From Aphrocallistes beatrix (lineage: Eukaryota > Porifera > Hexactinellida > Sceptrulophora > Aphrocallistidae), in the NCBI GenBank assembly GCA_963281255.1, contig OY725488.1, positions 8,715,524 through 8,779,523 on the forward strand: 64,000 nucleotides of DNA, written 5' to 3'. Below the pieces are notes generated by a model that was given only the letters and a program-made list of their open reading frames with translations, was not told the origin of the DNA and did no database searches. Both the position numbers and the translations under genes were made by a program. Positions 1 to 64,000 of the stretch are shown here, piece after piece. Numbering within the stretch: the stretch's first letter is position 1; the number at the start of each line of letters is the position of its first letter.

Positions 1-53
1 CGGACACAAAGTGTCCGCCAGCCGCGTAGCACAAGCAAGCGAAGCGCGCTTGT
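1..53. repeat. GC-rich hairpin repeat, fragment
   Basis: Contains the short palindrome CGGACAC-aaa-GTGTCCG followed by a segment rich in AAGCG/CGCTT motifs. Related copies occur near 9722-9801, 23511-23585, 23632-23705, 49783-49831 and 50296-50372, so it is a dispersed structured repeat. The left end is cut by the window edge. Confidence 0.6.
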
Positions 54-59
54 TCTAAT

Positions 60-211
60 TACTCATAATTGTGAATTCAATCTTACTTCATGTAAATAAG
101 TTAGAGACTCACAAAACCCAAAACCCAATTAAAAATGTATATTATGCAAATGTCCTACGAGTCACTTAACAGAGCTGCACTCAGTCTGTCGACTGACATT
201 TTACTTTTTAC
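60..211. repeat. Dispersed repeat end upstream of GH18 copy A
   Basis: The last part (about 137-205) ends in GTCTGTCGACTGACATTTT. The same block of roughly 65 bases lies immediately upstream of all six GH18 copies, and in diverged form near 12810-12880, 61580-61640 and 63041-63110. It is therefore the end of a mobile or formerly mobile repeat, not a unique promoter. Confidence 0.6.
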
Positions 212-295
212 TCTTATTTAATTTTCTATATCTACAGAGTTAGCTGAGTCATTGTTAGCAATCTAATACCGCCTCAAACCAGAAAGAAGTTTGCC
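212..295 (+). promoter_or_regulatory. Conserved 5' flank of GH18 copy A
   Basis: About 85 bases between the repeat end and the ATG are almost unchanged upstream of every GH18 copy, including the broken one. It holds CTATATCTACAG, a possible 3' splice site for a 5'-UTR intron, and a CC directly before ATG. A promoter or leader role is inferred only from conservation and position. Confidence 0.35.
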
Positions 296-1363
296 ATGTC
301 TTGGACTAAAACAGCTAATGTTGCAATGCTCGGAGATGCTAACTGGGATGGTTTTATCAGGAAAGTTCCGAACTCTTCACCACAGCAAGCAAAACGAATT
401 TCCATCAAGAACCCGAAGATTAATTTCTTTTTTTTCTGTCGCGAATTTGTAGACCTTGGAGATAAGGGAGGGTTTGTTCCAGGCGATGCCGTTTTTTTTA
501 GTGGCCAACTTTCGTTTGGCGGTGCACCTCAATGCGATTCCTACCAAAAGAATCAAATGACGATTGTGTATATTAGTCCTGTGAGTTCTCAACAATTTCG
601 GGATATTGCTTCTTATACTTCTGCCGATGGAAGCCCAGCTGTTGATGTGGTTTGTATCTTTGGTGGCAATTATTGCACTAAAGAATACCCCTGCCTACGA
701 GCTGGGAATAACAATCCACCAACGGAAAAACCTTTGAATCCGAACATTCAGGAAGTTCTTGAAGATGGGTCTGTAAAGTTCCTACAAGATAAGGGCATAA
801 CGGTATTACTGACTATTTTGAACGGCCAATCATTGGTTGGTTGGTCGCAATTTACAAATGAAATTGATGCGACGGGTTTCGCTAACTATCTGAAAACAGA
901 CATGGTAGATAAATATGGATTGGATGGAATCGACATTGACGATGAATACAGCAATGGAGAACCTATCGCTACATCCCTGGTTATGGTAACGTCAATAATG
1001 AAGAAGATAATGCCAGATAGAATTATATCTAAAGCTCTGTTTAAGGATGGACAGTATTTTATTCCCTCTGTTGATGGCAAAAGATTATCTGACACATTAG
1101 ATTATGGTTGGGAAATGACTTACGGAGCTTCACCTAAGCATGTGCTTCCTCCCTATGTTAAGTATGGAATGAGTGAGACTGTAGTGTCCAAAGGATTTAA
1201 TTATAGGCGTCCATCCTATGACCCTATGGGAGATGTTCATTGGATAAAAAATAATGGCTATGGGGGAGTGATGATGTTTGACTTCCAAGATCACAACAGT
1301 GTTGAGTTTATGGGAAAGCTGGTAGATGCTTTATACGGTCCCGGGAACTGGAATTACAAATAA
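296..1363 (+). CDS. Endo H-like GH18 endo-beta-N-acetylglucosaminidase, copy A
   Basis: Predicted to cut the chitobiose core of N-linked glycans between the two GlcNAc residues. Residues 86-350 follow the bacterial Endo H layout: a YTSADGS...DVVCIFGGNY strand, then KGITVLLTILNG, then the GH18 signature LDGIDIDDE at residues 209-217 with D213, D215 and catalytic E217. Residues 1-85 form an unassigned N-terminal region rich in aromatic residues (FFFFC at 44-48). There is no signal peptide or membrane segment, so the product is cytosolic unless an upstream exon exists. The gene is intronless. Copy A is distinguished by FVD at 51-53, NYRRPSYDP at 302-310 and DFQDHN at 329-334. Animals normally use GH85 ENGase for this reaction, so acquisition from bacteria is inferred. 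Confidence 0.85.
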   Translation: MSWTKTANVAMLGDANWDGFIRKVPNSSPQQAKRISIKNPKINFFFFCREFVDLGDKGGFVPGDAVFFSGQLSFGGAPQCDSYQKNQMTIVYISPVSSQQFRDIASYTSADGSPAVDVVCIFGGNYCTKEYPCLRAGNNNPPTEKPLNPNIQEVLEDGSVKFLQDKGITVLLTILNGQSLVGWSQFTNEIDATGFANYLKTDMVDKYGLDGIDIDDEYSNGEPIATSLVMVTSIMKKIMPDRIISKALFKDGQYFIPSVDGKRLSDTLDYGWEMTYGASPKHVLPPYVKYGMSETVVSKGFNYRRPSYDPMGDVHWIKNNGYGGVMMFDFQDHNSVEFMGKLVDALYGPGNWNYK

Positions 1364-1747
1364 TTAACGTGAAAAGGCAGTTATAACAGTTGCATTTGTT
1401 GCTCTATTTTCTATTTTCTCAAGCGCTAGGATAGATATGTATAACACGCATGAAGTAAATATATTTGTTTGTTTACCATTAGTGTTACCTCTATGTTATT
1501 GTTGGTTTCTAATTATTGTTTACATCGGCTTTGAACTTGTTTATCGAACCTATTCTATACAAATAACATTTCAATGTACAGATTCGTTGTTAGGATTCAA
1601 ATATTGATATTCACACCAGATAACCGATAGAATGTGTCAACCAGGTTAATCGTCCCAATAACTTTACATTCAATATTCTAAATTTAGAATTCCTCAGTGT
1701 TAGAAGAGCTATAAATAGCTATTATTCTAATTCAGGTGTTGTTTCGC
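1364..1747. other. GH18 3' flank, duplicated
   Basis: About 330 bases after the stop codon are shared by the 3' flanks of copies A, B, D and E (copy C keeps only the first ~100). This is part of the segmental duplication. I see no coding potential. Confidence 0.6.
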
Positions 1748-2369
1748 GAGTTGACTGAATAAGACCGAATATTTGGTAGGAAAATAGATTTTTCCCAAAC
1801 TGGAATAAGACCGAAAAAAAATAGGACTGGAATAAGAGCGAATTATCAAAAATTGGAATAAGACCGAATTATCAAAACTGGAAAAGACCGAATTATCAAA
1901 ACTGGAATAAGACCGAATTGCCAAAACTGGAATAAGACCGAATTATCAAAACTGGAATAAGACCGAATTATCAAAACTGGAATAAGACCGAATTATCAAA
2001 ACTGGAATAAGACCGAATTATCAAAACTGGAATAAGACCGAATTGTCAAAACTAAAATTTATGTTTCAATAAATTATTTCAGTCACATTCAAAATCAATT
2101 TGTTCTATACAAAAATGCCTGAAATCACATTCAAAATCAATTTGTTCTGGACAAAAATGCCTGAAATCACATTCAAAATCAATTTGTTCTAAGCAAAAAT
2201 GCCTGAAATCAGTGCAGAATAATTTTTCGGTCTTATTCCATTCGGTCTTATTCCAGTCTTGATTATTCGGTCTTATTCCAGTCTTAATAATTCGGTCTTA
2301 TTCCAGTGCAGAATAATTTTTCGGTCTTATTCCAGTCCTAATTTATTTTCGGTCTTATTCATGTTTCCC
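1748..2369. repeat. Satellite-bearing insertion with 7-bp target-site duplication
   Basis: About 622 bases flanked by GTTTCGC on both sides (1741-1747 and 2370-2376). The paralogous D locus has one uninterrupted GTTTCGC near 16760. Inside are about ten head-to-tail copies of a ~25-bp unit containing GACCGAATTATCAAAACTGG (about 1757-2050), three copies of a ~43-bp unit (2082-2212), and inverted copies of the first unit (2226-2361). Both ends share TGAATAAGACCGA in inverted orientation. It looks like a non-autonomous DNA element built from satellite repeats. Confidence 0.7.
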
Positions 2370-2509
2370 GTTTCGCTGGTGATCATATATACAAGTAAAT
2401 TCATAGAATGTCTTCCAAAAATGGATGCACCATCCGTAGTAGATTTTCTTCAGTGAACTCTGAATCTTCTGTAATCTATTCTTAGAAAACTTGTAATTAA
2501 TATATATGT

Positions 2510-2840
2510 CATGGTGAAGCTTCAAATTTGGTGGAATTTTAAATTCCCCTAGTGGAAATTAAAATTGGAGTTTCCCCTAGTGGAACTTTAAATTTCCCTA
2601 GTGGGAACTCTAATTAGGGGCAATTTAAAGTTTCACCAGTGGGACACCCAATTGTAAACGGCTAAATTTAGTCATTTGATTTTAAATACCCCCAGGGCAA
2701 ATTATAATTAGAGTTCCCACTAGGGGAATTTAAATTTCCACTAGGGGAAACTCCAATTGAAATTCCCCCCAGTGGAAACTCCAATTTGAATTTCCCCTGG
2801 GGGAACTTCAAATTCCCCCAGATTTGAAGTTTCCCCATGA
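2510..2840. repeat. Palindromic low-complexity insertion
   Basis: Built of short variants of CCCCTAGTGGAAATT and their complements. It starts CATGGTGAAGCTTCAAATTTG and ends with the reverse complement of that start, so it can fold on itself. The D locus lacks it: there the sequence runs straight through the ATATATAT target (near 16965). It was gained by copy A after duplication, or lost cleanly from D. Confidence 0.65.
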
Positions 2841-3364
2841 CATATATATGGAATTACTAACATTAAATTCCTGAGCTGTGTAATTGTAACTTGTAAGGAT
2901 ATCTTACATTTTATCGTTCACACTAGTTCACTTGGATAATTTGTGTTAAATCTACATTCCATTGTGTATGTGCGTAGTTAGATAAATTTGTCACATATTG
3001 TAACTAGAGTCTTCAGATTTAATAACACCGTTGATATTGTTTGAAGTGTTTAGTTTGAGTGATTGAAGGACGTTGAATTCATTTTCTGATCAAAATTGGT
3101 AGTCAATATTCAATAAGTACAACCCCCCATTTCGGGGTGGAAGGTTGGGAATTTGTTTTTCCCTAACAAATTCACCTCGCGTATCGGGGCACTCCATCAT
3201 AGACTTTTTCTCTCGAGTAAACGTCTTTTACGCTTGAGCAGCTTGGTAGAGTTTTTCAAAAAAATTCCATAATATCATAATGTTGTGGCTGTCTCCTACA
3301 GGGTGAACATAAGTGCTGTCCTATTGAGTTAGGTCAAATAAATGGAATTTTAACTTCTAGTATG
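2841..3364. other. Duplicated non-coding flank
   Basis: Nearly identical to about 16970-17476. No ORF with recognisable content. It probably includes the 3' end of the Tc1-like element, but I could not place its terminal inverted repeat. Confidence 0.4.
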
Positions 3365-4444
3365 CTATGATTCACTTATCAATATAATCTCCATCTCTTT
3401 TATTACAAGTTTAACACGATTAGGCATATCTGCCACCAAGTTCGTTAAAATGTCTGGATCTATCTGACTCCACGCTTTTTTAACTATTTTCACAAGGGTA
3501 TCAATATCACTTGGTTGTCCCATCTCATCGACCTTGCCTTTGACGATTGCCCAAAGATTCTCGATAGGATTTAAGTCTGGGGAGTTGCCTGGTCATTCTT
3601 CCTTCCTCCAAAAGTGGGGGAAATTGTTTTCGCACCACTCCTGAGTCAATTTAGCCGTGTGGGCGGGGGCGCCATCTTGTTGAAAGATAATCTCGGACAT
3701 GTTTCTTGACATCGCAAGCTTTAGGATTGAGCCTTCTTGGCCCTACGTTTGAGAGCATCCTTACAAGTGTTTGCCAGAATAAAATCATGATAATAAGCTC
3801 CGGTTATAGTTTGGCCTTTGGGTACAATGTGCAAATCTGACAGAGCCTGGTGTGACATCATACCCCACACATGGACTTTAGGAGGAAATTTCACCTTGTA
3901 GCATGGAGGGACAACTTCAGGGTTTCGTACCCAAACATGATCATTTTGGCGATTAGGGATAGAGAATAACTCAAAAGGACACTCATCTGACCATAAAACC
4001 CTTTTGAAATCATCAGCAGTCCACTCTTGGCGCTCTCTGGCAAACTTGAGACGATTTTCCTTCTGACGATTCGTTAGTTTCGGCCTTTTCATCCGTTTGT
4101 AAGATTTAGTACCTAAAGAATTCGCCAAATATCTTCGAACAGTGGTGTGAGTGATCGGGTAGCCCATGCTTGTTATTCTTTTAGCCAATTTTCTGGTAGA
4201 TTGCCTTCTTTTAGTAACTGATTTAGCAATTACGATTTTTGCCACGGTGAAATTTCGGCGGTCGTCCGGACCGCGCTTTTGTCTCTAGCGATTTCCCAGA
4301 ATTGTGACTGCTGTACCAACGTCTAATCGAGCGTTCACTAACGTTAAGGGTCTGAGCAACTTCTTTTTGAGTCATACCTGCTACAACCATGCCGATTGCC
4401 TGAGGTCTGACCTCTAAACCGTGGTCATTGACATCCAAATGCAA
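3365..4444 (-). pseudogene. Tc1/mariner-like transposase pseudogene, copy 1
   Basis: Two reading frames read together as a DD34E-type transposase. The N-terminal HTH part (GMTQKEVAQTLNVSERSIRRW) lies at 4223-4444, followed after a frameshift by a second HTH region and the first catalytic Asp in WSDECPFEL (3721-4245). The C-terminal part lies in another frame with QDGAPAHT and SPDLNPIENLW, interrupted by an in-frame TGA just before PGNSPDLN. It has no ATG start in frame. It is not functional. Confidence 0.85.
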
Positions 4445-4772
4445 AAAATAAGCGCCAGAAATAAAGACAATATATGAATATCAAAAATTAAGGTTGGCCT
4501 TTCCTCTGGGTATTTTGTTTTTTATCAAAAAATTGCCGAAAGTCATTTTTAATCATTTTTAGATCCCTAAAGGGGTTTTAAACATTAATTTCGATTTTTA
4601 GAATTTCAATGCTTCTATTTCGCCACTTGGAGCCACTTGTACCACCTAGTATCGCCGAAAAAAGGACACATTTTTGAAGCCAAATGTCTCATAACTTCTT
4701 TGAGCCATGTCAGATCATCATTTTAATGCTAAATTCGTGCTCAACACTAAATTTCCAGCAATTTGATACATG
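4445..4772. other. Transposon flank and outer inverted repeat arm
   Basis: Bases about 4681-4770 (TCTCATAACTTCTTTGAGCC) recur inverted at about 5380-5460. The MITE at 4773-5253 has therefore inserted inside an older inverted repeat. Confidence 0.5.
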
Positions 4773-5253
4773 TACACTAAGCGGACAAAAGTATTTCAAC
4801 ACTTGATTCTTTCCCATACAAATAATACCAAAATGGGTCTATTCATGAAGAGGTTACTTCGAAACGATATGGGATAAGGTAATCGGATTCCAGATTCGAA
4901 TAATACACATTCGAATTAGTCACAGGTTAATTTTTCTAATTAATCATTCATTCCTAACTTTTTGTAATTATCAATCAGTGCCACCTTATGCCACATAAAC
5001 CCATTTTGACCACTATACATGATGGCAATGAATTACCTATGGTGGCTCAGGCTGATAATATTGTTCATTGAGTTTAGTAATTTATTAGTTATGTTCAACT
5101 ATGACTAATTCGAATGTGTAGATTTCGAATCTGAAATCAGATTTTTAGTATCTCTTTGAATTTGAACGTATTGCCCTTCATGAAAAAATCCGATTTAGTA
5201 TTATTTGTATGCAAAAGAATCAAGTGTTGAAACACTTTTGTCCGCTTAGTGTA
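4773..5253. mobile_element. Tc1/mariner-type MITE, copy 1
   Basis: About 480 bases beginning TACACTAAGCGGACAAAAGT and ending with its reverse complement. Terminal inverted repeats are about 65 bases and the target is TA. The interior has a second, nested inverted repeat (ATTCGAATTAGTCA / TGACTAATTCGAAT). It has no coding capacity. Confidence 0.75.
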
Positions 5254-5882
5254 TATATGGACACATTTGGAGAATCTTTTGGCTGCGGGTTCCTAGCAAC
5301 GACCAGGAATGTGAAAAAATTCCTGGCCGTTGCTAGGCACGGGCAACCAAAAAATTCTCCAAATATGGTCAATATATATATCAAATATCTGGAAATTCAA
5401 TGCTGGACACGAATTCAGATTCAATTGATAATCTGACATGGTTCAAAGAAGTTATTGTCTTGGGATTCCGGCGGATACTATTGAATGTAGTTATTTTTGG
5501 GTGGCCAGTCATCAATGACCAGTTTTTCACACTTTTGATGGTCAAAATTCACTGAACACTGAGGAATTCTAAATTTAGAATATTGAATCTTATTGGGACG
5601 ATTAAATTAACATTCCATTGCTTATCTGGTATGAATATGAATATTTGAATCCTAACAACGAATCTGTATATTGAAATGTTATTTGTATAGACTAGGTTCG
5701 ATAAACAAGTTCAAAACCAATGCAAACAATAATTAGAAACCAACAATAACATAGAGGTAACACTAATGGTAAACAAACAAATATATTTACTTCATGCGTG
5801 TTATACATATATATCCTAGCGCTTGAGAAAATAAAAAAATAGAACAACAAATGCAATTGTTATAACTGCCTTTTCAAGTTAA
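5254..5882. other. Outer inverted repeat arm plus GH18 B 3' flank
   Basis: The inverted arm described at 4445-4772, then the conserved GH18 3' flank in reverse orientation. Contains the self-complementary GGCCAGTCATCAATGACC. No gene seen. Confidence 0.5.
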
Positions 5883-6950
5883 TTAGTTGGAATTCCAGCT
5901 CCCGGGACCGTATAAAGCATCTACCAGTTTTCCCATCAATTCAACATTTGACTTGTTATCGAAGGCAAACACCATCACACCCCCATAGCCATTATCTTTT
6001 ATCCACTGAACATCCTCATTGAGTGTTAGCGATAGGCCCCCAGACCAAAATCCTTTGGACACTACAGTCTCACTCATTCCATACTTAACATAGGGAGGAA
6101 GCACATACTGAGGTGGAGCTCCGTAAGTCATTTCCCAACCATAATCTAACGTGTCAGATAATCTTTTGCCATCAACAGAGGGAATAAAATACTGTCCATC
6201 GTTAAACAGAGCTTTCGATATAATTCTATCTGGCATTATCTTCTTCATTATTGACGTTACCATAACCAGGGATGTAGCGATAGCTTTTCCATTGCTGTAT
6301 TCATCGTCAATGTCGATACCATCCAATCCATATTTATCTACCATGTCTGTTTTCAGATAGTTAACGAAACCCGTCGCATCAATTTCATTTGTAAATTGTG
6401 ACCAACCAACCAATGAATGGCCGTTCAAAATAGTCAGTAATACAGTTATGCCCTTATCTTGTAGGAATTTTACAGACCCATCTTCAAGAACTTGCTGAAT
6501 GTTCGGATTCAAAGGTTTGTCCGTTGGTGGATTGTTATTCCCAGCTCGTAGGCAGGGGTATTCCTTAGTGCAATAATTGCCACCAAAGATACAAACCACA
6601 TCAACAGCTGGGCTTCCATCGGCAGAAGTATAAGAAGCAATATCCCGAAATTGTTGAGAACTCACAGGACTAATATACACAATCGTCATCTGATTCTTTT
6701 GGTAGGAATCACATTGAGGTGCGCCGCTAAACCAAGGTTTGCCACTAAAAAAAACGGCATCGCCTGGAACAAACCCTCCCTTATCTCCAAGGAACGTATA
6801 TTCGCGACAGAAAAAAAAGAAAGTGATCTTCGGGTTTTTGATGGAAATTCGTTTTGCTTGCTGTGGTGAAGAGTTCGGAACTTTCCTGATAAAACCATCC
6901 CAGTTAGCACCTCCGAGCATTGCAACATTAGCTGTTTTAGTCCAAGACAT
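5883..6950 (-). CDS. Endo H-like GH18 endoglycosidase, copy B
   Basis: Same 355-residue protein as copy A, with the intact LDGIDIDDE signature and the same start context. It carries the second sequence type: YTF at residues 51-53, WSGGLSLTLN from residue 302 and VFAFDNKSN near 327. It also has G14 in place of D14 and SGKPWFSGAP in the N-terminal region. It lies tail-to-tail with copy A across the Tc1/MITE block. Its coding end and first 3' bases (AACTTGAAAAGG) match copy D rather than its positional counterpart E. Confidence 0.85.
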   Translation of the reverse strand: MSWTKTANVAMLGGANWDGFIRKVPNSSPQQAKRISIKNPKITFFFFCREYTFLGDKGGFVPGDAVFFSGKPWFSGAPQCDSYQKNQMTIVYISPVSSQQFRDIASYTSADGSPAVDVVCIFGGNYCTKEYPCLRAGNNNPPTDKPLNPNIQQVLEDGSVKFLQDKGITVLLTILNGHSLVGWSQFTNEIDATGFVNYLKTDMVDKYGLDGIDIDDEYSNGKAIATSLVMVTSIMKKIMPDRIISKALFNDGQYFIPSVDGKRLSDTLDYGWEMTYGAPPQYVLPPYVKYGMSETVVSKGFWSGGLSLTLNEDVQWIKDNGYGGVMVFAFDNKSNVELMGKLVDALYGPGSWNSN

Positions 6951-7048
6951 GGCAAACTTCTTTCTGGTCTGAGGCGGTATTAGATTGCTAACAATGACTC
7001 AGCTAACTCTGTAGATATAGAAAATTAAATAAGAGTAACAAGTAATAA

Positions 7049-7152
7049 CCCTCCACAGACGGGATGGAAGTGTGCTTCCAAATCTCATAAGTCACCTTAA
7101 GTCACCTTTAATAAACAAATTAATAAACTAATACTATAGGAAGCACACTAAA
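7049..7152. mobile_element. Short MITE in the copy B promoter region
   Basis: Begins CCCTCCACAGACGGGATGG and includes GAAGTGTGCTTCC, with the inverse GGAAGCACACT near its right end. It separates the B leader from the dispersed repeat end and is absent from the other GH18 promoters. The same family occurs at about 32490-32540 and 33015-33050. Confidence 0.5.
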
Positions 7153-7220
7153 AATGTCAGTCGACAGACTGAGTGCAGCTCTGTTAAGTGACTCGTAGGA
7201 CATTTGCATAATATACACCC

Positions 7221-8284
7221 ATAGCCTACTCTAATAATGCCTCACAGTAGACTGAAAATCATGGACTAGGGATGAAGTAATAGCCGAATGGATTGATACA
7301 CGATTAGCCTGAAATCGTTAACCATGCAGAATAGCCATTAAGAATGTATTACCAGCATATATAAACATGATATCAAAGTACATATATCCGTTGGAAAAAT
7401 TTCGATTAGTCATCATATAATTGCACAACAGGTCATTCTAAGGACAATTTTAGCGATTTTCTAAGCTGTTTTAACCTTATTTCTAAATGGTATTAAGGTG
7501 TGATTTTTGTGCAGAACCAAGCTTAGTACGAGTTGATTTGAAAATTTAGAATTTTTCAATGGAATGTTGTTACATTCCTGCGTTGCTATGGTAAAGCATT
7601 TTGGTCAGTTTGGGCCACTTCGTGCAAACTGTAGTAGCTAGATCTTCAAATTCGATCGTGTTTGATAGGCAATGGCCTACTTCCTATTAGGTGATAATAC
7701 AACTTGAACTTCTAAATTCAACGAGTTTTGAGTTATGGGTTGATTTAAGAATGTGACCAAAACACTAAATTGTCTCATAACTCTATAGTCTGTGAATTTA
7801 GAAGTTTAAATTGTATTATTACCTAATAGGAAGTAGCTAATTGCCTATCAAATACGGTCAGATTTGAAGACCTAGTTCTTACAGTTTGCAGGATATGGCC
7901 CAAACTGACCAAAATGCTTTACCATAGCAACGCAGGAATGTAACAACATTCCATTGAAAAATTCTAAAATTTTCAAATCAACTCGTACTAATCTTGGTTC
8001 TACACAAAAATCACACCTTAATACCATTTAGAAATAGGGTTAAAACAGCTTAGAAAATTGCCAAAATCGTGCTTAAAATGACCTGTTGCGCAATGATATG
8101 ATAACGAATCGAAATTTTGACAACGGATATATGTTATTTGATGCCATGTTTATATATGCTGGTAATACATTCTTAATGCCTATCCTACATGGTTGACGAC
8201 TTTAGGCTAATCGTGTATTAATCCATTCGGCTATTACCGCATCCTTGGTTATTTTACTGTGAGGCATTATTAGAGTAGGCTATG
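7221..8284. mobile_element. Foldback element of about 1.06 kb
   Basis: Nearly perfect palindrome centred near 7750. The left end is ATAGCCTACTCTAATAATGC and the right end is its reverse complement. ATACACCC flanks it on both sides (7213-7220 and 8285-8292), an 8-bp target duplication of the hAT type. It interrupts the dispersed repeat upstream of copy B. No ORF of note. A diverged relative lies around 31800-32200. Confidence 0.75.
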
Positions 8285-10158
8285 ATACACCCTTAATTGG
8301 GTTTTGAACTTTTTTTTCATTTCAGCCAATCAAATTACAAGTTTAGAGTGTGTGTCTAACTTGTATTATCTACATTAAGTTAAGTGTGAACTCACAATTA
8401 TGAGTAATTAGAATGTGTAGATTATGAATTTGAAATACAAAGTATTTCTTACAGTTTGAGTACGTATTCCTTCATAAATAGACCCACTTTAATACTATTT
8501 GTATGGAAGCTTTCGTGGTGGTCGAATACTTTTGTCCGGGCACGTAGATTCTAAATACGATATCGAAATCTACACCCTAAAACCCTATATTAGGGGCTTA
8601 CAGCGCCCCCCGGACCCACAGTTGGATACTGTCCCCCCCGCCAAGATATCCTGGTAATACTCATTCCCATCCCATTCCCACAGGATTTATGTGGGAATAC
8701 CCACAGAAACCCACAGAAACCCACATGCGGGAATATTCATAGGCTTAAAGTAATTCCTATTCCCATCCCATATGGGAATGCCCACAGATTCCCATTCCCA
8801 CGGTAACCCTGCCACCTTCTTAAGGTAAAGTATGACGAAATAGAGATAGGAAATGCGAAAATATTTATACGAAAATTAAAAAATTATATCGCCTTATTTT
8901 TAAAAAAGTGAAATATCAAATATTGAAAATATCTGAAAAATTCGGGAATTGATCGTTCTTGTCCAGTTTTTAGATAATACTGTATTTTTAAAATCGTGAT
9001 ATTGATAATATTATTGGTCACTTTTTCCGATACATCGTACCGTTATCTGTGATCTTTTCTTATATCAAAATTAGTAAACTTTTAATAGTATCAAGATGTC
9101 CATATACTGAATAAATATTTTATGAAAATCTTATATATTCTGATATTTGCTAGAATTATTTTAATTCTAACAAATAATATTTTTGAGGTGCATGCATTAG
9201 TTCGAATTCTGCAGTAGTCGTTAGTTTGGATAGATTTCAATGTACTGCCACTAGTTCGAATATATAACCAACGTATTATTTGTTGTTAACACCGAAGTTA
9301 ACAACGTACTTTTGAGGTACGAATTTCATCTAATACAATTGTTACTCCAATTTCTCATATACTCAGCAGAATGCTTCTATTCCCTCTGTTCTTATAAATA
9401 GCTCTCCATAATGCCACTCAACTATCCTCTTCGTTCAGAAATGCCTTTTTCATCTTCAATTTTTACTATTCTCTAAAGAAAATGCTTCTTTTCCCTCAGT
9501 TCTTATAAATATCTCCTCCAAATGCCACTCAATGACAGTACAACATTGAAAATCCATTCGAACTAATATCATCCTTCAATTTACGTTAATTCCAAATTCG
9601 ATTCGAACAAATGATTGCATTATCAAATTCGATTCGAACTAACGACTACATTGCAATTCGAACTAATGCTGCGTCCCCAATATTTTTATTTATTCAATTT
9701 ATAAGTACTTATGTTAATAATTACAAGCGCTTCGCTTGCTTGAGCTGCGCGGCTTGCGGACACTGCTTGTCCGCAGAGTCGCCCTGTGGGCGCCTGGAGT
9801 TTCTCAATCTATTCTATTTCGGGATTTTTTTACTTTATATAAATATTGTAAACAAAATTAACGAATAATTTCTCACATGGATCCGAAAATATAATATTCG
9901 AAATCTACACCACTAAAAACCCCATGTCAACCGTTGGAAACCAGCCTCTAGCCTATTTTTGAGAGTTGTTTACTTTATATATCTATTGTTAACAAAAGTA
10001 AACAAATAATTTATCATATTGAACTGGAAATATTTTTATATTAAATAGAATCGTGTGAATCGCATTATAAAAGTCTGATAATTGATTGGTTCTCACATGA
10101 ACCAATCAATTTCTGTCACAAATAGTCTTTTTGATTGTATGCATTAGTCACTACTGAT
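8285..10158. other. Repeat-rich region without a gene
   Basis: Contains the rest of the GH18 upstream arm with its TTTTGTCCGGG terminus and the first bases of the 243-bp spacer (about 8530-8595), a fragment of the TACAGCGCCCCC repeat (8597-8660), a low-complexity stretch of CCCATTCCCA variants (8650-8815), a GC-rich hairpin repeat (9722-9801), and a repeat shared with 32690-32800 (10025-10150). Confidence 0.5.
9722..9801. repeat. GC-rich hairpin repeat
   Basis: Full-looking copy: AAGCGCTTCGCTTGCTTG, then CTGCGCGGCTTGCGGACA, then a GGACACTGCTTGTCC hairpin, then CGCCCTGTGGGCG. Three successive hairpins can form. Confidence 0.6.
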
Positions 10159-11701
10159 ACTATTCGTAAAACACGACGGTTCAATCCATTCTAATTCAAG
10201 TTTTCTGGAATTTTCTTCCTCAAGCAGTTTTCGAGCTAGCCGATCGACAAACTTTTCACGGAGGCCAAGTTGAGCATGGACAGCTGCTATCGGAAAGGCT
10301 AGCTTGGGATCATCAAACTTTAGAAACGGGAGGGTTGAAACTCCGAAGCATTCCTTAGCATGTCTTGAATCGGAGGCATAAACCTCCTCAATTTTGTTGG
10401 CCATACTCTCAAAATGGTCCCAATTTCTCAGAAAGCCTTCCTTTCAGATGTCCAGCAGTAAGTGCAGTATGGGTAGAGATAATTCGCTGCACCTCCAATT
10501 AAACTGCATATCAAATTTATCACCTTGAGATCCGAGGTAAATACGTTCTCAGGCCTTGTCCAATCAATATAGAGGGTAGTTTTAGGATTTTACGTAAATT
10601 ATCTCTTGTTTCCGGAGCCTTCGCTACAGCAACAACCAGGCATCCTTTTACGCTGTCCTTGTACTGTAACCCATGTGTGAGTTGTAAGACCACCTTGAGG
10701 ATCCTTTCTCATGATCCAATCCCCAACGGTACATTTGCGAAGGTTTCAAACGAGATTCTTCAGCAAAGTTTATTAACGATTCGATATTATTGCAATATAC
10801 GACCTCTGTTTCCTTTTCGATGTAATCACTGGATTCATCATCACTACTGGATACCCTGTGCTGTGATTTTAATTGTATTTCTGAAAATATCGGGGAAATT
10901 TGGTCAGCGTTGGTAAAATACTTCGGGGACCAGGTGTTTTTATCCCACAAGCTTTCATCCAATTACAGAGCTTTAAAGGGATTCAGTTGACAAAGAGTTT
11001 TCGCTCGCTAGTCGTGATAAGTCTCTTTGGTTATGGAAGGCGATTCAAATGGTTTCCTAGCGCCCGTTAAGAAGACGTATCTTCAAAGTGTGCACTTCAA
11101 ATTCTGGAGAATTATCCTCAACTGCTCTTTTACGTAGTAAAGTAGCAACTACCTCTTCATCAACACCCTTTTTCTCCAGAATGCATCAAGCAAACCACAA
11201 AAATTCGAAATTCAAATTTTAGGTTTTTCTTAGTTACTAGACTGCACATTAAATGAGCTATTGAATAATTAAGTATTTATGTAAGCATTCGAATTTGCGC
11301 TTAAATACTTTTATACATTGTCTACTTTACATTTTGATTGTTGCAATAAGAAGGTTGTGTGTCCAAAAATAGATATTTCGGATTTTGAACGCACATGCTA
11401 CATTGAGTCTAAGTAGTATGAGCATAATATTCTGCAGAGTGATTACTTATGCAATAGACTATAACTCAATAAAAAACAGCTTCAAATTCTGAAACAGAAC
11501 GGTTGAAGTCGTAACAAATCTAAAAAATCGGACGTTTTTTGATGAATGGTCCCATAATTGATAAAAGGGCATGACAATTGCAAATAATTTTTCCCAACGG
11601 TAGAAATTTAAAAAAAGATGCATCAATAGCTGTTCTAATAGATGGAATACCTCACTAATTGGGGGCATGGAATGATTCCGGTTTCGTGTTTTACGAATAG
11701 T
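10159..11701 (-). mobile_element. TIR-bounded insertion with unidentified ORF remnants
   Basis: An 18-base sequence, ACTATTCGTAAAACACGA, at 10159-10176 is repeated inverted at 11684-11701. The flanking DNA reads continuously in a related repeat at 32780-32850, so this block of about 1.5 kb is inserted. Minus-strand ORFs of 86 residues (10144-10404, running into the left TIR), 104 residues (10648-10962, acidic and Ser-rich) and 69 residues (11459-11668) could be pieces of a decayed transposase. I do not recognise a family. Confidence 0.5.
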
Positions 11702-13105
11702 GACCGTTTAATCCCCAATGTATTTACATTATAAAAGAAACGAATTTCATTGGTCAGCACAATTTGTCACCTATCTCGGGGAGGTGTGAACATTTCGCAT
11801 AGATCTTCGAACTTAATCCTAGATTCATCATTTGACACCTACATGCCAATTTTCGTATCTCTACGACTTGCCAATTCTTCAATCAATTCGGACAAACAAA
11901 AAAACAAAAAAACAAAAAATCCTAGAGTTTTAATATATAAGATTTATTTAAAACTCACTTGAAATATTGATTCAGTTGAAAAGCTGTTAATTCTTCAAGT
12001 TGAGCTAATTAGTAGTGAATTGAGATATGTTGTAGTTGAGTTTGATTAGATTTATCAATGTGCTTCTATTTATACAATTTTGTGCCATCCATACTGTGAT
12101 CTCGTGAACCAATGTGACTCTATCCACTAATAAACGTCAAGATCGCTTATATTAAACTTTCTGTTTGTAAAAATACAGAATTTAGTATCAAAGTACAGTG
12201 AATATTCTGAGGCACACTAATTGAGAACCACTGCTCTAATCTCTTATGGTTTGGCCAGGAGGAGAAAATCTAAATAATTTCTGCCCCGAAATTTTATCTC
12301 GATTAACCAACCAGAATTCTCCAAAATCTTTTTCGAGACTTCAATTCAACCAATCACAGCATTCAGAATCAAATTAGCACACACTACCTTACCCACAAAA
12401 GTGCAGTTCCTTATCTTACTGATCGGGGCCCTGAGGGAATGAAAAAATGGAAAAGTGTCGAAATGATAAAGTGTCGGCCAATAAAAGCGCAGGGTTTAAT
12501 TTTATAATAAAATTCAAAAAGAATTGGTTAATATCGATTATAGCTAATTCAATGCATGTAAACAAGTCATAATCACTCTCTAAACTTGAAATTTGATTGG
12601 TTGAAATGAAAAAAATGTTTACAAAACATAACTAACTCTGCTGGCCAATGAAAGAGCAATGTTTTAATATTACAGTTGGCTTTGATTTTATTGACCAATG
12701 GGATTACACACTTAACTCAATGCACATAAACAAGTTAGAAACACACTAAACTTTTTTAAAAATATTTGATCGGCTGAAATGAAAAAAAAGTTCAAAACTC
12801 AATCAAGGATGTATATTATACAAATACTCTACGAGTCACTAATGGAGCTGCACTCACAGTCTGTCGATATACATTTTTCAGCAATGTTTACAGCTGGTTG
12901 TTATACCATATAATAGCAAGCTACCTCTATTAAAACATATTGTCAAGTCACAAGCATTATAAAGAATAACATTAGCAAACGCGGTTACACTTTGTGCCCA
13001 CAGCACAGCCTTTCATGCGTGATAAAGTACATATCTATCCTAGCGCTTGAGAAAATAGAAAATAGAGCAACAAATACAATTGTTAAAACTGCCTTTTCAC
13101 GTTAA
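11702..13105. other. Repeat-rich region without a gene
   Basis: Includes a block at about 12281-12435 that is also found directly downstream of the break in GH18 copy F (22523-22715), and a diverged pair of dispersed repeat halves (12500-12880). No coding region supported. Confidence 0.5.
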
Positions 13106-14173
13106 TTATTTGTAATTCCAGCTCCCGGGACCGTATAGAGCATCTACCAGCTTTCCCATAAACTCAACACTGTGGGGATCTTCGCAGTTAAACATCATCA
13201 CACCCCCAAAGCCATTATTTTTTATCCACTGAACATCTCCCATAGGATCATAGGATGGAAGCTTGTAATAAAATCCTTTGGACACTACAGTCTTACTCAT
13301 TCCATACTTAACATAGGGAGGAAGCACATCCTTAGGTGAAGCTTCGTAAGTCATTTCCCAACCATAATCTAATGTGTCAGATAATCTTTTGCCATCAACA
13401 GAGGGAATAAAATACTGTCCATCCTTAAACAGAGCTTTCGATATAATTCTATCTGGCATTATCTTCTTCATTATTGACGTTACCATAACCAGGGATGTAG
13501 CGATAGGTTCTCCATTGCTGTATTCATCGTCAATGTCGATACCATCCAATCCATATTTATCTACCATGTCTGTTTTCAGATAGTTAACGAAACCCGTCGC
13601 ATCAATTTCATTTGTAAATTGTGACCAACCAACCAATGAATGGCCGTTCAAAATAGTCAGTAATACCGTTATGCCCTTATCTTGTAGGAATTTTACAGAC
13701 CCATCTTCAAGAACTTCCTGAATGTTCGGATTCAAAGGTTTTTCCGTTGGTGGATTGTTATTCTCAGCTCGTAGGCAGGGGTATTCTTTACTGCAATAAT
13801 TACCACCAAAGATACAAACCACATCAACAGCTGGGCTTCCGTCGGCAGAAGTATAAGAAGCAATATCCCGAAATTGTTGAGAACTCACAGGACTAATATA
13901 CACAATCGTCATCTGATTCTTTTGGTAGGAATCGCATTGAGGTGCACCGCCAAACGAAGGTTTGCCACGAAAGAAAACGGCATCTCCTGGAACAAACTCT
14001 CCCTTATCTCCAAGCTTAGAATGTTCACGACAGAAAAAAAAGAAAGTAATCTTCGGGTTCTTGATGGAAATTCGTTTTGCTTGCTGTGGTGAAGAGTTCG
14101 GAACATTCTTGATAAAACCATCCCAGTTAGCATCTCCGAGCATTGCAACATTAGCTGTTTTAGTCCAAGACAT
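13106..14173 (-). CDS. Endo H-like GH18 endoglycosidase, copy C
   Basis: Intact 355-residue copy with LDGIDIDDE. It represents the third sequence type: HSK at residues 51-53, YYKLPSYDP from 302 and FNCEDPHS near 328. It has KNVPN in place of RKVPN near residue 23. Its 3' flank is truncated about 100 bases after the stop, unlike A, B, D and E. It is head-to-head with copy D. Confidence 0.85.
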   Translation of the reverse strand: MSWTKTANVAMLGDANWDGFIKNVPNSSPQQAKRISIKNPKITFFFFCREHSKLGDKGEFVPGDAVFFRGKPSFGGAPQCDSYQKNQMTIVYISPVSSQQFRDIASYTSADGSPAVDVVCIFGGNYCSKEYPCLRAENNNPPTEKPLNPNIQEVLEDGSVKFLQDKGITVLLTILNGHSLVGWSQFTNEIDATGFVNYLKTDMVDKYGLDGIDIDDEYSNGEPIATSLVMVTSIMKKIMPDRIISKALFKDGQYFIPSVDGKRLSDTLDYGWEMTYEASPKDVLPPYVKYGMSKTVVSKGFYYKLPSYDPMGDVQWIKNNGFGGVMMFNCEDPHSVEFMGKLVDALYGPGSWNYK

Positions 14174-15241
14174 GGCAAACTTCTTTCTGGTTTGAGGCGG
14201 TATTAGATTGCTAACAATGACTCAGCTAACTCTGTAGATATAGAAAATTAAATAAGAGTAAAAAGTAAATATGTCAGTCGACAGACTGAGTGCAGCTCTG
14301 TTAAGTGACTCGTAGGACATTTGCATAATATACATCTTTAATTGGGTTTTGAACATTTTTTCATTTCAGCCAATCAAATTACAAGTTTAGAGTGTGAGTT
14401 TCTAACTTATCTGCATGATGTTAAGTGTAAACTCACAATTATGAGTAATTAAAATGTGTAGATTACGAATTTGAAATCAAAATAGAGTATTTCTTACAGT
14501 TTAAGTACATATTTCTCTATAAATAGACCCACTTTAATACTATTTGTATAGTGGTTTTCATAGTGGTTGAATACTTTTGTCCGGGTACTGGCTTCACTCT
14601 CACAATAGAAATCATTAAACGGCACTACAACAAACTGTCATGTTATGAATATTTCAAAGCAATAACTTATATGGGTGTTATCATAGTGTATAGCAATGGA
14701 AAAGGTTGTCTATATTTTCACACCTTCGAATTTTGACGAATTTTGAAAAATATACTAGAGACTAGCTTCCAACGGTTAATATAGGGTTTTACGGTGTAGA
14801 TTTCGATATCGTATTTAGAATATACGTGCCCGGACAAAAGTATTCAACCACTATGAAAACCACTATACAAATAGTATTAAAGTGGGTCTATTTATAGAGA
14901 AATATGTACTTAAACTGTAAGAAATACTCTATTTTGATTTCAAATTCGTAATCTACACATTTTAATTACTCATAATTGTGAGTTTACACTTAACATCATG
15001 CAGATAAGTTAGAGACTCACACTCTAAACTTGTAATTTGATTGGCTGAAATGAAAAAATGTTCAAAACCCAATTAAAGATGTATATTATGCAAATGTCCT
15101 ACGAGTCACTTAACAGAGCTGCACTCAGTCTGTCGACTGACATTTTACTTTTTACTTTTATTTAATTTTCTATATCTACACAGAGTTAGCTGAGTCATTG
15201 TTAGCAATCTAATACCGCCTCAGACCAGAAAGAAGTTTGCC
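14174..15241. repeat. Head-to-head intergenic inverted repeat with 243-bp spacer (C/D)
   Basis: The upstream regions of C and D are mirror images. From the centre outward both read CCCGGACAAAAGTATTCAAC, a Tc1-like terminus, and run to the GH18 leaders. The non-repeated centre is 14586-14828. Together with the genes, each arm is about 1.5 kb. The same arms occur between E and F, but there the centre is inverted. Confidence 0.75.
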
Positions 15242-16309
15242 ATGTCTTGGACTAAAACAGCTAATGTTGCAATGCTCGGAGATGCTAACTGGGATGGTTT
15301 TATCAGGAAAGTTCCGAACTCTTCACCACAGCAAGCAAAACGAATTTCCATCAAGAACCCGAAGATCAATTTCTTTTTTTTCTGTCGCGAATATACGTTC
15401 CTTGGAGATAAGGGAGGGTTTATTCCAGGCGATGCCGTTTTCTTTAGTGGCAAACCTTCGTTTGGCGGCGCACCTCAATGCGATTCCTACCAAAAGAATC
15501 AGATGACGATTGTGTATATTAGTCCTGTGAGTTCTCAACAATTTCGGGATATTGCTTCTTATACTTCTGCCGATGGAAGCCCAGCTGTTGATGTGGTTTG
15601 TATCTTTGGTGGTAATTATTGCAGTAAAGAATACCCCTGCCTACGAGCTGAGAATAACAATCCACCAACGGACAAACCTTTGAATCCGAACATTCAGCAA
15701 GTTCTTGAAGATGGGTCTGTAAAATTCCCACAAGATAAGGGCATAACAGTATTACTGACTATTTTGAACGGCCAGTCATTGGTTGGTTGGTCACAATTTA
15801 CAAATGAAAGTGATGCGACGGATTTCGTTAACTATCTGAAAACAGACATGGTAGATAAATATGGATTGGATGGTATCGACATTGACGATGAATACAGCGA
15901 TGGAAAACCTATCGCTACATCCCTGGTTATGGTAACGTCAATAATGAAGAAGATAATGCCAGATAGAATTATATCGAAAGCTCTGTTTAACGATGGACAG
16001 TATTTTATTCCCTCTGTTGATGGCAAAAGATTATCTGACACATTAGATTATGGTTGGGAAATGACTTACGGAGCTCCACCTCAGTATGTGCTTCCTCCCT
16101 ATGTTAAGTATGGAATGAGTGAGACTGTAGTGTCCAAAGGATTTTGGTCTGGGGGCCTATCGCTAGCACTCAATGGGGATGTTCAGTGGATAAAAGATAA
16201 TGGCTATGGGGGTGTGATGGTGTTTGCCTTCGATAACAAGTCAAATGTTGAATTGATGGGAAAACTGGTAGATGCTTTATACGGTCCCGGGAGCTGGAAT
16301 TCCAACTAA
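15242..16309 (+). CDS. Endo H-like GH18 endoglycosidase, copy D
   Basis: Intact 355-residue copy of type two, like B: YTF at 51-53, WSGGLSLALN from 302, VFAFDNKSN near 327. The catalytic signature is intact. Private changes include FPQDKG (Pro for Leu) and a TNESDATDF segment. It heads the second tail-to-tail pair (D/E) and shares a segmental duplication with A/B, where its positional partner is A. Confidence 0.85.
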   Translation: MSWTKTANVAMLGDANWDGFIRKVPNSSPQQAKRISIKNPKINFFFFCREYTFLGDKGGFIPGDAVFFSGKPSFGGAPQCDSYQKNQMTIVYISPVSSQQFRDIASYTSADGSPAVDVVCIFGGNYCSKEYPCLRAENNNPPTDKPLNPNIQQVLEDGSVKFPQDKGITVLLTILNGQSLVGWSQFTNESDATDFVNYLKTDMVDKYGLDGIDIDDEYSDGKPIATSLVMVTSIMKKIMPDRIISKALFNDGQYFIPSVDGKRLSDTLDYGWEMTYGAPPQYVLPPYVKYGMSETVVSKGFWSGGLSLALNGDVQWIKDNGYGGVMVFAFDNKSNVELMGKLVDALYGPGSWNSN

Positions 16310-17476
16310 TTAACTTGAAAAGGCAGTTATAACAGTTGCATTTGTTGCTCTATTTTCTATTTTCTCAAGCGCTAGGATAGATATGTATAACACGCATGAA
16401 GTAAATATATTTGTTTGTTTACCATTAGTGTTACCTCTATGTTATTGTTGATTATTAATTAATTATTGTTTACATTGGTTTTGAACTTGTTTATCGAACC
16501 TAGTCTATACAAATAACATTTCAATGTACAGATTCGTTGTTAGGATTCAAATATTCATATTCACACCAGATAACCAATGGAATGTCAACCGGGTTAATCG
16601 TCCCAGTAACATTCAATATTTTAAATTTAGAATTTTCAGTGTTACAAGAACTATAAATAACTATTATTCGAATTCAGGGGCCTTATTCACTAAGAAGTTA
16701 AGCACTAAGTTCGAACTTAAGTACGAACTTAAAATGTTAGTGAACACGGCCCCAGATGTTGTTTCGCTGGTGATCATACGTATATACAAGCAAATTCATA
16801 GAATTAAATGAAATTATAATTGGAAATTTGTTGTTTATGAATCAATCGATGGAATGAAAATGTCTTCCAAAAAATGGATGCGCCATCCGTAGTAGATTAT
16901 TTTTTCAGTGAACTCTGAATCTTCTTCTGTAATCTATTCTTAGAAAACTTGTAATTAATATATATATGGAATTACTAACATTAAATTCCTGAGCTGTGTA
17001 ATTGTAACTTGTAAGGATATCTTACATTTTATCGTTCACACTAGTTCACTTGGATAATTTGTGTTAAATCTACATTCCATTGTGTATGTGCGTAGTTAGA
17101 TAAATTTGTCACATATTGTAACTAGAGTCTTCAGATTTAATAACACCGTTGATATTGTTTGAAGTGTTTAGTTTGAGTGATTGAAGGACGTTGAATTCAT
17201 TTTCTGATCAAAATTGGTAGTCAATATTCAATAAGTACAACCCCCCATTTCGGGGTGGAAGGTTGGGAATTTGTTTTTCCATAACAAATTCACCTCGCGT
17301 ATCGGGGCACTCCATCATAGACTTTTTCTCTCGAGTAAACGCCTTTTACGCTTGAGCAGCTTGGTAGAGTTTTTCAAAAAAATTCCATAATATCATGTGG
17401 CTGTCTCCTACAGGGTGAACATAAGTGCTGTCCTATTGAGTTAGGTCAAATAAATGGAATTTTAACTTCTAGTATG
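16310..17476. other. GH18 3' flank, duplicated
   Basis: Counterpart of 1364-3364 but lacking both large insertions seen there. No gene seen apart from the small MITE listed separately. Confidence 0.5.
16677..16753. mobile_element. 77-bp hairpin MITE in the D flank
   Basis: Starts GGGGCCTTATTCACTAA and ends TTAGTGAACACGGCCCC, with a fully self-complementary middle (AAGTTCGAACTTAAGT). Absent at the matching place in A (after 1736), so it inserted after the duplication or was lost in A. Confidence 0.65.
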
Positions 17477-18557
17477 CTATGATTCACTTATCAATATAAT
17501 CTCCATCTCTTTATATTGCAAGTTTAACACGATTAGGCATATCTGCCACCAAGTTCGTTAAAATGTCTGGATCTATCTGACTCCACGCTTTTTTAACTAT
17601 TTTCACAAGGGTATCAATATCACTTGGTTGTCCCATCTCATCGACCTTGCCTTTGACGATTGCCCAAAGATTCTCGATAGGATTTAAGTCTGGGGAGTTG
17701 CCTGGTCATTCTTCCTTCCTCCAAAAGTGGGGGAAATTGTTTTCGCACCACTCCTGAGTCAATTTAGCCGTGTGGGCGGGGGCGCCATCTTGTTGAAAGA
17801 TAATCTCGGACATGTTTCTTGACATCGCAAGCTTTAGGATTGAGCCTTCTTGGCCCTACGTTTGAGAGCATCCTTACAAGTGTTTGCCAGAATAAAATCA
17901 TGATAATAAGCTCCGGTTATAGTTTGGCCTTTGGGTACAATGTGCAAATCTGACAGAGCCTGGTGTGACATCATACCCCACACATGGACTTTAGGAGGAA
18001 ATTTCACCTTGTAGCATGGAGGGACAACTTCAGGGTTTCGTACCCAAACATGATCATTTTGGCGATTAGGGATAGAGAATAACTCAAAAGGACACTCATC
18101 TGACCATAAAACCCTTTTGAAATCATCAGCAGTCCACTCTTGGCGCTCTCTGGCAAACTTGAGACGATTTTCCTTCTGACGATTCGTTAGTTTCGGCCTT
18201 TTCATCCGTTTGTAAGATTTAGTACCTAAAGAATTCGCCAAATATCTTCGAACAGTGGTGTGAGTGATCGGGTAGCCCATGCTTGTTATTCTTTTAGCCA
18301 ATTTTCTGGTAGATTGCCTTCTTTTAGTAACTGATTTAGCAATTACGATTTTTGCCACGGTGAAATTTCGGCGGTCGTCCGGACCGCGCTTTTGTCTCTA
18401 GCGATTTCCCAGAATTGTGACTGCTGTACCAACGTCTAATCGAGCGTTCACTAACGTTAAGGGTCTGAGCAACTTCTTTTTGAGTCATACCTGCTACAAC
18501 CATGCCGATTGCCTGAGGTCTGACCTCTAAACCGTGGTCATTGACATCCAAATGCAA
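17477..18557 (-). pseudogene. Tc1/mariner-like transposase pseudogene, copy 2
   Basis: Duplicate of 3365-4444 with the same frameshift, the same in-frame TGA before PGNSPDLN, and an additional 1-bp insertion near 17511 that breaks the C-terminus. The shared lesions show the element was dead before the block duplicated. Confidence 0.85.
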
Positions 18558-18884
18558 AAAATAAGCGCCAGAAATAAAGACAATATATGAATATCAAAAA
18601 TTAAGGTTGGCCTTTCCTCTGGGTATTTTGTTTTTTATCAAAAAATTGCCGAAAGTCATTTTTAATCATTTTTAGATCCCTAAAGGGGTTTAAACATTAA
18701 TTTCGATTTTTAGAATTTCAATGCTTCTATTTCGCCACTTAGAGCCACTTGTACCACCTAGTATCGCCGAAAAAAGGACACATTTTTGAAGCCAAATGTC
18801 TCATAACTTCTTTGAGCCATGTCAGATCATCATTTTAATGCTAAATTCGTGCTCAACACTAAATTTCCAGCAATTTGATACATG

Positions 18885-19366
18885 TACACTAAGCGGACAA
18901 AAGTATTTCAACACTTGATTCTTTCCCATACAAATAATACCAAAATGGGTCTATTCATGAAGAGGGTTACTTCGAAACGATATGGGATAAGGTAATCGGA
19001 TTCCAGATTCGAATAATACACATTCGAATTAGTCACAGGTTAATTTTTCTAATTAATCATTCATTCCTAACTTTTTGTAATTATCAATCAGTGCCACCTT
19101 ATGCCACATAAACCCATTTTGACCACTATACATGATGGCAATGAATTACCTATGGTGGCTCAGGCTGATAATATTGTTCATTGAGTTTAGTAATTTATTC
19201 GTTATGTTCAACTATGACTAATTCGAATGTGTAGATTTCGAATCTGAAATCAGATTTTTAGTATCTCTTTGAATTTGAACGTATTGCCCTTCATGAAAAA
19301 ATCCGATTTAGTATTATTTGTATGCAAAAGAATCAAGTGTTGAAACACTTTTGTCCGCTTAGTGTA
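18885..19366. mobile_element. Tc1/mariner-type MITE, copy 2
   Basis: Duplicate of the MITE at 4773-5253, at the same relative site and with the same TIRs. Confidence 0.75.
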
Positions 19367-20002
19367 TATATGGACACATTTGGAGAATCTTTTGGCTGCG
19401 GGTTCCTAGCAACGACCAGAAATGTGAAAAAATTCCTGGCCGTTGCTAGGCACGGGCAACCAAAAAATTCTCCAAATATGGTCAATATATATATCAAATA
19501 TCTGGAAATTCAATGCTGGACACGAATTCAGATTCAATTGATAATCTGACATGGTTCAAAGAAGTTATTGTCTTGGGATTCCGGCGGATACTATTGAATG
19601 TAGTTATTTTTGGGTGGCCAGTCATCAATGACCAGTTTTTCACACTTTTGATGGTCAAAATTCACTGAACACTGAGGAATTCTAATTTTAGAATATTGAA
19701 TGTTATTGGGACGATTAACTCGGTTAATTAACATTCCATTGCTTATCTGGTGTGAATATGAATATTTGAATCCTAACAACGAATCTGTACATTGAAATGT
19801 TACTTGTATAGAATAGGTTCGATAAACAAGTTCAAAACCAATGCAAACAATAATTAGAAACCAATAATAACATAGAGATAACACTAATGGTAAACAAACA
19901 AATATATTTACTTCATGCGTGATGTACATATATATCCTAGCGCTTGAGAAAATAGAAAATAGAGCAACAAATGCAACTGTTATAACTGCCTTTTCACGTT
20001 AA
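19367..20002. other. Duplicated flank downstream of GH18 E
   Basis: Counterpart of 5254-5882. No gene seen. Confidence 0.5.
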
Positions 20003-21070
20003 TTAGTTGTAATTCCAGTTCCCGGGACCGTATAAAGCATCTACCAGCTTTCCCATAAACTCAACACTGTGGGGATCTTCGCAGTTAAACATCATCACTC
20101 CCCCAAAGCCATTTTTTTTAATCCACTGAACATCTCCCATAGGATCATAGGATGGAAGCTTGTAATAAAATCCTTTGGACACTACACTCTTACTCATTCC
20201 ATACTTAACATAGGGAGGAAGCACATGCTTAGGTGAAGCTTCGTAAGTCATTTCCCAACCATAATCTAACGTGTCAGATAATCTTTTGCCATCAACAGAG
20301 GGAATAAAATACTGTCCATCCTTAAACAGAGCTTTAGATATAATTTTATCTGGCATTATCCTCTTCATTATTGACGTTACCATAACCAGGGATGTAGCGA
20401 TAGCTTTTCCATTGCTGTATTCATCGTCAATGTCGATACCATCCAATCCATATTTATCTACCATGTCTGTTTTCAGATAGTTAACGAAATCCGTTGCATC
20501 AATTTCATTTGTAAATTGTGACCAACCAACCAATGAATGGCCGTTCAAAATAGTCAGTAATACCGTTATGCCCTTATCTTGTAGGAATTTTACAGACCCA
20601 TCTTCAAGAACTTCCTGAATGTTCGGATTTAAAGGTTTGTCCGTTGGTGGATTGTTATTCTCAGCTCGTAGGCAGGGGTATTCTTTAGTGCAATAATTAC
20701 CACCAAAGATACAAACCACATCAACAGCTGGGCTTCCATCGGCAGAAGTATAAGAAGCAATATCCCGAAATTGTTGAGAACTCACAGGACTAATATACAC
20801 AATCGTCATCTGATTCTTTTGGTAGGAATCGCATTGAGGTGCACTGCCAAACGAAGGTTTGCCACGAAAGAAAACGGCATCTCCTGGATCAAACTCTCCC
20901 TTATCTCCAAGCTTAGAATGTTCACGACAGAAAAAAAAGAAATTAATCTTCGGGTTCTTGATGGAAATTCGTTTTGCTTGCTGTGGTGAAGAGTTCGGAA
21001 CTTTCCTGATAAAACCATCCCAGTTAGCATCTCCGAGCATTGCAACATTAGCTGTTTTAGTCCAAGACAT
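20003..21070 (-). CDS. Endo H-like GH18 endoglycosidase, copy E
   Basis: Intact 355-residue copy of type three, like C: HSK at 51-53, YYKLPSYDP from 302, FNCEDPHS near 328. Catalytic LDGIDIDDE intact. Private changes include FDPGDAVFF (Asp for Val) and MKRIMPDK. It is the positional counterpart of B in the duplicated block, yet its sequence type is that of C. It is head-to-head with the broken copy F. Confidence 0.85.
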   Translation of the reverse strand: MSWTKTANVAMLGDANWDGFIRKVPNSSPQQAKRISIKNPKINFFFFCREHSKLGDKGEFDPGDAVFFRGKPSFGSAPQCDSYQKNQMTIVYISPVSSQQFRDIASYTSADGSPAVDVVCIFGGNYCTKEYPCLRAENNNPPTDKPLNPNIQEVLEDGSVKFLQDKGITVLLTILNGHSLVGWSQFTNEIDATDFVNYLKTDMVDKYGLDGIDIDDEYSNGKAIATSLVMVTSIMKRIMPDKIISKALFKDGQYFIPSVDGKRLSDTLDYGWEMTYEASPKHVLPPYVKYGMSKSVVSKGFYYKLPSYDPMGDVQWIKKNGFGGVMMFNCEDPHSVEFMGKLVDALYGPGNWNYN

Positions 21071-22135
21071 GGCAAACTTCTTTCTGGTCTGAGGCGGTAT
21101 TAGATTGCTAACAATGACTCAGCTAACTCTGTAGATATAGAAAGTTAAATAAGAGTAAAAAGTAAAATGTCAGTCGACAGACTGAGTGCAGCTCTGTTAA
21201 GTGACTCGTAGGACATTTGCATAATATACATCTTTAATTGGGTTTTGAACATTTTTTCATTTCAGCCAATCAAATTACAAGTTTAGAGTGTGAGTCTCTA
21301 ACTTATCTGCATGATGTTAAGTGTAAACTCACAATTATGAGTAATTAAAATGTGTAGATTACGAATTTGAAATCAAAATAGAGTATTTCTTACAGTTTAA
21401 GTACATATTTCTCTATAAATAGACCCACTTTAATACTATTTGTATAGTGGTTTTCATAGTGGTTGAATACTTTTGTCCGGGCACGTATATTCTAAATACG
21501 ATATCGAAATCTACACCGTAAAACCCTATATTAACCGTTGGAAGCTAGTCTCTAGTATATTTTTCAAAATTCGTCAAAATTCGAAGGTGTGAAAATATAG
21601 ACAACCTTTTCCATTGCTATACACTATGATAACACCCATATAAGTTATTGCTTTGAAATATTCATAACATGACAGTTTGTTGTAGTGCCGTTTAATGATT
21701 TCTATTGTGAGAGTGAAGCCAGTACCCGGACAAAAGTATTCAACCACTATGAAAACCACTATACAAATAGTATTAAAGTGGGTCTATTTATAGAGAAATA
21801 TGTACTTAAACTGTAAGAAATACTCTATTTTGATTTCAAATTCGTAATCTACACATTTTAATTACTCATAATTGTGAGTTTACACTTAACATCATGCAGA
21901 TAAGTTAGAGACTCACACTCTAAACTTGTAATTTGATTGGCTGAAATGAAAAAAAGTTGAAAACTAAATTAAAGATGTATATTATGCAAATGTCCTACGA
22001 GTCACTTAACAGAGCTGCACTCAGTCTGTCGACTGACATTTTACTTTTTACTTTTATTTAATTTTCTATATCTACAGAGTTAGCTGAGTCATTGTTAGCA
22101 ATCTAATACCGCCTCAAACCAGAAAGAAGTTTGCC
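21071..22135. repeat. Head-to-head intergenic inverted repeat with inverted spacer (E/F)
   Basis: Same arms as 14174-15241. The 243-bp centre (21482-21724) is the reverse complement of the C/D centre (14586-14828), while the outer context is in the same order. Confidence 0.8.
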
Positions 22136-22615
22136 ATGTCTTGGACTAAAACAGCTAATGTTGCAATGCTCGGAGATGCTAACTGGGATGGTTTTATCAG
22201 GAAAGTTCCGAACTCTTCACCACAGCAAGCAAAACGAATTTCCATCAAGAACCCGAAGATTAATTTCTTTTTTTTCTGTCGTGAACATTCTAAGCTTGGA
22301 GATAAGGGAGAGTTTGATCCAGGAGATGCCGTTTTCTTTCGTGGCAAACCTTCGTTTGGCGGCGCACCTCAATGCGATTCCTACCAAAATAATCAGATGA
22401 CGATTGTGTATATTAGTCCTGTGAGTTCTCAACAATTTCGGGATATTGCTTCTTATACTTCTGCCGATGGAAGCCCAGCTGTTGATGTGGTTTGTATCTT
22501 TGGTGGTAATTATTGCACTAAAGATTTCTGTCCCGAAATTTTATCCCGATTAACCAACCAGAATTCCTTAAAATATGTCACAAATAAGTTCCCAATTAAC
22601 CGGTTTTCCAATTAA
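22136..22615 (+). pseudogene. Truncated GH18 copy F
   Basis: Matches copy E through about residue 129 (GGNYCTK), then switches at about 22523 to unrelated sequence giving a short tail and stop. It is cut before the catalytic motif, so it cannot be an active enzyme. The fused sequence is a repeat also present near 12281. The leader is intact, so a 159-residue N-terminal fragment could still be expressed. Confidence 0.8.
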
Positions 22616-23342
22616 GTTTACTTTAATTCACCCAATTACAGCATTCAGAGTCAAATTAGCACACAATACCTTCCCACTAAAAGTGCAACCTCCTATCTTA
22701 CTGTAGCGGGGCTCTAATGGACTCTCTCATGGCCCGTGACCTGGTGCTGAGCCCCCATAGCTCCCCCTTAATGCGGCCCTGCTTCTGTAGTGCTGGGCGT
22801 TCGTGGGGAGTACCAAAGTTCCACAGGACTGAGTGCCATTCCTTCTTGCACATCACTGTATTGTATATCGCCTAGCTTTGGTGTGTGGCCAATCAGCTAA
22901 CGAAATTCCTCGCCTAAAGTATTCAAAAGTATCTTAGATCAACTTTATAGGTTCTACGACAATTAGGCACAGTTATTCTGCAGTATATTCACGAGATCCC
23001 TGACGATCCACAACTAAAACTCACACAGGCTAAGAAGCAAGATGGCTGTCACATGACAGAGTAGTGAGCCATCTTCGAAAATGTTTTAGTTCAGTTATAC
23101 TGAGCCTAGACAAAGAAACAACAGAGAGGCTGGTCTCCTCACATTTATCAGGTCCTTTAAGTTTATGGCTTCTAATAAAATAAATGTTGCCAGCTTACAG
23201 GGACTTACAGCGCCCCCTGAAACCCCAGCTGGATACTGTCCCCCCGTCAGAATATCCTGCTACGCCACTGCCGATACGCCTTCAAAAAATCCTGGGGAGA
23301 ACCCTGAAAATACTCTGGGCATAGCCTACTATATATATATAC

Positions 23343-23382
<40 letters not shown>

Positions 23383-25325
23383 GTATATATATATATATAT
23401 ATATATATACGTATATATATATAGTAGGCTATGCTCCGGTATACCAAATTCAGCTTCTCTCCAATAAATTAGGAACTGATGGATAGACATAATCGGATTT
23501 TATCATATACAAGCGCGCTTCGCTTGCTTGCGCTGCGCGACTGGCAGACACTTTGTGTCGGCCAGAGGCGCCCTGCGGGCGCCTGTTGTCACCATTGATT
23601 AATTATATGGGAGATAACATATCTAAATGGTTTGCACGGTTCGTTTGCTTGTGCTTCGCGGCTTACAGACACTGCTTGTCCGTAGAATCGACTTGTGGGC
23701 GCCTAGTTTTACTCTATAATTTGTTACGCAATGATTTAATATTGATTACTCTCACTAATTAATGGCCACATTAAGTAGGGTGAAATTGAACTATCATGTT
23801 AGATTATCTTTTCGTTCCATATCTTAATTCCATTTATTAGCAATTAAACTAATTTATGAGTTGATATTTTATTTATTTGTCTTTACATGATTATAGTGAT
23901 TTATCAGAAAAATATAGAAATAAATATATCAATATTAATGATCAAGAATAACACGTCTGGTTTGATATCAGTGATCGAGTAGTTCCATCTGTTGCGACAC
24001 TGTAAGTGATCGAGTAGTTCCATCAATTGTATCACTCTAAGTAATAGAAAATATCTATTGGATATGATGGGATTATTATCTCATTAAATTAATGTATTTA
24101 ATTGAAAGATTACTGTAAGATTACTTAAATACTCCCTGAATTAAGTAAATTGTGAACAGATTTCCATTGATCAGACTTTCATTGATATATTGCAGAAACT
24201 ATATAAAATGTATTATAAATGACAATTTAGACAACTTACTTTTTCTAAATCACACCCTAAATGTTTTATCACATGATCTAAAAATAGAAAATAGGTTGCA
24301 AAATAATTAAGATGCCTGTTTTCACGATTTGTAAATTACGCTTACCTTATTTAAATTGAAAATCCAATTTAAATTCTTTAATTGGTATTGCTGATTTTCC
24401 CTAATTAAGGAATTTGTATTTATCATATATACATACCTATATTAGTTATAATAATCGCACAAAAACTCACCGCTATTATATCTTCAAGTAACTTTATTTT
24501 CTTGAACGACATGGCAATTTCTGCCCCTTTCCCTCTCTTCTTCCCTCCTCTTCGTCCTCTTCTTTTCACGTGGCCGTGGCTCGTAAAATGGCAATTTCTG
24601 CCCCTTTCCCTCTCTTCTTCCCTCCTCTTCGTCCTCTTCTTTTCACGTGGCCGTGGCTCGTAAAATGGCAATTTCTGCCCCCTTTCCCTCTCTTCTTCCC
24701 TCCTCTCCATCCTCTTCTTTTCACGCGGCCGTGGCTCGTAAAATGTCTCCTCAGACGTTTCACTTATTGTTTCCGGATACTGTCCCCCCCGTCAGAATAT
24801 CCTGTTACGCCACTGCCGATACGCCTTCAAAAAGTCCTGGGGAGAACCCTGAAAATACTCTGGTCATATCCTACTGTATATATATATATCACATATATAC
24901 AGTAGGCTATGCTCCGGTATACCAAATTCAGCTTCTCTCCAATCAATTAGGAACTGATGGATTGACATAATCGGATTTATCATATATATATCTTAAAAGT
25001 GTCTTGTGATTGTCTACAAACAATATTTCCAAAAGTAAAATGAATGCCAATACATAATTAGATGAACACTAATAGTTCAAATGACGTCATTTGAAATATA
25101 TTCAACACAACGATTTAAGACTAATGCACTAAGTACTCCATGTATGTGCTGTATAATCTACCACTAACAAGCTGCACAGTGGAACCAGGTAGACTCGAGA
25201 CAGCAACGCAAGTCAGTACAGTAATTTGATTCTCAACCAAGTATAGTAGAGTATATAAACTCAGTTGCTAACAATATTATAGTTTATTGTTACATTCAAA
25301 CGATCACATTTTTCTTATTTTCAAA
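22616..25325. other. Repeat-rich region without a gene
   Basis: Holds two copies of a repeat starting near GGATACTGTCCCCCC (23228-23500 and 24776-24990), each enclosing a TA-rich palindromic microsatellite (long at 23328-23425, short at 24883-24900), two GC-rich hairpin repeats (23511-23585, 23632-23705), a 77-bp tandem repeat (24511-24742), and a pair of similar ATCGAGTAGTTCCATC segments near 23975 and 24010. No coding region supported. Confidence 0.5.
24511..24742. repeat. Three tandem copies of a 77-bp unit
   Basis: Units start at 24511, 24588 and 24665 with ATGGCAATTTCTGCCCC. They are pyrimidine-rich on the plus strand and end CGTGGCTCGTAAA. Open frames across them are artefacts of the repeat. 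Confidence 0.8.
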
Positions 25326-28300
25326 ATGGTTTACTTGTTGAATAAAATGTCTCGAATTCCGTTACAACTGTTATTGGTTGTAATTGTTCTACAGCTGCTC
25401 TCAATGACTACACGGGGATCAGCACAACCAGGTAGGTATAGCATAGTTAATAACTTATATGATACTGTTAAATTACCACCTCCTATAGTTCCTATAGTTT
25501 GTCCATTACTTAATGATAAATGCGGGTATCATACATGTAATTGATGAGACCTGTTTATTTCATTTGTCAGAATGCACAAGTAGCTATTAGTGGATACTCA
25601 TAATGTAATTAGTTTAACACTTGGGTTTACCAGGAGGCCATGGAAGTTCGGGGTCATGCTATAAATAGAAAAACTTCGTTCCGCATAAATCGGGGTTTCA
25701 GTAAATTAACGGAACAAGTTTCCTGAACGAAACATTTCTCAAACATATGAACTATGTTAAGATAGATTAGTTGATCCGTAACTCCGCTAATAATCGGTTA
25801 GATCTTCCCGATTAAATAGAGCTGACTAGCTAAACTTCAAAATGAATGAAATCTTACACATTATATTAATATTGAAAACATTTTATTCCCTATTAAATAC
25901 TCTTATTAAAAGGAAATGCATACTAATGATGACATAAGTGATTTGAATATGTGAAATTCAGTGAAACTGCCTAAAACTAAAAATTTGATACTATTTCTTC
26001 AGTGATGAGTTGCTTTGAGAAGAAGTTCATATTTCTTCTGAACTAACTCAATCGCTTCAGTCGCAGAATCAAAATATTCAATGTACTCGTCTATCTGATT
26101 TCTCGGGGCATTCATCAGTCCCCAGGCGTTTTCTACTAGCTCTTGCCACGGGTGTCTCAACGCTATTATGGGTCTAGGGTAGCCAGGGAGTGAGTAGAGG
26201 TGGTCGATTGTTGACATACCGAGTCCTACCAGTAGCTCTGTCATTGTCCCCACAGTGCCCGGCATTGCAATCAAGATGGACGAATCTTCCACCAGTTTAT
26301 CAGTCCTCTGGTTGATCCCGTGGCAAACATATCTTTTGGTTAAACTCTCGTTTCCCTTTATCCGAGAATAAAACAGGGTAGGACACAGGATTCCTTCGGA
26401 AAGAGGCTCTGCTGCATTTCCATGCATTTTCTCCCCTTCGAGTGCGCCCTTATTGGCAGCCTCCATTATCCCGACATACCCACCTGTCATCACCTGGAAC
26501 CCCTTGGCAGCCAACCCCGCAGCGATCTGCTGAGACAGCTGATAAGCTTTTTCTTCAGGATTCGTAGATCTTTTCCCGAATATAGCGACACGCTTAGGGG
26601 GTGTGTGTACAGCATAGCGTTGCTGGGTGAGGCGGAGCATATCTAGGAAGCGACTCTCCTCGTACACACTGATAGAGGCCATCTTGTAGCCGTCGTTGAT
26701 GAGTCTGTCTGCTTGGCGGAGATCTATAGGGAGACTGCGAATCATGTCAGAGAGAGGAGACTCTGTGTCAGTGGTTGCTCGACTGAGGTAGAAGCAGATG
26801 CCTCGAGAGAAGAGGAGGTGTAGTTTTTTGCCGATTTGTTCGAGCTGATCAGGTCTGATGCTTAGACAAAGCTGACTGTCATCCGGTAGCAGTTCACTGA
26901 AGATATATTCCAATTCTTGCTCACTTACTGCAGTCATGTCCTGTAGAAGCAGTCGATGAGTAGGGAGAGCAGGAAATTTATCCTTGGAAAGTTTGGCTAA
27001 TTGTTTCGTCTGGATAATCACTGCTTTAATTGGAACGTGAGCAGCTTGTAATTGCACAACCAGCGAATTAGATTGACATGTCTCGAAGTCTAGACAAAAT
27101 CCTATAATCAGATCTCCCCAGCTGCGTGATAGTGAAATGTTTTCTTCCAAACTGAGGGCGTTCGGTAGTTTTATTGAGAATCTACACCCAGTGTTGAGCT
27201 GTGACATAGTTTGTAGACAAATATTCCTGATTTCATCACGTGTTTTATCAGAGCCATTCTTTACCAATACAGAGGGATCTGTCAGCAGGAATTCAGTGTA
27301 TATTATTTTGCCATAAGGTGATTCCTCGAGGTATCGCTGTAGAGAATTTTCAAATGGAATTTTATCGTCGCTGCTTGGCCATGTTGGTGAGACGAGTAGC
27401 TCTAACTTGGGGGCTGTCCATAGGTAGAAGTTAACACGATCTTCAATCTTTCTCGGAACAAGAGTCATCTCGAGATCTTGAATTACAGCAACATACGTAT
27501 AATTATTCCTAATATAGTTTAATTATAACAATTCAAATTTGGACAACCACTAGTTATTTGTTTCAATTATAAATGACCATATAATGTAATGTTAATGGTC
27601 GAAACATGAATATTTTCTATCTGTAAGAGTCGACCTCAATAATGTCCAGTTGAATTTGGATTATCTACGTATATTACTAACAACAAGCTGGAACATGTTG
27701 AAAAGGGAAATCAGAGAATTGTGTTGCTTTTGTTGAATGTTTGCTAATTGAACTTGTGGTGGTTGGGTTTAGAGATAAAGATAAGGAAAACTTTGTTGTC
27801 GAAAATTTTACAACCTCATCAAATTATAATTCACGACAATCAGCTGTAGTACATCGTGAAGAAATACCACACACAAACACAGACCAGTTAACATTCTAAC
27901 CAAAGTTTAGTATACGTAACTCAGTAGTATAAGCATGCACGAGGCTGTAGGCACCAGGTGTGAAGTGGTCCTGTTAGGACTAAAAAGTGGTTGAAGCCCA
28001 CCGTTGCAACTGGAATGTGTCGCATCATTCGGGTTTAAGCCATTTTGGATGGGAAGCCATAAAAATTCGGGGTATTTACTATAAATAGAAAAAACCCAAG
28101 CCATCCGGGGGTTTTAACAAGTCTGCCACATAACAAATACTACTAACTAGCTAGCTAGCACTCAAAGAGACGTTGTGATCTTCCAGATGATTAAGAATGG
28201 CAGTCAAGTTTCAATCTAATCAATGGAAGTATACAGCTGGATAAGTATTTGAAATATTTGACTTGGATACGAATTAACTGTATTCACTCCTCCACACTAA

Positions 28301-31292
28301 GTATGATTGCAATTATCTAATGCAATTAGTTAAATTAGAACTTGCAAAGTACTGTGCACATAGCTCAGTACGAATGTATTGAGATAACAGAAGTGTGACG
28401 CATTTAGAAATTGCCACAAATGAAAGATTAAATCATGTTTTGGCTGTAAACTTTAATTAGGAGACAAATTTATAGATTTAAATCTTTATTGCAGAGAATA
28501 CAGTCGACTCCCTTATTGTGACACCGATTATTCAGATAATAAAACGCCCAATTAATTGCATGTGCATTATAAGAAAAAATTTGTGTAGACTCACCAACGA
28601 TTACACTCTATTACTCCGACCTTCACCTGACATACAGAGGGCAATCTTATGACAACTACCACCAGATTACAGTGGCTACTATCAATATTCGCCTCACATG
28701 TGAAGGCTCAAATGCGAAATGGGTGACTCCAAATTCTCCCTCGGGGTACATCGATGACAACAACTGGGGAACTTTAACTATCAAATTGTTGACTATAGGC
28801 GAGGCTGGTCTTTACAAATGTTCTACTACTGAAGGAACCTCTTCGGTGTACATCCAAGCAAAAGGTAGATATAAACACTCATTCTAATGGAACCAGTCAA
28901 CTAGTACCACTACCAACTCGTACCAAATAGTAAAGTCAACTAGTACCACTACCAAAATGAATGTACGATTTCTATTACATTTTGGATGAGATATCTGTAA
29001 AACACAGCAAAAAGCAGGATTTTCTGTTGATTTGGTACGATTAGTACGAGTTGGCATGTGGTACGAGTTGACTGGTATTCATTCTAATACTATAATAATC
29101 TCAATTTTTGAACAATATCCGTCTAGGTGTTGGAGTTTACGTTGAGCGGAGTAACACACAACTTCCTGAGAGAATATTCCCGAGGCGAAACTTCTTCATC
29201 GCAGATCAAAGTGACGGTGCCTCTTACAAGTTCATTTGTTTGACGAGCAACACATACTCTAACAACGCTCCATCTTGGATCTACCCCAAGCACACCAGAG
29301 GAACGCCGCACCAAGATAAGTATGTTATAGATTCGGACTACGATGTTGGGTCCACCTCACTCAGCGTGAGAGAAGATCGATGGGAAATACTACTCAGTGG
29401 GAGGTACACTTGTTCGGGAGAAGATATTAACGGAGAAGTAAGGAACATAACCATCAACATATGGAATCATGGTGAGATGAGTACTAATAATACAACTATT
29501 CATAAATCTCTAAGATATTTGAATTTCGAAATCAATAGGTTATAAGCAATAATATGAAATATTATAAAAAATGTATTACGAAAAAAGTACTAAACAATGA
29601 TGAAGAAATACAGCCAATTGAGGAGGGTTGGGTTGTATGTGGGATCAAACTAAAATTTGTATTGTGTTTATGGAACATCTTCAAATCCAGGAGAGGGGGT
29701 AATCCATGGTTTTTACTAGGCTCCCCGATTCGCAGGACAACTGCTGCCGTGTCCAGTAGCAAGCGAGCAGAAGAGGCGACGACGGTGAAATCAGAAAAAA
29801 CTGAAGCAGCGAACACAGTTACGAAAGAAAAACAAACAATGCGAGATTCCCCTACTTCATCTCAAGCACACTCAGATCCTCTGAAACAATCTAACTCTCT
29901 TAGTGACGACAAACGTGAGTATAGAATTTATAAACTCAGCTCAGTGTCTGAGAAGTAATCGAGTGGTCATTATGCATCAGTATTGCTCCAATTGGTTGTT
30001 CATCGTATATCAAACGCCTACTGAAAAACAGGTGCATTGGCCAGCTCACTTGCAATATAATCCAAACTATTTGTCCGTCAATTAAATTGTGTTTTGGCTG
30101 TTACTTATCAGGCAGTTCGTACCATTGGTGCGGGTTACCTATTTTGCTTACTCTCATTGCCTACTAACAGTGTAATAGTGCCATTTCTCCTACCCAATTA
30201 AATCCATTGTTCAACACATTTTTTGGTTTCAACAATTTACCAAGTCAATGAAACATTGTTTATCAACATGTTTGTGTGTTCAGAATAGTGTCAAACGGAA
30301 AGTGAAAGTGGCATTCCAGGAGATAAGGGTCGCATTTTATGGGAGGAATTGAGGCAAATAAGGAGCATTTGGGTATTTTAAGTGAATAAAAGCAACCGCC
30401 TACGTTCAACGGTGTGGCAGGCCGATATTCTGTAAGAACAAAGTGAAGACAGACTTAATGTTATGTCAAACTATTAGCAAAATGAATGATTCTTGAATAC
30501 ATATGTGTTAAACAATGCATTTCATTGAGTAGCAAATTGGCAAGAATTCATAAGTTCTATCTTGTCAGCCAAGATAATGCATTTACCCATTCACCCTCTT
30601 CTAACCACTCAGTATTCCTAACTCGACTTATCATTAACCATGATTATATTCATATTTAGAAGGAACAGCTACTCCAGGAATCAATCTTGAAAATAGAGAC
30701 AACGATTTATGTAAGTTAACGTTAAACTTAATAAGAACACGTTTTATATAAGCATGTGTTTACCTACGAGAAGTACCAAGCTTAATTACAGGCGATTCCG
30801 CTTAATAAGGTCACTGTTTAATCGGGTCACTTTTGGCAGGATCGGAATAGCTCTCACACATAGAAGCTAATACAAAATATTTTCGGTTAATAGGGTTCTC
30901 CGCTTAATCGGGGCAACATGTCCTATGACCGATGTGACCCTATTAAGCGGAGTCGACTGTTGTTATATGCTATCTGCTTTTTAGTGAAGATTGGCCTTGG
31001 CCTTGGCTTCCTCATTGCTATCGTCGGATGGATATTTTCCATTACGTTTATATGCGCTCTGTGGTGCTACATTCAAAGGAGACAAAAATATCAGAAAATC
31101 TCAAGCAAATCGTCCTCCTTGAGAGAATCTGGTGAGACAACGAATTCAAATGACAGTTTCATTCTCACAACTGGATTCCATCCGTATAAATTGAGAAAGT
31201 TCGAGAAAGAACCTAGTCCTATTGGAAGTTCTAAAAATTCAGAAGTATCAACCCCTCTGAACATAGTACATTCTCAGGAGACTTTGATATAA
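25326..31292 (+). CDS. Single-pass membrane receptor with two Ig-like domains
   Basis: Six-exon model: 25326-25431, about 28589-28864, 29127-29471, 29720-29914, 30660-30710, 30985-31292. All junctions are GT-AG and all introns are phase 1, and the joined frame gives 426 codons plus stop. Exon 1 encodes a signal peptide (MSRIPLQLLLVVIVLQLL). Exon 2 is an Ig domain with Cys in RLTCEG and GLYKCST. Exon 3 is a second Ig domain with Cys in YKFICLT and SGRYTCSG. Exon 4 is a Ser/Thr/Lys-rich stalk. Exon 6 holds the transmembrane helix (GLGFLIAIVGWIFSITFICAL), a basic stop-transfer and a Ser-rich tail of about 85 residues without an obvious kinase, ITIM or death domain. Likely adhesion or recognition receptor. 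Least certain are the exon 1 to exon 2 link across 3.2 kb and the exact exon 2 acceptor. Confidence 0.7.
25999..27468 (-). CDS. LOG-family (phosphoribohydrolase-like) protein with extra N-terminal domain
   Basis: 489 residues in one exon. The C-terminal half, from about residue 290 (VAIFGKRS), is a Rossmann-like LOG domain with GGYVGIMEAANKGA and PGTVGTMTEL, a variant of the family's PGGxGTxxE motif that keeps the last Glu. LOG enzymes release a free base from nucleoside 5'-monophosphates. The Gly-to-Thr change may alter activity. The first ~280 residues have alternating strand/helix character (VPIKAVIIQTKQLA, LCLSIRPDQLEQIG) but no family I recognise. The gene lies antisense within the first intron of the Ig receptor. 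LOG genes are rare in animals, so transfer or retention from an old ancestor are both open. Confidence 0.75.
   Translation of the reverse strand: MTLVPRKIEDRVNFYLWTAPKLELLVSPTWPSSDDKIPFENSLQRYLEESPYGKIIYTEFLLTDPSVLVKNGSDKTRDEIRNICLQTMSQLNTGCRFSIKLPNALSLEENISLSRSWGDLIIGFCLDFETCQSNSLVVQLQAAHVPIKAVIIQTKQLAKLSKDKFPALPTHRLLLQDMTAVSEQELEYIFSELLPDDSQLCLSIRPDQLEQIGKKLHLLFSRGICFYLSRATTDTESPLSDMIRSLPIDLRQADRLINDGYKMASISVYEESRFLDMLRLTQQRYAVHTPPKRVAIFGKRSTNPEEKAYQLSQQIAAGLAAKGFQVMTGGYVGIMEAANKGALEGEKMHGNAAEPLSEGILCPTLFYSRIKGNESLTKRYVCHGINQRTDKLVEDSSILIAMPGTVGTMTELLVGLGMSTIDHLYSLPGYPRPIIALRHPWQELVENAWGLMNAPRNQIDEYIEYFDSATEAIELVQKKYELLLKATHH
30784..30959. mobile_element. Pogo-like MITE within intron 5 of the Ig receptor
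   Basis: Right end AAGCGGAGTCGACTGT, with a degenerate inverse on the left (GATTCCGCTTAATAAGG). The interior repeats GCTTAATCGGG motifs. It ends about 25 bases before the acceptor of the last exon. Confidence 0.45.
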
Positions 31293-33291
31293 TTATCTGT
31301 GTACAATTTTAATATCTCTTACCTCTATTTTAATATTAACATATTTCTTTTTATACACATGTATAATACATTGTAATTAACATGTTGATTAAAACTTTCA
31401 TTGAACTTTTTAATTGCTTACAATTTATTTTTTTTTGTTTGGAAATGCGGAATATAATTTTAAAATATTTCTGAAAAACACATTCAGCTAAAGGCTATCT
31501 CAACTATTCCGAGAGTTCGATAAAATTCTCAGATAAAAGAGTAATTTCACAAGCAATATTTGAAACGAAGTGAAAACGCAAGCGATTATATCGACTAATA
31601 AAAGGTTCGTATCAGTGTTCATTCACCAAAATGTTGCAACAACCCACCAAAATGCATAGCATGGTGATTAATTAAGCGGCAGAATGGAAAATATTTGGCC
31701 ATACCATTCTATACACTAAGGCAATGGTGCACTCTATACTTTTTGGACCATGGATGAAATAGAATAGTTAGTGGATTTCACAACATGAAATAACAAAGAT
31801 TGTTTCCTAGGCACGATAGACCTTAGAAATGTATTACCAGCATATATAAACCACATATCAGAGTACGGACCTTAATCCGTTCTCAAATTGTGTTTTGTCG
31901 TCATCATATTACGCAACTAGCCATTTTTGGAACAAATTTGTCAATTTTCTTGTCTGTTTTATATCATCATAAATTCATAATGGCATTATTAATGTCTAAT
32001 TATTGCTGAAAATCTATATATAACTATATGTGGACACTTTCATTAGAATATTCACACATCCCTGCGTTAATACGGGCTGTACTATCTCAAAAATTGTAAA
32101 TGCTCGACACCAATAAATGATGCCACATGATAGACAATAGGCAACTTCCTATTCTCCAATAATACACTTCATCTCTCTGATATAATAGTTTTACAGTTAT
32201 GGAGCAATCTACAATTTTAAATGTAATTTGCTCTAAAACTATTAAATGCCTTGATTATAATATCTCTATTAATAAATAAAATCAAAGCCAACTGTAATGT
32301 TAAACCCTAGGATTCTGATTCGCTAATTCGCAATACATTTTAACACTTTTTGTGAAAAGGTGTGAAAATTATTCAGAATATGCACCCAGGTTCAAATCTC
32401 CACCATATGAGGAATAGTGGACTACTTAATTCGATATTTGACATTGGTATAGCAATATGGATTATATACTAAACTGTAGAAGAAAAAAAACCCCCACAGA
32501 CGGGATGGAAGTGTGCTTCCAAATCTCATAAGTCACCTTTATTATACTTAAATAATCAATTCCAGTCCATGTCGTTAAAAGTTATTTTATGATCGAATTG
32601 ATTGATCGTAGCATATAACACACTTTAATTGTTGTTAACAATCAAATTATAGGCTCAAAATAGCAGTATTCAATCATTTATATGAAATAGAATCGTGTGA
32701 ATGGCATTATAAAAGGCTGATAATTGATTGGTTCACATAAACCAATGAATTTCAATCACAAATAGTTCTTTTGATTGTATGCATAAGTCACTACTATTTT
32801 ATTCCAATGTATTTGCATTATAAAATAATCGAATTTGATTGGCCAGCACATTTTGTCACCTATCTCGGCGAGGTGTGAACTCGGCGAGGTGTGAACACCG
32901 AGGTGCACATCTCCATATCACTTTGCACCTCCTGTAAAAATTTCAAGACGATATCTCTTAAACTCCGGTCAGGACACGAATTTCGGACGGCCGGCCGGAA
33001 CATCCTCATTTTAGTACTGTGCATCCTATACTAATACTATAGGAAGCACACTAAAAATCATTTATAATCTACCATAGCATTTGTCTAATTTTGAATATAA
33101 TTTAAGATTCGAGTGTGTATTTCATAAAATTTGGTGAAAAAGGGAGAAATCCCGCGTAAATATAACTTATGATGCAATAAGCTAACATTAATACTCTTCA
33201 AAGTTACTATCGTTCCAAATTGATTTCCAGTGTGTCTACATATATAACATGCATTACGTCAAGATATAGTTTTGGGGATTTAGTATACTAA
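31293..33291. other. Repeat-rich intergenic region
   Basis: Receptor 3' UTR, then a diverged relative of the foldback element (31800-32200), a fragment of the dispersed repeat shared with 63178-63300 (32280-32410), short-MITE ends (32490-32540 and 33015-33050) and a repeat shared with 10025-10150 and 11735-11800 (32690-32960). No gene supported. Confidence 0.5.
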
Positions 33292-34410
33292 ATGATTGGG
33301 TTTATTCGTACTTTTCGCATTTCTACTGTAGTGTGCAAACCATTGCGCCGAGGGAAAAGTAGTATAATGGCCGGGAGGGAGCTTTTGAGCCAGGAGAGGA
33401 TAGAGCAGTGTCGAGAGTATATGGGAGAAGATTGGATTGCCGGCAGACCTGAAATATCCGTATCCTACATGTCGGGAGGTTTGACCAACTTCCTCTATCA
33501 CCTTAGTATAAAATCGGATAAGAATGAATGCCAAACCCCCAAGAACTGTTTGTTGAGAATGTTCTCTCAGATTTGGAGTCCAGACCAGTTGGCTATCAAC
33601 AACGTAGTTGTTGCTATTCTAGCAGAGAGAGGGATCGGTCCAAAGATATACGGAGTGCTCCCTTGCAACCAAGGGAGACTAGAAGAGTATTACTTCTGCA
33701 GAGAGCTGAACACGAGTGAATTGGTCCCCTACTATGACAGCATTGCAAAAATAGCCGGAAAACTTAATCGTCAATCTATGCCTCTCCCACGAAATGACGA
33801 TTTTATTTATAACTCGATGAATGCTTGGCTTACACAGATAAGATCAGATCCAGTTAAAATTGAATCGAACAGGAAAAAAATGGAGGAAATTTTTAGTGGA
33901 GTAAACTGGGAGGAAGAGATCTCGTGGTTGAAAACGCATCTGCGTTCAGTAGGATCGCCCATACTCTTCTGCCATAATGATCTGAATGAGGGGAATTTCT
34001 TGCTTTTGGACGGTGGAAGCAAGGAAATCAAACTAATCGACTTTGAATTCTGTAATTACAACTACCGAGGCTTCGAGTTAGCTCAGCTCTTCTACGAGAG
34101 TAGCATCAACATGACTCAGACTGACTACCCTCACTTCAAGCACACTCCTGACAACTATCCCAGGGAGGGAGACAGGAAGTATTTCGTCGCCCAATACCTC
34201 GCAGCCTTCCAACCAGATAAAGCACACGGCCCGGAAGATGTTGACTCTGTGTTGAGAGAAGTGGAGCTGATGAAACTAGCAGTGGATTTCTATTGGGCTC
34301 TGTGGGCTCTAGCCAAGGCACAGAATGACGACAGATTCGGATATATCGAGTACGCTGAATTAAGGATTGGTTTGTACCGCTCAGAGAAAGCTAATATTTT
34401 ACTTCAGTAG
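33292..34410 (+). CDS. Choline/ethanolamine kinase, paralogue 1
   Basis: Phosphorylates choline or ethanolamine with ATP, the first step of the Kennedy pathway of phospholipid synthesis, in the cytosol. 372 residues. The phosphotransferase motif FCHNDLNEGNFLLL and the choline-kinase motif IDFEFCNYNYRGFELAQLF are intact. An internal in-frame ATG at 33367 (MAGRELLSQ) matches the start of family members better. The first 25 residues are Arg-rich without acidic residues and could be a mitochondrial presequence or translated leader. Single exon. It is clearly diverged from the other two kinases in this window. Which of choline or ethanolamine it prefers cannot be told from sequence. Confidence 0.85.
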   Translation: MIGFIRTFRISTVVCKPLRRGKSSIMAGRELLSQERIEQCREYMGEDWIAGRPEISVSYMSGGLTNFLYHLSIKSDKNECQTPKNCLLRMFSQIWSPDQLAINNVVVAILAERGIGPKIYGVLPCNQGRLEEYYFCRELNTSELVPYYDSIAKIAGKLNRQSMPLPRNDDFIYNSMNAWLTQIRSDPVKIESNRKKMEEIFSGVNWEEEISWLKTHLRSVGSPILFCHNDLNEGNFLLLDGGSKEIKLIDFEFCNYNYRGFELAQLFYESSINMTQTDYPHFKHTPDNYPREGDRKYFVAQYLAAFQPDKAHGPEDVDSVLREVELMKLAVDFYWALWALAKAQNDDRFGYIEYAELRIGLYRSEKANILLQ

Positions 34411-34975
34411 TTAATCCATTATATTAGATATTCAAATTGAACTCTTCTTGTATGCTTTCAATAGAACTAAGTAGGCTACCTCGTTACAATACTAATAACA
34501 GTACTATAGGATGGCAATACAGTACCCTCGCTAATCCGAACACCCAAAATATTATCTTATTCGTCTCTATGCTTTGAATTAACGTTTATAATCTTATATC
34601 TTTCAATAAGATTGAGAAACCTCATTAATAAAAGCAATCCTAACAAAATAATATCCTTAACCCTACTTGGACTTGGGGTCAAAGGTATAAATAGAAAATT
34701 CCCACTTTCATTTTCACTTTCAGTTCACTTTCAATTAACTTTCACTTTCACTTCAACATTCCAAGTCCAATTAGGGTTAATATTCTAACAATACACATTT
34801 ATTAGTTAATACCATTAAATTAGTGTTATTTCACTAATCCGAACGATTTTTTCGATCATTGGCACAGAGCTGCTCGGATTAGCGAGGATGTACTGTATTG
34901 AAATAAGTTGCAACTTAGCCATTACACACATCATTAATAAAGGAAGAATATAGTCTAAATGTGATCCGCACTTAA
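34411..34975. other. Intergenic, no gene
   Basis: Contains a short-period tandem of CTTTCA variants (about 34697-34760) and a pair of inverted segments around TCCAAGT. Nothing coding seen. Confidence 0.4.
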
Positions 34976-35707
34976 TTACAGATCGAAGAACAGACTGGGG
35001 AAGTAGAAATGTGTCTCGGAGGCCTGGCTGTCCACCCACACCATCCCCTCCTTGAGGAGGTGGTCCATCACGTGGCCAGCCCGCTCTGCCGTCCAGCTGA
35101 GAGGAGGGGCTGTGAGGGCGGACAGACTGGTGTAGCCTGTCCTCTCTGCCGCCTGCATGGTGGTCGTGTGGTCCATGTTCAATTCGCCGGGTACCGACTG
35201 GACCAGTTTCTTCCCCCCGAGAGGAATTATCTTAAACCCATTTCCTAGGACAGCCAACTTCTTAATCGCTCTTGTCAGGTCGTCCAGACTGACGTCTTGT
35301 TGGAGTGTCTTACTCCGTGAGGTGATAACGCGTTTTCTCAGCTCTTCTAGCGTTATAAGTCCCCCGTTAACGTCGCGAGTCGCTAAGCAAATCTCGATTA
35401 TCTGAATTCCCACCTCGTAGTAGAAGTCCCCTACCCCCAGCAGTGAGGCCCAGAACCCCTTGCTGGAGGCCAGGGGGTCCACTCCGATACGGGCGCACAT
35501 CTGCTGGAACTGCGCTCTGAACTCTGGGTTCTTCTTTATCTCGCTCTTGTGCTTAGCCGCGAAATTCTCCAGATAAGATCGGAAAGAATCTATCTGCGAG
35601 CTAACGTGAGAGATTTCTATATCAGCAATCTCTGCGCCTTTCTCTCCATACTTAGCCTTTTCTATCTTCTCTTTGTTTATCGCGCCCAAGCCTCTCCTTC
35701 TAGCCAT
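34976..35707 (-). CDS. SNF8: ESCRT-II subunit SNF8 (VPS22/EAP30)
   Basis: 243 residues in one exon, colinear with animal SNF8 (about 258). The start MARRRGLGAINKEKI and the core KNPEFRAQFQQMCARIGVDPLAS, GVGDFYYEVG and GGLITLEELR are hallmarks of the family. SNF8 is two tandem winged-helix domains after an N-terminal helix and nucleates ESCRT-II, which with VPS25 and VPS36 sorts ubiquitinated cargo into multivesicular bodies. The short C-terminus ends FYFPSLFFDL, lacking the last ~15 residues of vertebrate SNF8. It sits between two choline kinase genes with no functional link evident. Confidence 0.95.
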   Translation of the reverse strand: MARRRGLGAINKEKIEKAKYGEKGAEIADIEISHVSSQIDSFRSYLENFAAKHKSEIKKNPEFRAQFQQMCARIGVDPLASSKGFWASLLGVGDFYYEVGIQIIEICLATRDVNGGLITLEELRKRVITSRSKTLQQDVSLDDLTRAIKKLAVLGNGFKIIPLGGKKLVQSVPGELNMDHTTTMQAAERTGYTSLSALTAPPLSWTAERAGHVMDHLLKEGMVWVDSQASETHFYFPSLFFDL

Positions 35708-35805
35708 TCTTAGATATCCCCAGTCTTCAATCTAAATTCTAGATACGTGCACATAACATAAGTAAATGCAAATAGAAATATAATTTTTCAGGTATACCTA
35801 ATTTC

Positions 35806-35880
35806 CAGGACGGGACGGGATCCAGTCCCGGAAATTAGGTATCTTAACCCGTCCCGTCCCGGAAATTAGGCATACCCGAA
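35806..35880. repeat. Short inverted/direct repeat of GGGACGGG motifs
   Basis: CCAGGACGGGACGGGATCC and GTCCCGTCCCGGAAATTAGG form overlapping inverted and direct repeats just upstream of choline kinase paralogue 2. Role unknown. Confidence 0.4.
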
Positions 35881-35932
35881 TTTTTCGAAATTATAAGCTA
35901 CCCAGTACTCCAACTCTACTATAATTAGCACC

Positions 35933-37000
35933 ATGGCTGATACATCAGTTCAAGTGTCCGAGGAGATACTGAGCATGTGTCGGAGATTGATGGGAGGTAG
36001 CTGGAGTAACACTTCCTTCCCTATACACGTACAGCCCATCTCACAGGGACAAACCAACCAACTCTTCATCCTACGACTCAAACAACAAGACACTGACCTC
36101 TCCCCTCAATCCTCCACTCCCCCTCACACCGTCATTCTCAGACTGTTCGCTGATATCTGGACACAAGATGACGTCATCACTCAGAACATCGTCTACACGA
36201 TCCTCTCGGAGAGAGGCATCGCGCCCAGACTCTACGGGATGCTGCCCCACTCGCAGGGAAGGATCGAGCACTTCTACCAGTGCCGAACCCTCACCAACCC
36301 CGAACTCTACCGGCCGGAGGTCATCAGGCACGCGTGCCGGATCGTAGCCGACATCCACCGCCAAGAAATGCCTCTCCCCAAGGAGGCCAGCTTTGTGTTC
36401 GGATGCATGCGGAGATGGTTGAAGCAGTGCGGGAGTATCCGTCTGTCCGATCCAGGGAGACAGGAACGGTTGAATGGAATGCTGAGTGAGAGGAAATGGG
36501 ACCAGGAGCTGGACTGGTTGGAACAACATCTAAAACACCTCAACCATCCCATTGTATTCTGCCATAACGATCTCAGTCAAGCGAACTTGCTCCTCCTCAC
36601 GGACAGACAAGAACTTACTGTGAAGTCCATCGATTTCGAGTTCAGTAACTATAACTATCGCGGATTTGATTTCGCCCAGTTTTTCAGAGAATCGGCATTC
36701 GACTACACAATCTCAGATTACCCTTTCTACGCCTACTCAGAGTCCGCATACCCCTCCCACGCGACCAGGTGTGAAGTTATTCACACCTATCTAGAACACC
36801 TGATTCCGGATGCAGCACACTCCTCGGAAGAAACTGAAAGGATTGTTGAGGAGATAGACGGACTGAAAATTCTTGTTGATATTTGGGGGTTTTTCTGGGC
36901 GCTTTCTATGCTTCACACCTCTGGCACATTCGGCTATCTGGAGTTCTCACAAACCAGACTAGTCATGTACAAGACAGAGAAATCAAGAATAACTAAATAG
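35933..37000 (+). CDS. Choline/ethanolamine kinase, paralogue 2
   Basis: 355 residues, single exon. FCHNDLSQANLLLL and IDFEFSNYNYRGFDFAQFF give a complete catalytic site. From the ATG through the Asp of HND (residue ~212) the gene is about 99% identical at DNA level to paralogue 3 on the opposite strand, with only about six differences. After that point the two are strongly diverged. The two genes converge, with stop codons about 66 bases apart, so transcripts may overlap in their 3' UTRs. Confidence 0.9.
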   Translation: MADTSVQVSEEILSMCRRLMGGSWSNTSFPIHVQPISQGQTNQLFILRLKQQDTDLSPQSSTPPHTVILRLFADIWTQDDVITQNIVYTILSERGIAPRLYGMLPHSQGRIEHFYQCRTLTNPELYRPEVIRHACRIVADIHRQEMPLPKEASFVFGCMRRWLKQCGSIRLSDPGRQERLNGMLSERKWDQELDWLEQHLKHLNHPIVFCHNDLSQANLLLLTDRQELTVKSIDFEFSNYNYRGFDFAQFFRESAFDYTISDYPFYAYSESAYPSHATRCEVIHTYLEHLIPDAAHSSEETERIVEEIDGLKILVDIWGFFWALSMLHTSGTFGYLEFSQTRLVMYKTEKSRITK

Positions 37001-37066
37001 ATAACTTTACGGATGATGGTAATGTGTATTATACAAACAAATAACTATGTATTTGAATTCTACTGC

Positions 37067-38155
37067 CTATTTCGCCTTAACATTACTTGTGTGTAGATGT
37101 CGGTTCTTTTCACTATTGTACAAGGAAAGATGTACTTCTGCGAAACTTAACGAGTCAAAAACAATCACGTTCTCTGCACAGGTTTTCAATCCCCAAAGGA
37201 GCACAAACAAGTTCGAGTATAGGCGCATATCTTGAATTTCTACGATGAGTCTTTCCACGTCTTCCTTCTCTACAGCTGCTCGGTGAAAATACTCCAGATA
37301 CGTCTTGGAAATTTCTTTTCTCAGCTCCAGAGAGGGATAGCTCTCCGGAGAGAATTTGAAACCAGGATGTTCAGGGCAATCAAAGTCAAACATGAAGTCA
37401 TGGAATAGTTGCGCCCACTCGTACGCCCTGTAGTTATACGAGGAGCATTCGTAGTCAATTATTTCGATCTGAAATTCGCTCTTGTCGAGTATCTTAATTA
37501 TATTTTGTGAGTATACATCGTTATGGCAGAATACAATGGGATGGTTGAGGTGTTTTAGATGTTGTTCCAACCAGTCCAGCTCCTGGTCCCATTTCCTCTC
37601 ACTCAGCATTCCATTCAACCGTTCCTGTCTCCCTGGATCGGACAGACGGATACTCCCGCACTGCTTCAACCATCTCCGCATACATCCGAACACAAAGCTG
37701 GCCTCCTTGGGGAGAGGCATTTCTTGGCGGTGGATGTCGGCTACGATCCGGCACGCGTGCCTGATGACCTCCGGCCGGTAGAGTTCGGGGTTGGTGAGGG
37801 TTCGGCACTGGTAGAAGTGCTCGATCCTTCCCTGCGAGTGGGGCAGCATCCCGTAGAGTCTGGGCGCGATGCCTCTCTCCGAGAGGATCGTGTAGACGAT
37901 GTTCTGAGTGATGACGTCATCTTGTGTCCAGATATCAGCGAACAGTCTGAGAATGACGGTGTGAGGGAGAGTGGAGGAGTGAGAGGAGTGGTCAGTGTCT
38001 TGTTGTTTGAGTCGTAGGATGAAGAGTTGGTTGGTTTGTCCCTGTGAGATGGGCTGTACGTGTATAGGGAAGGAAGTGTTACTCCAGCTACCTCCCATCA
38101 ATCTCCGACACATGCTCAGTATCTCCTCGGACACTTGAACTGATGTATCAGCCAT
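37067..38155 (-). CDS. Choline/ethanolamine kinase, paralogue 3
   Basis: 362 residues from the ATG at 38155 (MADTSVQVSEE). The longer open frame begins with TTG and is not used. The first ~212 residues are shared with paralogue 2. The C-terminal part is distinct: FCHNDVYSQNIIKIL and IDYECSSYNYRAYEWAQLF, where the usual YNYRG becomes YNYRA. The catalytic HND, Asn and the Asp and Glu of IDxE remain, so activity is expected, possibly with different substrate preference. The tail is basic (NRHLHTSNVKAK). Confidence 0.9.
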   Translation of the reverse strand: MADTSVQVSEEILSMCRRLMGGSWSNTSFPIHVQPISQGQTNQLFILRLKQQDTDHSSHSSTLPHTVILRLFADIWTQDDVITQNIVYTILSERGIAPRLYGMLPHSQGRIEHFYQCRTLTNPELYRPEVIRHACRIVADIHRQEMPLPKEASFVFGCMRRWLKQCGSIRLSDPGRQERLNGMLSERKWDQELDWLEQHLKHLNHPIVFCHNDVYSQNIIKILDKSEFQIEIIDYECSSYNYRAYEWAQLFHDFMFDFDCPEHPGFKFSPESYPSLELRKEISKTYLEYFHRAAVEKEDVERLIVEIQDMRLYSNLFVLLWGLKTCAENVIVFDSLSFAEVHLSLYNSEKNRHLHTSNVKAK

Positions 38156-38442
38156 GGTAGCCAATTGTACCAAGAGAAAGCCGAGTTATCTATTGGCCAG
38201 ATAGTTCTTCGTAATGTGGGTTATGAAAGTAATATAAACAATTCATTATTATGAATTATGGCAAGTCACAAGACATCGAACGTCAGTTTAAGAACGTCTT
38301 AAATGTGTTGAATATACGCATTTATATTTAATGAAAACACCTGGCAGATACGCGAAATTATTCAATTTAATTACTAAGTCAGATAGTGAGATCGCATTAC
38401 CTGAAAAAAATCAAATATTTGATTCTACAAAATAATCGAGAA

Positions 38443-39891
38443 CTAATCTAGCCTAGTACAGATCCAGTTGTGTGTGCTATGCAGAGGAATGTGCAGAGAT
38501 CCGTCCTCATTATACTGAACAGCATGAATAAGTTGATCTTGAGGAAAACATTTCATAACTAGATTGAAATGGACAATGTGCTTGGTGTACCACTTGTTTA
38601 GAAGAGGGTGGAGAGACAGAGGAAGATCATTTCGGAGCTCACTGAACTTGTCATTCGTAATGAGAAGTCCCCGCTCCTTCAGCCTCAGAGTGCCATAAAT
38701 CGTGAAAAGATCATCTCTTGAGTCGGACTGTGTGGTCGACACAGTGGCTAGCTCCTGCAGCTTTTCTTTTTGGGATTGAGGGGTGTTGTTGAGCATGTAA
38801 CGGCGGAAGACAATGAACAGTTGGGAGTTAGGGTACTCTTTCCGGAGTATTTCTGAAAAAGTGATCAGCCTCGAGCATCTATGAGAATTGACCAGAAAAG
38901 AGGCATTCATCCCATCAATAATTATGCCCTGTGAGTTGGAATTGTCAGCTTGGAGTGATTCAGAAAAGCTCGAGAAAGTAGATTGGAAATTTTCAATATC
39001 CACCTTCATCCCTTTAGTCCTCTGGAACTTGTCATATTGTTCCTGGATAATCTCATGCAACTTAGTCTTCAAAGTCTCATACTCTTCCTCCGTGAGTTCT
39101 ACCTTGCGGATACTTTGACCACAAATGCCACATGCGCCGTCTACCAGCGGGGCTAGTTTTATAGGAGTCTCAGACTTGGCTAGAGTCGACAAGGTTTCGG
39201 AGAGGTTTTGGAATACGTCGCTATCCCTGACGGGAAACTCCATCTTATGGTAATACTTGAGACACTTTTTTAGCAAATCAATCAGTATTTGGTTGCTTGG
39301 ATCCGAAGTTATCAAGTCGCACAAGCAGTTCAGTATCGCATCATGAATTCTATACTTTTTCTCCATGTACGTATCTAAAATATTTCCTATCATTTGGTAG
39401 TCCTTTATTTTACGCAGAAGATGCTCGATAGAGTTTGTGAAGGAATTCGCCCTGAGTGCATACCCTTTCGCCAAACAGGTTTCCAAGATATCCAGCACCA
39501 TCTCAGTTGAGTTATCACTAATCGCATTTTCTAGAATTAATCCAGTGAGTCCGGATTCAGGAAATATTCCCACCTCCAGCAGGTAGGCCCTCAACTCATA
39601 CCAGCTCATTGGCTGCTCGTAATACAACAACAGCTTAAAACCTATCGTTAAGATGGGGGAGGAAAATTTGAACTTTTCATCCTTCAGTTTAGAGAACAAT
39701 TCCAAAGCCTTTGCTGGGTTTCGCTGCTTGAGAGAAGCATACACCGGCAACTCTGTGTTGTCGAGCTTTTTCAAGCTTGGATACTTTAACAACTGTTTGG
39801 AATCTAAAGTAGAAAGTCGCCTCCAAATGGTGAGGCTAGGCAGTGAGTTGCTCGAACAGAGCTGTGAGCAGCGATGGAGTAGACTCCACAT
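38443..39891 (-). CDS. PRORP: Protein-only RNase P catalytic subunit (PRORP/MRPP3)
   Basis: 482 residues, single exon. Cleaves 5' leaders from mitochondrial tRNA precursors, in animals together with TRMT10C and HSD17B10. The start (MWSLLHRCSQLCSSNSL...WRRLSTL) is an Arg/Ser-rich mitochondrial presequence. Residues ~50-200 are helical PPR-like. A structural zinc site is indicated by ACGICGQ at about residue 255, pairing with the C-terminal His and Cys (HNWICTRLD). The metallonuclease (NYN) domain shows IIIDGMNASF, DSRDDLFTIY and LLITNDKFSELR with the expected aspartates. It is shorter than human MRPP3 (583), mostly N-terminally. Confidence 0.93.
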   Translation of the reverse strand: MWSLLHRCSQLCSSNSLPSLTIWRRLSTLDSKQLLKYPSLKKLDNTELPVYASLKQRNPAKALELFSKLKDEKFKFSSPILTIGFKLLLYYEQPMSWYELRAYLLEVGIFPESGLTGLILENAISDNSTEMVLDILETCLAKGYALRANSFTNSIEHLLRKIKDYQMIGNILDTYMEKKYRIHDAILNCLCDLITSDPSNQILIDLLKKCLKYYHKMEFPVRDSDVFQNLSETLSTLAKSETPIKLAPLVDGACGICGQSIRKVELTEEEYETLKTKLHEIIQEQYDKFQRTKGMKVDIENFQSTFSSFSESLQADNSNSQGIIIDGMNASFLVNSHRCSRLITFSEILRKEYPNSQLFIVFRRYMLNNTPQSQKEKLQELATVSTTQSDSRDDLFTIYGTLRLKERGLLITNDKFSELRNDLPLSLHPLLNKWYTKHIVHFNLVMKCFPQDQLIHAVQYNEDGSLHIPLHSTHNWICTRLD

Positions 39892-40166
39892 ACTCCTGTA
39901 CTGATCTAAAGCACCAAATACAGTAGAACTTCGTTAACACGGATACTTAAAGGCCCCTTTGACCCTTAAGCGAGGCCGTAAAGCGGTCTTTGTTAGGGAG
40001 TTCCCGTCGCGAAGCGTTAAAATTGTGTAATATAGCGAAAGCGAACTCTATAGTAATGTAAGTACCATTATTTTGAAGGATAAAAATTCTACAAATATAT
40101 CGTCATGAATATAAAAATAAGAAGTTTAGGTAAAAACTAAAAGGTTTAGCTAAAAACAGAGTTGCA

Positions 40167-43100
40167 CTAGTGCAGTGAGGATCCGCTGATTGCTGAGAAT
40201 ATGAGATGTGAGTGGAAGGAAGTCCTGTCTCCCATGAAGGAGTGGTCGGGTCTGCCAGGGTAGTATTCGTTACTATCTCGTGTCTGTCTTCTGTCATTCA
40301 CAGTGCTACTCTGAAGAATCGGTTCCAGCGTGTCGACCATTTCGTGGAAGTTGGTCGAGAGCTGCTCCTGGTAATCCTGTCTCGAGTCCCCGAGGATGCG
40401 ACTGACCATCTCTAGGGCGCTGAAAGAGGCCTGGACGAAGTAGCTGAACGCGTCCTTGAGTGTCTGTACGTGGTTCACTGCTTGCTTCCGGACGTTCTGT
40501 GGCGACAGGAAGGCGCGGTAGTACTCGAGCGGTCCCTCGTTAACAGTGGCCCCCACACATCCCTGTAGCGTCAGTTCGAGCAGGTTTAGGTCTGGAGGCT
40601 CCGTACGGATCACTTTCTCAAGGTCTGAGGTTTTGTTCCTCAGAGCTGTGATCGCAACTTCTATCGGGGTCAGTTCGATGGTCTCCGAATCGATCACCTC
40701 TATCCTCCGTTTGATGTAGGGGAAGTCGTTCCGTGTGCGCAGGATCGTTACCTGCATGTACTGCGTCTCAACCGAGCCCTGGGACCGGCCAGATTTCGTG
40801 AACGGAGTCTGGAAGAAGAAGTGAGATATTTTATTTTCCCTTTCGAACTTGGTTTGCCTCTCTCCCTTCTTCTCTCGCTGGAAGTAGGCCTCTACGTGTG
40901 TTATCTGTAAGTAGTTCTTGCTGGCGTCGACTGTCTTCGGCTCCAGTGAGCTGGAGTCCTTCAGGACCACGAGGTCAGTCACGCGGGTGGAGACGCACTT
41001 CTGCGTCATCTTATCCACGAACTCGGCTAGCGTTGTGATTCCTGGCTCTCGGTAGATATACTGTTTGTTGTGGTTACCGCCGAATGCCTTCCCGAAGAAT
41101 TTACATCTGAAGTATGTCCCTAGGAACCTCCTACCCGTCTTCATCACTTCTTTGGTCTTGACGGCTGACTCGTGCATTCTGCGGAACAGCCTCTCCATCC
41201 CTTCGAAATCGCGGTTTTCCTCTAGCAGGGGGAGGGTGAGCTTGAATACGGGGAGCATGAGTTCGTACAGCTCTGACTCGTGCAAGAAGCGTAGACACTT
41301 CTCCAGCATCAAGATGAAGTCCTTCTCCGTGTAAGATTGATTCCCGCGCAGCTCCTGGTCTATCTTCATGCGCCCCTCGTCTTTCGGGATGTTATGGGAA
41401 ATGCTCTCAAAGTCGTTGCTATGCAGTGTCCCTAGTCCGAAGTTGTACAAATACTGAGCTAGGATGGCTGCGATGTGGAGATAGCACTGGGCCGCCTCAG
41501 TGAGGAATCCCTCCTGCATGTGCATACTGCCCAGGTTGTCCAGCCAGGTGATCCTGAGCTCCGGCGTGTTGGAGTAGGACGCCGCCAGCATCCAGTACAC
41601 CTCCACCAGCTCGTCGTAGTCGTGCTGGACATTCCGCATCTCGGCCAGGCTGCTAAGGATGTCCTTCAGACGCCGCATCAGCTCCTGAACTTCGTCCTGG
41701 AACTGGATGTACTTCTTCACGGAGGTCTCTGATCCGGAGTAGGTGTTGATCGCATTCAGTGATCGTTTCAGGAATGCGTCCGACTGCTTAATGAGTCCCA
41801 CTGCGGAGAGTTTAGAGATGGAGATGGTCGCGTAGAGCTGAGTTCGCACGAAATTCTCTCCGGAGAACTCGAAGTTGCTCCTGAGCAGGAAGTAGAGCAG
41901 CGTGCAGGCCTCGTTCCTAACCAGCGTCAGGCGAGAGTTGGAGTGAGCGAGGCTGTTGTAGATCAGGAACTCGCAGAACTCGTTCTTCCCTTTGAAGAGG
42001 AGGGAAGGGAAGTTGTAGATAAAGGAGAACAGGAACGCATACCAATGCACCCAGATGGCATCCGAGTGCTGGAGAGCGAAGAAAGTGGAGATCACTTTGA
42101 AGTACTGTCTCATCATGGGGGAGTTGGTCTCTAGGAGGGAGCGGTAGTGGGAGGCGAACACGTCCATGACGCTGATCACGATGAGGGACACTTCGTGGGA
42201 GAGCTCAGAGCGCGCCTTGGCCAGCTTCTGGACCAGCATGGCATGGCTGTCCTCGGAGGCGGTCGACCCGTCGGCCGAGACGGTGGTGATGACAGTGTTG
42301 GTCTTGCCCCTGTCCCGGCCCGACCCGGTGACGAGGGGGAGAGTCTCGAGGTAGATGGCCTTCTTCCCCGCGTAGGAGAACGTGTAGAGGCACTCCACCA
42401 GGAGGTCGAAGAAGGACAGGAGCGCCAACATGTCCAGCGGAAGCTGGCCCTCGTCCTCCCAGCTCTGGGGGGGCAGGGAGGAGAGGGTGGAGAAGTATTC
42501 GTCCCACCACTTCACCAGCTGCCCCGAGTCTGAGTTCTTGAGGAGGTTGAGGAAGCAGGCCAGGAGCAGCTGCTTCTCCTCCACACTGAAGTCCGCCTGT
42601 CCGATGCCCAGGTCCATCGAGCTGTTCTGTCTGCCGAACTCGACCGACTCCTCCTCCGCCTGCCCCAGGAGGCTGCTGCTCTGGCTGATCGTGGACAGCT
42701 TCTTGCGCATCTGAATCCCGCCCTCCACGTAGGAGCTGGATCCGGTGGACAGGGGCCGCTCCACGATCTCGGACAGACGTGAGTCACTGCGGAGGGACTG
42801 GTAGGAGAAGACGGTGCTCCTTGCGGTGTCGGACCGGAGGGGAAGCGTGGCTCTGGGAGAGCTGAAGGACAGCTTCTTCCCTTTGGCGGGGCGGTGGGCT
42901 GGAGTGAGGAGGGAGGACTCGGTGCTCATCGACTTGCTGAACTCGATCTGGGGGGTCTGGGCGCCGGAGTCGTATCCGGAGATGACGCGGTGCGCGAACT
43001 GCAGCATCATGGACAGGAAGCCCGTGTAGAGGCAGGCCACGCGGGAGCGCTTGAAGCTGTCGTCGCAGTAGCGCGGGTCTGTGTCGTGCTTGGCGAGCAC

Positions 43101-46100
43101 GTCTCTCAGGAAGTGGATGGCCACAGTCCGGATCTCCAGTTTCTCGTACTTGAGGGTCATGTAGAACTCCCGCAAGACCACGCCCACCGGGTAGTGGGCC
43201 CGACAGAAGTCCTCCCCCAGCTTCAAGCAGTCGCCCCCCGCGATCTCGTCCCCCACCGGCAGGTTCAGCTGGATGTAGTGCTCGTGACTGAACACCAGCT
43301 GCAGGAAGTGGAACTTGAGTTTGGTGAGGTGGGGCAGGTCCCCTGGGGAAGGGAACTTGGACAGGTACTTGTGGATCAACATGAACACGTCCCCTCTGTC
43401 CATGTAGGAGAACGCGTCCCGGACGAACACCGCCAAGCTCTGGTTAGCGATGAGACCGATGGACTTGTCGGACTTGCTGCGGATGAGCTCGACGAGGGAG
43501 TCCAGCAAGTTGAGCAGGTGTGTCGTGAACCCCTGTCCGAACCTGTCCTTGCGGTTGGTCTTGAGGGACTTCTTGCCGATGAGGCAGTAGGCGATGGAGC
43601 GGGAGACACAGCCGAAGAGGAACCAGCTGTACTTCAGGAAGTGGCTGAAGTCCACGCCCTCCTGCTGCATGTAGTAGACCATGTACCGGATCAACTCCGC
43701 GTAGATCTCCTTCCGGTACTCCTGGTACCCCTCCGCCAGGAACTGGTACCTGACGAAGGTGGCCAGGTGGTGCAGACACCCGTGTTGGTCCAGGGTGTGC
43801 GCGTAGCCGACGAGCAGCGAGAGGAGACCGGTCCCGATCTCGTTGTTGCTGAGGGTCTGCAGCGTGAACAGCTTCAGCAGCTGGTTGAGGATGAGCGGCA
43901 GGTGTGACACCAGCCCCTCCAGCCCTATGCTGTGCATGGCCTTCACCTCCTGCTGTACCTGCATCTCGTCCACTGAGCCGTTCGTGCGCTCCACCTTCTC
44001 TAGGAAACTGAAGAAGTTGTGCAGACAGGTGTCTTGAGGGAAGATGGAGCTGACCGGTCTCAAGTGGACGCGGAACAGCGGTTTCATGTTCTCGATCCAT
44101 CTCAGATCCCCGCCCTTCCCGCCTAGCCCGTGGCTGAGGTACCCGGGCGGGAGGTTTGCGGAGATGGGGAGGGAGAAGCCGTCCTTGTTGAGGAGAGAGT
44201 CCGTGTGCGGTTTCAGGATCGGGAGCCACGCGTACCCGATGAGCATATCGGGCGCGGACTTCTTGCTGATCTTCTGAATGTTGCAGCTGATGTGGTAGAA
44301 GGTGAAGAGGAGGTGGTGCTGGGAGTGCAGGTGGATGGGGAGGTAGACCTTGGCCTCTTCCGCGAAGTCTGGGTTCATGTGGTGGTGTATGACCGAGGTG
44401 AATACCTTATCCACGAACACGTTGCCAGGGGGCCTGCCGAATATAAGCGGGAGGGGGTGAGCGGACCTCCCGTCCGAGTCAAAGAACTGAACTCGCACTG
44501 AGAGGTTCTTGGCCTTGATGGGGAGCTTGGCGCCGTCCAGCCTGAGGCTGTGCGGGTACACGTAGAGGTGGTGCACGAACTCCTGGAACGGCTGCAGCTT
44601 GGTGGGGGCCAGCTGCACCTCCGAGTGCGTCGGGAACTCCTGCACCTCTCGGATGAACGGGGCCTGGTTGTAGGTGGGCATCATGGGGATGAGCGGCACG
44701 AGTCCGCTGGTGAAGGTCCCTGGTTCCTCCGGGGTGGGGTGCGAGAGGGCGATGCAGAGAGAGCCGGGGATCACCTGGATCCTGAAACGAGGAATGTTCC
44801 GGAAGTCTTTGAGCAGCTTGATGATCTCCTCCTCGCTGATCCTCTCCTTCTCTTGTCTGAAGATCAGCGGGAAGTGGCCCTCTGTGTCCAGGTCTCCGTT
44901 CGGTTGGAAGACCGGCTTAGCAGACCAAGCGAACGGCTGCTTGTAGCTGCCCAGCCTCGGGATGACTGTCTTCAGCTGGTCCGCCAGCTTCAAGATGTTC
45001 TTCCGGCCCTCCCCTCGGATGTACGGCTCCGCACAGCTGTTCATCGCCCCCTGCAGCACCTTGTCTATCCGCACCACGAGGTAGACCTCCGGGTGCGGGT
45101 AGGAGACCGTGAAGAGGGCGCGGCGGGCCTCTGCCGGCCAGGTTTCGAATCCTGGGTTGACTGGACGCACTTGCGTGGCTGTGCCTATCAAGATTGAAGT
45201 GAATTATCAGTTCAGCCAATGAGAGAATGCCAGCAGACCTTCCAAGTCCATCGAGAACTGTCCCAGCTCATTGGCGGAGAGGAAGACGTCGAACAGTTCC
45301 CTCTCCTCTCCGTTCAGATCGAAGTGGAACTCCTCGGAGATCTTCTTGCCGTGTCTGGCGTCGTAGAGCGCCGCGGAGGTGAAGAACGGTTCGATGTGAG
45401 TGCGGGAAGTCGCCGAGCTGATGCGGAGGTCGAAGCTGAGTCTCTCAGGCGTAGCGACGAACTGGAATCCAGGCGTGGTTGCTAGGGAGAGAGATGGCAT
45501 GAATAGGAATGCACAGACACTCACGCCTACTCACCCGGAGCAGCAGCGTCCTGAAGGTAGACCAGGTCAGGAGTCTCTCTGTTCTCCTTCCCCCGGGCGA
45601 GGTTCTCGTGCAGCCAGAAGATCTTCTTTCTGTTCCTGCGTCTCTCCTTCGCGTTGTCGGCGGAGGCGTCCCCTATCTTCAGCAGCCGGTGGGTCAGGAT
45701 GCTGGTCCTCTGCTGGGAATTGGCGCCCATTTGAGCCCCGCGCTTCAAGGTGTTGGCCGTGTAGATGGAGAACCTGGAGGCGCCCCCGCCGTCCATCTCC
45801 ATTTCCGAGGAGAGGACGGAAGCTATTGCGTTGATCCACTCAATCATCTCTTCGTTCGAGTCCGCCACGAAGCAGTGGGACACCTAGCGAGCACAGATAG
45901 AAAGCTAGTCACCACATTCAAGTGCTGCCGTCAAACCTTGTTGTCCCTCGTGATGAGTTCGAACGAGTAGGCCGGCCCCTTGATCGACTTCCTGACAGAA
46001 ATGCAGTGGACCAGGGATACAAAGCTCTTCCCGCCCGCTCCAGGCACGCGGCCAGGCTTAGAGCTCTCGATCTGGAAGCCGGTCCCCTCCGAGTTCATCT

Positions 46101-46927
46101 TGAGGGTGTGCCACCGCTTCTTGGCACTCTGCAGAGTCCGACTCACTCCGATCAGCTTCCCGGTGCTGGCGATGTTCAGCTGCAAGAGGTAGCCGGACCT
46201 GGTCAGGGCGCTGTCGCGGGGAGTCACCTCGGAATCCTTCTACAGAAGAGGGGTCAGGTTAACCACAAGTCCACTCATGGACCAGACCGCTAGAGCCACC
46301 TGTTGCTGCTGCTGCTGCTCCTCTGCCTCCACGACGTCCACTTCGTAGAGCGGGGGGAGCTCTCCGACGGAGGAGACACTCTTGCGGGCACCAATCGTGA
46401 CCAGCGTGTCCGTGTCAGTGACGAGCCCCCTCCCTGTCTCCTGGGCCTGCCCCGCCTCCAGCGCCATGAAGGGCGGGGAGACTCCGCAGTAGCACTCCTC
46501 TGTCCGTCCCACGACGGCCCAGTTCTGTGAGTAGAGACGTATGCACTGTTTAGTGAATAGACTGCTGGCCTCCATCATCGCGTGCTCTACACAGTACACA
46601 CATTTAGTATAGCAGACCTGACAAGAACGGATTCCACTGCCTACCAGGCACGGTGCTGTACTCCGTCCTGAGGTCCCGCGGGTCTTCCCGGAGCAGGAGC
46701 TCCTCCTCAGGGAAGAGTAGCATCCCCCGGCACAGATCCAGTTCGATCCGTCTGCTCTGCTCTTGGTACTCGGACTCGAAGTCAGGTGGCGCCACGTGGC
46801 CCCGAGAGATAGGCTCTAGACACACGCTACGCCTCCTCACGGCCAGAGAGGCGCTCTGCCGCATCTTAGCGGCGGGCAGCGGGTTCAGGTGCTGGATGAA
46901 CCGACGTGTTCTCTGCGACTCACTCAT
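40167..46927 (-). CDS. DOCK-D family (zizimin, DOCK9/10/11-like) Rho-GTPase exchange factor
   Basis: Six exons: 46645-46927, 46300-46586, 45937-46239, 45535-45883, 45239-45481, 40167-45184. The introns are 53-60 bases, all GT-AG, and the joined frame is 2160 codons plus stop. The protein starts MSESQRTRRFIQHL and has the DOCK-D N-terminal region (DFESEY, LLFPEEEL, STVPG), a PH domain (SGYLLQLNIAS to CFVADSNEEMIEWINAI, exons 3-4), DHR1 (around HLYVYPHSLRLDG), and a C-terminal DHR2 exchange domain (YFRCKFFGKAFGG, REPGITTLAEFVDKM, FERENKISHFFFQTPF, LQGCVGATVNEGPLEYYRAFL) ending HLIFSAISGSSLH. The PH domain and this C-terminus separate DOCK-D from DOCK-A, -B and -C. Expected to activate Cdc42 and/or Rac at membranes. 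All introns lie in the first quarter. Confidence 0.93.
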
Positions 46928-47068
46928 CACTAATCCAATTATAATCATTAGGAAAAGAATGGAGACGTATATTTTGATCATAGATGTGAAATTTGTATTA
47001 CAAGGAAATTAGTATTGAAATTCCACATTTCTGATCAAAATAGTAGTCTCAAAGAAAGAATGAGATGC

Positions 47069-47252
47069 ATACCTGCCAACTGTCCCGTTTTTGCCGGGAC
47101 GTCCCGCTTTTTTCACTCTTCTATTGAGCTATTTTTCGAGTGTCCCGCTTTTACATGAAATTTCCCCATTATGTCCCGCTTTTTTGTATCATATGTATAG
47201 TATATTTCTATTGCGTCCCGCTTTTATCATGGCTCAGGTTGGCATGTATGGA
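47069..47252. repeat. Dispersed repeat rich in GTCCCGCTTTT
   Basis: Flanked by inverted ends (CATACCTGCCAAC / GTTGGCATGTATG), containing four GTCCCGC motifs. A second copy is at 61141-61336 with the same ends and order. Non-coding MITE-like element. Confidence 0.6.
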
Positions 47253-47674
47253 GATAGAGGATAATGTTACTGACTACGTAAGTAACAATGCTACAGCGCA
47301 CGAGAACTGTTTTGGTAGAAAAGAAGTCAATGTGTTCTTTGGGACATATTATTCATAGTAAATGTTAAGGTTTCTATTATTTCGGTTTTCTCTATATTGA
47401 TCAAAATTGATGTACTTGATGAAAGGGAAATTTTGAACTGAGTAAGCATACAATTATCATACAACATTCATGTGATCTAATCAACTTATGTAATATCCAA
47501 GCTAATCCTGTCTATATAATATTATCCCTAATAATGTATATGATGTATTAATCCGTAGAAGCATGGGATTAATACCTCAGATGATGATCTACTGAAGGTA
47601 TATAAATTATACAGCAAATATTTCAGTAAATAAAATAAATCATTAGCTATACACTTGAAGATACATTATTGAAA

Positions 47675-48835
47675 ATGACCAATGACGTGCGAGATCTCCT
47701 CAAATTTATCCAAATAAAAGCACTGTTTCCAGCCATAGCATTTATCGTATTACTTTCCATTATTTGGGATGTGTACTTAACGAAGAGAATCATCTATTAT
47801 GTCAAAATATACAAAGACTGTTTAAGAAAAGCTAAAACTGATCCATTTGGAATTTCCATAGAAGAGGCACGTTACTACAAAATAGAGATTATCAAACAGA
47901 CATCTTTGCTAATAATAAATGCAACGGAGTTTGTTACAATTCTGGCATACGGAATAGGAGCATGCCGTATAGATATCAATCATACTTTCGGAGGGTATTT
48001 CCTTTCGGGAATCACCACATCTCATAACTGCAGTCTTGTACTTCACCTCCAAACGTTTGATATGAAATTACTGCATGCAAACCCTCTGTTTTCCATTCTC
48101 GTGGCTATTGGACAAGTAGGCTTGATATTCTCAATAGCGTTCGGAATTTGTCTCGTGAGATACCTCCATATAGTGTACCATGAGATGAGCATCAACTACT
48201 TTAAGTTCGTCAAACGTTTTCTCATAATAACGTCTCTGATTGGAATTTTCCTTGTAATAACTGGGTCTGTTCCTCAGTTAATCCTCATTGAGAAGTTGGT
48301 TGAACCGATAATACTATTCATCTATTTTTGTATTTGGGTAAAGAGCAACATGACATTTTACAAAACGCTGCGGTGGAGAAGCATAGAATATAGGATCAGG
48401 GGTTGGAGTGACTGGACTGTGAGAAGATCTGTAATTAATTACCGACAGTTCATGATTTTCATGAGTTGCATGGGTATCGTCACGGCCTGCTTTCTGCTAG
48501 CTGACTTAATCACACAATACTTTTTCTTAATCTCAGCAGCTATTTACGACGGTCCCTGTCTTTTTAATCGGTTTTATGGGACTGCCTTTTACAAGCCTCT
48601 TCTAACCACACAGCAACAGATTAGTGCCATTAAACTCACCAACGAGATTCTCTCATACATTGCAACATTCCTAATATTCACAGCATCAGTCTTGCTGGGT
48701 TTGGAGTATATCCTGGCAAGTTTCTTATTTTTCGGAAGTATCTTTTGGAGTAAACTGAAGACTCGTTTCTACAAAGTTCGCACTAGGTTTACTCCTAACC
48801 TTGACGAGCCACTCATCTTCCATCCAGAAGATTGA
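47675..48835 (+). CDS. Orphan multi-pass membrane protein
   Basis: 386 residues from the ATG at 47675, single exon. I count six to seven hydrophobic segments: ALFPAIAFIVLLSIIW, TSLLIINATEFVTILAYG, FSILVAIGQVGLIFSIAFG, FLIITSLIGIFLVITG, LVEPIILFIYFCIWV, FMIFMSCMGIVTACFLLAD, LSYIATFLIFTASVLLG. N-glycosylation sites occur (NATE, NHTF, NCSL). The soluble tail is basic then acidic. The layout recalls a 7TM protein, but I see no DRY, NPxxY or other GPCR-class signature. Family unknown. It is the only plus-strand gene in the right half of the window. Confidence 0.6.
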   Translation: MTNDVRDLLKFIQIKALFPAIAFIVLLSIIWDVYLTKRIIYYVKIYKDCLRKAKTDPFGISIEEARYYKIEIIKQTSLLIINATEFVTILAYGIGACRIDINHTFGGYFLSGITTSHNCSLVLHLQTFDMKLLHANPLFSILVAIGQVGLIFSIAFGICLVRYLHIVYHEMSINYFKFVKRFLIITSLIGIFLVITGSVPQLILIEKLVEPIILFIYFCIWVKSNMTFYKTLRWRSIEYRIRGWSDWTVRRSVINYRQFMIFMSCMGIVTACFLLADLITQYFFLISAAIYDGPCLFNRFYGTAFYKPLLTTQQQISAIKLTNEILSYIATFLIFTASVLLGLEYILASFLFFGSIFWSKLKTRFYKVRTRFTPNLDEPLIFHPED

Positions 48836-49449
48836 ACCGATGAGGACTTTAACATACGATGTAAGAAACAATGTTTGTATTGAGCATAATTATGTTATAA
48901 TGCTATGATGTTTGTTTGTGTAAACATATCTAAGCAAATTTATATTACACTTCTATTACTTTAAAGATTTGATGTCAACATATTTCTAATGTTTATAATC
49001 TTCCTAGAGAGGGTTCTAAAGAAGTTTTGTTTCCCGTTAGAATTACCCGTTAGAATACCAAATTCTCTTTCCAACTATCAAATCACTCGCGCGACTACAC
49101 TAATCAAAACCGTTATATCCTCAGAAAATAAATTATCAAAAGCTAAAATTCATAAAAGTATACTATAATATGGCTAATAGCTTCCTATCACCAATGTAGT
49201 CACAATAGAATGCTATTACACAGCAATGTGAGACAACTCCTAATACTTCGGAAACAGAAAAACAATCTTAATCTCCCTTTGCGATTATCCAAATGCAACT
49301 CCAGAAAATTAAAAAAATGATACAATCAAATCAATAAATCAAACACATACAAACTATCGAATTCTAAAGCAACCATAGCGGAAATGATTTCACATACAAA
49401 ACTCACCTAAATCAGCATAAGAGTAGAGCCAATACAAAATAGAACTAAG
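48836..49449. other. Intergenic, no gene
   Basis: AT-rich, with the 3' UTRs of two convergent genes. No repeats or coding signal recognised. Confidence 0.4.
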
Positions 49450-51181
49450 TTAGAACTCGTCATGATCCCGCAGCATCCTCCCGAATCCAGTGACCGCACT
49501 GCCTAGGATCTGGTGGTCGTGGTTCTGTACCTCCTCGAACGACAGCTTCCCGTCTTTGTTCTCGTCCGTCTCCCCCAGGATGTGATCCACCTCTTCAGCA
49601 TGGAAGCGGTCATCTTGCATGGACAACCATCCCCACACCTCGTTCCTGTTCAGACGTCCGTCCTTGTCCTTGTCCAGAGGTCCAGTGAAGATGCCTTCCC
49701 CGCCTTCATCAGGATTAGGCGGACGCACAGTCTATGCAATGATATTGTACTGTAACTGTGCTAACTCGCATTATTAATATACAGGCGCGGCTAGCGAACA
49801 CTTTGGGTTTGGAGAGTCGCCCTGCGGGCGCCTGGGAATGTCAACAAATTCAGAAGTCTCTACGGGCGCCAAACATTATTTCCACAAATCCTTTTCAAAT
49901 TTGCTTATTTTATTAACATATTGTAAACACTAAAAAATGGAGTTACTCAATCTAACTTATTTCGGGAGTTTTTTTACTTTTATATAGTAAATATTGTAAA
50001 CAAAATTTGACGAATAATATCTCATATGGATCGGAAAATATGATATTCAAAATCTACACCCCTGAAAACCCCATGTTAACCGTTGAAAGCAAGTTTCTAG
50101 CATATTTTTGAGATTTGTTTACTTTATGTATCTAATGTAAACAAAAGTATCAAATAATGTATCATATCGATCTGGAAATAGGATTTTCGAAATCTACACC
50201 CCTAAAAAACCCATGTCACCCCTTGGAAGTAAGTTTCTAGCATAATTTTCAAAATCCGTCAAATGGTGTGAAAATTATTATATAATAATTATATAACAAG
50301 CACGCTTGGCTGGCTTGCGCTGCGCGGTTTGCAGACATTGGGTGTCCGCAGAGTCTCCCTGCTGGTGCTTGGGGATATCAAAGAAACGGTTGATTGCTTC
50401 CAAATTCTTTATTATTAGTCAGAATTTGTACAATATTGTAGGGCTGAGTAGAATAATATATTTATGTCGCACTATTATGGGTCTCTAGTCTAACCAGTAC
50501 TACTCCAACAAAAATGTCCGACTCTATTAATATTAAACGTACCTCATCGAACATGCCATGGTGTCCCATTCCGTTATACTCCTCCGACTCTATGAAGCCA
50601 TCTCCATTCGAATCATAATCCTCCATGGTCTCTTCAACCAGTACATCCTTCATCTCATCGAAAGCTTCTGGGTGGAGGAAATACTTGAGCTCGCTCTTTG
50701 AGAGAAGTCCATCATTATTCTCATCAGCTTTTCTATCATAACATAGTTACTACCCAGCATTCAATTCGAACAACAGAGTTACCTACCTGAACTTCTTGAT
50801 ACTGCGTTTCATCCAAAATTCTGAATCCTCTTTAGAGAATTTACCATTTTCGATAGATTTCACTTCTTCCCCAGTCACGTTCTTATCGAAGTGATTAAAC
50901 ATGCATTCTTCAACAGAAACGAGCTTATCTCCATCGTGGTCAAGGCTGAGGAATTCATGCTCTACGTCATCACTCAGGTGCAGCCTGTCCATCTCCCCCG
51001 CCACAGCAATCATCTCTTCTCTGTCCAGGAAGTTATCCTTATTCGCGTCTATTTTCTCAAACACCATCTCCAACTGCTTGATGTGAGCGCGCAGATGTTC
51101 TTCCATCGCTCTGTGAGCACAACTCACTGACGCACAACACACACTCAGCAAGAGGCATGCTAGGACGGTGTGGGAACCCAT
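49450..51181 (-). CDS. Calumenin/reticulocalbin-type ER EF-hand protein (CREC family)
   Basis: Three exons: 50787-51181, 50543-50732, 49450-49731. Introns are 54 and 811 bases with GT-AG ends, and the joined frame gives 288 residues. A signal peptide (MGSHTVLACLLLSVCCASVSC) is followed by six EF-hands with loops beginning DANKDNF, DHDGDKL, DENNDGL, DSNGDGF, DKDKDGR and DENKDGK. The C-terminal HDEF is an ER-retention signal as in calumenin. CREC proteins are low-affinity calcium binders of the secretory pathway. An NVT site in the second EF region could be glycosylated. Intron 2 is filled with dispersed repeats (49783-50372). Confidence 0.92.
49783..50372. repeat. Repeats filling intron 2 of the calumenin-like gene
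   Basis: Two GC-rich hairpin repeats at the ends (49783-49831 and 50296-50372) enclose tandem variants of a segment with GAAATCTACACCCCTAAAA (near 50030, 50190), also found at 8545-8590 and 9890-9960. The flanking gene is intact, so the insertion is confined to the intron. Confidence 0.6.
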
Positions 51182-51543
51182 TTGCTAGCCCAACAGGATT
51201 AATAATAGAACAATATTGAATTATATTCAGAAGAGAAAGACAATGAACATATAAATTAATTGAATATCTCGATATTGATTGACATTTGCTGGGTTTCTAT
51301 TTCTTTCATGCAATTCAGTGCTCAAATTTATTTCTTGTCTTGGTAGCATTTCTTCACAAAAACAACTGAATAGTTAAATTATATAGACAGGTGGCAATCC
51401 GTGGCATTAAACTTTTTTGTGACTGTATAATATTTATTTTTTAGATTTCAAATGTCATCATGCTTGTATTAGCAGAGTAGAATGGTATTCATATTCAATC
51501 AACTTCGTATAACGAACTTTATATAATTTAAATTAATTTTCAG
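51182..51543. other. Intergenic, no gene
   Basis: AT-rich 5' flank of the calumenin-like gene and 3' flank of the WW gene. Nothing further recognised. Confidence 0.35.
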
Positions 51544-52665
51544 TCAATTTTGCAAGAATCTATCCATCAGTTCTTCGAACGCCGCTTCCATCAACTCCAA
51601 GTAGACAGGTCTCAGCTCGTACTTGGCCAGCTGCTGTTCCATTCCTCCCTCCCTTATCTTCCCCTCCGCCTGCTCTACAGCTGACTCCACCTTAGCTACA
51701 AGCCTGTTCAGCTGTGATTTAATCAGCTGGGTGTATTCTTGTAACAGTTTCAGTTCCAAGCACATCTCTAGTGAAGTTTTAGGCGTTAAGTGGTCGGGTA
51801 ACAAGTGCACAGATTGAATTTTCTCAACAGAAACAGACTCCTCAACTGGAGGAGGCATAGTTGGTCTGTCTGGGCGGCCTAACGCTCTGTAGAAAGCTAC
51901 CACCAGCTTGTGCTGGTGGGAGTAGAGGGAGTGTGCTTCGAGGTACATGTCGTGTAGTGCATGTGCTAATTCTGTGGTTCTTGTCGCTTGATTCTTCACG
52001 CCAGTCAACTCATCTACGCTGTCCACTATCAGTGACTGCAGATACTCCAGAGAGGACTCTATGCGTTCAATCTTTCTGCTCTCTCGTTCCAACTCGTCGT
52101 TAAGCGCAAACACCTTCCCATCCGACCCCTTGGCACCCAACAGGTCCAATATCTCAGTCCTCAGTTCCTGGCTCCTGTCCCTGTGAGACCTGACCCCAGA
52201 GAGGAGCGAGAGGAACCTCTCTCTCAGCCTCTCCAGCAGCCGCCGCACCCGGCGCTCCCGGGGCCCGGACCAAGAGCTGGTCTGGGAGTCGTGGTGCACC
52301 CAGTAGCCCCGGCCCTGTCCGTCCTGCAGGAAGTCCCACCCGGCCGGCGGGTCGGACCAGGAGTGCTCCGAGAGGAGAGAGGGGGGCAGAGAACGGGGGT
52401 CTGTCCAGGTGGTGGTCATTGTCCAGTGGTTCTCAAAGTAGCTCATTCCTGTGAGCTGGTCTGTGCGCTTGGACCACCCGGGAGGGAGCAAGGTGTCCGT
52501 GCCCTGCTCTCCTCCAGGGGTAGCTGGGGGCGGGCAGGGGACAGGGAAGGAAGGGGAGGGGATGTCGAATGGGTCAGATGTGTGGCGCTTTGGGTTGAAC
52601 TTGGGGAGCGGTGGTAAGGAGGTGGTGGGGAGATCAGGTGGAGGCGACTCGCACTCTGACTTCAT
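51544..52665 (-). CDS. Tandem WW-domain protein with helical C-terminus
   Basis: 373 residues, single exon. A Pro-rich N-terminus (residues 1-55) precedes WW1 (LPPGWSKRTDQLTGMSYF...TTWTDPR, about 58-92) and WW2 (PPAGWDFLQDGQGRGYWV...TSSWSGPRE, about 107-140). WW domains bind proline-rich ligands such as PPxY. The rest is largely helical with coiled-coil character (ELERESRKIERIESSLEYLQ; VAKVESAVEQAEGKI). The WW pair resembles KIBRA/WWC and BAG3/YAP-type proteins, but no C2 or clear BAG domain is seen. The family assignment stays open. Confidence 0.75.
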   Translation of the reverse strand: MKSECESPPPDLPTTSLPPLPKFNPKRHTSDPFDIPSPSFPVPCPPPATPGGEQGTDTLLPPGWSKRTDQLTGMSYFENHWTMTTTWTDPRSLPPSLLSEHSWSDPPAGWDFLQDGQGRGYWVHHDSQTSSWSGPRERRVRRLLERLRERFLSLLSGVRSHRDRSQELRTEILDLLGAKGSDGKVFALNDELERESRKIERIESSLEYLQSLIVDSVDELTGVKNQATRTTELAHALHDMYLEAHSLYSHQHKLVVAFYRALGRPDRPTMPPPVEESVSVEKIQSVHLLPDHLTPKTSLEMCLELKLLQEYTQLIKSQLNRLVAKVESAVEQAEGKIREGGMEQQLAKYELRPVYLELMEAAFEELMDRFLQN

Positions 52666-52875
52666 TACAAGTGGCTATATTGTTTTAAATATTCCAAAAC
52701 ATATGTCTAGTACGAGTATTGTATTCATAGACTGGCGTAAACTTCCATGGATAATTGCAATGAGATTGGGAGTGCGGAATCGAAACGCATAATTTCGTAA
52801 AGGCTGAACTGTAATAATAAAATAAATAGATATATCTATAAGAAGTAAGTGAGCATGACGGGAAACAGAAATGAG

Positions 52876-54351
52876 TTAAATGTGCAGCTTTACAGAAGAG
52901 TGTAACCAATGAGAGAGTGAAAGAATGACATTAATAATTAGCCGTTCAGCTTTAAAGCGGGACATGAGGAGAGTTGGGTTGAAATAGTCGCGAAGTTCTT
53001 CGGAATGTGTTTTCAGAATTTGCATCCAAACTGTTTGGGAGGAGGAATGGATGAATTCTATTAACTTTAAAAACGAATATATGGCAAGAATGGCAGTTGA
53101 ATTAAGTGAATATTGCTCGTCACTTAACATCGAAATAAACGAATGGAGGAGAGCGGAGAAAGTGAAGAAAAATGCCTGAGAATTTGACTCGATTAAGCAG
53201 GCGATAACATGCGGCGTGATGGAACGGAACTTGTTCAGAATCCAAGAAGATTGAACAGAGATTTCATACAAATGTGTCAATACAATGAACGATTCTCTGA
53301 AATATTCCGTTCTAAGCTGGTCGAACTCGACGAGAGCTTGCTTGCTCAACCCTTCAGGCCTCCAAGGCTCAGTCAATGCTATTTGTATCAAAGAGGTGAC
53401 GATTGAAATGTGAGTATTCAGCGCCTTCACTCTCACCTCGATGCTACCCGGATAGCTCAGGCTGTTCTTAATGCCAGTCATCAGCAGGATGGCAAACTCC
53501 AACTCATCAGCTCGGTTGTTTGTGCTGCAGAGTGTATCCTGAGGTGTCAAGTATAACCGCAGCTCCACTAGGAACTTGGATATTATCCCGGAATGTTTCC
53601 AGAAGAGGTTGTATATGTGTGTGTACTGGTGAGCCGCGTAGATCAGCTCTCTGCAAATAGAGAATTTGTCTGTCAATTTCTGGGCCTTAGCCAGTTCTTG
53701 CTTAATCTCTTCGAAAAGCGATTCTATTGAAGTTTGCGGTAGAGACAAGCTCCGTTCTTCAGAGTCAGACACTGCGCAAGATGAGAGTGAATATACTCTG
53801 ACAAACAGAAATGCGTAGTGCAAATAATCCAATAGTCTCGAGTCAGCCCGAAGCGTGAAAATATCGATCTTAACCTTGGCTTTTTCGTATAACTCAGCAC
53901 TAAATGCAGGGCTGTGTGGGAACTTAAGTGGAATTGATCGCTTCGAACTTGTAGGCGAATCCGTATCGCTATTATTCGCAGAGGAAGGAGATCTCGACTG
54001 CGGAGAGTATTTGGCTGTGCTTAAAAGATTCAATAGAGAAGTGTGCTTTTTCTTACTAATATTTATTTCAAAAATAACTTCTATATGTGTGGAGGTATCT
54101 TGGTATTTCTTTTCTAAAAATAGCGGACGCTCTCTACTCAAATTGACACTAACTAAATTTTTCAAATTCAGATGTTTCAAGATAGACTTGGGAGGAAGCG
54201 TGCTGTTCGTTATGATCAACTCTCTGCTGGTTAGGATGACGTAGCCGTTGGTGGGTTTGTCTCTGGGAGAGAGAAGTAGCATGCACATCTCTGAGGCGAG
54301 TAGAGAGTTCTGTTGCTCTGGAGAAAGCTCACGGTTGAGAAACCCTTCCAT
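52876..54351 (-). CDS. C12orf56-like protein
   Basis: 491 residues from MEGFLNRELSPEQQ. The frame is open further upstream, but the ATG at 54351 sits two bases after an AG and fits the family start better. Resembles vertebrate C12orf56 in two blocks: an N-terminal PH-like stretch (YVILTSRELIITN, PPKSILKHLNLKNLVSVNL) and a C-terminal helical part (LIYAAHQYTHIYNLFWKHSG, NNRADELEFAILL). A Ser-rich linker (residues ~140-165) separates them. Function of the family is unknown. Single exon. Confidence 0.7.
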   Translation of the reverse strand: MEGFLNRELSPEQQNSLLASEMCMLLLSPRDKPTNGYVILTSRELIITNSTLPPKSILKHLNLKNLVSVNLSRERPLFLEKKYQDTSTHIEVIFEINISKKKHTSLLNLLSTAKYSPQSRSPSSANNSDTDSPTSSKRSIPLKFPHSPAFSAELYEKAKVKIDIFTLRADSRLLDYLHYAFLFVRVYSLSSCAVSDSEERSLSLPQTSIESLFEEIKQELAKAQKLTDKFSICRELIYAAHQYTHIYNLFWKHSGIISKFLVELRLYLTPQDTLCSTNNRADELEFAILLMTGIKNSLSYPGSIEVRVKALNTHISIVTSLIQIALTEPWRPEGLSKQALVEFDQLRTEYFRESFIVLTHLYEISVQSSWILNKFRSITPHVIACLIESNSQAFFFTFSALLHSFISMLSDEQYSLNSTAILAIYSFLKLIEFIHSSSQTVWMQILKTHSEELRDYFNPTLLMSRFKAERLIINVILSLSHWLHSSVKLHI

Positions 54352-54421
54352 ACCTAGCACTAGATCCAACAAATGGAAATACGAAGAGATAATTAAAATA
54401 ACTCCATACGCAATTGCTATA

Positions 54422-54559
54422 TACAGTAGACATCGGTATTTTTGACACCCCATTTGCATGGAAAAATGTCAAAAATGTCTACTGTTCCTGAAACTCAGAT
54501 TTTTGCACCAAAAACAGTAAAAAAAAGTCGATAGTAAAAAAACCCCGATGTCGACTGTA
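54422..54559. mobile_element. Small pogo-like MITE upstream of the C12orf56-like gene
   Basis: Bounded by TACAGTAGACATCGG and its inverse CCGATGTCGACTGTA, with TA at both ends and a central GACATTTTT/AAAAATGTC inverted pair. About 138 bases, non-coding. Confidence 0.6.
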
Positions 54560-54680
54560 CAACAAAAGATCAGTTTCGAGAATATATTTTCGATAAGTGA
54601 GTATTTCGTATGATTTGAATGTGAAAAATAAGAATATTTGAACTGATATAAAAAAGAATAATTTTGCTAAACTCCTGAAA

Positions 54681-56396
54681 CTACCTAATGGCTACGTTCC
54701 CTCTCCCTGCGTCTTGTATTTGATTTGATTTGGTTTTCCTGGGAGATTTACGTCTACTCACTGTGTGGATGCTGATATGCTTAATGCAGCTTGCACGAGA
54801 AGGACATTTCTTTCGACACATTTTACACTCATAAGATTTTCCGGGATAATTCTCCTCTGCTTTCACAGAACATACCGCCTTCAAAAGGTGTCTGTTCAAA
54901 CCTGAGCCTAGCGTAAACCGTCCTTGGCAGTCAGGACACTCGTAGGGTCTGTTTCCGGTGTGAGTTCGGATGTGCTTGCATAGGTTGGACCGATTAGCGA
55001 ACTTCTTCTCACAAGTGGGGCACTGGTGCAGTTTGTCTGCAGAATGCATTCGCATGTGTTTATCCAAATAATCTTTGAAAGTGAACTTCTTATGGCAAGT
55101 GCTACATTCGTATCTCTTCACTCCTGAATGAGTTTGCAAGTGCTTTAGGAGACCAGGTCTCCGTTTGAACTTTCTCTGACATATCTCACATTCATTAGAC
55201 CCGTGTGTCGTGTTTGGTGGCAGAGAATGTGTCTTACTGTGTCGAGTGAAATCTGATTTCCTATTAAACTTCTTCTCACACTTGTCACACTGAAGTTTCT
55301 CCTTCTCGGCATGTGTTTTAATGTGATTAATGAGGTAGCATTTCTTACCAAACATCCTCCCACAGGTGTCACAGGGAAAACTATCACGGTGGTCGTGGGT
55401 TCTAAGATGTTCGGTGAGGTAACTTTTCCTTGTCAATTTCTTCCCACATTCGTCGCACTGAAATAGATCCAACTTATCATGGGTTCGAAAGTGTACCGTA
55501 AGACAGTATTTTCGAGTGAAACTTTTCCCGCACTTCTCGCAATGATAGTTTCTCACACCTTCATGTGCACGCATGTGTGTGATCAGAGAAAATTTTCTGA
55601 TAAAAGTTTTGTCACATTTCTCACAGCGATATTGAACCGTTTTATCATGAGCACGAATATGTTTGGTGAAGGAAGATTTTCGAGTGAAAGATTTCTCACA
55701 TTTATCGCATTCATACAAGTCTATCTCATTATGTGTGCTAATATGTTTGGTGAGGGAACCTTTTTGAGTAAACGTTTTCGCACATTTGGTACACTCGTAA
55801 ATTCTATCATTTCCAATTCGAGTAGCTTTGTGTTTTCTAACGTTTGATCTCAAGTTCAAATGGCTAGGTGGTCCATCTGATTTCTGTACATGGCGGTGGG
55901 AATTTGGAGAAATAGGTTTGTTGTTGGAAACATCCTCATGACGAACTGATGGCTTGTCTCTACTGTGTGTTAGAATATGGAGTGTCAGATGTGACACTGA
56001 AGTAAAGGTGTCTTGACAAGTTGGACACTCATACACTGTTTTCTTCCCAGAGCCTGTAAGGATGCGTTTGGTGGGAAGAGAGTTTTGAGTGAGCTTGAGT
56101 GCTTCGAAATAATTATTCAAATTAACCGGCTCCTTTCTTGTGACTGAATCTGGTCTATTTCTAATTTTCTTTAATATAGATCTTCTAGAGCGATCGGCTT
56201 CGTTCCCTTTCCTCTTCCTTCCATCATCTAATTTCCCTCTCTTTACCTGTTCGTTTTCAAGAGCTAGAAGCTCTTCTGATCTTTCTTTCTTCCTTTTTTG
56301 AAGAAGAATCCTACGCCCTCTTAGTTTATGCAATAAACTTGCATTCTTTGTAACTGTAATATTCCTATCTTCTTCAGAACAACTATTGAGTAGCAT
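54681..56396 (-). CDS. C2H2 zinc-finger protein with 13 fingers
   Basis: 571 residues, single exon. A basic N-terminal region (LRGRRILLQKRKKERSEE) likely carries nuclear localisation signals. C2H2 fingers run from about residue 117 to 545, in order from YECPTCQDTF to YECKMCRKKC. The twelfth is degenerate (C2HC, HLLKAVC). Linkers between fingers are mostly not the canonical TGEKP, except near TGNRPYE, so some fingers may bind RNA or protein. No KRAB, BTB or SET domain is visible. The ATG follows an AG by two bases. Probably a DNA-binding regulator; no orthologue can be named. Confidence 0.88.
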   Translation of the reverse strand: MLLNSCSEEDRNITVTKNASLLHKLRGRRILLQKRKKERSEELLALENEQVKRGKLDDGRKRKGNEADRSRRSILKKIRNRPDSVTRKEPVNLNNYFEALKLTQNSLPTKRILTGSGKKTVYECPTCQDTFTSVSHLTLHILTHSRDKPSVRHEDVSNNKPISPNSHRHVQKSDGPPSHLNLRSNVRKHKATRIGNDRIYECTKCAKTFTQKGSLTKHISTHNEIDLYECDKCEKSFTRKSSFTKHIRAHDKTVQYRCEKCDKTFIRKFSLITHMRAHEGVRNYHCEKCGKSFTRKYCLTVHFRTHDKLDLFQCDECGKKLTRKSYLTEHLRTHDHRDSFPCDTCGRMFGKKCYLINHIKTHAEKEKLQCDKCEKKFNRKSDFTRHSKTHSLPPNTTHGSNECEICQRKFKRRPGLLKHLQTHSGVKRYECSTCHKKFTFKDYLDKHMRMHSADKLHQCPTCEKKFANRSNLCKHIRTHTGNRPYECPDCQGRFTLGSGLNRHLLKAVCSVKAEENYPGKSYECKMCRKKCPSRASCIKHISIHTVSRRKSPRKTKSNQIQDAGRGNVAIR

Positions 56397-56767
56397 ACCT
56401 AATAGCTTTGATGAGAAACAAATACATTTTAAGAAATACCATTATATTAACTAAAAGAACAAAAGAGAGGACGAAATGGAAGATAAATTTTATCTTTTAA
56501 GAAATAATTATACCTAAAATTTGTACAGTCTCGAATTATATAAGTTCTAGAACTCTCCAAGAATTAAAAGTAACTGCTTCCAACCCACTCACACAAAGTA
56601 ACGAAACACATGTATAATTGATCAATCACAACGCATGCTGGAATATTGTAAGCAATTGTGTTTTGTATAAATAGAGTTTAAAAACGAAAAAAACTATAAA
56701 TTAGAAATATACAATAAAAACAAACAGGATAAAAGACGAGACATCTTTGCAGTAAACATTCATTTGT
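56397..56767. other. Intergenic, no gene
   Basis: AT-rich spacer between two minus-strand genes. No repeats recognised. Confidence 0.35.
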
Positions 56768-58381
56768 TTATTTAAAAAAGAACAGGCACGAGTTGAATAG
56801 AAAAAGTATGAATAAAAGCAATAAAATGTACCACAAAAAATCGTGTTTCCATAACACCTCAGAAAGCACCGTTTGAAGAGAAGTAAACTCAGACTTGAGT
56901 CTGATTAGCTCAGTAGTCTCGGACAGAAAAGTTTGATCTTCCAACACTAATTCCTTCACGGAGTCGCATTCACATCTTGAATTGAAGATATAGTTCATGT
57001 ATTCATCCTCGTCTAGCTTCTTCCAAAACCTGAAAGTGTGTCCAGGAGTCGTCGCCCTGTCGAAAGGGTAAACAGCAATCATGATTAAGAACCTGTCTCT
57101 AGCCACATCTCTGCACAGTGTAGCGAGATCCATTCTTTCAGAGACAAGGAGAGTGATCCCTATCTTACAGGTACAGCCTGGTTCTATCACTCCCATGGTG
57201 GGGGACACCTTGTAGCGAATGAGATTGGTTGATTTCAGTTTGAATGACAGAGACGAGGAAGATACGTTCTTCACAGAAATCTTAATTATGCATGAATTGG
57301 GTTTGGAAGCGTCATTGAGAGAAAACACGAACACATCTTTTGGATAAATATCAACCAAGTTTTGATTCCCCATCTCTTGCTTAAACGATTTGCTGGACAG
57401 AATGGGAGTGAGAGGGGAAAACGCTGCGTTACTCACAGGATCAACACTGTCAATGCTTTCCAGCAGATCTCCGACCATTATCTTGCCATTATCTAATGTA
57501 CTCTCGAATGACTTCAAAAGTGCGCTCTCTTCCCCATCCCTCTCCCCGATATAGATCAACCTCCCCAGGAGGGTGTCTGCCTCGTGAGCTGGCACTGGGT
57601 ACTGGTATTTCCAGACCATGTTGCCCCCGTATTCAGCCAACAGCTGGTCAGCAGATACGTAGATCGAGATGTCAGTGGGAGACGTGAACACTATTCGGTC
57701 TCTGGATTTCGGGGGTAGCCAGCGCTTAACTAAATTCCAAGTGGCAGTTAGCACCCATGGCATGTTGTGAACAAGCATCCAGCCGAGTCTGAGGGGGAAG
57801 TAATATCTGAACAAGTTGATGAGGAAGCGGATCAGGTCGAGGTCCATGTTGGACAGTCCAGCCCCCGTGCAGTCTATTAATAGAGTCATCAACTGGTCCG
57901 GACACAGCAACATATGTCTATAAACGAGGTAGGCCGCATAGAGCTTGGAGGCTTTCTTGAGCTCAGGACTCTTGCTGTTCTTCCGGACGATGAGGTAGGA
58001 TATGGAGTTGCCCTGTTTGTCTACTCCGTGCGTGTAGCAGAAACCTGCGCGGAGAACCAACGGAGGAATGTCTCGTGCGGTCAGATCATGGATGTGGTAC
58101 TCGTGACGGAATTCGAGAGCTTTCAACACATTCTGGTAGATGGCGGTGTTGCTAGGGAAGCTGGGGTCTGTGGCTATGTAGTACTCTTGCAGGACGAAAT
58201 TCTTGACGAAGTTAGGGTCGTTCTGGATTAAATTCAGATCTCTGATGTCAACATTAGTGAGAGTGGAACGATGAAGAAAATTTGTCCGGAATTTTAACTG
58301 AATATCAGCAACAGCTCCCTGGATAACCACAGGGTCAAACTGCTCCCAAGGAGGGACATCTGTCGAGGTTCTAACTGCCAT
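56768..58381 (-). CDS. MOSPD2: MOSPD2-like ER contact-site protein
   Basis: 537 residues, single exon, close to human MOSPD2 (518). An N-terminal CRAL-TRIO lipid-binding domain (residues ~45-245; LLIDCTGAGLSNMDLDLIRFL, YFPLRLGWMLVHNMPWVL) is followed by an MSP domain (~345-450; YPKDVFVFSL, CIIKISVKNVSSSSLSFKLK, YKVSPTMGVIEPG) and a C-terminal tail anchor (FLWYILLLLFILFLF). In vertebrates the MSP domain binds FFAT motifs and tethers the ER to endosomes, mitochondria and lipid droplets. The domain order is diagnostic. Confidence 0.9.
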   Translation of the reverse strand: MAVRTSTDVPPWEQFDPVVIQGAVADIQLKFRTNFLHRSTLTNVDIRDLNLIQNDPNFVKNFVLQEYYIATDPSFPSNTAIYQNVLKALEFRHEYHIHDLTARDIPPLVLRAGFCYTHGVDKQGNSISYLIVRKNSKSPELKKASKLYAAYLVYRHMLLCPDQLMTLLIDCTGAGLSNMDLDLIRFLINLFRYYFPLRLGWMLVHNMPWVLTATWNLVKRWLPPKSRDRIVFTSPTDISIYVSADQLLAEYGGNMVWKYQYPVPAHEADTLLGRLIYIGERDGEESALLKSFESTLDNGKIMVGDLLESIDSVDPVSNAAFSPLTPILSSKSFKQEMGNQNLVDIYPKDVFVFSLNDASKPNSCIIKISVKNVSSSSLSFKLKSTNLIRYKVSPTMGVIEPGCTCKIGITLLVSERMDLATLCRDVARDRFLIMIAVYPFDRATTPGHTFRFWKKLDEDEYMNYIFNSRCECDSVKELVLEDQTFLSETTELIRLKSEFTSLQTVLSEVLWKHDFLWYILLLLFILFLFNSCLFFFK

Positions 58382-59163
58382 TCAAAACAAGCTTAGTTTA
58401 CAATTTTAACACCGACTATAGACCAGAGTAGCGGAATGGGAAATGAATTCAAAGCATTTAATTCAGCGTGGTGTTAAAAGCAAATATTTTCTATTAAATA
58501 CAATAATGGAACATTAATTGAGCATACACCATAATACAGTACGTGTGACTATATACAGTACGTGTGACTATATACAGTACGTGTGACCATAATACAGTAC
58601 GTGTGACTATATACAGTACGTGTGACTATATACAGTACGTGTGACCATAATACAGTACGTGTGACTATAATACAGTACGTATGACTATAATACAGTACGT
58701 GTGACTATAATACAGTACGTGTGACTATAATACAGTACGTGTGATATCACATGTGACGAGAAATACATAACTTAGATAAAAACATATTTAAATTAATTAA
58801 AATGAATAAGTACAATTCTAAAAAATTAATTTTTAGTTTCTGCTAGGAGGGAGGCTCAGGAATTACATAGCACTTCTGTCTTGTACAGAACCGGAACGAA
58901 AATATTTGACAACCACGAAGTATATTCCATACAAATTTTGTTATTTGGGTATAACTTCCCAAATCCAAATCCGTTGCAAATAAAAACTTACCAGTGTAGT
59001 TTTCTACATTGAAAATTACAGAAAGTTGTTTCACAGTATTATTAATCAAAATGTCTATTATTAAAAGCTAACATGATTAGTGAACTAGAAGTCAATTTAC
59101 ATTGCAGCATTAACAGTTTTAAAACTGAAGAAGTAGGTCAATCTGGATAGTAAATTGAAAGTG
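58382..59163. other. Intergenic with minisatellite
   Basis: Apart from the tandem repeat listed separately, AT-rich sequence with a 68-residue open frame (58843-59049) that has no recognisable content. Confidence 0.4.
58531..58744. repeat. Minisatellite, about 11 units of 17-18 bp
   Basis: Unit ATACAGTACGTGTGACTAT with small variants (GACCAT, ATGACTAT). Lies between the MOSPD2 promoter and the P450 3' end. Confidence 0.85.
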
Positions 59164-60678
59164 TTAAAGTAATGTAAACTTCACTTGGAGACCTCCTTCA
59201 GCCTTCAAAGTTATTTCTGACAATCGTCTCACTTCTTTTGGAATAGATTCCAGTTCAAATTTGTTGATGATGCGAGCTACAGCAATTAGTTCCTCCGCCT
59301 GTGCAAACTTTTGTCCAATGCAGTTACGGTGACCAGCTGAGAATGGAATGAATGAAAAGTTACTTCCACCAGGGTTATCTGCGTAAAATCGAGTTGGGTC
59401 GAATGTATCTGGGTTCTCCCAGTATTTCGGATGACGGTGCATTAACAATGTAGGAATTACAACTGGTGTTCCCTTGGGTATAACATATCCATCCACCTTA
59501 AGGTCCTCACTGAGCATGCGTGAGAACGCTGGTACCGGGGGATAGAGTCTCATCGACTCCTTGATGCACATTGATGTGAATTTCAGACAACTCAAATCAG
59601 TCCATTCAATCGATTCCCTCTCCCCTAGAACTGAGCGTATCTCTTCTCGGCACTGTCTCTGAATATTTGGGTGTCGGCCAAGATTGTACAGAGCCCATGA
59701 AAAACCGCTGGCAGTAGTGTCGTGACCTTCGAAAAGAAAAGTGTTCATCTCACTCATGATATCGGCGTCCGATAAAGTCGAGCCAGTAGAATCGGGAGTA
59801 GTCAGGAGGATGTCGATGAAATCCGGTTTACTTTTGACAAACTCTTTTCCTGAGACAAGATCCTGCCTCCTGGCCTTCACTATCTTGATAGATTCTCCCT
59901 TAATCCTTTCACACACCTGGCGCCATTTACTTCCGGTTGGAGACAAGTAAAAGTAAAATGGAATGTAGTATGGAAGATGGGTAACTTGTTTCAGAAATAA
60001 TCTTGAAGATTCATAAATAGCAGAGATATATTCTTTAGCATCGTTATTAGAATCTTCAGTTTGGCAATCTGACTTGTAAGAGCAGGCACACCTCAGCATA
60101 ACATCCAATGTGAGGAGCGACGAGTCTCTAAACACATCAATTATGTCGCTGTCATTCTGTATTCTTTCGATCAACTTCCCAACCAACTCATCCACGCACT
60201 CATTGTAAGTGGACATATACGACTCTATTATTTCTGTGTGGAATGCTGGCGTAAGGAGACGTCTACGTTTGAACCACTTCTCATGGTTCAATACCAAGAC
60301 ACCATAACCCAGGAATTCGACAAGTTTGGAATACGTCGACTGTAGTTTAGGAGCTTGGGTTGTATTCATTGAAAGGACTTTCCCTATCAACTCAGGGTCA
60401 ACTAATTTCACAATGTACCAAAAAGGCCCTCTTCTCTCTCTAATTACTTTCTCATTCTCATGGCTTTTAAGGTAATTCTCCAGGTTTCTAATTCCTTCCT
60501 CTTTTATTCCGAACAAATGCAACGTTCCCCATAAGGGATGGAGTTTCGGACCAGGTAGGCTATTGAGAAGAAATCTCCTTTTCAGGAAAGCTCGAAATCT
60601 TATCGTGACATATATGCAAGTTAGAGATGTTGTGACATAGAGAATCAAACTCTGAAACCATCTTCTGATAGCATCCAT
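59164..60678 (-). CDS. Cytochrome P450, CYP4 clan
   Basis: 504 residues, single exon. An N-terminal membrane anchor (LILYVTTSLTCIYVTI) and a PGP hinge (LPGPKLHPLWG) mark a microsomal P450. The I-helix FLFEGHDTTASGFSWALY is the CYP4-type sequence with the Glu that can bind haem covalently. The K-helix ESMR motif and the haem loop PFSAGHRNCIGQKFAQAEE with its Cys ligand are intact. CYP4 enzymes typically omega-hydroxylate fatty acids or eicosanoids. The true substrate is unknown. A short repeat of ATGCTATCAGAAGATGG at the start codon gives two possible overlapping starts only upstream of the frame. Confidence 0.93.
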   Translation of the reverse strand: MDAIRRWFQSLILYVTTSLTCIYVTIRFRAFLKRRFLLNSLPGPKLHPLWGTLHLFGIKEEGIRNLENYLKSHENEKVIRERRGPFWYIVKLVDPELIGKVLSMNTTQAPKLQSTYSKLVEFLGYGVLVLNHEKWFKRRRLLTPAFHTEIIESYMSTYNECVDELVGKLIERIQNDSDIIDVFRDSSLLTLDVMLRCACSYKSDCQTEDSNNDAKEYISAIYESSRLFLKQVTHLPYYIPFYFYLSPTGSKWRQVCERIKGESIKIVKARRQDLVSGKEFVKSKPDFIDILLTTPDSTGSTLSDADIMSEMNTFLFEGHDTTASGFSWALYNLGRHPNIQRQCREEIRSVLGERESIEWTDLSCLKFTSMCIKESMRLYPPVPAFSRMLSEDLKVDGYVIPKGTPVVIPTLLMHRHPKYWENPDTFDPTRFYADNPGGSNFSFIPFSAGHRNCIGQKFAQAEELIAVARIINKFELESIPKEVRRLSEITLKAEGGLQVKFTLL

Positions 60679-61140
60679 CTTCTGATAGCATCGACATGAA
60701 ACCTAAGTAAGGCGCTGGAGAATAATTATAATCAATTTAGATCAAATATCCTCTGTAACGTCGGAACCAGGGTATTATACAGCCTTCCAGAGATACGCTC
60801 CTAATCTAAAATTTCTAAATTTTCATACGCCTAAATCGCTAAATAACATTATAATATTGGCTAAATTGGGTATTTTTGTGGATTTTTACGCTCCTAAACA
60901 CTTTTGGGCTTAAAATCATACGCCTAAAGGAGCGTCTCGCGCTCCTAGATAATTCCCTGGTCGGAACATTACCAAACAAATAACAAAACGATGATTCATG
61001 TATCGACGCGACAATTACACGTCTATATTAAACAGTCATCAGCCGCCTAACTATCATATAGCTCACACTCATAAAATCCCTGTTCTTCTTCAATCAATCA
61101 ATTAAATTCCTAATTACTATAGTTTCCACTGAGATACTCT
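60679..61140. other. Intergenic with short inverted motif
   Basis: Contains ACGCTCCTA / TAGGAGCGT type inverted segments (about 60794-60955), suggesting another small MITE. No gene. Confidence 0.35.
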
Positions 61141-61336
61141 TACATGCCAACCGTCCCGCCTTTTCACTCTTCTATTGAGCTAATTTCCATTAGTGTCCCG
61201 TTTTTAGATGAGATTTCCCATTATGCCCGCTTTTTCGATTCCATGCGCGTTTAATCATTTCTATTGCGTCACGCCATGTCCCGCGAAATTCAACTCGGCG
61301 ACTCACTTTATCGTGGCTCAGGTTGGCGTGTATGGA
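61141..61336. repeat. Second copy of the GTCCCGC-rich dispersed repeat
   Basis: Same ends (ACATGCCAACCGTCCCG ... GGTTGGCGTGTATGG) and same internal order as 47069-47252. Confidence 0.6.
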
Positions 61337-61684
61337 TCCTGCATCAGAGTCAATCCATTATATTTTCATAAAATGAATAATAGTGAAGACCTAATGAATA
61401 GTTGCAAACCTTAGTTGATCAATTGCAAACGTACCGAATTCGACAATTGCAAACCCTCTTTGTTATAGACCCCAAAAGCAATACTACTCAGACAATGTTA
61501 ATGTATCTGTAGACTAGACCCGTAATAAACAATGTATTTATATCTATAAATAGCCTAAGAGTATTAAACAAATGTTGGTCGGCGATAGTGCAGCTCATTA
61601 AGTGACTTTTAGGGCATTTGCATAATATACAGCCTTAAGCTCGCTAGAAATAAATCCATAACTTGTGTTTATGATTGGTTAAAC
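61337..61684. other. Intergenic with dispersed repeat end
   Basis: About 61580-61640 is a diverged relative of the repeat end found upstream of each GH18 gene (GTGCAGCTCATTAAGTGAC ... GCATTTGCATAATATACA). Confidence 0.45.
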
Positions 61685-62968
61685 TCAGAGAGTAGAGAAA
61701 GCTTGCAGCATATTGTTGCTCTGACTCCTGTCCACTGTAACAACACAGCCTAGAGGATACACTGCTACTCCAGCTAAATGAGTGAACTCTCCTTCATGTC
61801 GAGATATCTCATTCAACAGCTTCCCGTCATTGGAGAATATTTTCACTTTAGAATCTCCTTTGTCTGAAACAAACAGATGAAGCTGTTGATCCAGACAGAA
61901 GTACCAGCTGTTTCTGATCAGATCTTTATGGACAATACACCTCTTAAGAGTTCCTTCCTTGCTGAATGTCTGGATGGGATATTCAGTGTGAGATATTAAA
62001 GCATAGAACTCCTCTTGAACTAGCGTCATATCTCTGAGTTCTGAATCTTCTTGACATGATTGAGGATGTATAGTTACCGTTTTCTCTTCTACCAGATTCT
62101 GAGTGAAGAAAATCAGTTTCATTCCTTCAAACTTACCGACATATATATGCAATTTATCTGCACATATACCTCGGAGAAAAAAATCAAAATCTTCAGAACT
62201 CGCAATAATCTTCTCATCGGATATATTAAAATTAAGAACTATATGGCTACACATCAAGCAAATTGAATCAGTTCGAATCAATAATTTCAGAGGATAGACT
62301 ATTTTGTCATTTTTCAAAGATCTGATATATTCTCCTTCCTTAGAGAAGATTTGAATTCGATGTTTAAAGCAATCAGTCACAAAAATATTTCCATTAACTG
62401 AGTTAATATCAATGCTACAAGGCCAATGAAGTTGTGTTCCTCCGTCTCCCCTCTCACACTTACTCCATTTCATTTGGAAAGGAGTGGCTTCTTCTCTAAA
62501 CGCTAGTTCAACGCGACACATTCTATCAATATTTTCCCTCAACACATCTACTCTCCAGGATAGATTCAGGTAAGGAATGTTAATATCCAATTCTCTCTTT
62601 GCTGATTCAACTGCTTCAGAAATCTGAGGAAGTGGGGGCAAAATCTGATTCATCTCTCTCAATAAATTCGTCATTTTGTCATAGTTTTTCATCATTTCTT
62701 TGTTACTGTTTTCAATCTCTTCAATCTTTTTCTGAACTTCTCCTTTCTTTCTGTCAATTCTGGCATTCGCTTCATCCCAAATAGAGTCCAATTCTTTGAT
62801 AATTTCATTTTCTTTCTTCTCAATGAGACTTCTCATTTCTCCTCCAATTCTCCTCACCTCCAACTTCTGACTCTCAATCGCTTCCTTCAATACATTCATT
62901 CTAGCCTGGAGCTCGTTACTCACAGGGAATAGACTGACAGGACCAGATCCTGGATCTGCTTCTGCCAT
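61685..62968 (-). CDS. Coiled-coil plus NHL-like beta-propeller protein
   Basis: 427 residues from the ATG at 62968 (MAEADPGSG); the longer frame starts with TTG. Residues ~15-125 are a long coiled coil (LKEAIESQKLEVRRIGGEM, KKGEVQKKIEEIENSNKEM). The C-terminal half has propeller-like repeats, clearest at HWPCSIDINS...IFVTDCFKHRIQIFSKEGEY and LFVSDKGDSKVKIFSNDGKL. This is the TRIM-NHL layout without RING or B-box, so it is not predicted to be a ubiquitin ligase alone. It may bind RNA or protein partners. Single exon. Confidence 0.75.
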   Translation of the reverse strand: MAEADPGSGPVSLFPVSNELQARMNVLKEAIESQKLEVRRIGGEMRSLIEKKENEIIKELDSIWDEANARIDRKKGEVQKKIEEIENSNKEMMKNYDKMTNLLREMNQILPPLPQISEAVESAKRELDINIPYLNLSWRVDVLRENIDRMCRVELAFREEATPFQMKWSKCERGDGGTQLHWPCSIDINSVNGNIFVTDCFKHRIQIFSKEGEYIRSLKNDKIVYPLKLLIRTDSICLMCSHIVLNFNISDEKIIASSEDFDFFLRGICADKLHIYVGKFEGMKLIFFTQNLVEEKTVTIHPQSCQEDSELRDMTLVQEEFYALISHTEYPIQTFSKEGTLKRCIVHKDLIRNSWYFCLDQQLHLFVSDKGDSKVKIFSNDGKLLNEISRHEGEFTHLAGVAVYPLGCVVTVDRSQSNNMLQAFSTL

Positions 62969-63040
62969 TCTCTCTTCACTGTTCAATTCTAATCACAAAT
63001 TAAACAATTCTAATTAATCAGTGATATATGTATAAACAAA

Positions 63041-63450
63041 AAATGTCAGTCGACAGACTGATAGTGCAGATCTATAAGTCCACATTTTTTCTCATTTCAG
63101 TCAATCAAATTTCAAGTTTAGAGTGTGATTCTAACTTTTTATGTGCATTGAGTTAAGTGTAATCCGCATCAGTCAATAAAATCAAAGCCAGCTGTAATGT
63201 TAAATCCTTGGATTCTGATTGGCTAATACGTATTGACACCTTTTGTGGAAAGGTGTGAAAATATTTCATAATTTTGACCCAGGTTCAAATCTCCAACACA
63301 TAAGGAATTTATGGTCTAAATTTGGTGCAATTCGGCCCAATAGAATTTCCAGGAGCGAGCAGATACGGACGGACGGATGTAAAGACGTCGCATGCCGACC
63401 ATGACATAAGACATCTATATTAGGAGATGCACTAAAAATTCTGAGGTCTA
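63041..63450. repeat. Long copy of the dispersed repeat
   Basis: Starts AATGTCAGTCGACAGACTG, the end seen upstream of every GH18 gene, and continues through segments shared with 32280-32410 (GTAATGTTAAA, CCAGGTTCAAATCTCCA) to AGATGCACTAAAAATTC. This is probably closest to a full-length copy of the family in this window. Confidence 0.5.
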
Positions 63451-63602
63451 GCCCAGATCTCGTATAGTAAGGGTCGTGAGTACGGAAGTAGTCTACCCAC
63501 GCCATAAGACGCCCCCCATGCAAGCAGAGCAAATAAACGAAGATGCTTGTAGAATCAAATTGCATTGAGGTGTGAAAATTTAATAGTAATGTAGAAGTAA
63601 TG

Positions 63603-64000
63603 CTATGTCTCTTTATCTATGAGAGTTCCCTTTTTCTTCTTTACTCCTGACTTTTCCTCTATGGCCTGAACCTCGGCCATTCTCTTCCTGGTGACAGAGT
63701 CCGTCTTTATGAGCTGCTTCTGAACCAGCCGGGCGTTAGTAGCGAATGAGTTCTCGTACTCCCTCTGCTCCAGCTCCTGCTCGTCCTCGTCTATGGTGGA
63801 CACGGTCACCGAACTGTACTTCCCATACTCTTTCAGCATCTTGGTGACCATCACTTTCTTAGGGGCTCGTTCCTTCTTCACCACCTTCGCTCCATCCTCG
63901 CGGTTTTTAACAAGAGAACCTTTGAATATGAATAGAGCCCTGGTGTCGTTATCGGAGTGGTTATAGAATAGTGGCAGGTGGCATTTCGTACACTTGTGTC
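63603..64000 (-). CDS. STEEP1: STEEP1 (CXorf56) homologue, C-terminal part
   Basis: The frame is open from the right window edge to the stop at 63603, about 132 residues seen. KCTKCHLPLFY is the conserved second zinc-ligand pair, followed by the family's APKKVMVTK, GKYSSVTVSTIDEDEQE and KKKGTLID segments. The N-terminal third lies outside the window. In vertebrates STEEP promotes ER exit of STING. Its wide conservation suggests an older role in ER membrane curvature or lipid signalling. Confidence 0.9.
   Translation of the reverse strand, partial: HKCTKCHLPLFYNHSDNDTRALFIFKGSLVKNREDGAKVVKKERAPKKVMVTKMLKEYGKYSSVTVSTIDEDEQELEQREYENSFATNARLVQKQLIKTDSVTRKRMAEVQAIEEKSGVKKKKGTLIDKET

Follow-up and report, generated by a model that had tools for sequence, protein, structure and literature searches.

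An Endo H-type GH18 gene family with a predicted PAN-like domain, probably of bacterial origin, in the nuclear genome of a glass sponge

The window analyzed here, a stretch of 64,000 nucleotides from the glass sponge Aphrocallistes beatrix (contig OY725488.1), carries between positions 296 and 22615 five intact 355-aa open reading frames (ORFs) and one truncated copy of a GH18 gene (Table 1), as the ORF list shows and as a first-pass annotation made from the letters alone had counted. The other features recorded there are also present: the signature LDGIDIDDE (in 5/5 full window copies), the absence of introns, none being needed for the ORFs, and the absence of a signal peptide, none being visible by eye. 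A seventh copy, intact and 79% identical, lies at C1:9623511 of this 12.5-Mb contig, at a distance of 0.9 Mb; this copy and the N-terminal domain described below are additions to the first-pass annotation, which contained neither. Full-length frames are thus found in six copies, and Asp215 and Glu217 are intact in all six. The array is of mixed orientation, with inverted and direct copies in the window, and the two instances of a repeated block match at 97.2% over 4217 alignment columns, indicating that the array underwent segmental duplication. A pyrimidine-rich stretch ending in CTACAG is kept in 7/7 copies (CTACACAG in c4 and the far copy), and we infer that it is a candidate 3' splice acceptor, in cis or in trans. 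Searches of the window found no Rfam family at gathering score and no tRNA.

Table 1. Positions of the gene copies and associated features in the window.
Feature	Position	Strand	Description
c1	296..1363	+	Intact PAN-like + Endo H-type GH18 protein, 355 aa; derived loops 7/8
c2	5883..6950	-	Intact; loops 7/8 of the type common to the far copy; source of the structure model
c3	13106..14173	-	Intact; loops 7/8 derived
c4	15242..16309	+	Frame intact; L163P at a site near-invariant in 39 relatives
c5	20003..21070	-	Intact; loops 7/8 derived
c6	22136..22615	+	Truncated, 159-aa ORF; family sequence to residue 131 (about 22528), unrelated sequence beyond
c1 N-terminal domain	296..559	+	Residues 1-88; predicted PAN/Apple-like fold (modelled on c2)
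c1 barrel	551..1360	+	Endo H-type, residues 86-355; catalytic D215/E217 at 938-946; fold from c2 model
Repeated block	2842..7045		Spacer with Tc-type transposase fragment + c2/c5 unit; second instance 16960-21165
Pyrimidine-rich stretch, c1	205..237	+	Ends CTACAG, 58 nt upstream of c1 ATG; candidate 3' splice acceptor
Pyrimidine-rich stretch, c2	7009..7042	-	Acceptor-like, ahead of c2

Residues 86–355 form an Endo H-type GH18 barrel in which the catalytic D-x-E motif is retained. All five full copies are hit by the Pfam models for the EndoS barrel and for GH18, with E-values between 1e-5 and 4e-8; four of the five reach a curated cut-off, c3 is slightly below both, and the truncated c6 gave no hit. 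The NCBIfam Endo H model NF045482 gave E-values of 4e-30 and 5e-30 for the two copies scored, with 105 bits over residues 86–348 against an equivalog cut-off of 300 bits, which marks the protein as a relative of Endo H and not an orthologue. A phmmer search of the PDB matched Endo H at 2e-20, structural alignments gave 26–28% identity to Endo H and 20–22% to BT1285, and Asp215 and Glu217, invariant in 39 sequences, align with Asp130 and Glu132 of Endo H. The predicted barrel fold of c2 is nearer to Endo H and Endo F1 than to chitinases, and among the solved structures listed, no animal chitinase comes anywhere near as close to the copies in sequence and fold as Endo H does. Sequence, D-x-E motif, and predicted fold agree with the earlier assignment to the bacterial Endo H type. 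By analogy with Endo H, Glu217 would act as the acid and Asp215 would orient the N-acetyl group, and the reaction would most likely be cleavage of the GlcNAc-GlcNAc core of high-mannose (or hybrid) N-glycans.

Residues 1–88 form a separate domain with a predicted PAN/Apple-like fold, the type being assigned by fold alone (best Foldseek E = 0.028, none ≤0.001). None of the 14 members of alignment A4 matches the PAN models of Pfam at E ≤ 10, in a search whose filters drop most matches above 0.1, and the Pfam search with A4 returned only PF11623, at 0.2. Cys48 and Cys80 are invariant in 14 sequences, while position 27 is Cys in all nine aligned bacterial rows and Ser in the sponge rows. The disulfides that link helix and strands in PAN domains would not be required in a cytosolic protein. 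The domain is probably glycan- or protein-binding. The single PAN_1 match in the genome lies on a different contig and has no relation to the GH18 copies, and the N-terminal domain alone found no match in plasmids.

Endo H from Streptomyces (GH18; PDB 1edt/1c8y), Endo F1, and BT1285, which are secreted or surface bacterial enzymes, have a single catalytic domain at about this length, whereas the sponge copies have an extra 88-residue N-terminal domain, are signal-less by eye, and are animal-nuclear. The animal cytosolic GH85 ENGase cuts the same expected N-glycan bond but belongs to another family, and since a GH85 ENGase is present separately in this genome (C6:4102764-4105190), we rejected replacement of a missing GH85 enzyme as an explanation for the copies. 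The PAW domain of NGLY1 had no match in the genome, and none in the controls either, so this absence is uninformative. An insect “ENGase” mentioned in a chitinase paper was considered as an animal Endo H and set aside, as it is of the CG5613 type, which we take to be GH85. For ChtPE of hemipterans, the available text describes a PAN/Apple domain joined to GH18 and suggests horizontal transfer (PMC9933517). On both counts ChtPE resembles the sponge copies as an animal GH18 protein, but that text presents it as chitinase-type, with a signal peptide and plant/fungal-like chitin-binding domains, and does not call it Endo H type. Among the matches listed in the open-access literature, the gene is not reported in titles or abstract openings.

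Bacteria have the same two-domain protein (L012–L017, L020–L022, L097, L098, and L100), the seven nearest at 50–58% identity, and we know of no name for this family. The bacterial proteins resemble the sponge copies in both domains, in an M-x-W-x start, and in having no signal peptide by eye; they differ at position 27 and in occurring at most once in each of the 11 genomes examined. In Flavobacterium, an MVL-like lectin gene lies directly upstream in 5/5 loci. The MVL (Microcystis viridis lectin) family, PF12151, binds the high-mannose core, and this neighbor hints at a high-mannose N-glycan target. The sponge genome gave no MVL match at E ≤ 0.001, in a comparison whose control set was likewise without a positive, and cystatin-like neighbors at L014 and L017 were below Pfam cut-offs and carry no weight here. 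At E ≤ 1e-40, the protein occurs in 1/396 Acidobacteriota, 5/299 Flavobacterium, and 1/399 genomes of Fluviicola's order, counts that include the starting genomes. Spread by viruses was considered and set aside, as three scans of viral contigs found no relative and tblastn returned five plasmid and three phage records, all distant and with ≤75% query coverage.

The first-pass annotation had proposed horizontal acquisition followed by local amplification and had called for a phylogeny. In trees whose search set was bacterial and archaeal, leaving out animal GH18 proteins, including this genome's own, the sponge copies form one clade (support 100/100) nested among the bacterial sequences, and the nodes that nest it there have support of 97/97 and 99/100. 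The AU test against the sponge lying outside the bacterial clade gave a modest p of 0.036. The trees do not tie the clade to any one bacterial phylum, 12/39 inner branches being open in one and 5/22 in the other. Taken together, the two-domain bacterial homologues and the nested clade argue that the sponge lineage acquired a bacterial enzyme without a signal peptide by horizontal transfer, and the window array with a further copy 0.9 Mb off fits the local amplification. We put at roughly 0.7 the probability that the glass-sponge lineage gained a bacterial two-domain enzyme horizontally and amplified it, the product being Endo H-like and probably cytosolic. The enzyme would have entered the nuclear genome by horizontal transfer, and amplification would then have given one copy at C1:9.62 Mb and the window array of five intact copies and one truncated copy. 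An unlikely alternative is that the gene arrived by way of another eukaryote (protist, fungus, or alga), which may also carry it, or that it is ancient in eukaryotes and has disappeared from other lineages, with the bacteria as sisters or later recipients; the very patchy bacterial distribution and the GH18 ENGases for high-mannose glycans in fungi, known from the available text of PMC8374693, would suit such a route, but several bacterial phyla are found in the two-domain clade, the surrounding Endo H relatives are bacterial, and the sponge copies are nested among them in the bacterial and archaeal set.

The DNA around the copies bears on a second alternative, that the left part of the window is bacterial or symbiont DNA brought in by contamination or misassembly, as the bacterial nearest relatives of the protein might suggest. 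The neighbors in the window are animal (a Tc-type transposase fragment, choline kinase, EAP30/VPS22, DOCK with DHR-2, C2H2, CRAL-TRIO/MSP, and P450), in keeping with the earlier description of clear animal DNA. To the left of the array lie an F-box/cyclin-D1-binding protein gene and ORFs that by eye look hAT-like and mariner-like, NHL-repeat-like ORFs (also by eye) flank the far copy, and repeats adjoining the copies recur dispersed on other contigs. The copies themselves are duplicates that have diverged from one another, with dS reaching 0.24, and are integrated in the host chromosome at two sites 0.9 Mb apart on a 12.5-Mb animal contig. We therefore reject contamination or misassembly, the outcome against which the first-pass annotation had cautioned, as very improbable. 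Composition does not decide the origin, since the GC3 of the copies (0.35–0.38) lies at the low edge of the range of 14 host ORFs (0.36–0.84). Codon usage fails to separate the sponge copies from the Flavobacterium gene L015 (correlation with 12 host ORFs of 0.32–0.47 for the copies and 0.46 for L015). That the copies lack introns says little about their origin, because single-exon genes are numerous in Aphrocallistes, according to the available text of PMC10282587.

Hexactinellid mitochondria read TGA as Trp, AGR as Ser, and ATA as Ile. The mitochondrial contig carries an atp9-like ORF, has AGA at conserved Ser positions, and agrees with this code (ORF identity and residues assessed by eye; AGG is too rare to test), which points to hexactinellid mtDNA, a host class absent from the first-pass annotation. 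The accessible part of PMC10695373 describes a distinct mitochondrial code in hexactinellids.

Amino-acid changes among the window copies cluster in a PAN-domain loop and in barrel loops 7 and 8, the latter equivalent to glycan-reading loops by comparison with the available text of PMC8374693. For these loop windows, which were picked after inspection of the data, dN/dS is 0.85–1.16 in the six pairs that contrast two loop types; the values lie near 1 and not clearly above it, and we do not claim positive selection. Outside the loops, dN/dS is 0.28–0.57 in 13/15 pairs (c3–c4 0.80, c4–far copy 0.75), indicating that constraint is present. Five comparisons with the far copy gave loop dS of 0.22–0.57 against 0.10–0.17 for the rest, so that the raised loop dS may be general and not a mark of conversion among window copies. 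Some copies may be impaired, given the L163P change in c4 and His218 beside the catalytic Glu217 in the far copy. These two changes, the truncated copy, and the loop dN/dS of the two-type pairs could be read to mean that the repeat-rich array carries most copies as functionless passengers, or that they bind in the manner of lectins and have lost catalysis, a reading that we find decidedly improbable in view of the six full-length frames with both catalytic residues and the lower dN/dS outside the loops.

Activity, substrate, localization, and any defensive use of the enzyme are what we infer. With no signal peptide visible in bacteria or sponge, the protein is most likely cytosolic, or released by lysis or unconventional secretion. 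A defensive use would be as a stored glycan-cutting protein against ingested or invading eukaryotes, or predators; loop diversification and the lectin gene beside the bacterial relatives give no more than hints of this. The first-pass annotation had suggested defense, symbiont handling, or digestion as roles that the enzyme could have. A reading to which we give appreciable weight, if well short of even odds, is that the enzymes, instead of acting in defense, digest glycoproteins from food or turn over free glycans that the sponge itself has in its cytosol. Sponges feed by phagocytosis, nutrient release suits an Endo H-type activity, and the presence of a GH85 ENGase, the usual cytosolic enzyme, makes glycan turnover in a shared compartment plausible. 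However, a digestive enzyme routed to lysosomes or out of the cell would be expected to have a signal peptide, and none is visible by eye; housekeeping turnover does not call for diversification at the glycan-reading loops 7/8, and the bacterial relatives are also without visible signal peptides and, in Flavobacterium, lie beside an MVL-like lectin gene. A fuller scenario, which we consider speculative and doubtful as a whole, is that a bacterial cytosolic glycan cutter, MVL-paired in Flavobacterium and perhaps anti-grazer, was domesticated as a multicopy intracellular defense of the sponge, with gene conversion homogenizing the body of the gene while the PAN-domain loop and loops 7/8 diversify into a repertoire of N-glycan specificities.

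If the main reading is true, an animal nucleus holds an Endo H-type N-glycan-cutting family of bacterial origin with an unnamed PAN-like domain, and offers a tractable case of a transferred bacterial enzyme multiplying while its substrate-reading loops diversify. The bacterial family, with its lectin partner in Flavobacterium, would have a testable role as an anti-grazer protein or in glycan use, and the copies could serve as new deglycosylation tools.

An ORF listing of the window recovered five 355-aa ORFs (c1-c5) in the stretch marked by the first-pass annotation, bearing out, with a sixth ORF of 159 aa (c6), its count of five intact copies and one broken one. A whole-genome search with c1 as query returned seven places, namely the six in the window and one intact "far copy" elsewhere on the same contig (C1), whose frame stays open for 355 residues up to the stop. 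The strand order of c1-c6 is +, -, -, +, -, +, and the array contains long repeats, both inverted and direct, including a duplicated block.

Coordinates of gene copies, repeats and neighbouring features (window numbering unless a contig is named).
Feature	Position	Strand	Description
c6	22136-22615	+	159-aa ORF (ORF listing)
Far copy	C1:9623511-9624569		intact, 79% identical to c1 (whole-genome search)
Duplicated block	2842-7045 and 16960-21165		97.2% identity
ATGCAAAT in c1	144-151		152 nt before ATG
AATAAGACCGAA-core repeat	1741-2360	both	25-bp unit, also on many contigs
LOG/SLOG ORF	25999-27468	-	489 aa; C-terminal LOG/SLOG part (lysine decarboxylase-like, PF18306/PF03641)
Choline-kinase-like ORFs	35933-38173	opposite	two ORFs (by eye)
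DOCK gene	40167-45191	-	one 1674-aa ORF; GC ~0.6, GC3 0.84
Other GH18 (PF00704) matches	G000:C16:3944063-3951375		clustered, same genome
atp9	C28:193-456		ORF judged by eye

Each of the five full copies matches Pfam's models for GH18 and the EndoS barrel; four exceed a curated cut-off, c3 falls slightly under both, and c6 matched neither model. Residues 86-348 score 105 bits (E 4e-30; two copies tested) against the NCBIfam Endo H model, whose cut-off is 300 bits, and residues 84/89-279 match solved Endo H chains with E values of 2e-20 to 6e-19. The predicted chemistry of the copies is likely Endo H-like.

The copies are part of the sponge chromosome, judging by the genes and ORFs that flank both sites and by neighbouring repeats dispersed over other contigs. 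The left side of the window carries an F-box/cyclin-D1-binding protein gene and, by eye, hAT-like and mariner-like ORFs; to the right of the array lie choline kinase, EAP30, DOCK, C2H2, CRAL-TRIO/MSP and P450 genes. The far copy is flanked by NHL-repeat-like ORFs and a transposase-like ORF (by eye), and repeats from the window's first 2 kb are scattered across many other contigs (40 of 842 candidates scored). The copies thus sit amid animal DNA, as first proposed, and the alternative that the left part is misassembled symbiont or bacterial DNA is not borne out. The assembly (100.5 Mb, 28 contigs) includes an 18.0-kb mitochondrial contig (C28), where COX1 uses TGA for Trp, has AGA at expected Ser positions and ATA compatible with Ile, and the tRNA set includes Lys-TTT and Ser-TCT. 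AGA read as Ser together with a mitochondrially encoded atp9 is a hexactinellid trait combination and points to a glass sponge. Hexactinellids are described as using a distinct mitochondrial code (PMC10695373, code details not given), and reports give an Aphrocallistes genome of 80 Mb with numerous single-exon genes (PMC10282587) and 1.59 introns per gene in Oopsacas (PMC10280926).

Pairs of the AATAAGACCGAA-core repeat have the look of a dispersed element whose arms are inverted. GC content is ~0.36 in the window's left third, against ~0.6 in the DOCK gene. The N-terminal ~290 aa of the LOG/SLOG ORF are unnamed, possibly marking another unusual gene adjoining the array. The choline-kinase-like ORFs have near-identical N-terminal and differing C-terminal halves, resembling a gene-conversion chimera.

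Horizontal gain from bacteria followed by amplification in the glass sponge, as the first-pass annotation had suggested, is well supported; in trees with bacterial relatives the sponge copies nest within a bacterial clade. A scan of genome contigs with 594 candidates yielded 323 related stretches, the 80 best of which were kept as relatives. In a first tree of 36 of these 80 loci plus six sponge copies, the sponge copies group as a single clade (100/100). It sits in an 11-row clade (97/97) that takes in Acidobacteriota, Bacteroidota and Myxococcota rows, itself nested in a 17-row clade (100/100) comprising two-domain proteins along with two kin that have the catalytic part only. Adding three further relatives, in a 25-row tree, gave the same nesting (99/100); grouping the bacterial rows without the sponge was rejected only modestly (AU p 0.036), and L019, a row inside the clade, is a long branch. 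This sponge supplies the only eukaryote rows in these trees.

Nine of the 80 best relatives align from query residue 1: an Acidobacteriaceae MAG (58%), Owenweeksia and Fluviicola MAGs (54%), three Flavobacterium isolates (50-51%), a Proteobacteria MAG (50%), an Alphaproteobacteria MAG (36%) and Dyella (34%). Coding is dense at these loci: the fraction of bases within ORFs of at least 90 aa is 0.76-0.90 at eight of them and 0.99 at the ninth (L022). A Thermoanaerobaculia MAG (G007, locus L100) holds an additional two-domain copy. At E <= 1e-40, with starting genomes counted in, the family occurs in 1 of 396 Acidobacteriota, 5 of 299 Flavobacterium and 1 of 399 genomes of Fluviicola's order; its distribution across these searched groups is rare and patchy. 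Plasmid pmk2 (L006) of Klebsiella sp. PL-2018, a bacterium from Ceratitis capitata, carries two GH18 Endo H-like genes without visible signal peptide. Both lie close to IS5 transposases, and one of them, judged by eye, is joined to hemopexin-like repeats.

Synonymous divergence (dS) is 0.03-0.12 between window copies and 0.14-0.24 between these and the far copy. The five window copies vary at 61 amino-acid positions, 33 of them within residues 49-79 and 300-340, which make up 72 of 355 residues (hypergeometric p 5e-11, windows picked after inspection). Residues 49-79 correspond to a loop in the PAN-like domain; 300-340 comprise the segments following strands 7 (297-301) and 8 (324-327) in a structure model of c2. 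By strand order, these segments may be the counterparts of EndoBT-3987 loops 7 and 8, in which mutations lower activity on a hybrid glycan (PMC8374693). With loops taken as residues 49-79 and 276-340, loop dS exceeds that of the remainder in c2-c3 (0.26 versus 0.06) and c1-c2 (0.18 versus 0.07), each from few silent changes, which suggests that the non-loop part underwent gene conversion or that a diverged segment was imported. Two findings speak against this: c2-c4 and c3-c5 lack the excess, and far-copy comparisons display the same one (0.22-0.57 versus 0.10-0.17). Loop dN/dS is ~1, so relaxed and diversifying change are indistinguishable.

Upstream of the ATG (~52-58 nt), all seven copies carry a pyrimidine-rich stretch ending CTACAG. 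Both c4 and the far copy read CTACACAG here, and far-copy conservation falls off 5' of the stretch. A trans-spliced leader has been reported in Aphrocallistes, in only 4% of long reads (PMC10282587); it is a fair guess that the stretch is a candidate acceptor. An octamer-like ATGCAAAT also precedes the ATG in six of seven copies, being absent from the far copy; in c2 an insertion places it farther off.

In all five Flavobacterium loci, an MVL-like gene containing M-A-T-F-K-V-N-(I/V)-P-A-G-P-I-W lies directly upstream on the same strand (Pfam MVL E 1.4e-16 for the one tested). None was seen by eye among ORFs of at least 80-90 aa at the other loci listed; a search of the sponge genome for MVL returned no match, and the control set likewise gave no positive. 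MVL lectins recognise the high-mannose N-glycan core, the stretch cut by Endo H. Cytoplasm-stored fungal lectins are reported to act against nematodes (PMC10512399), and an anti-grazer role in bacteria is therefore worth testing. For the copies, we slightly favour, on thin evidence, a putative role in intracellular defence over digestion or turnover.
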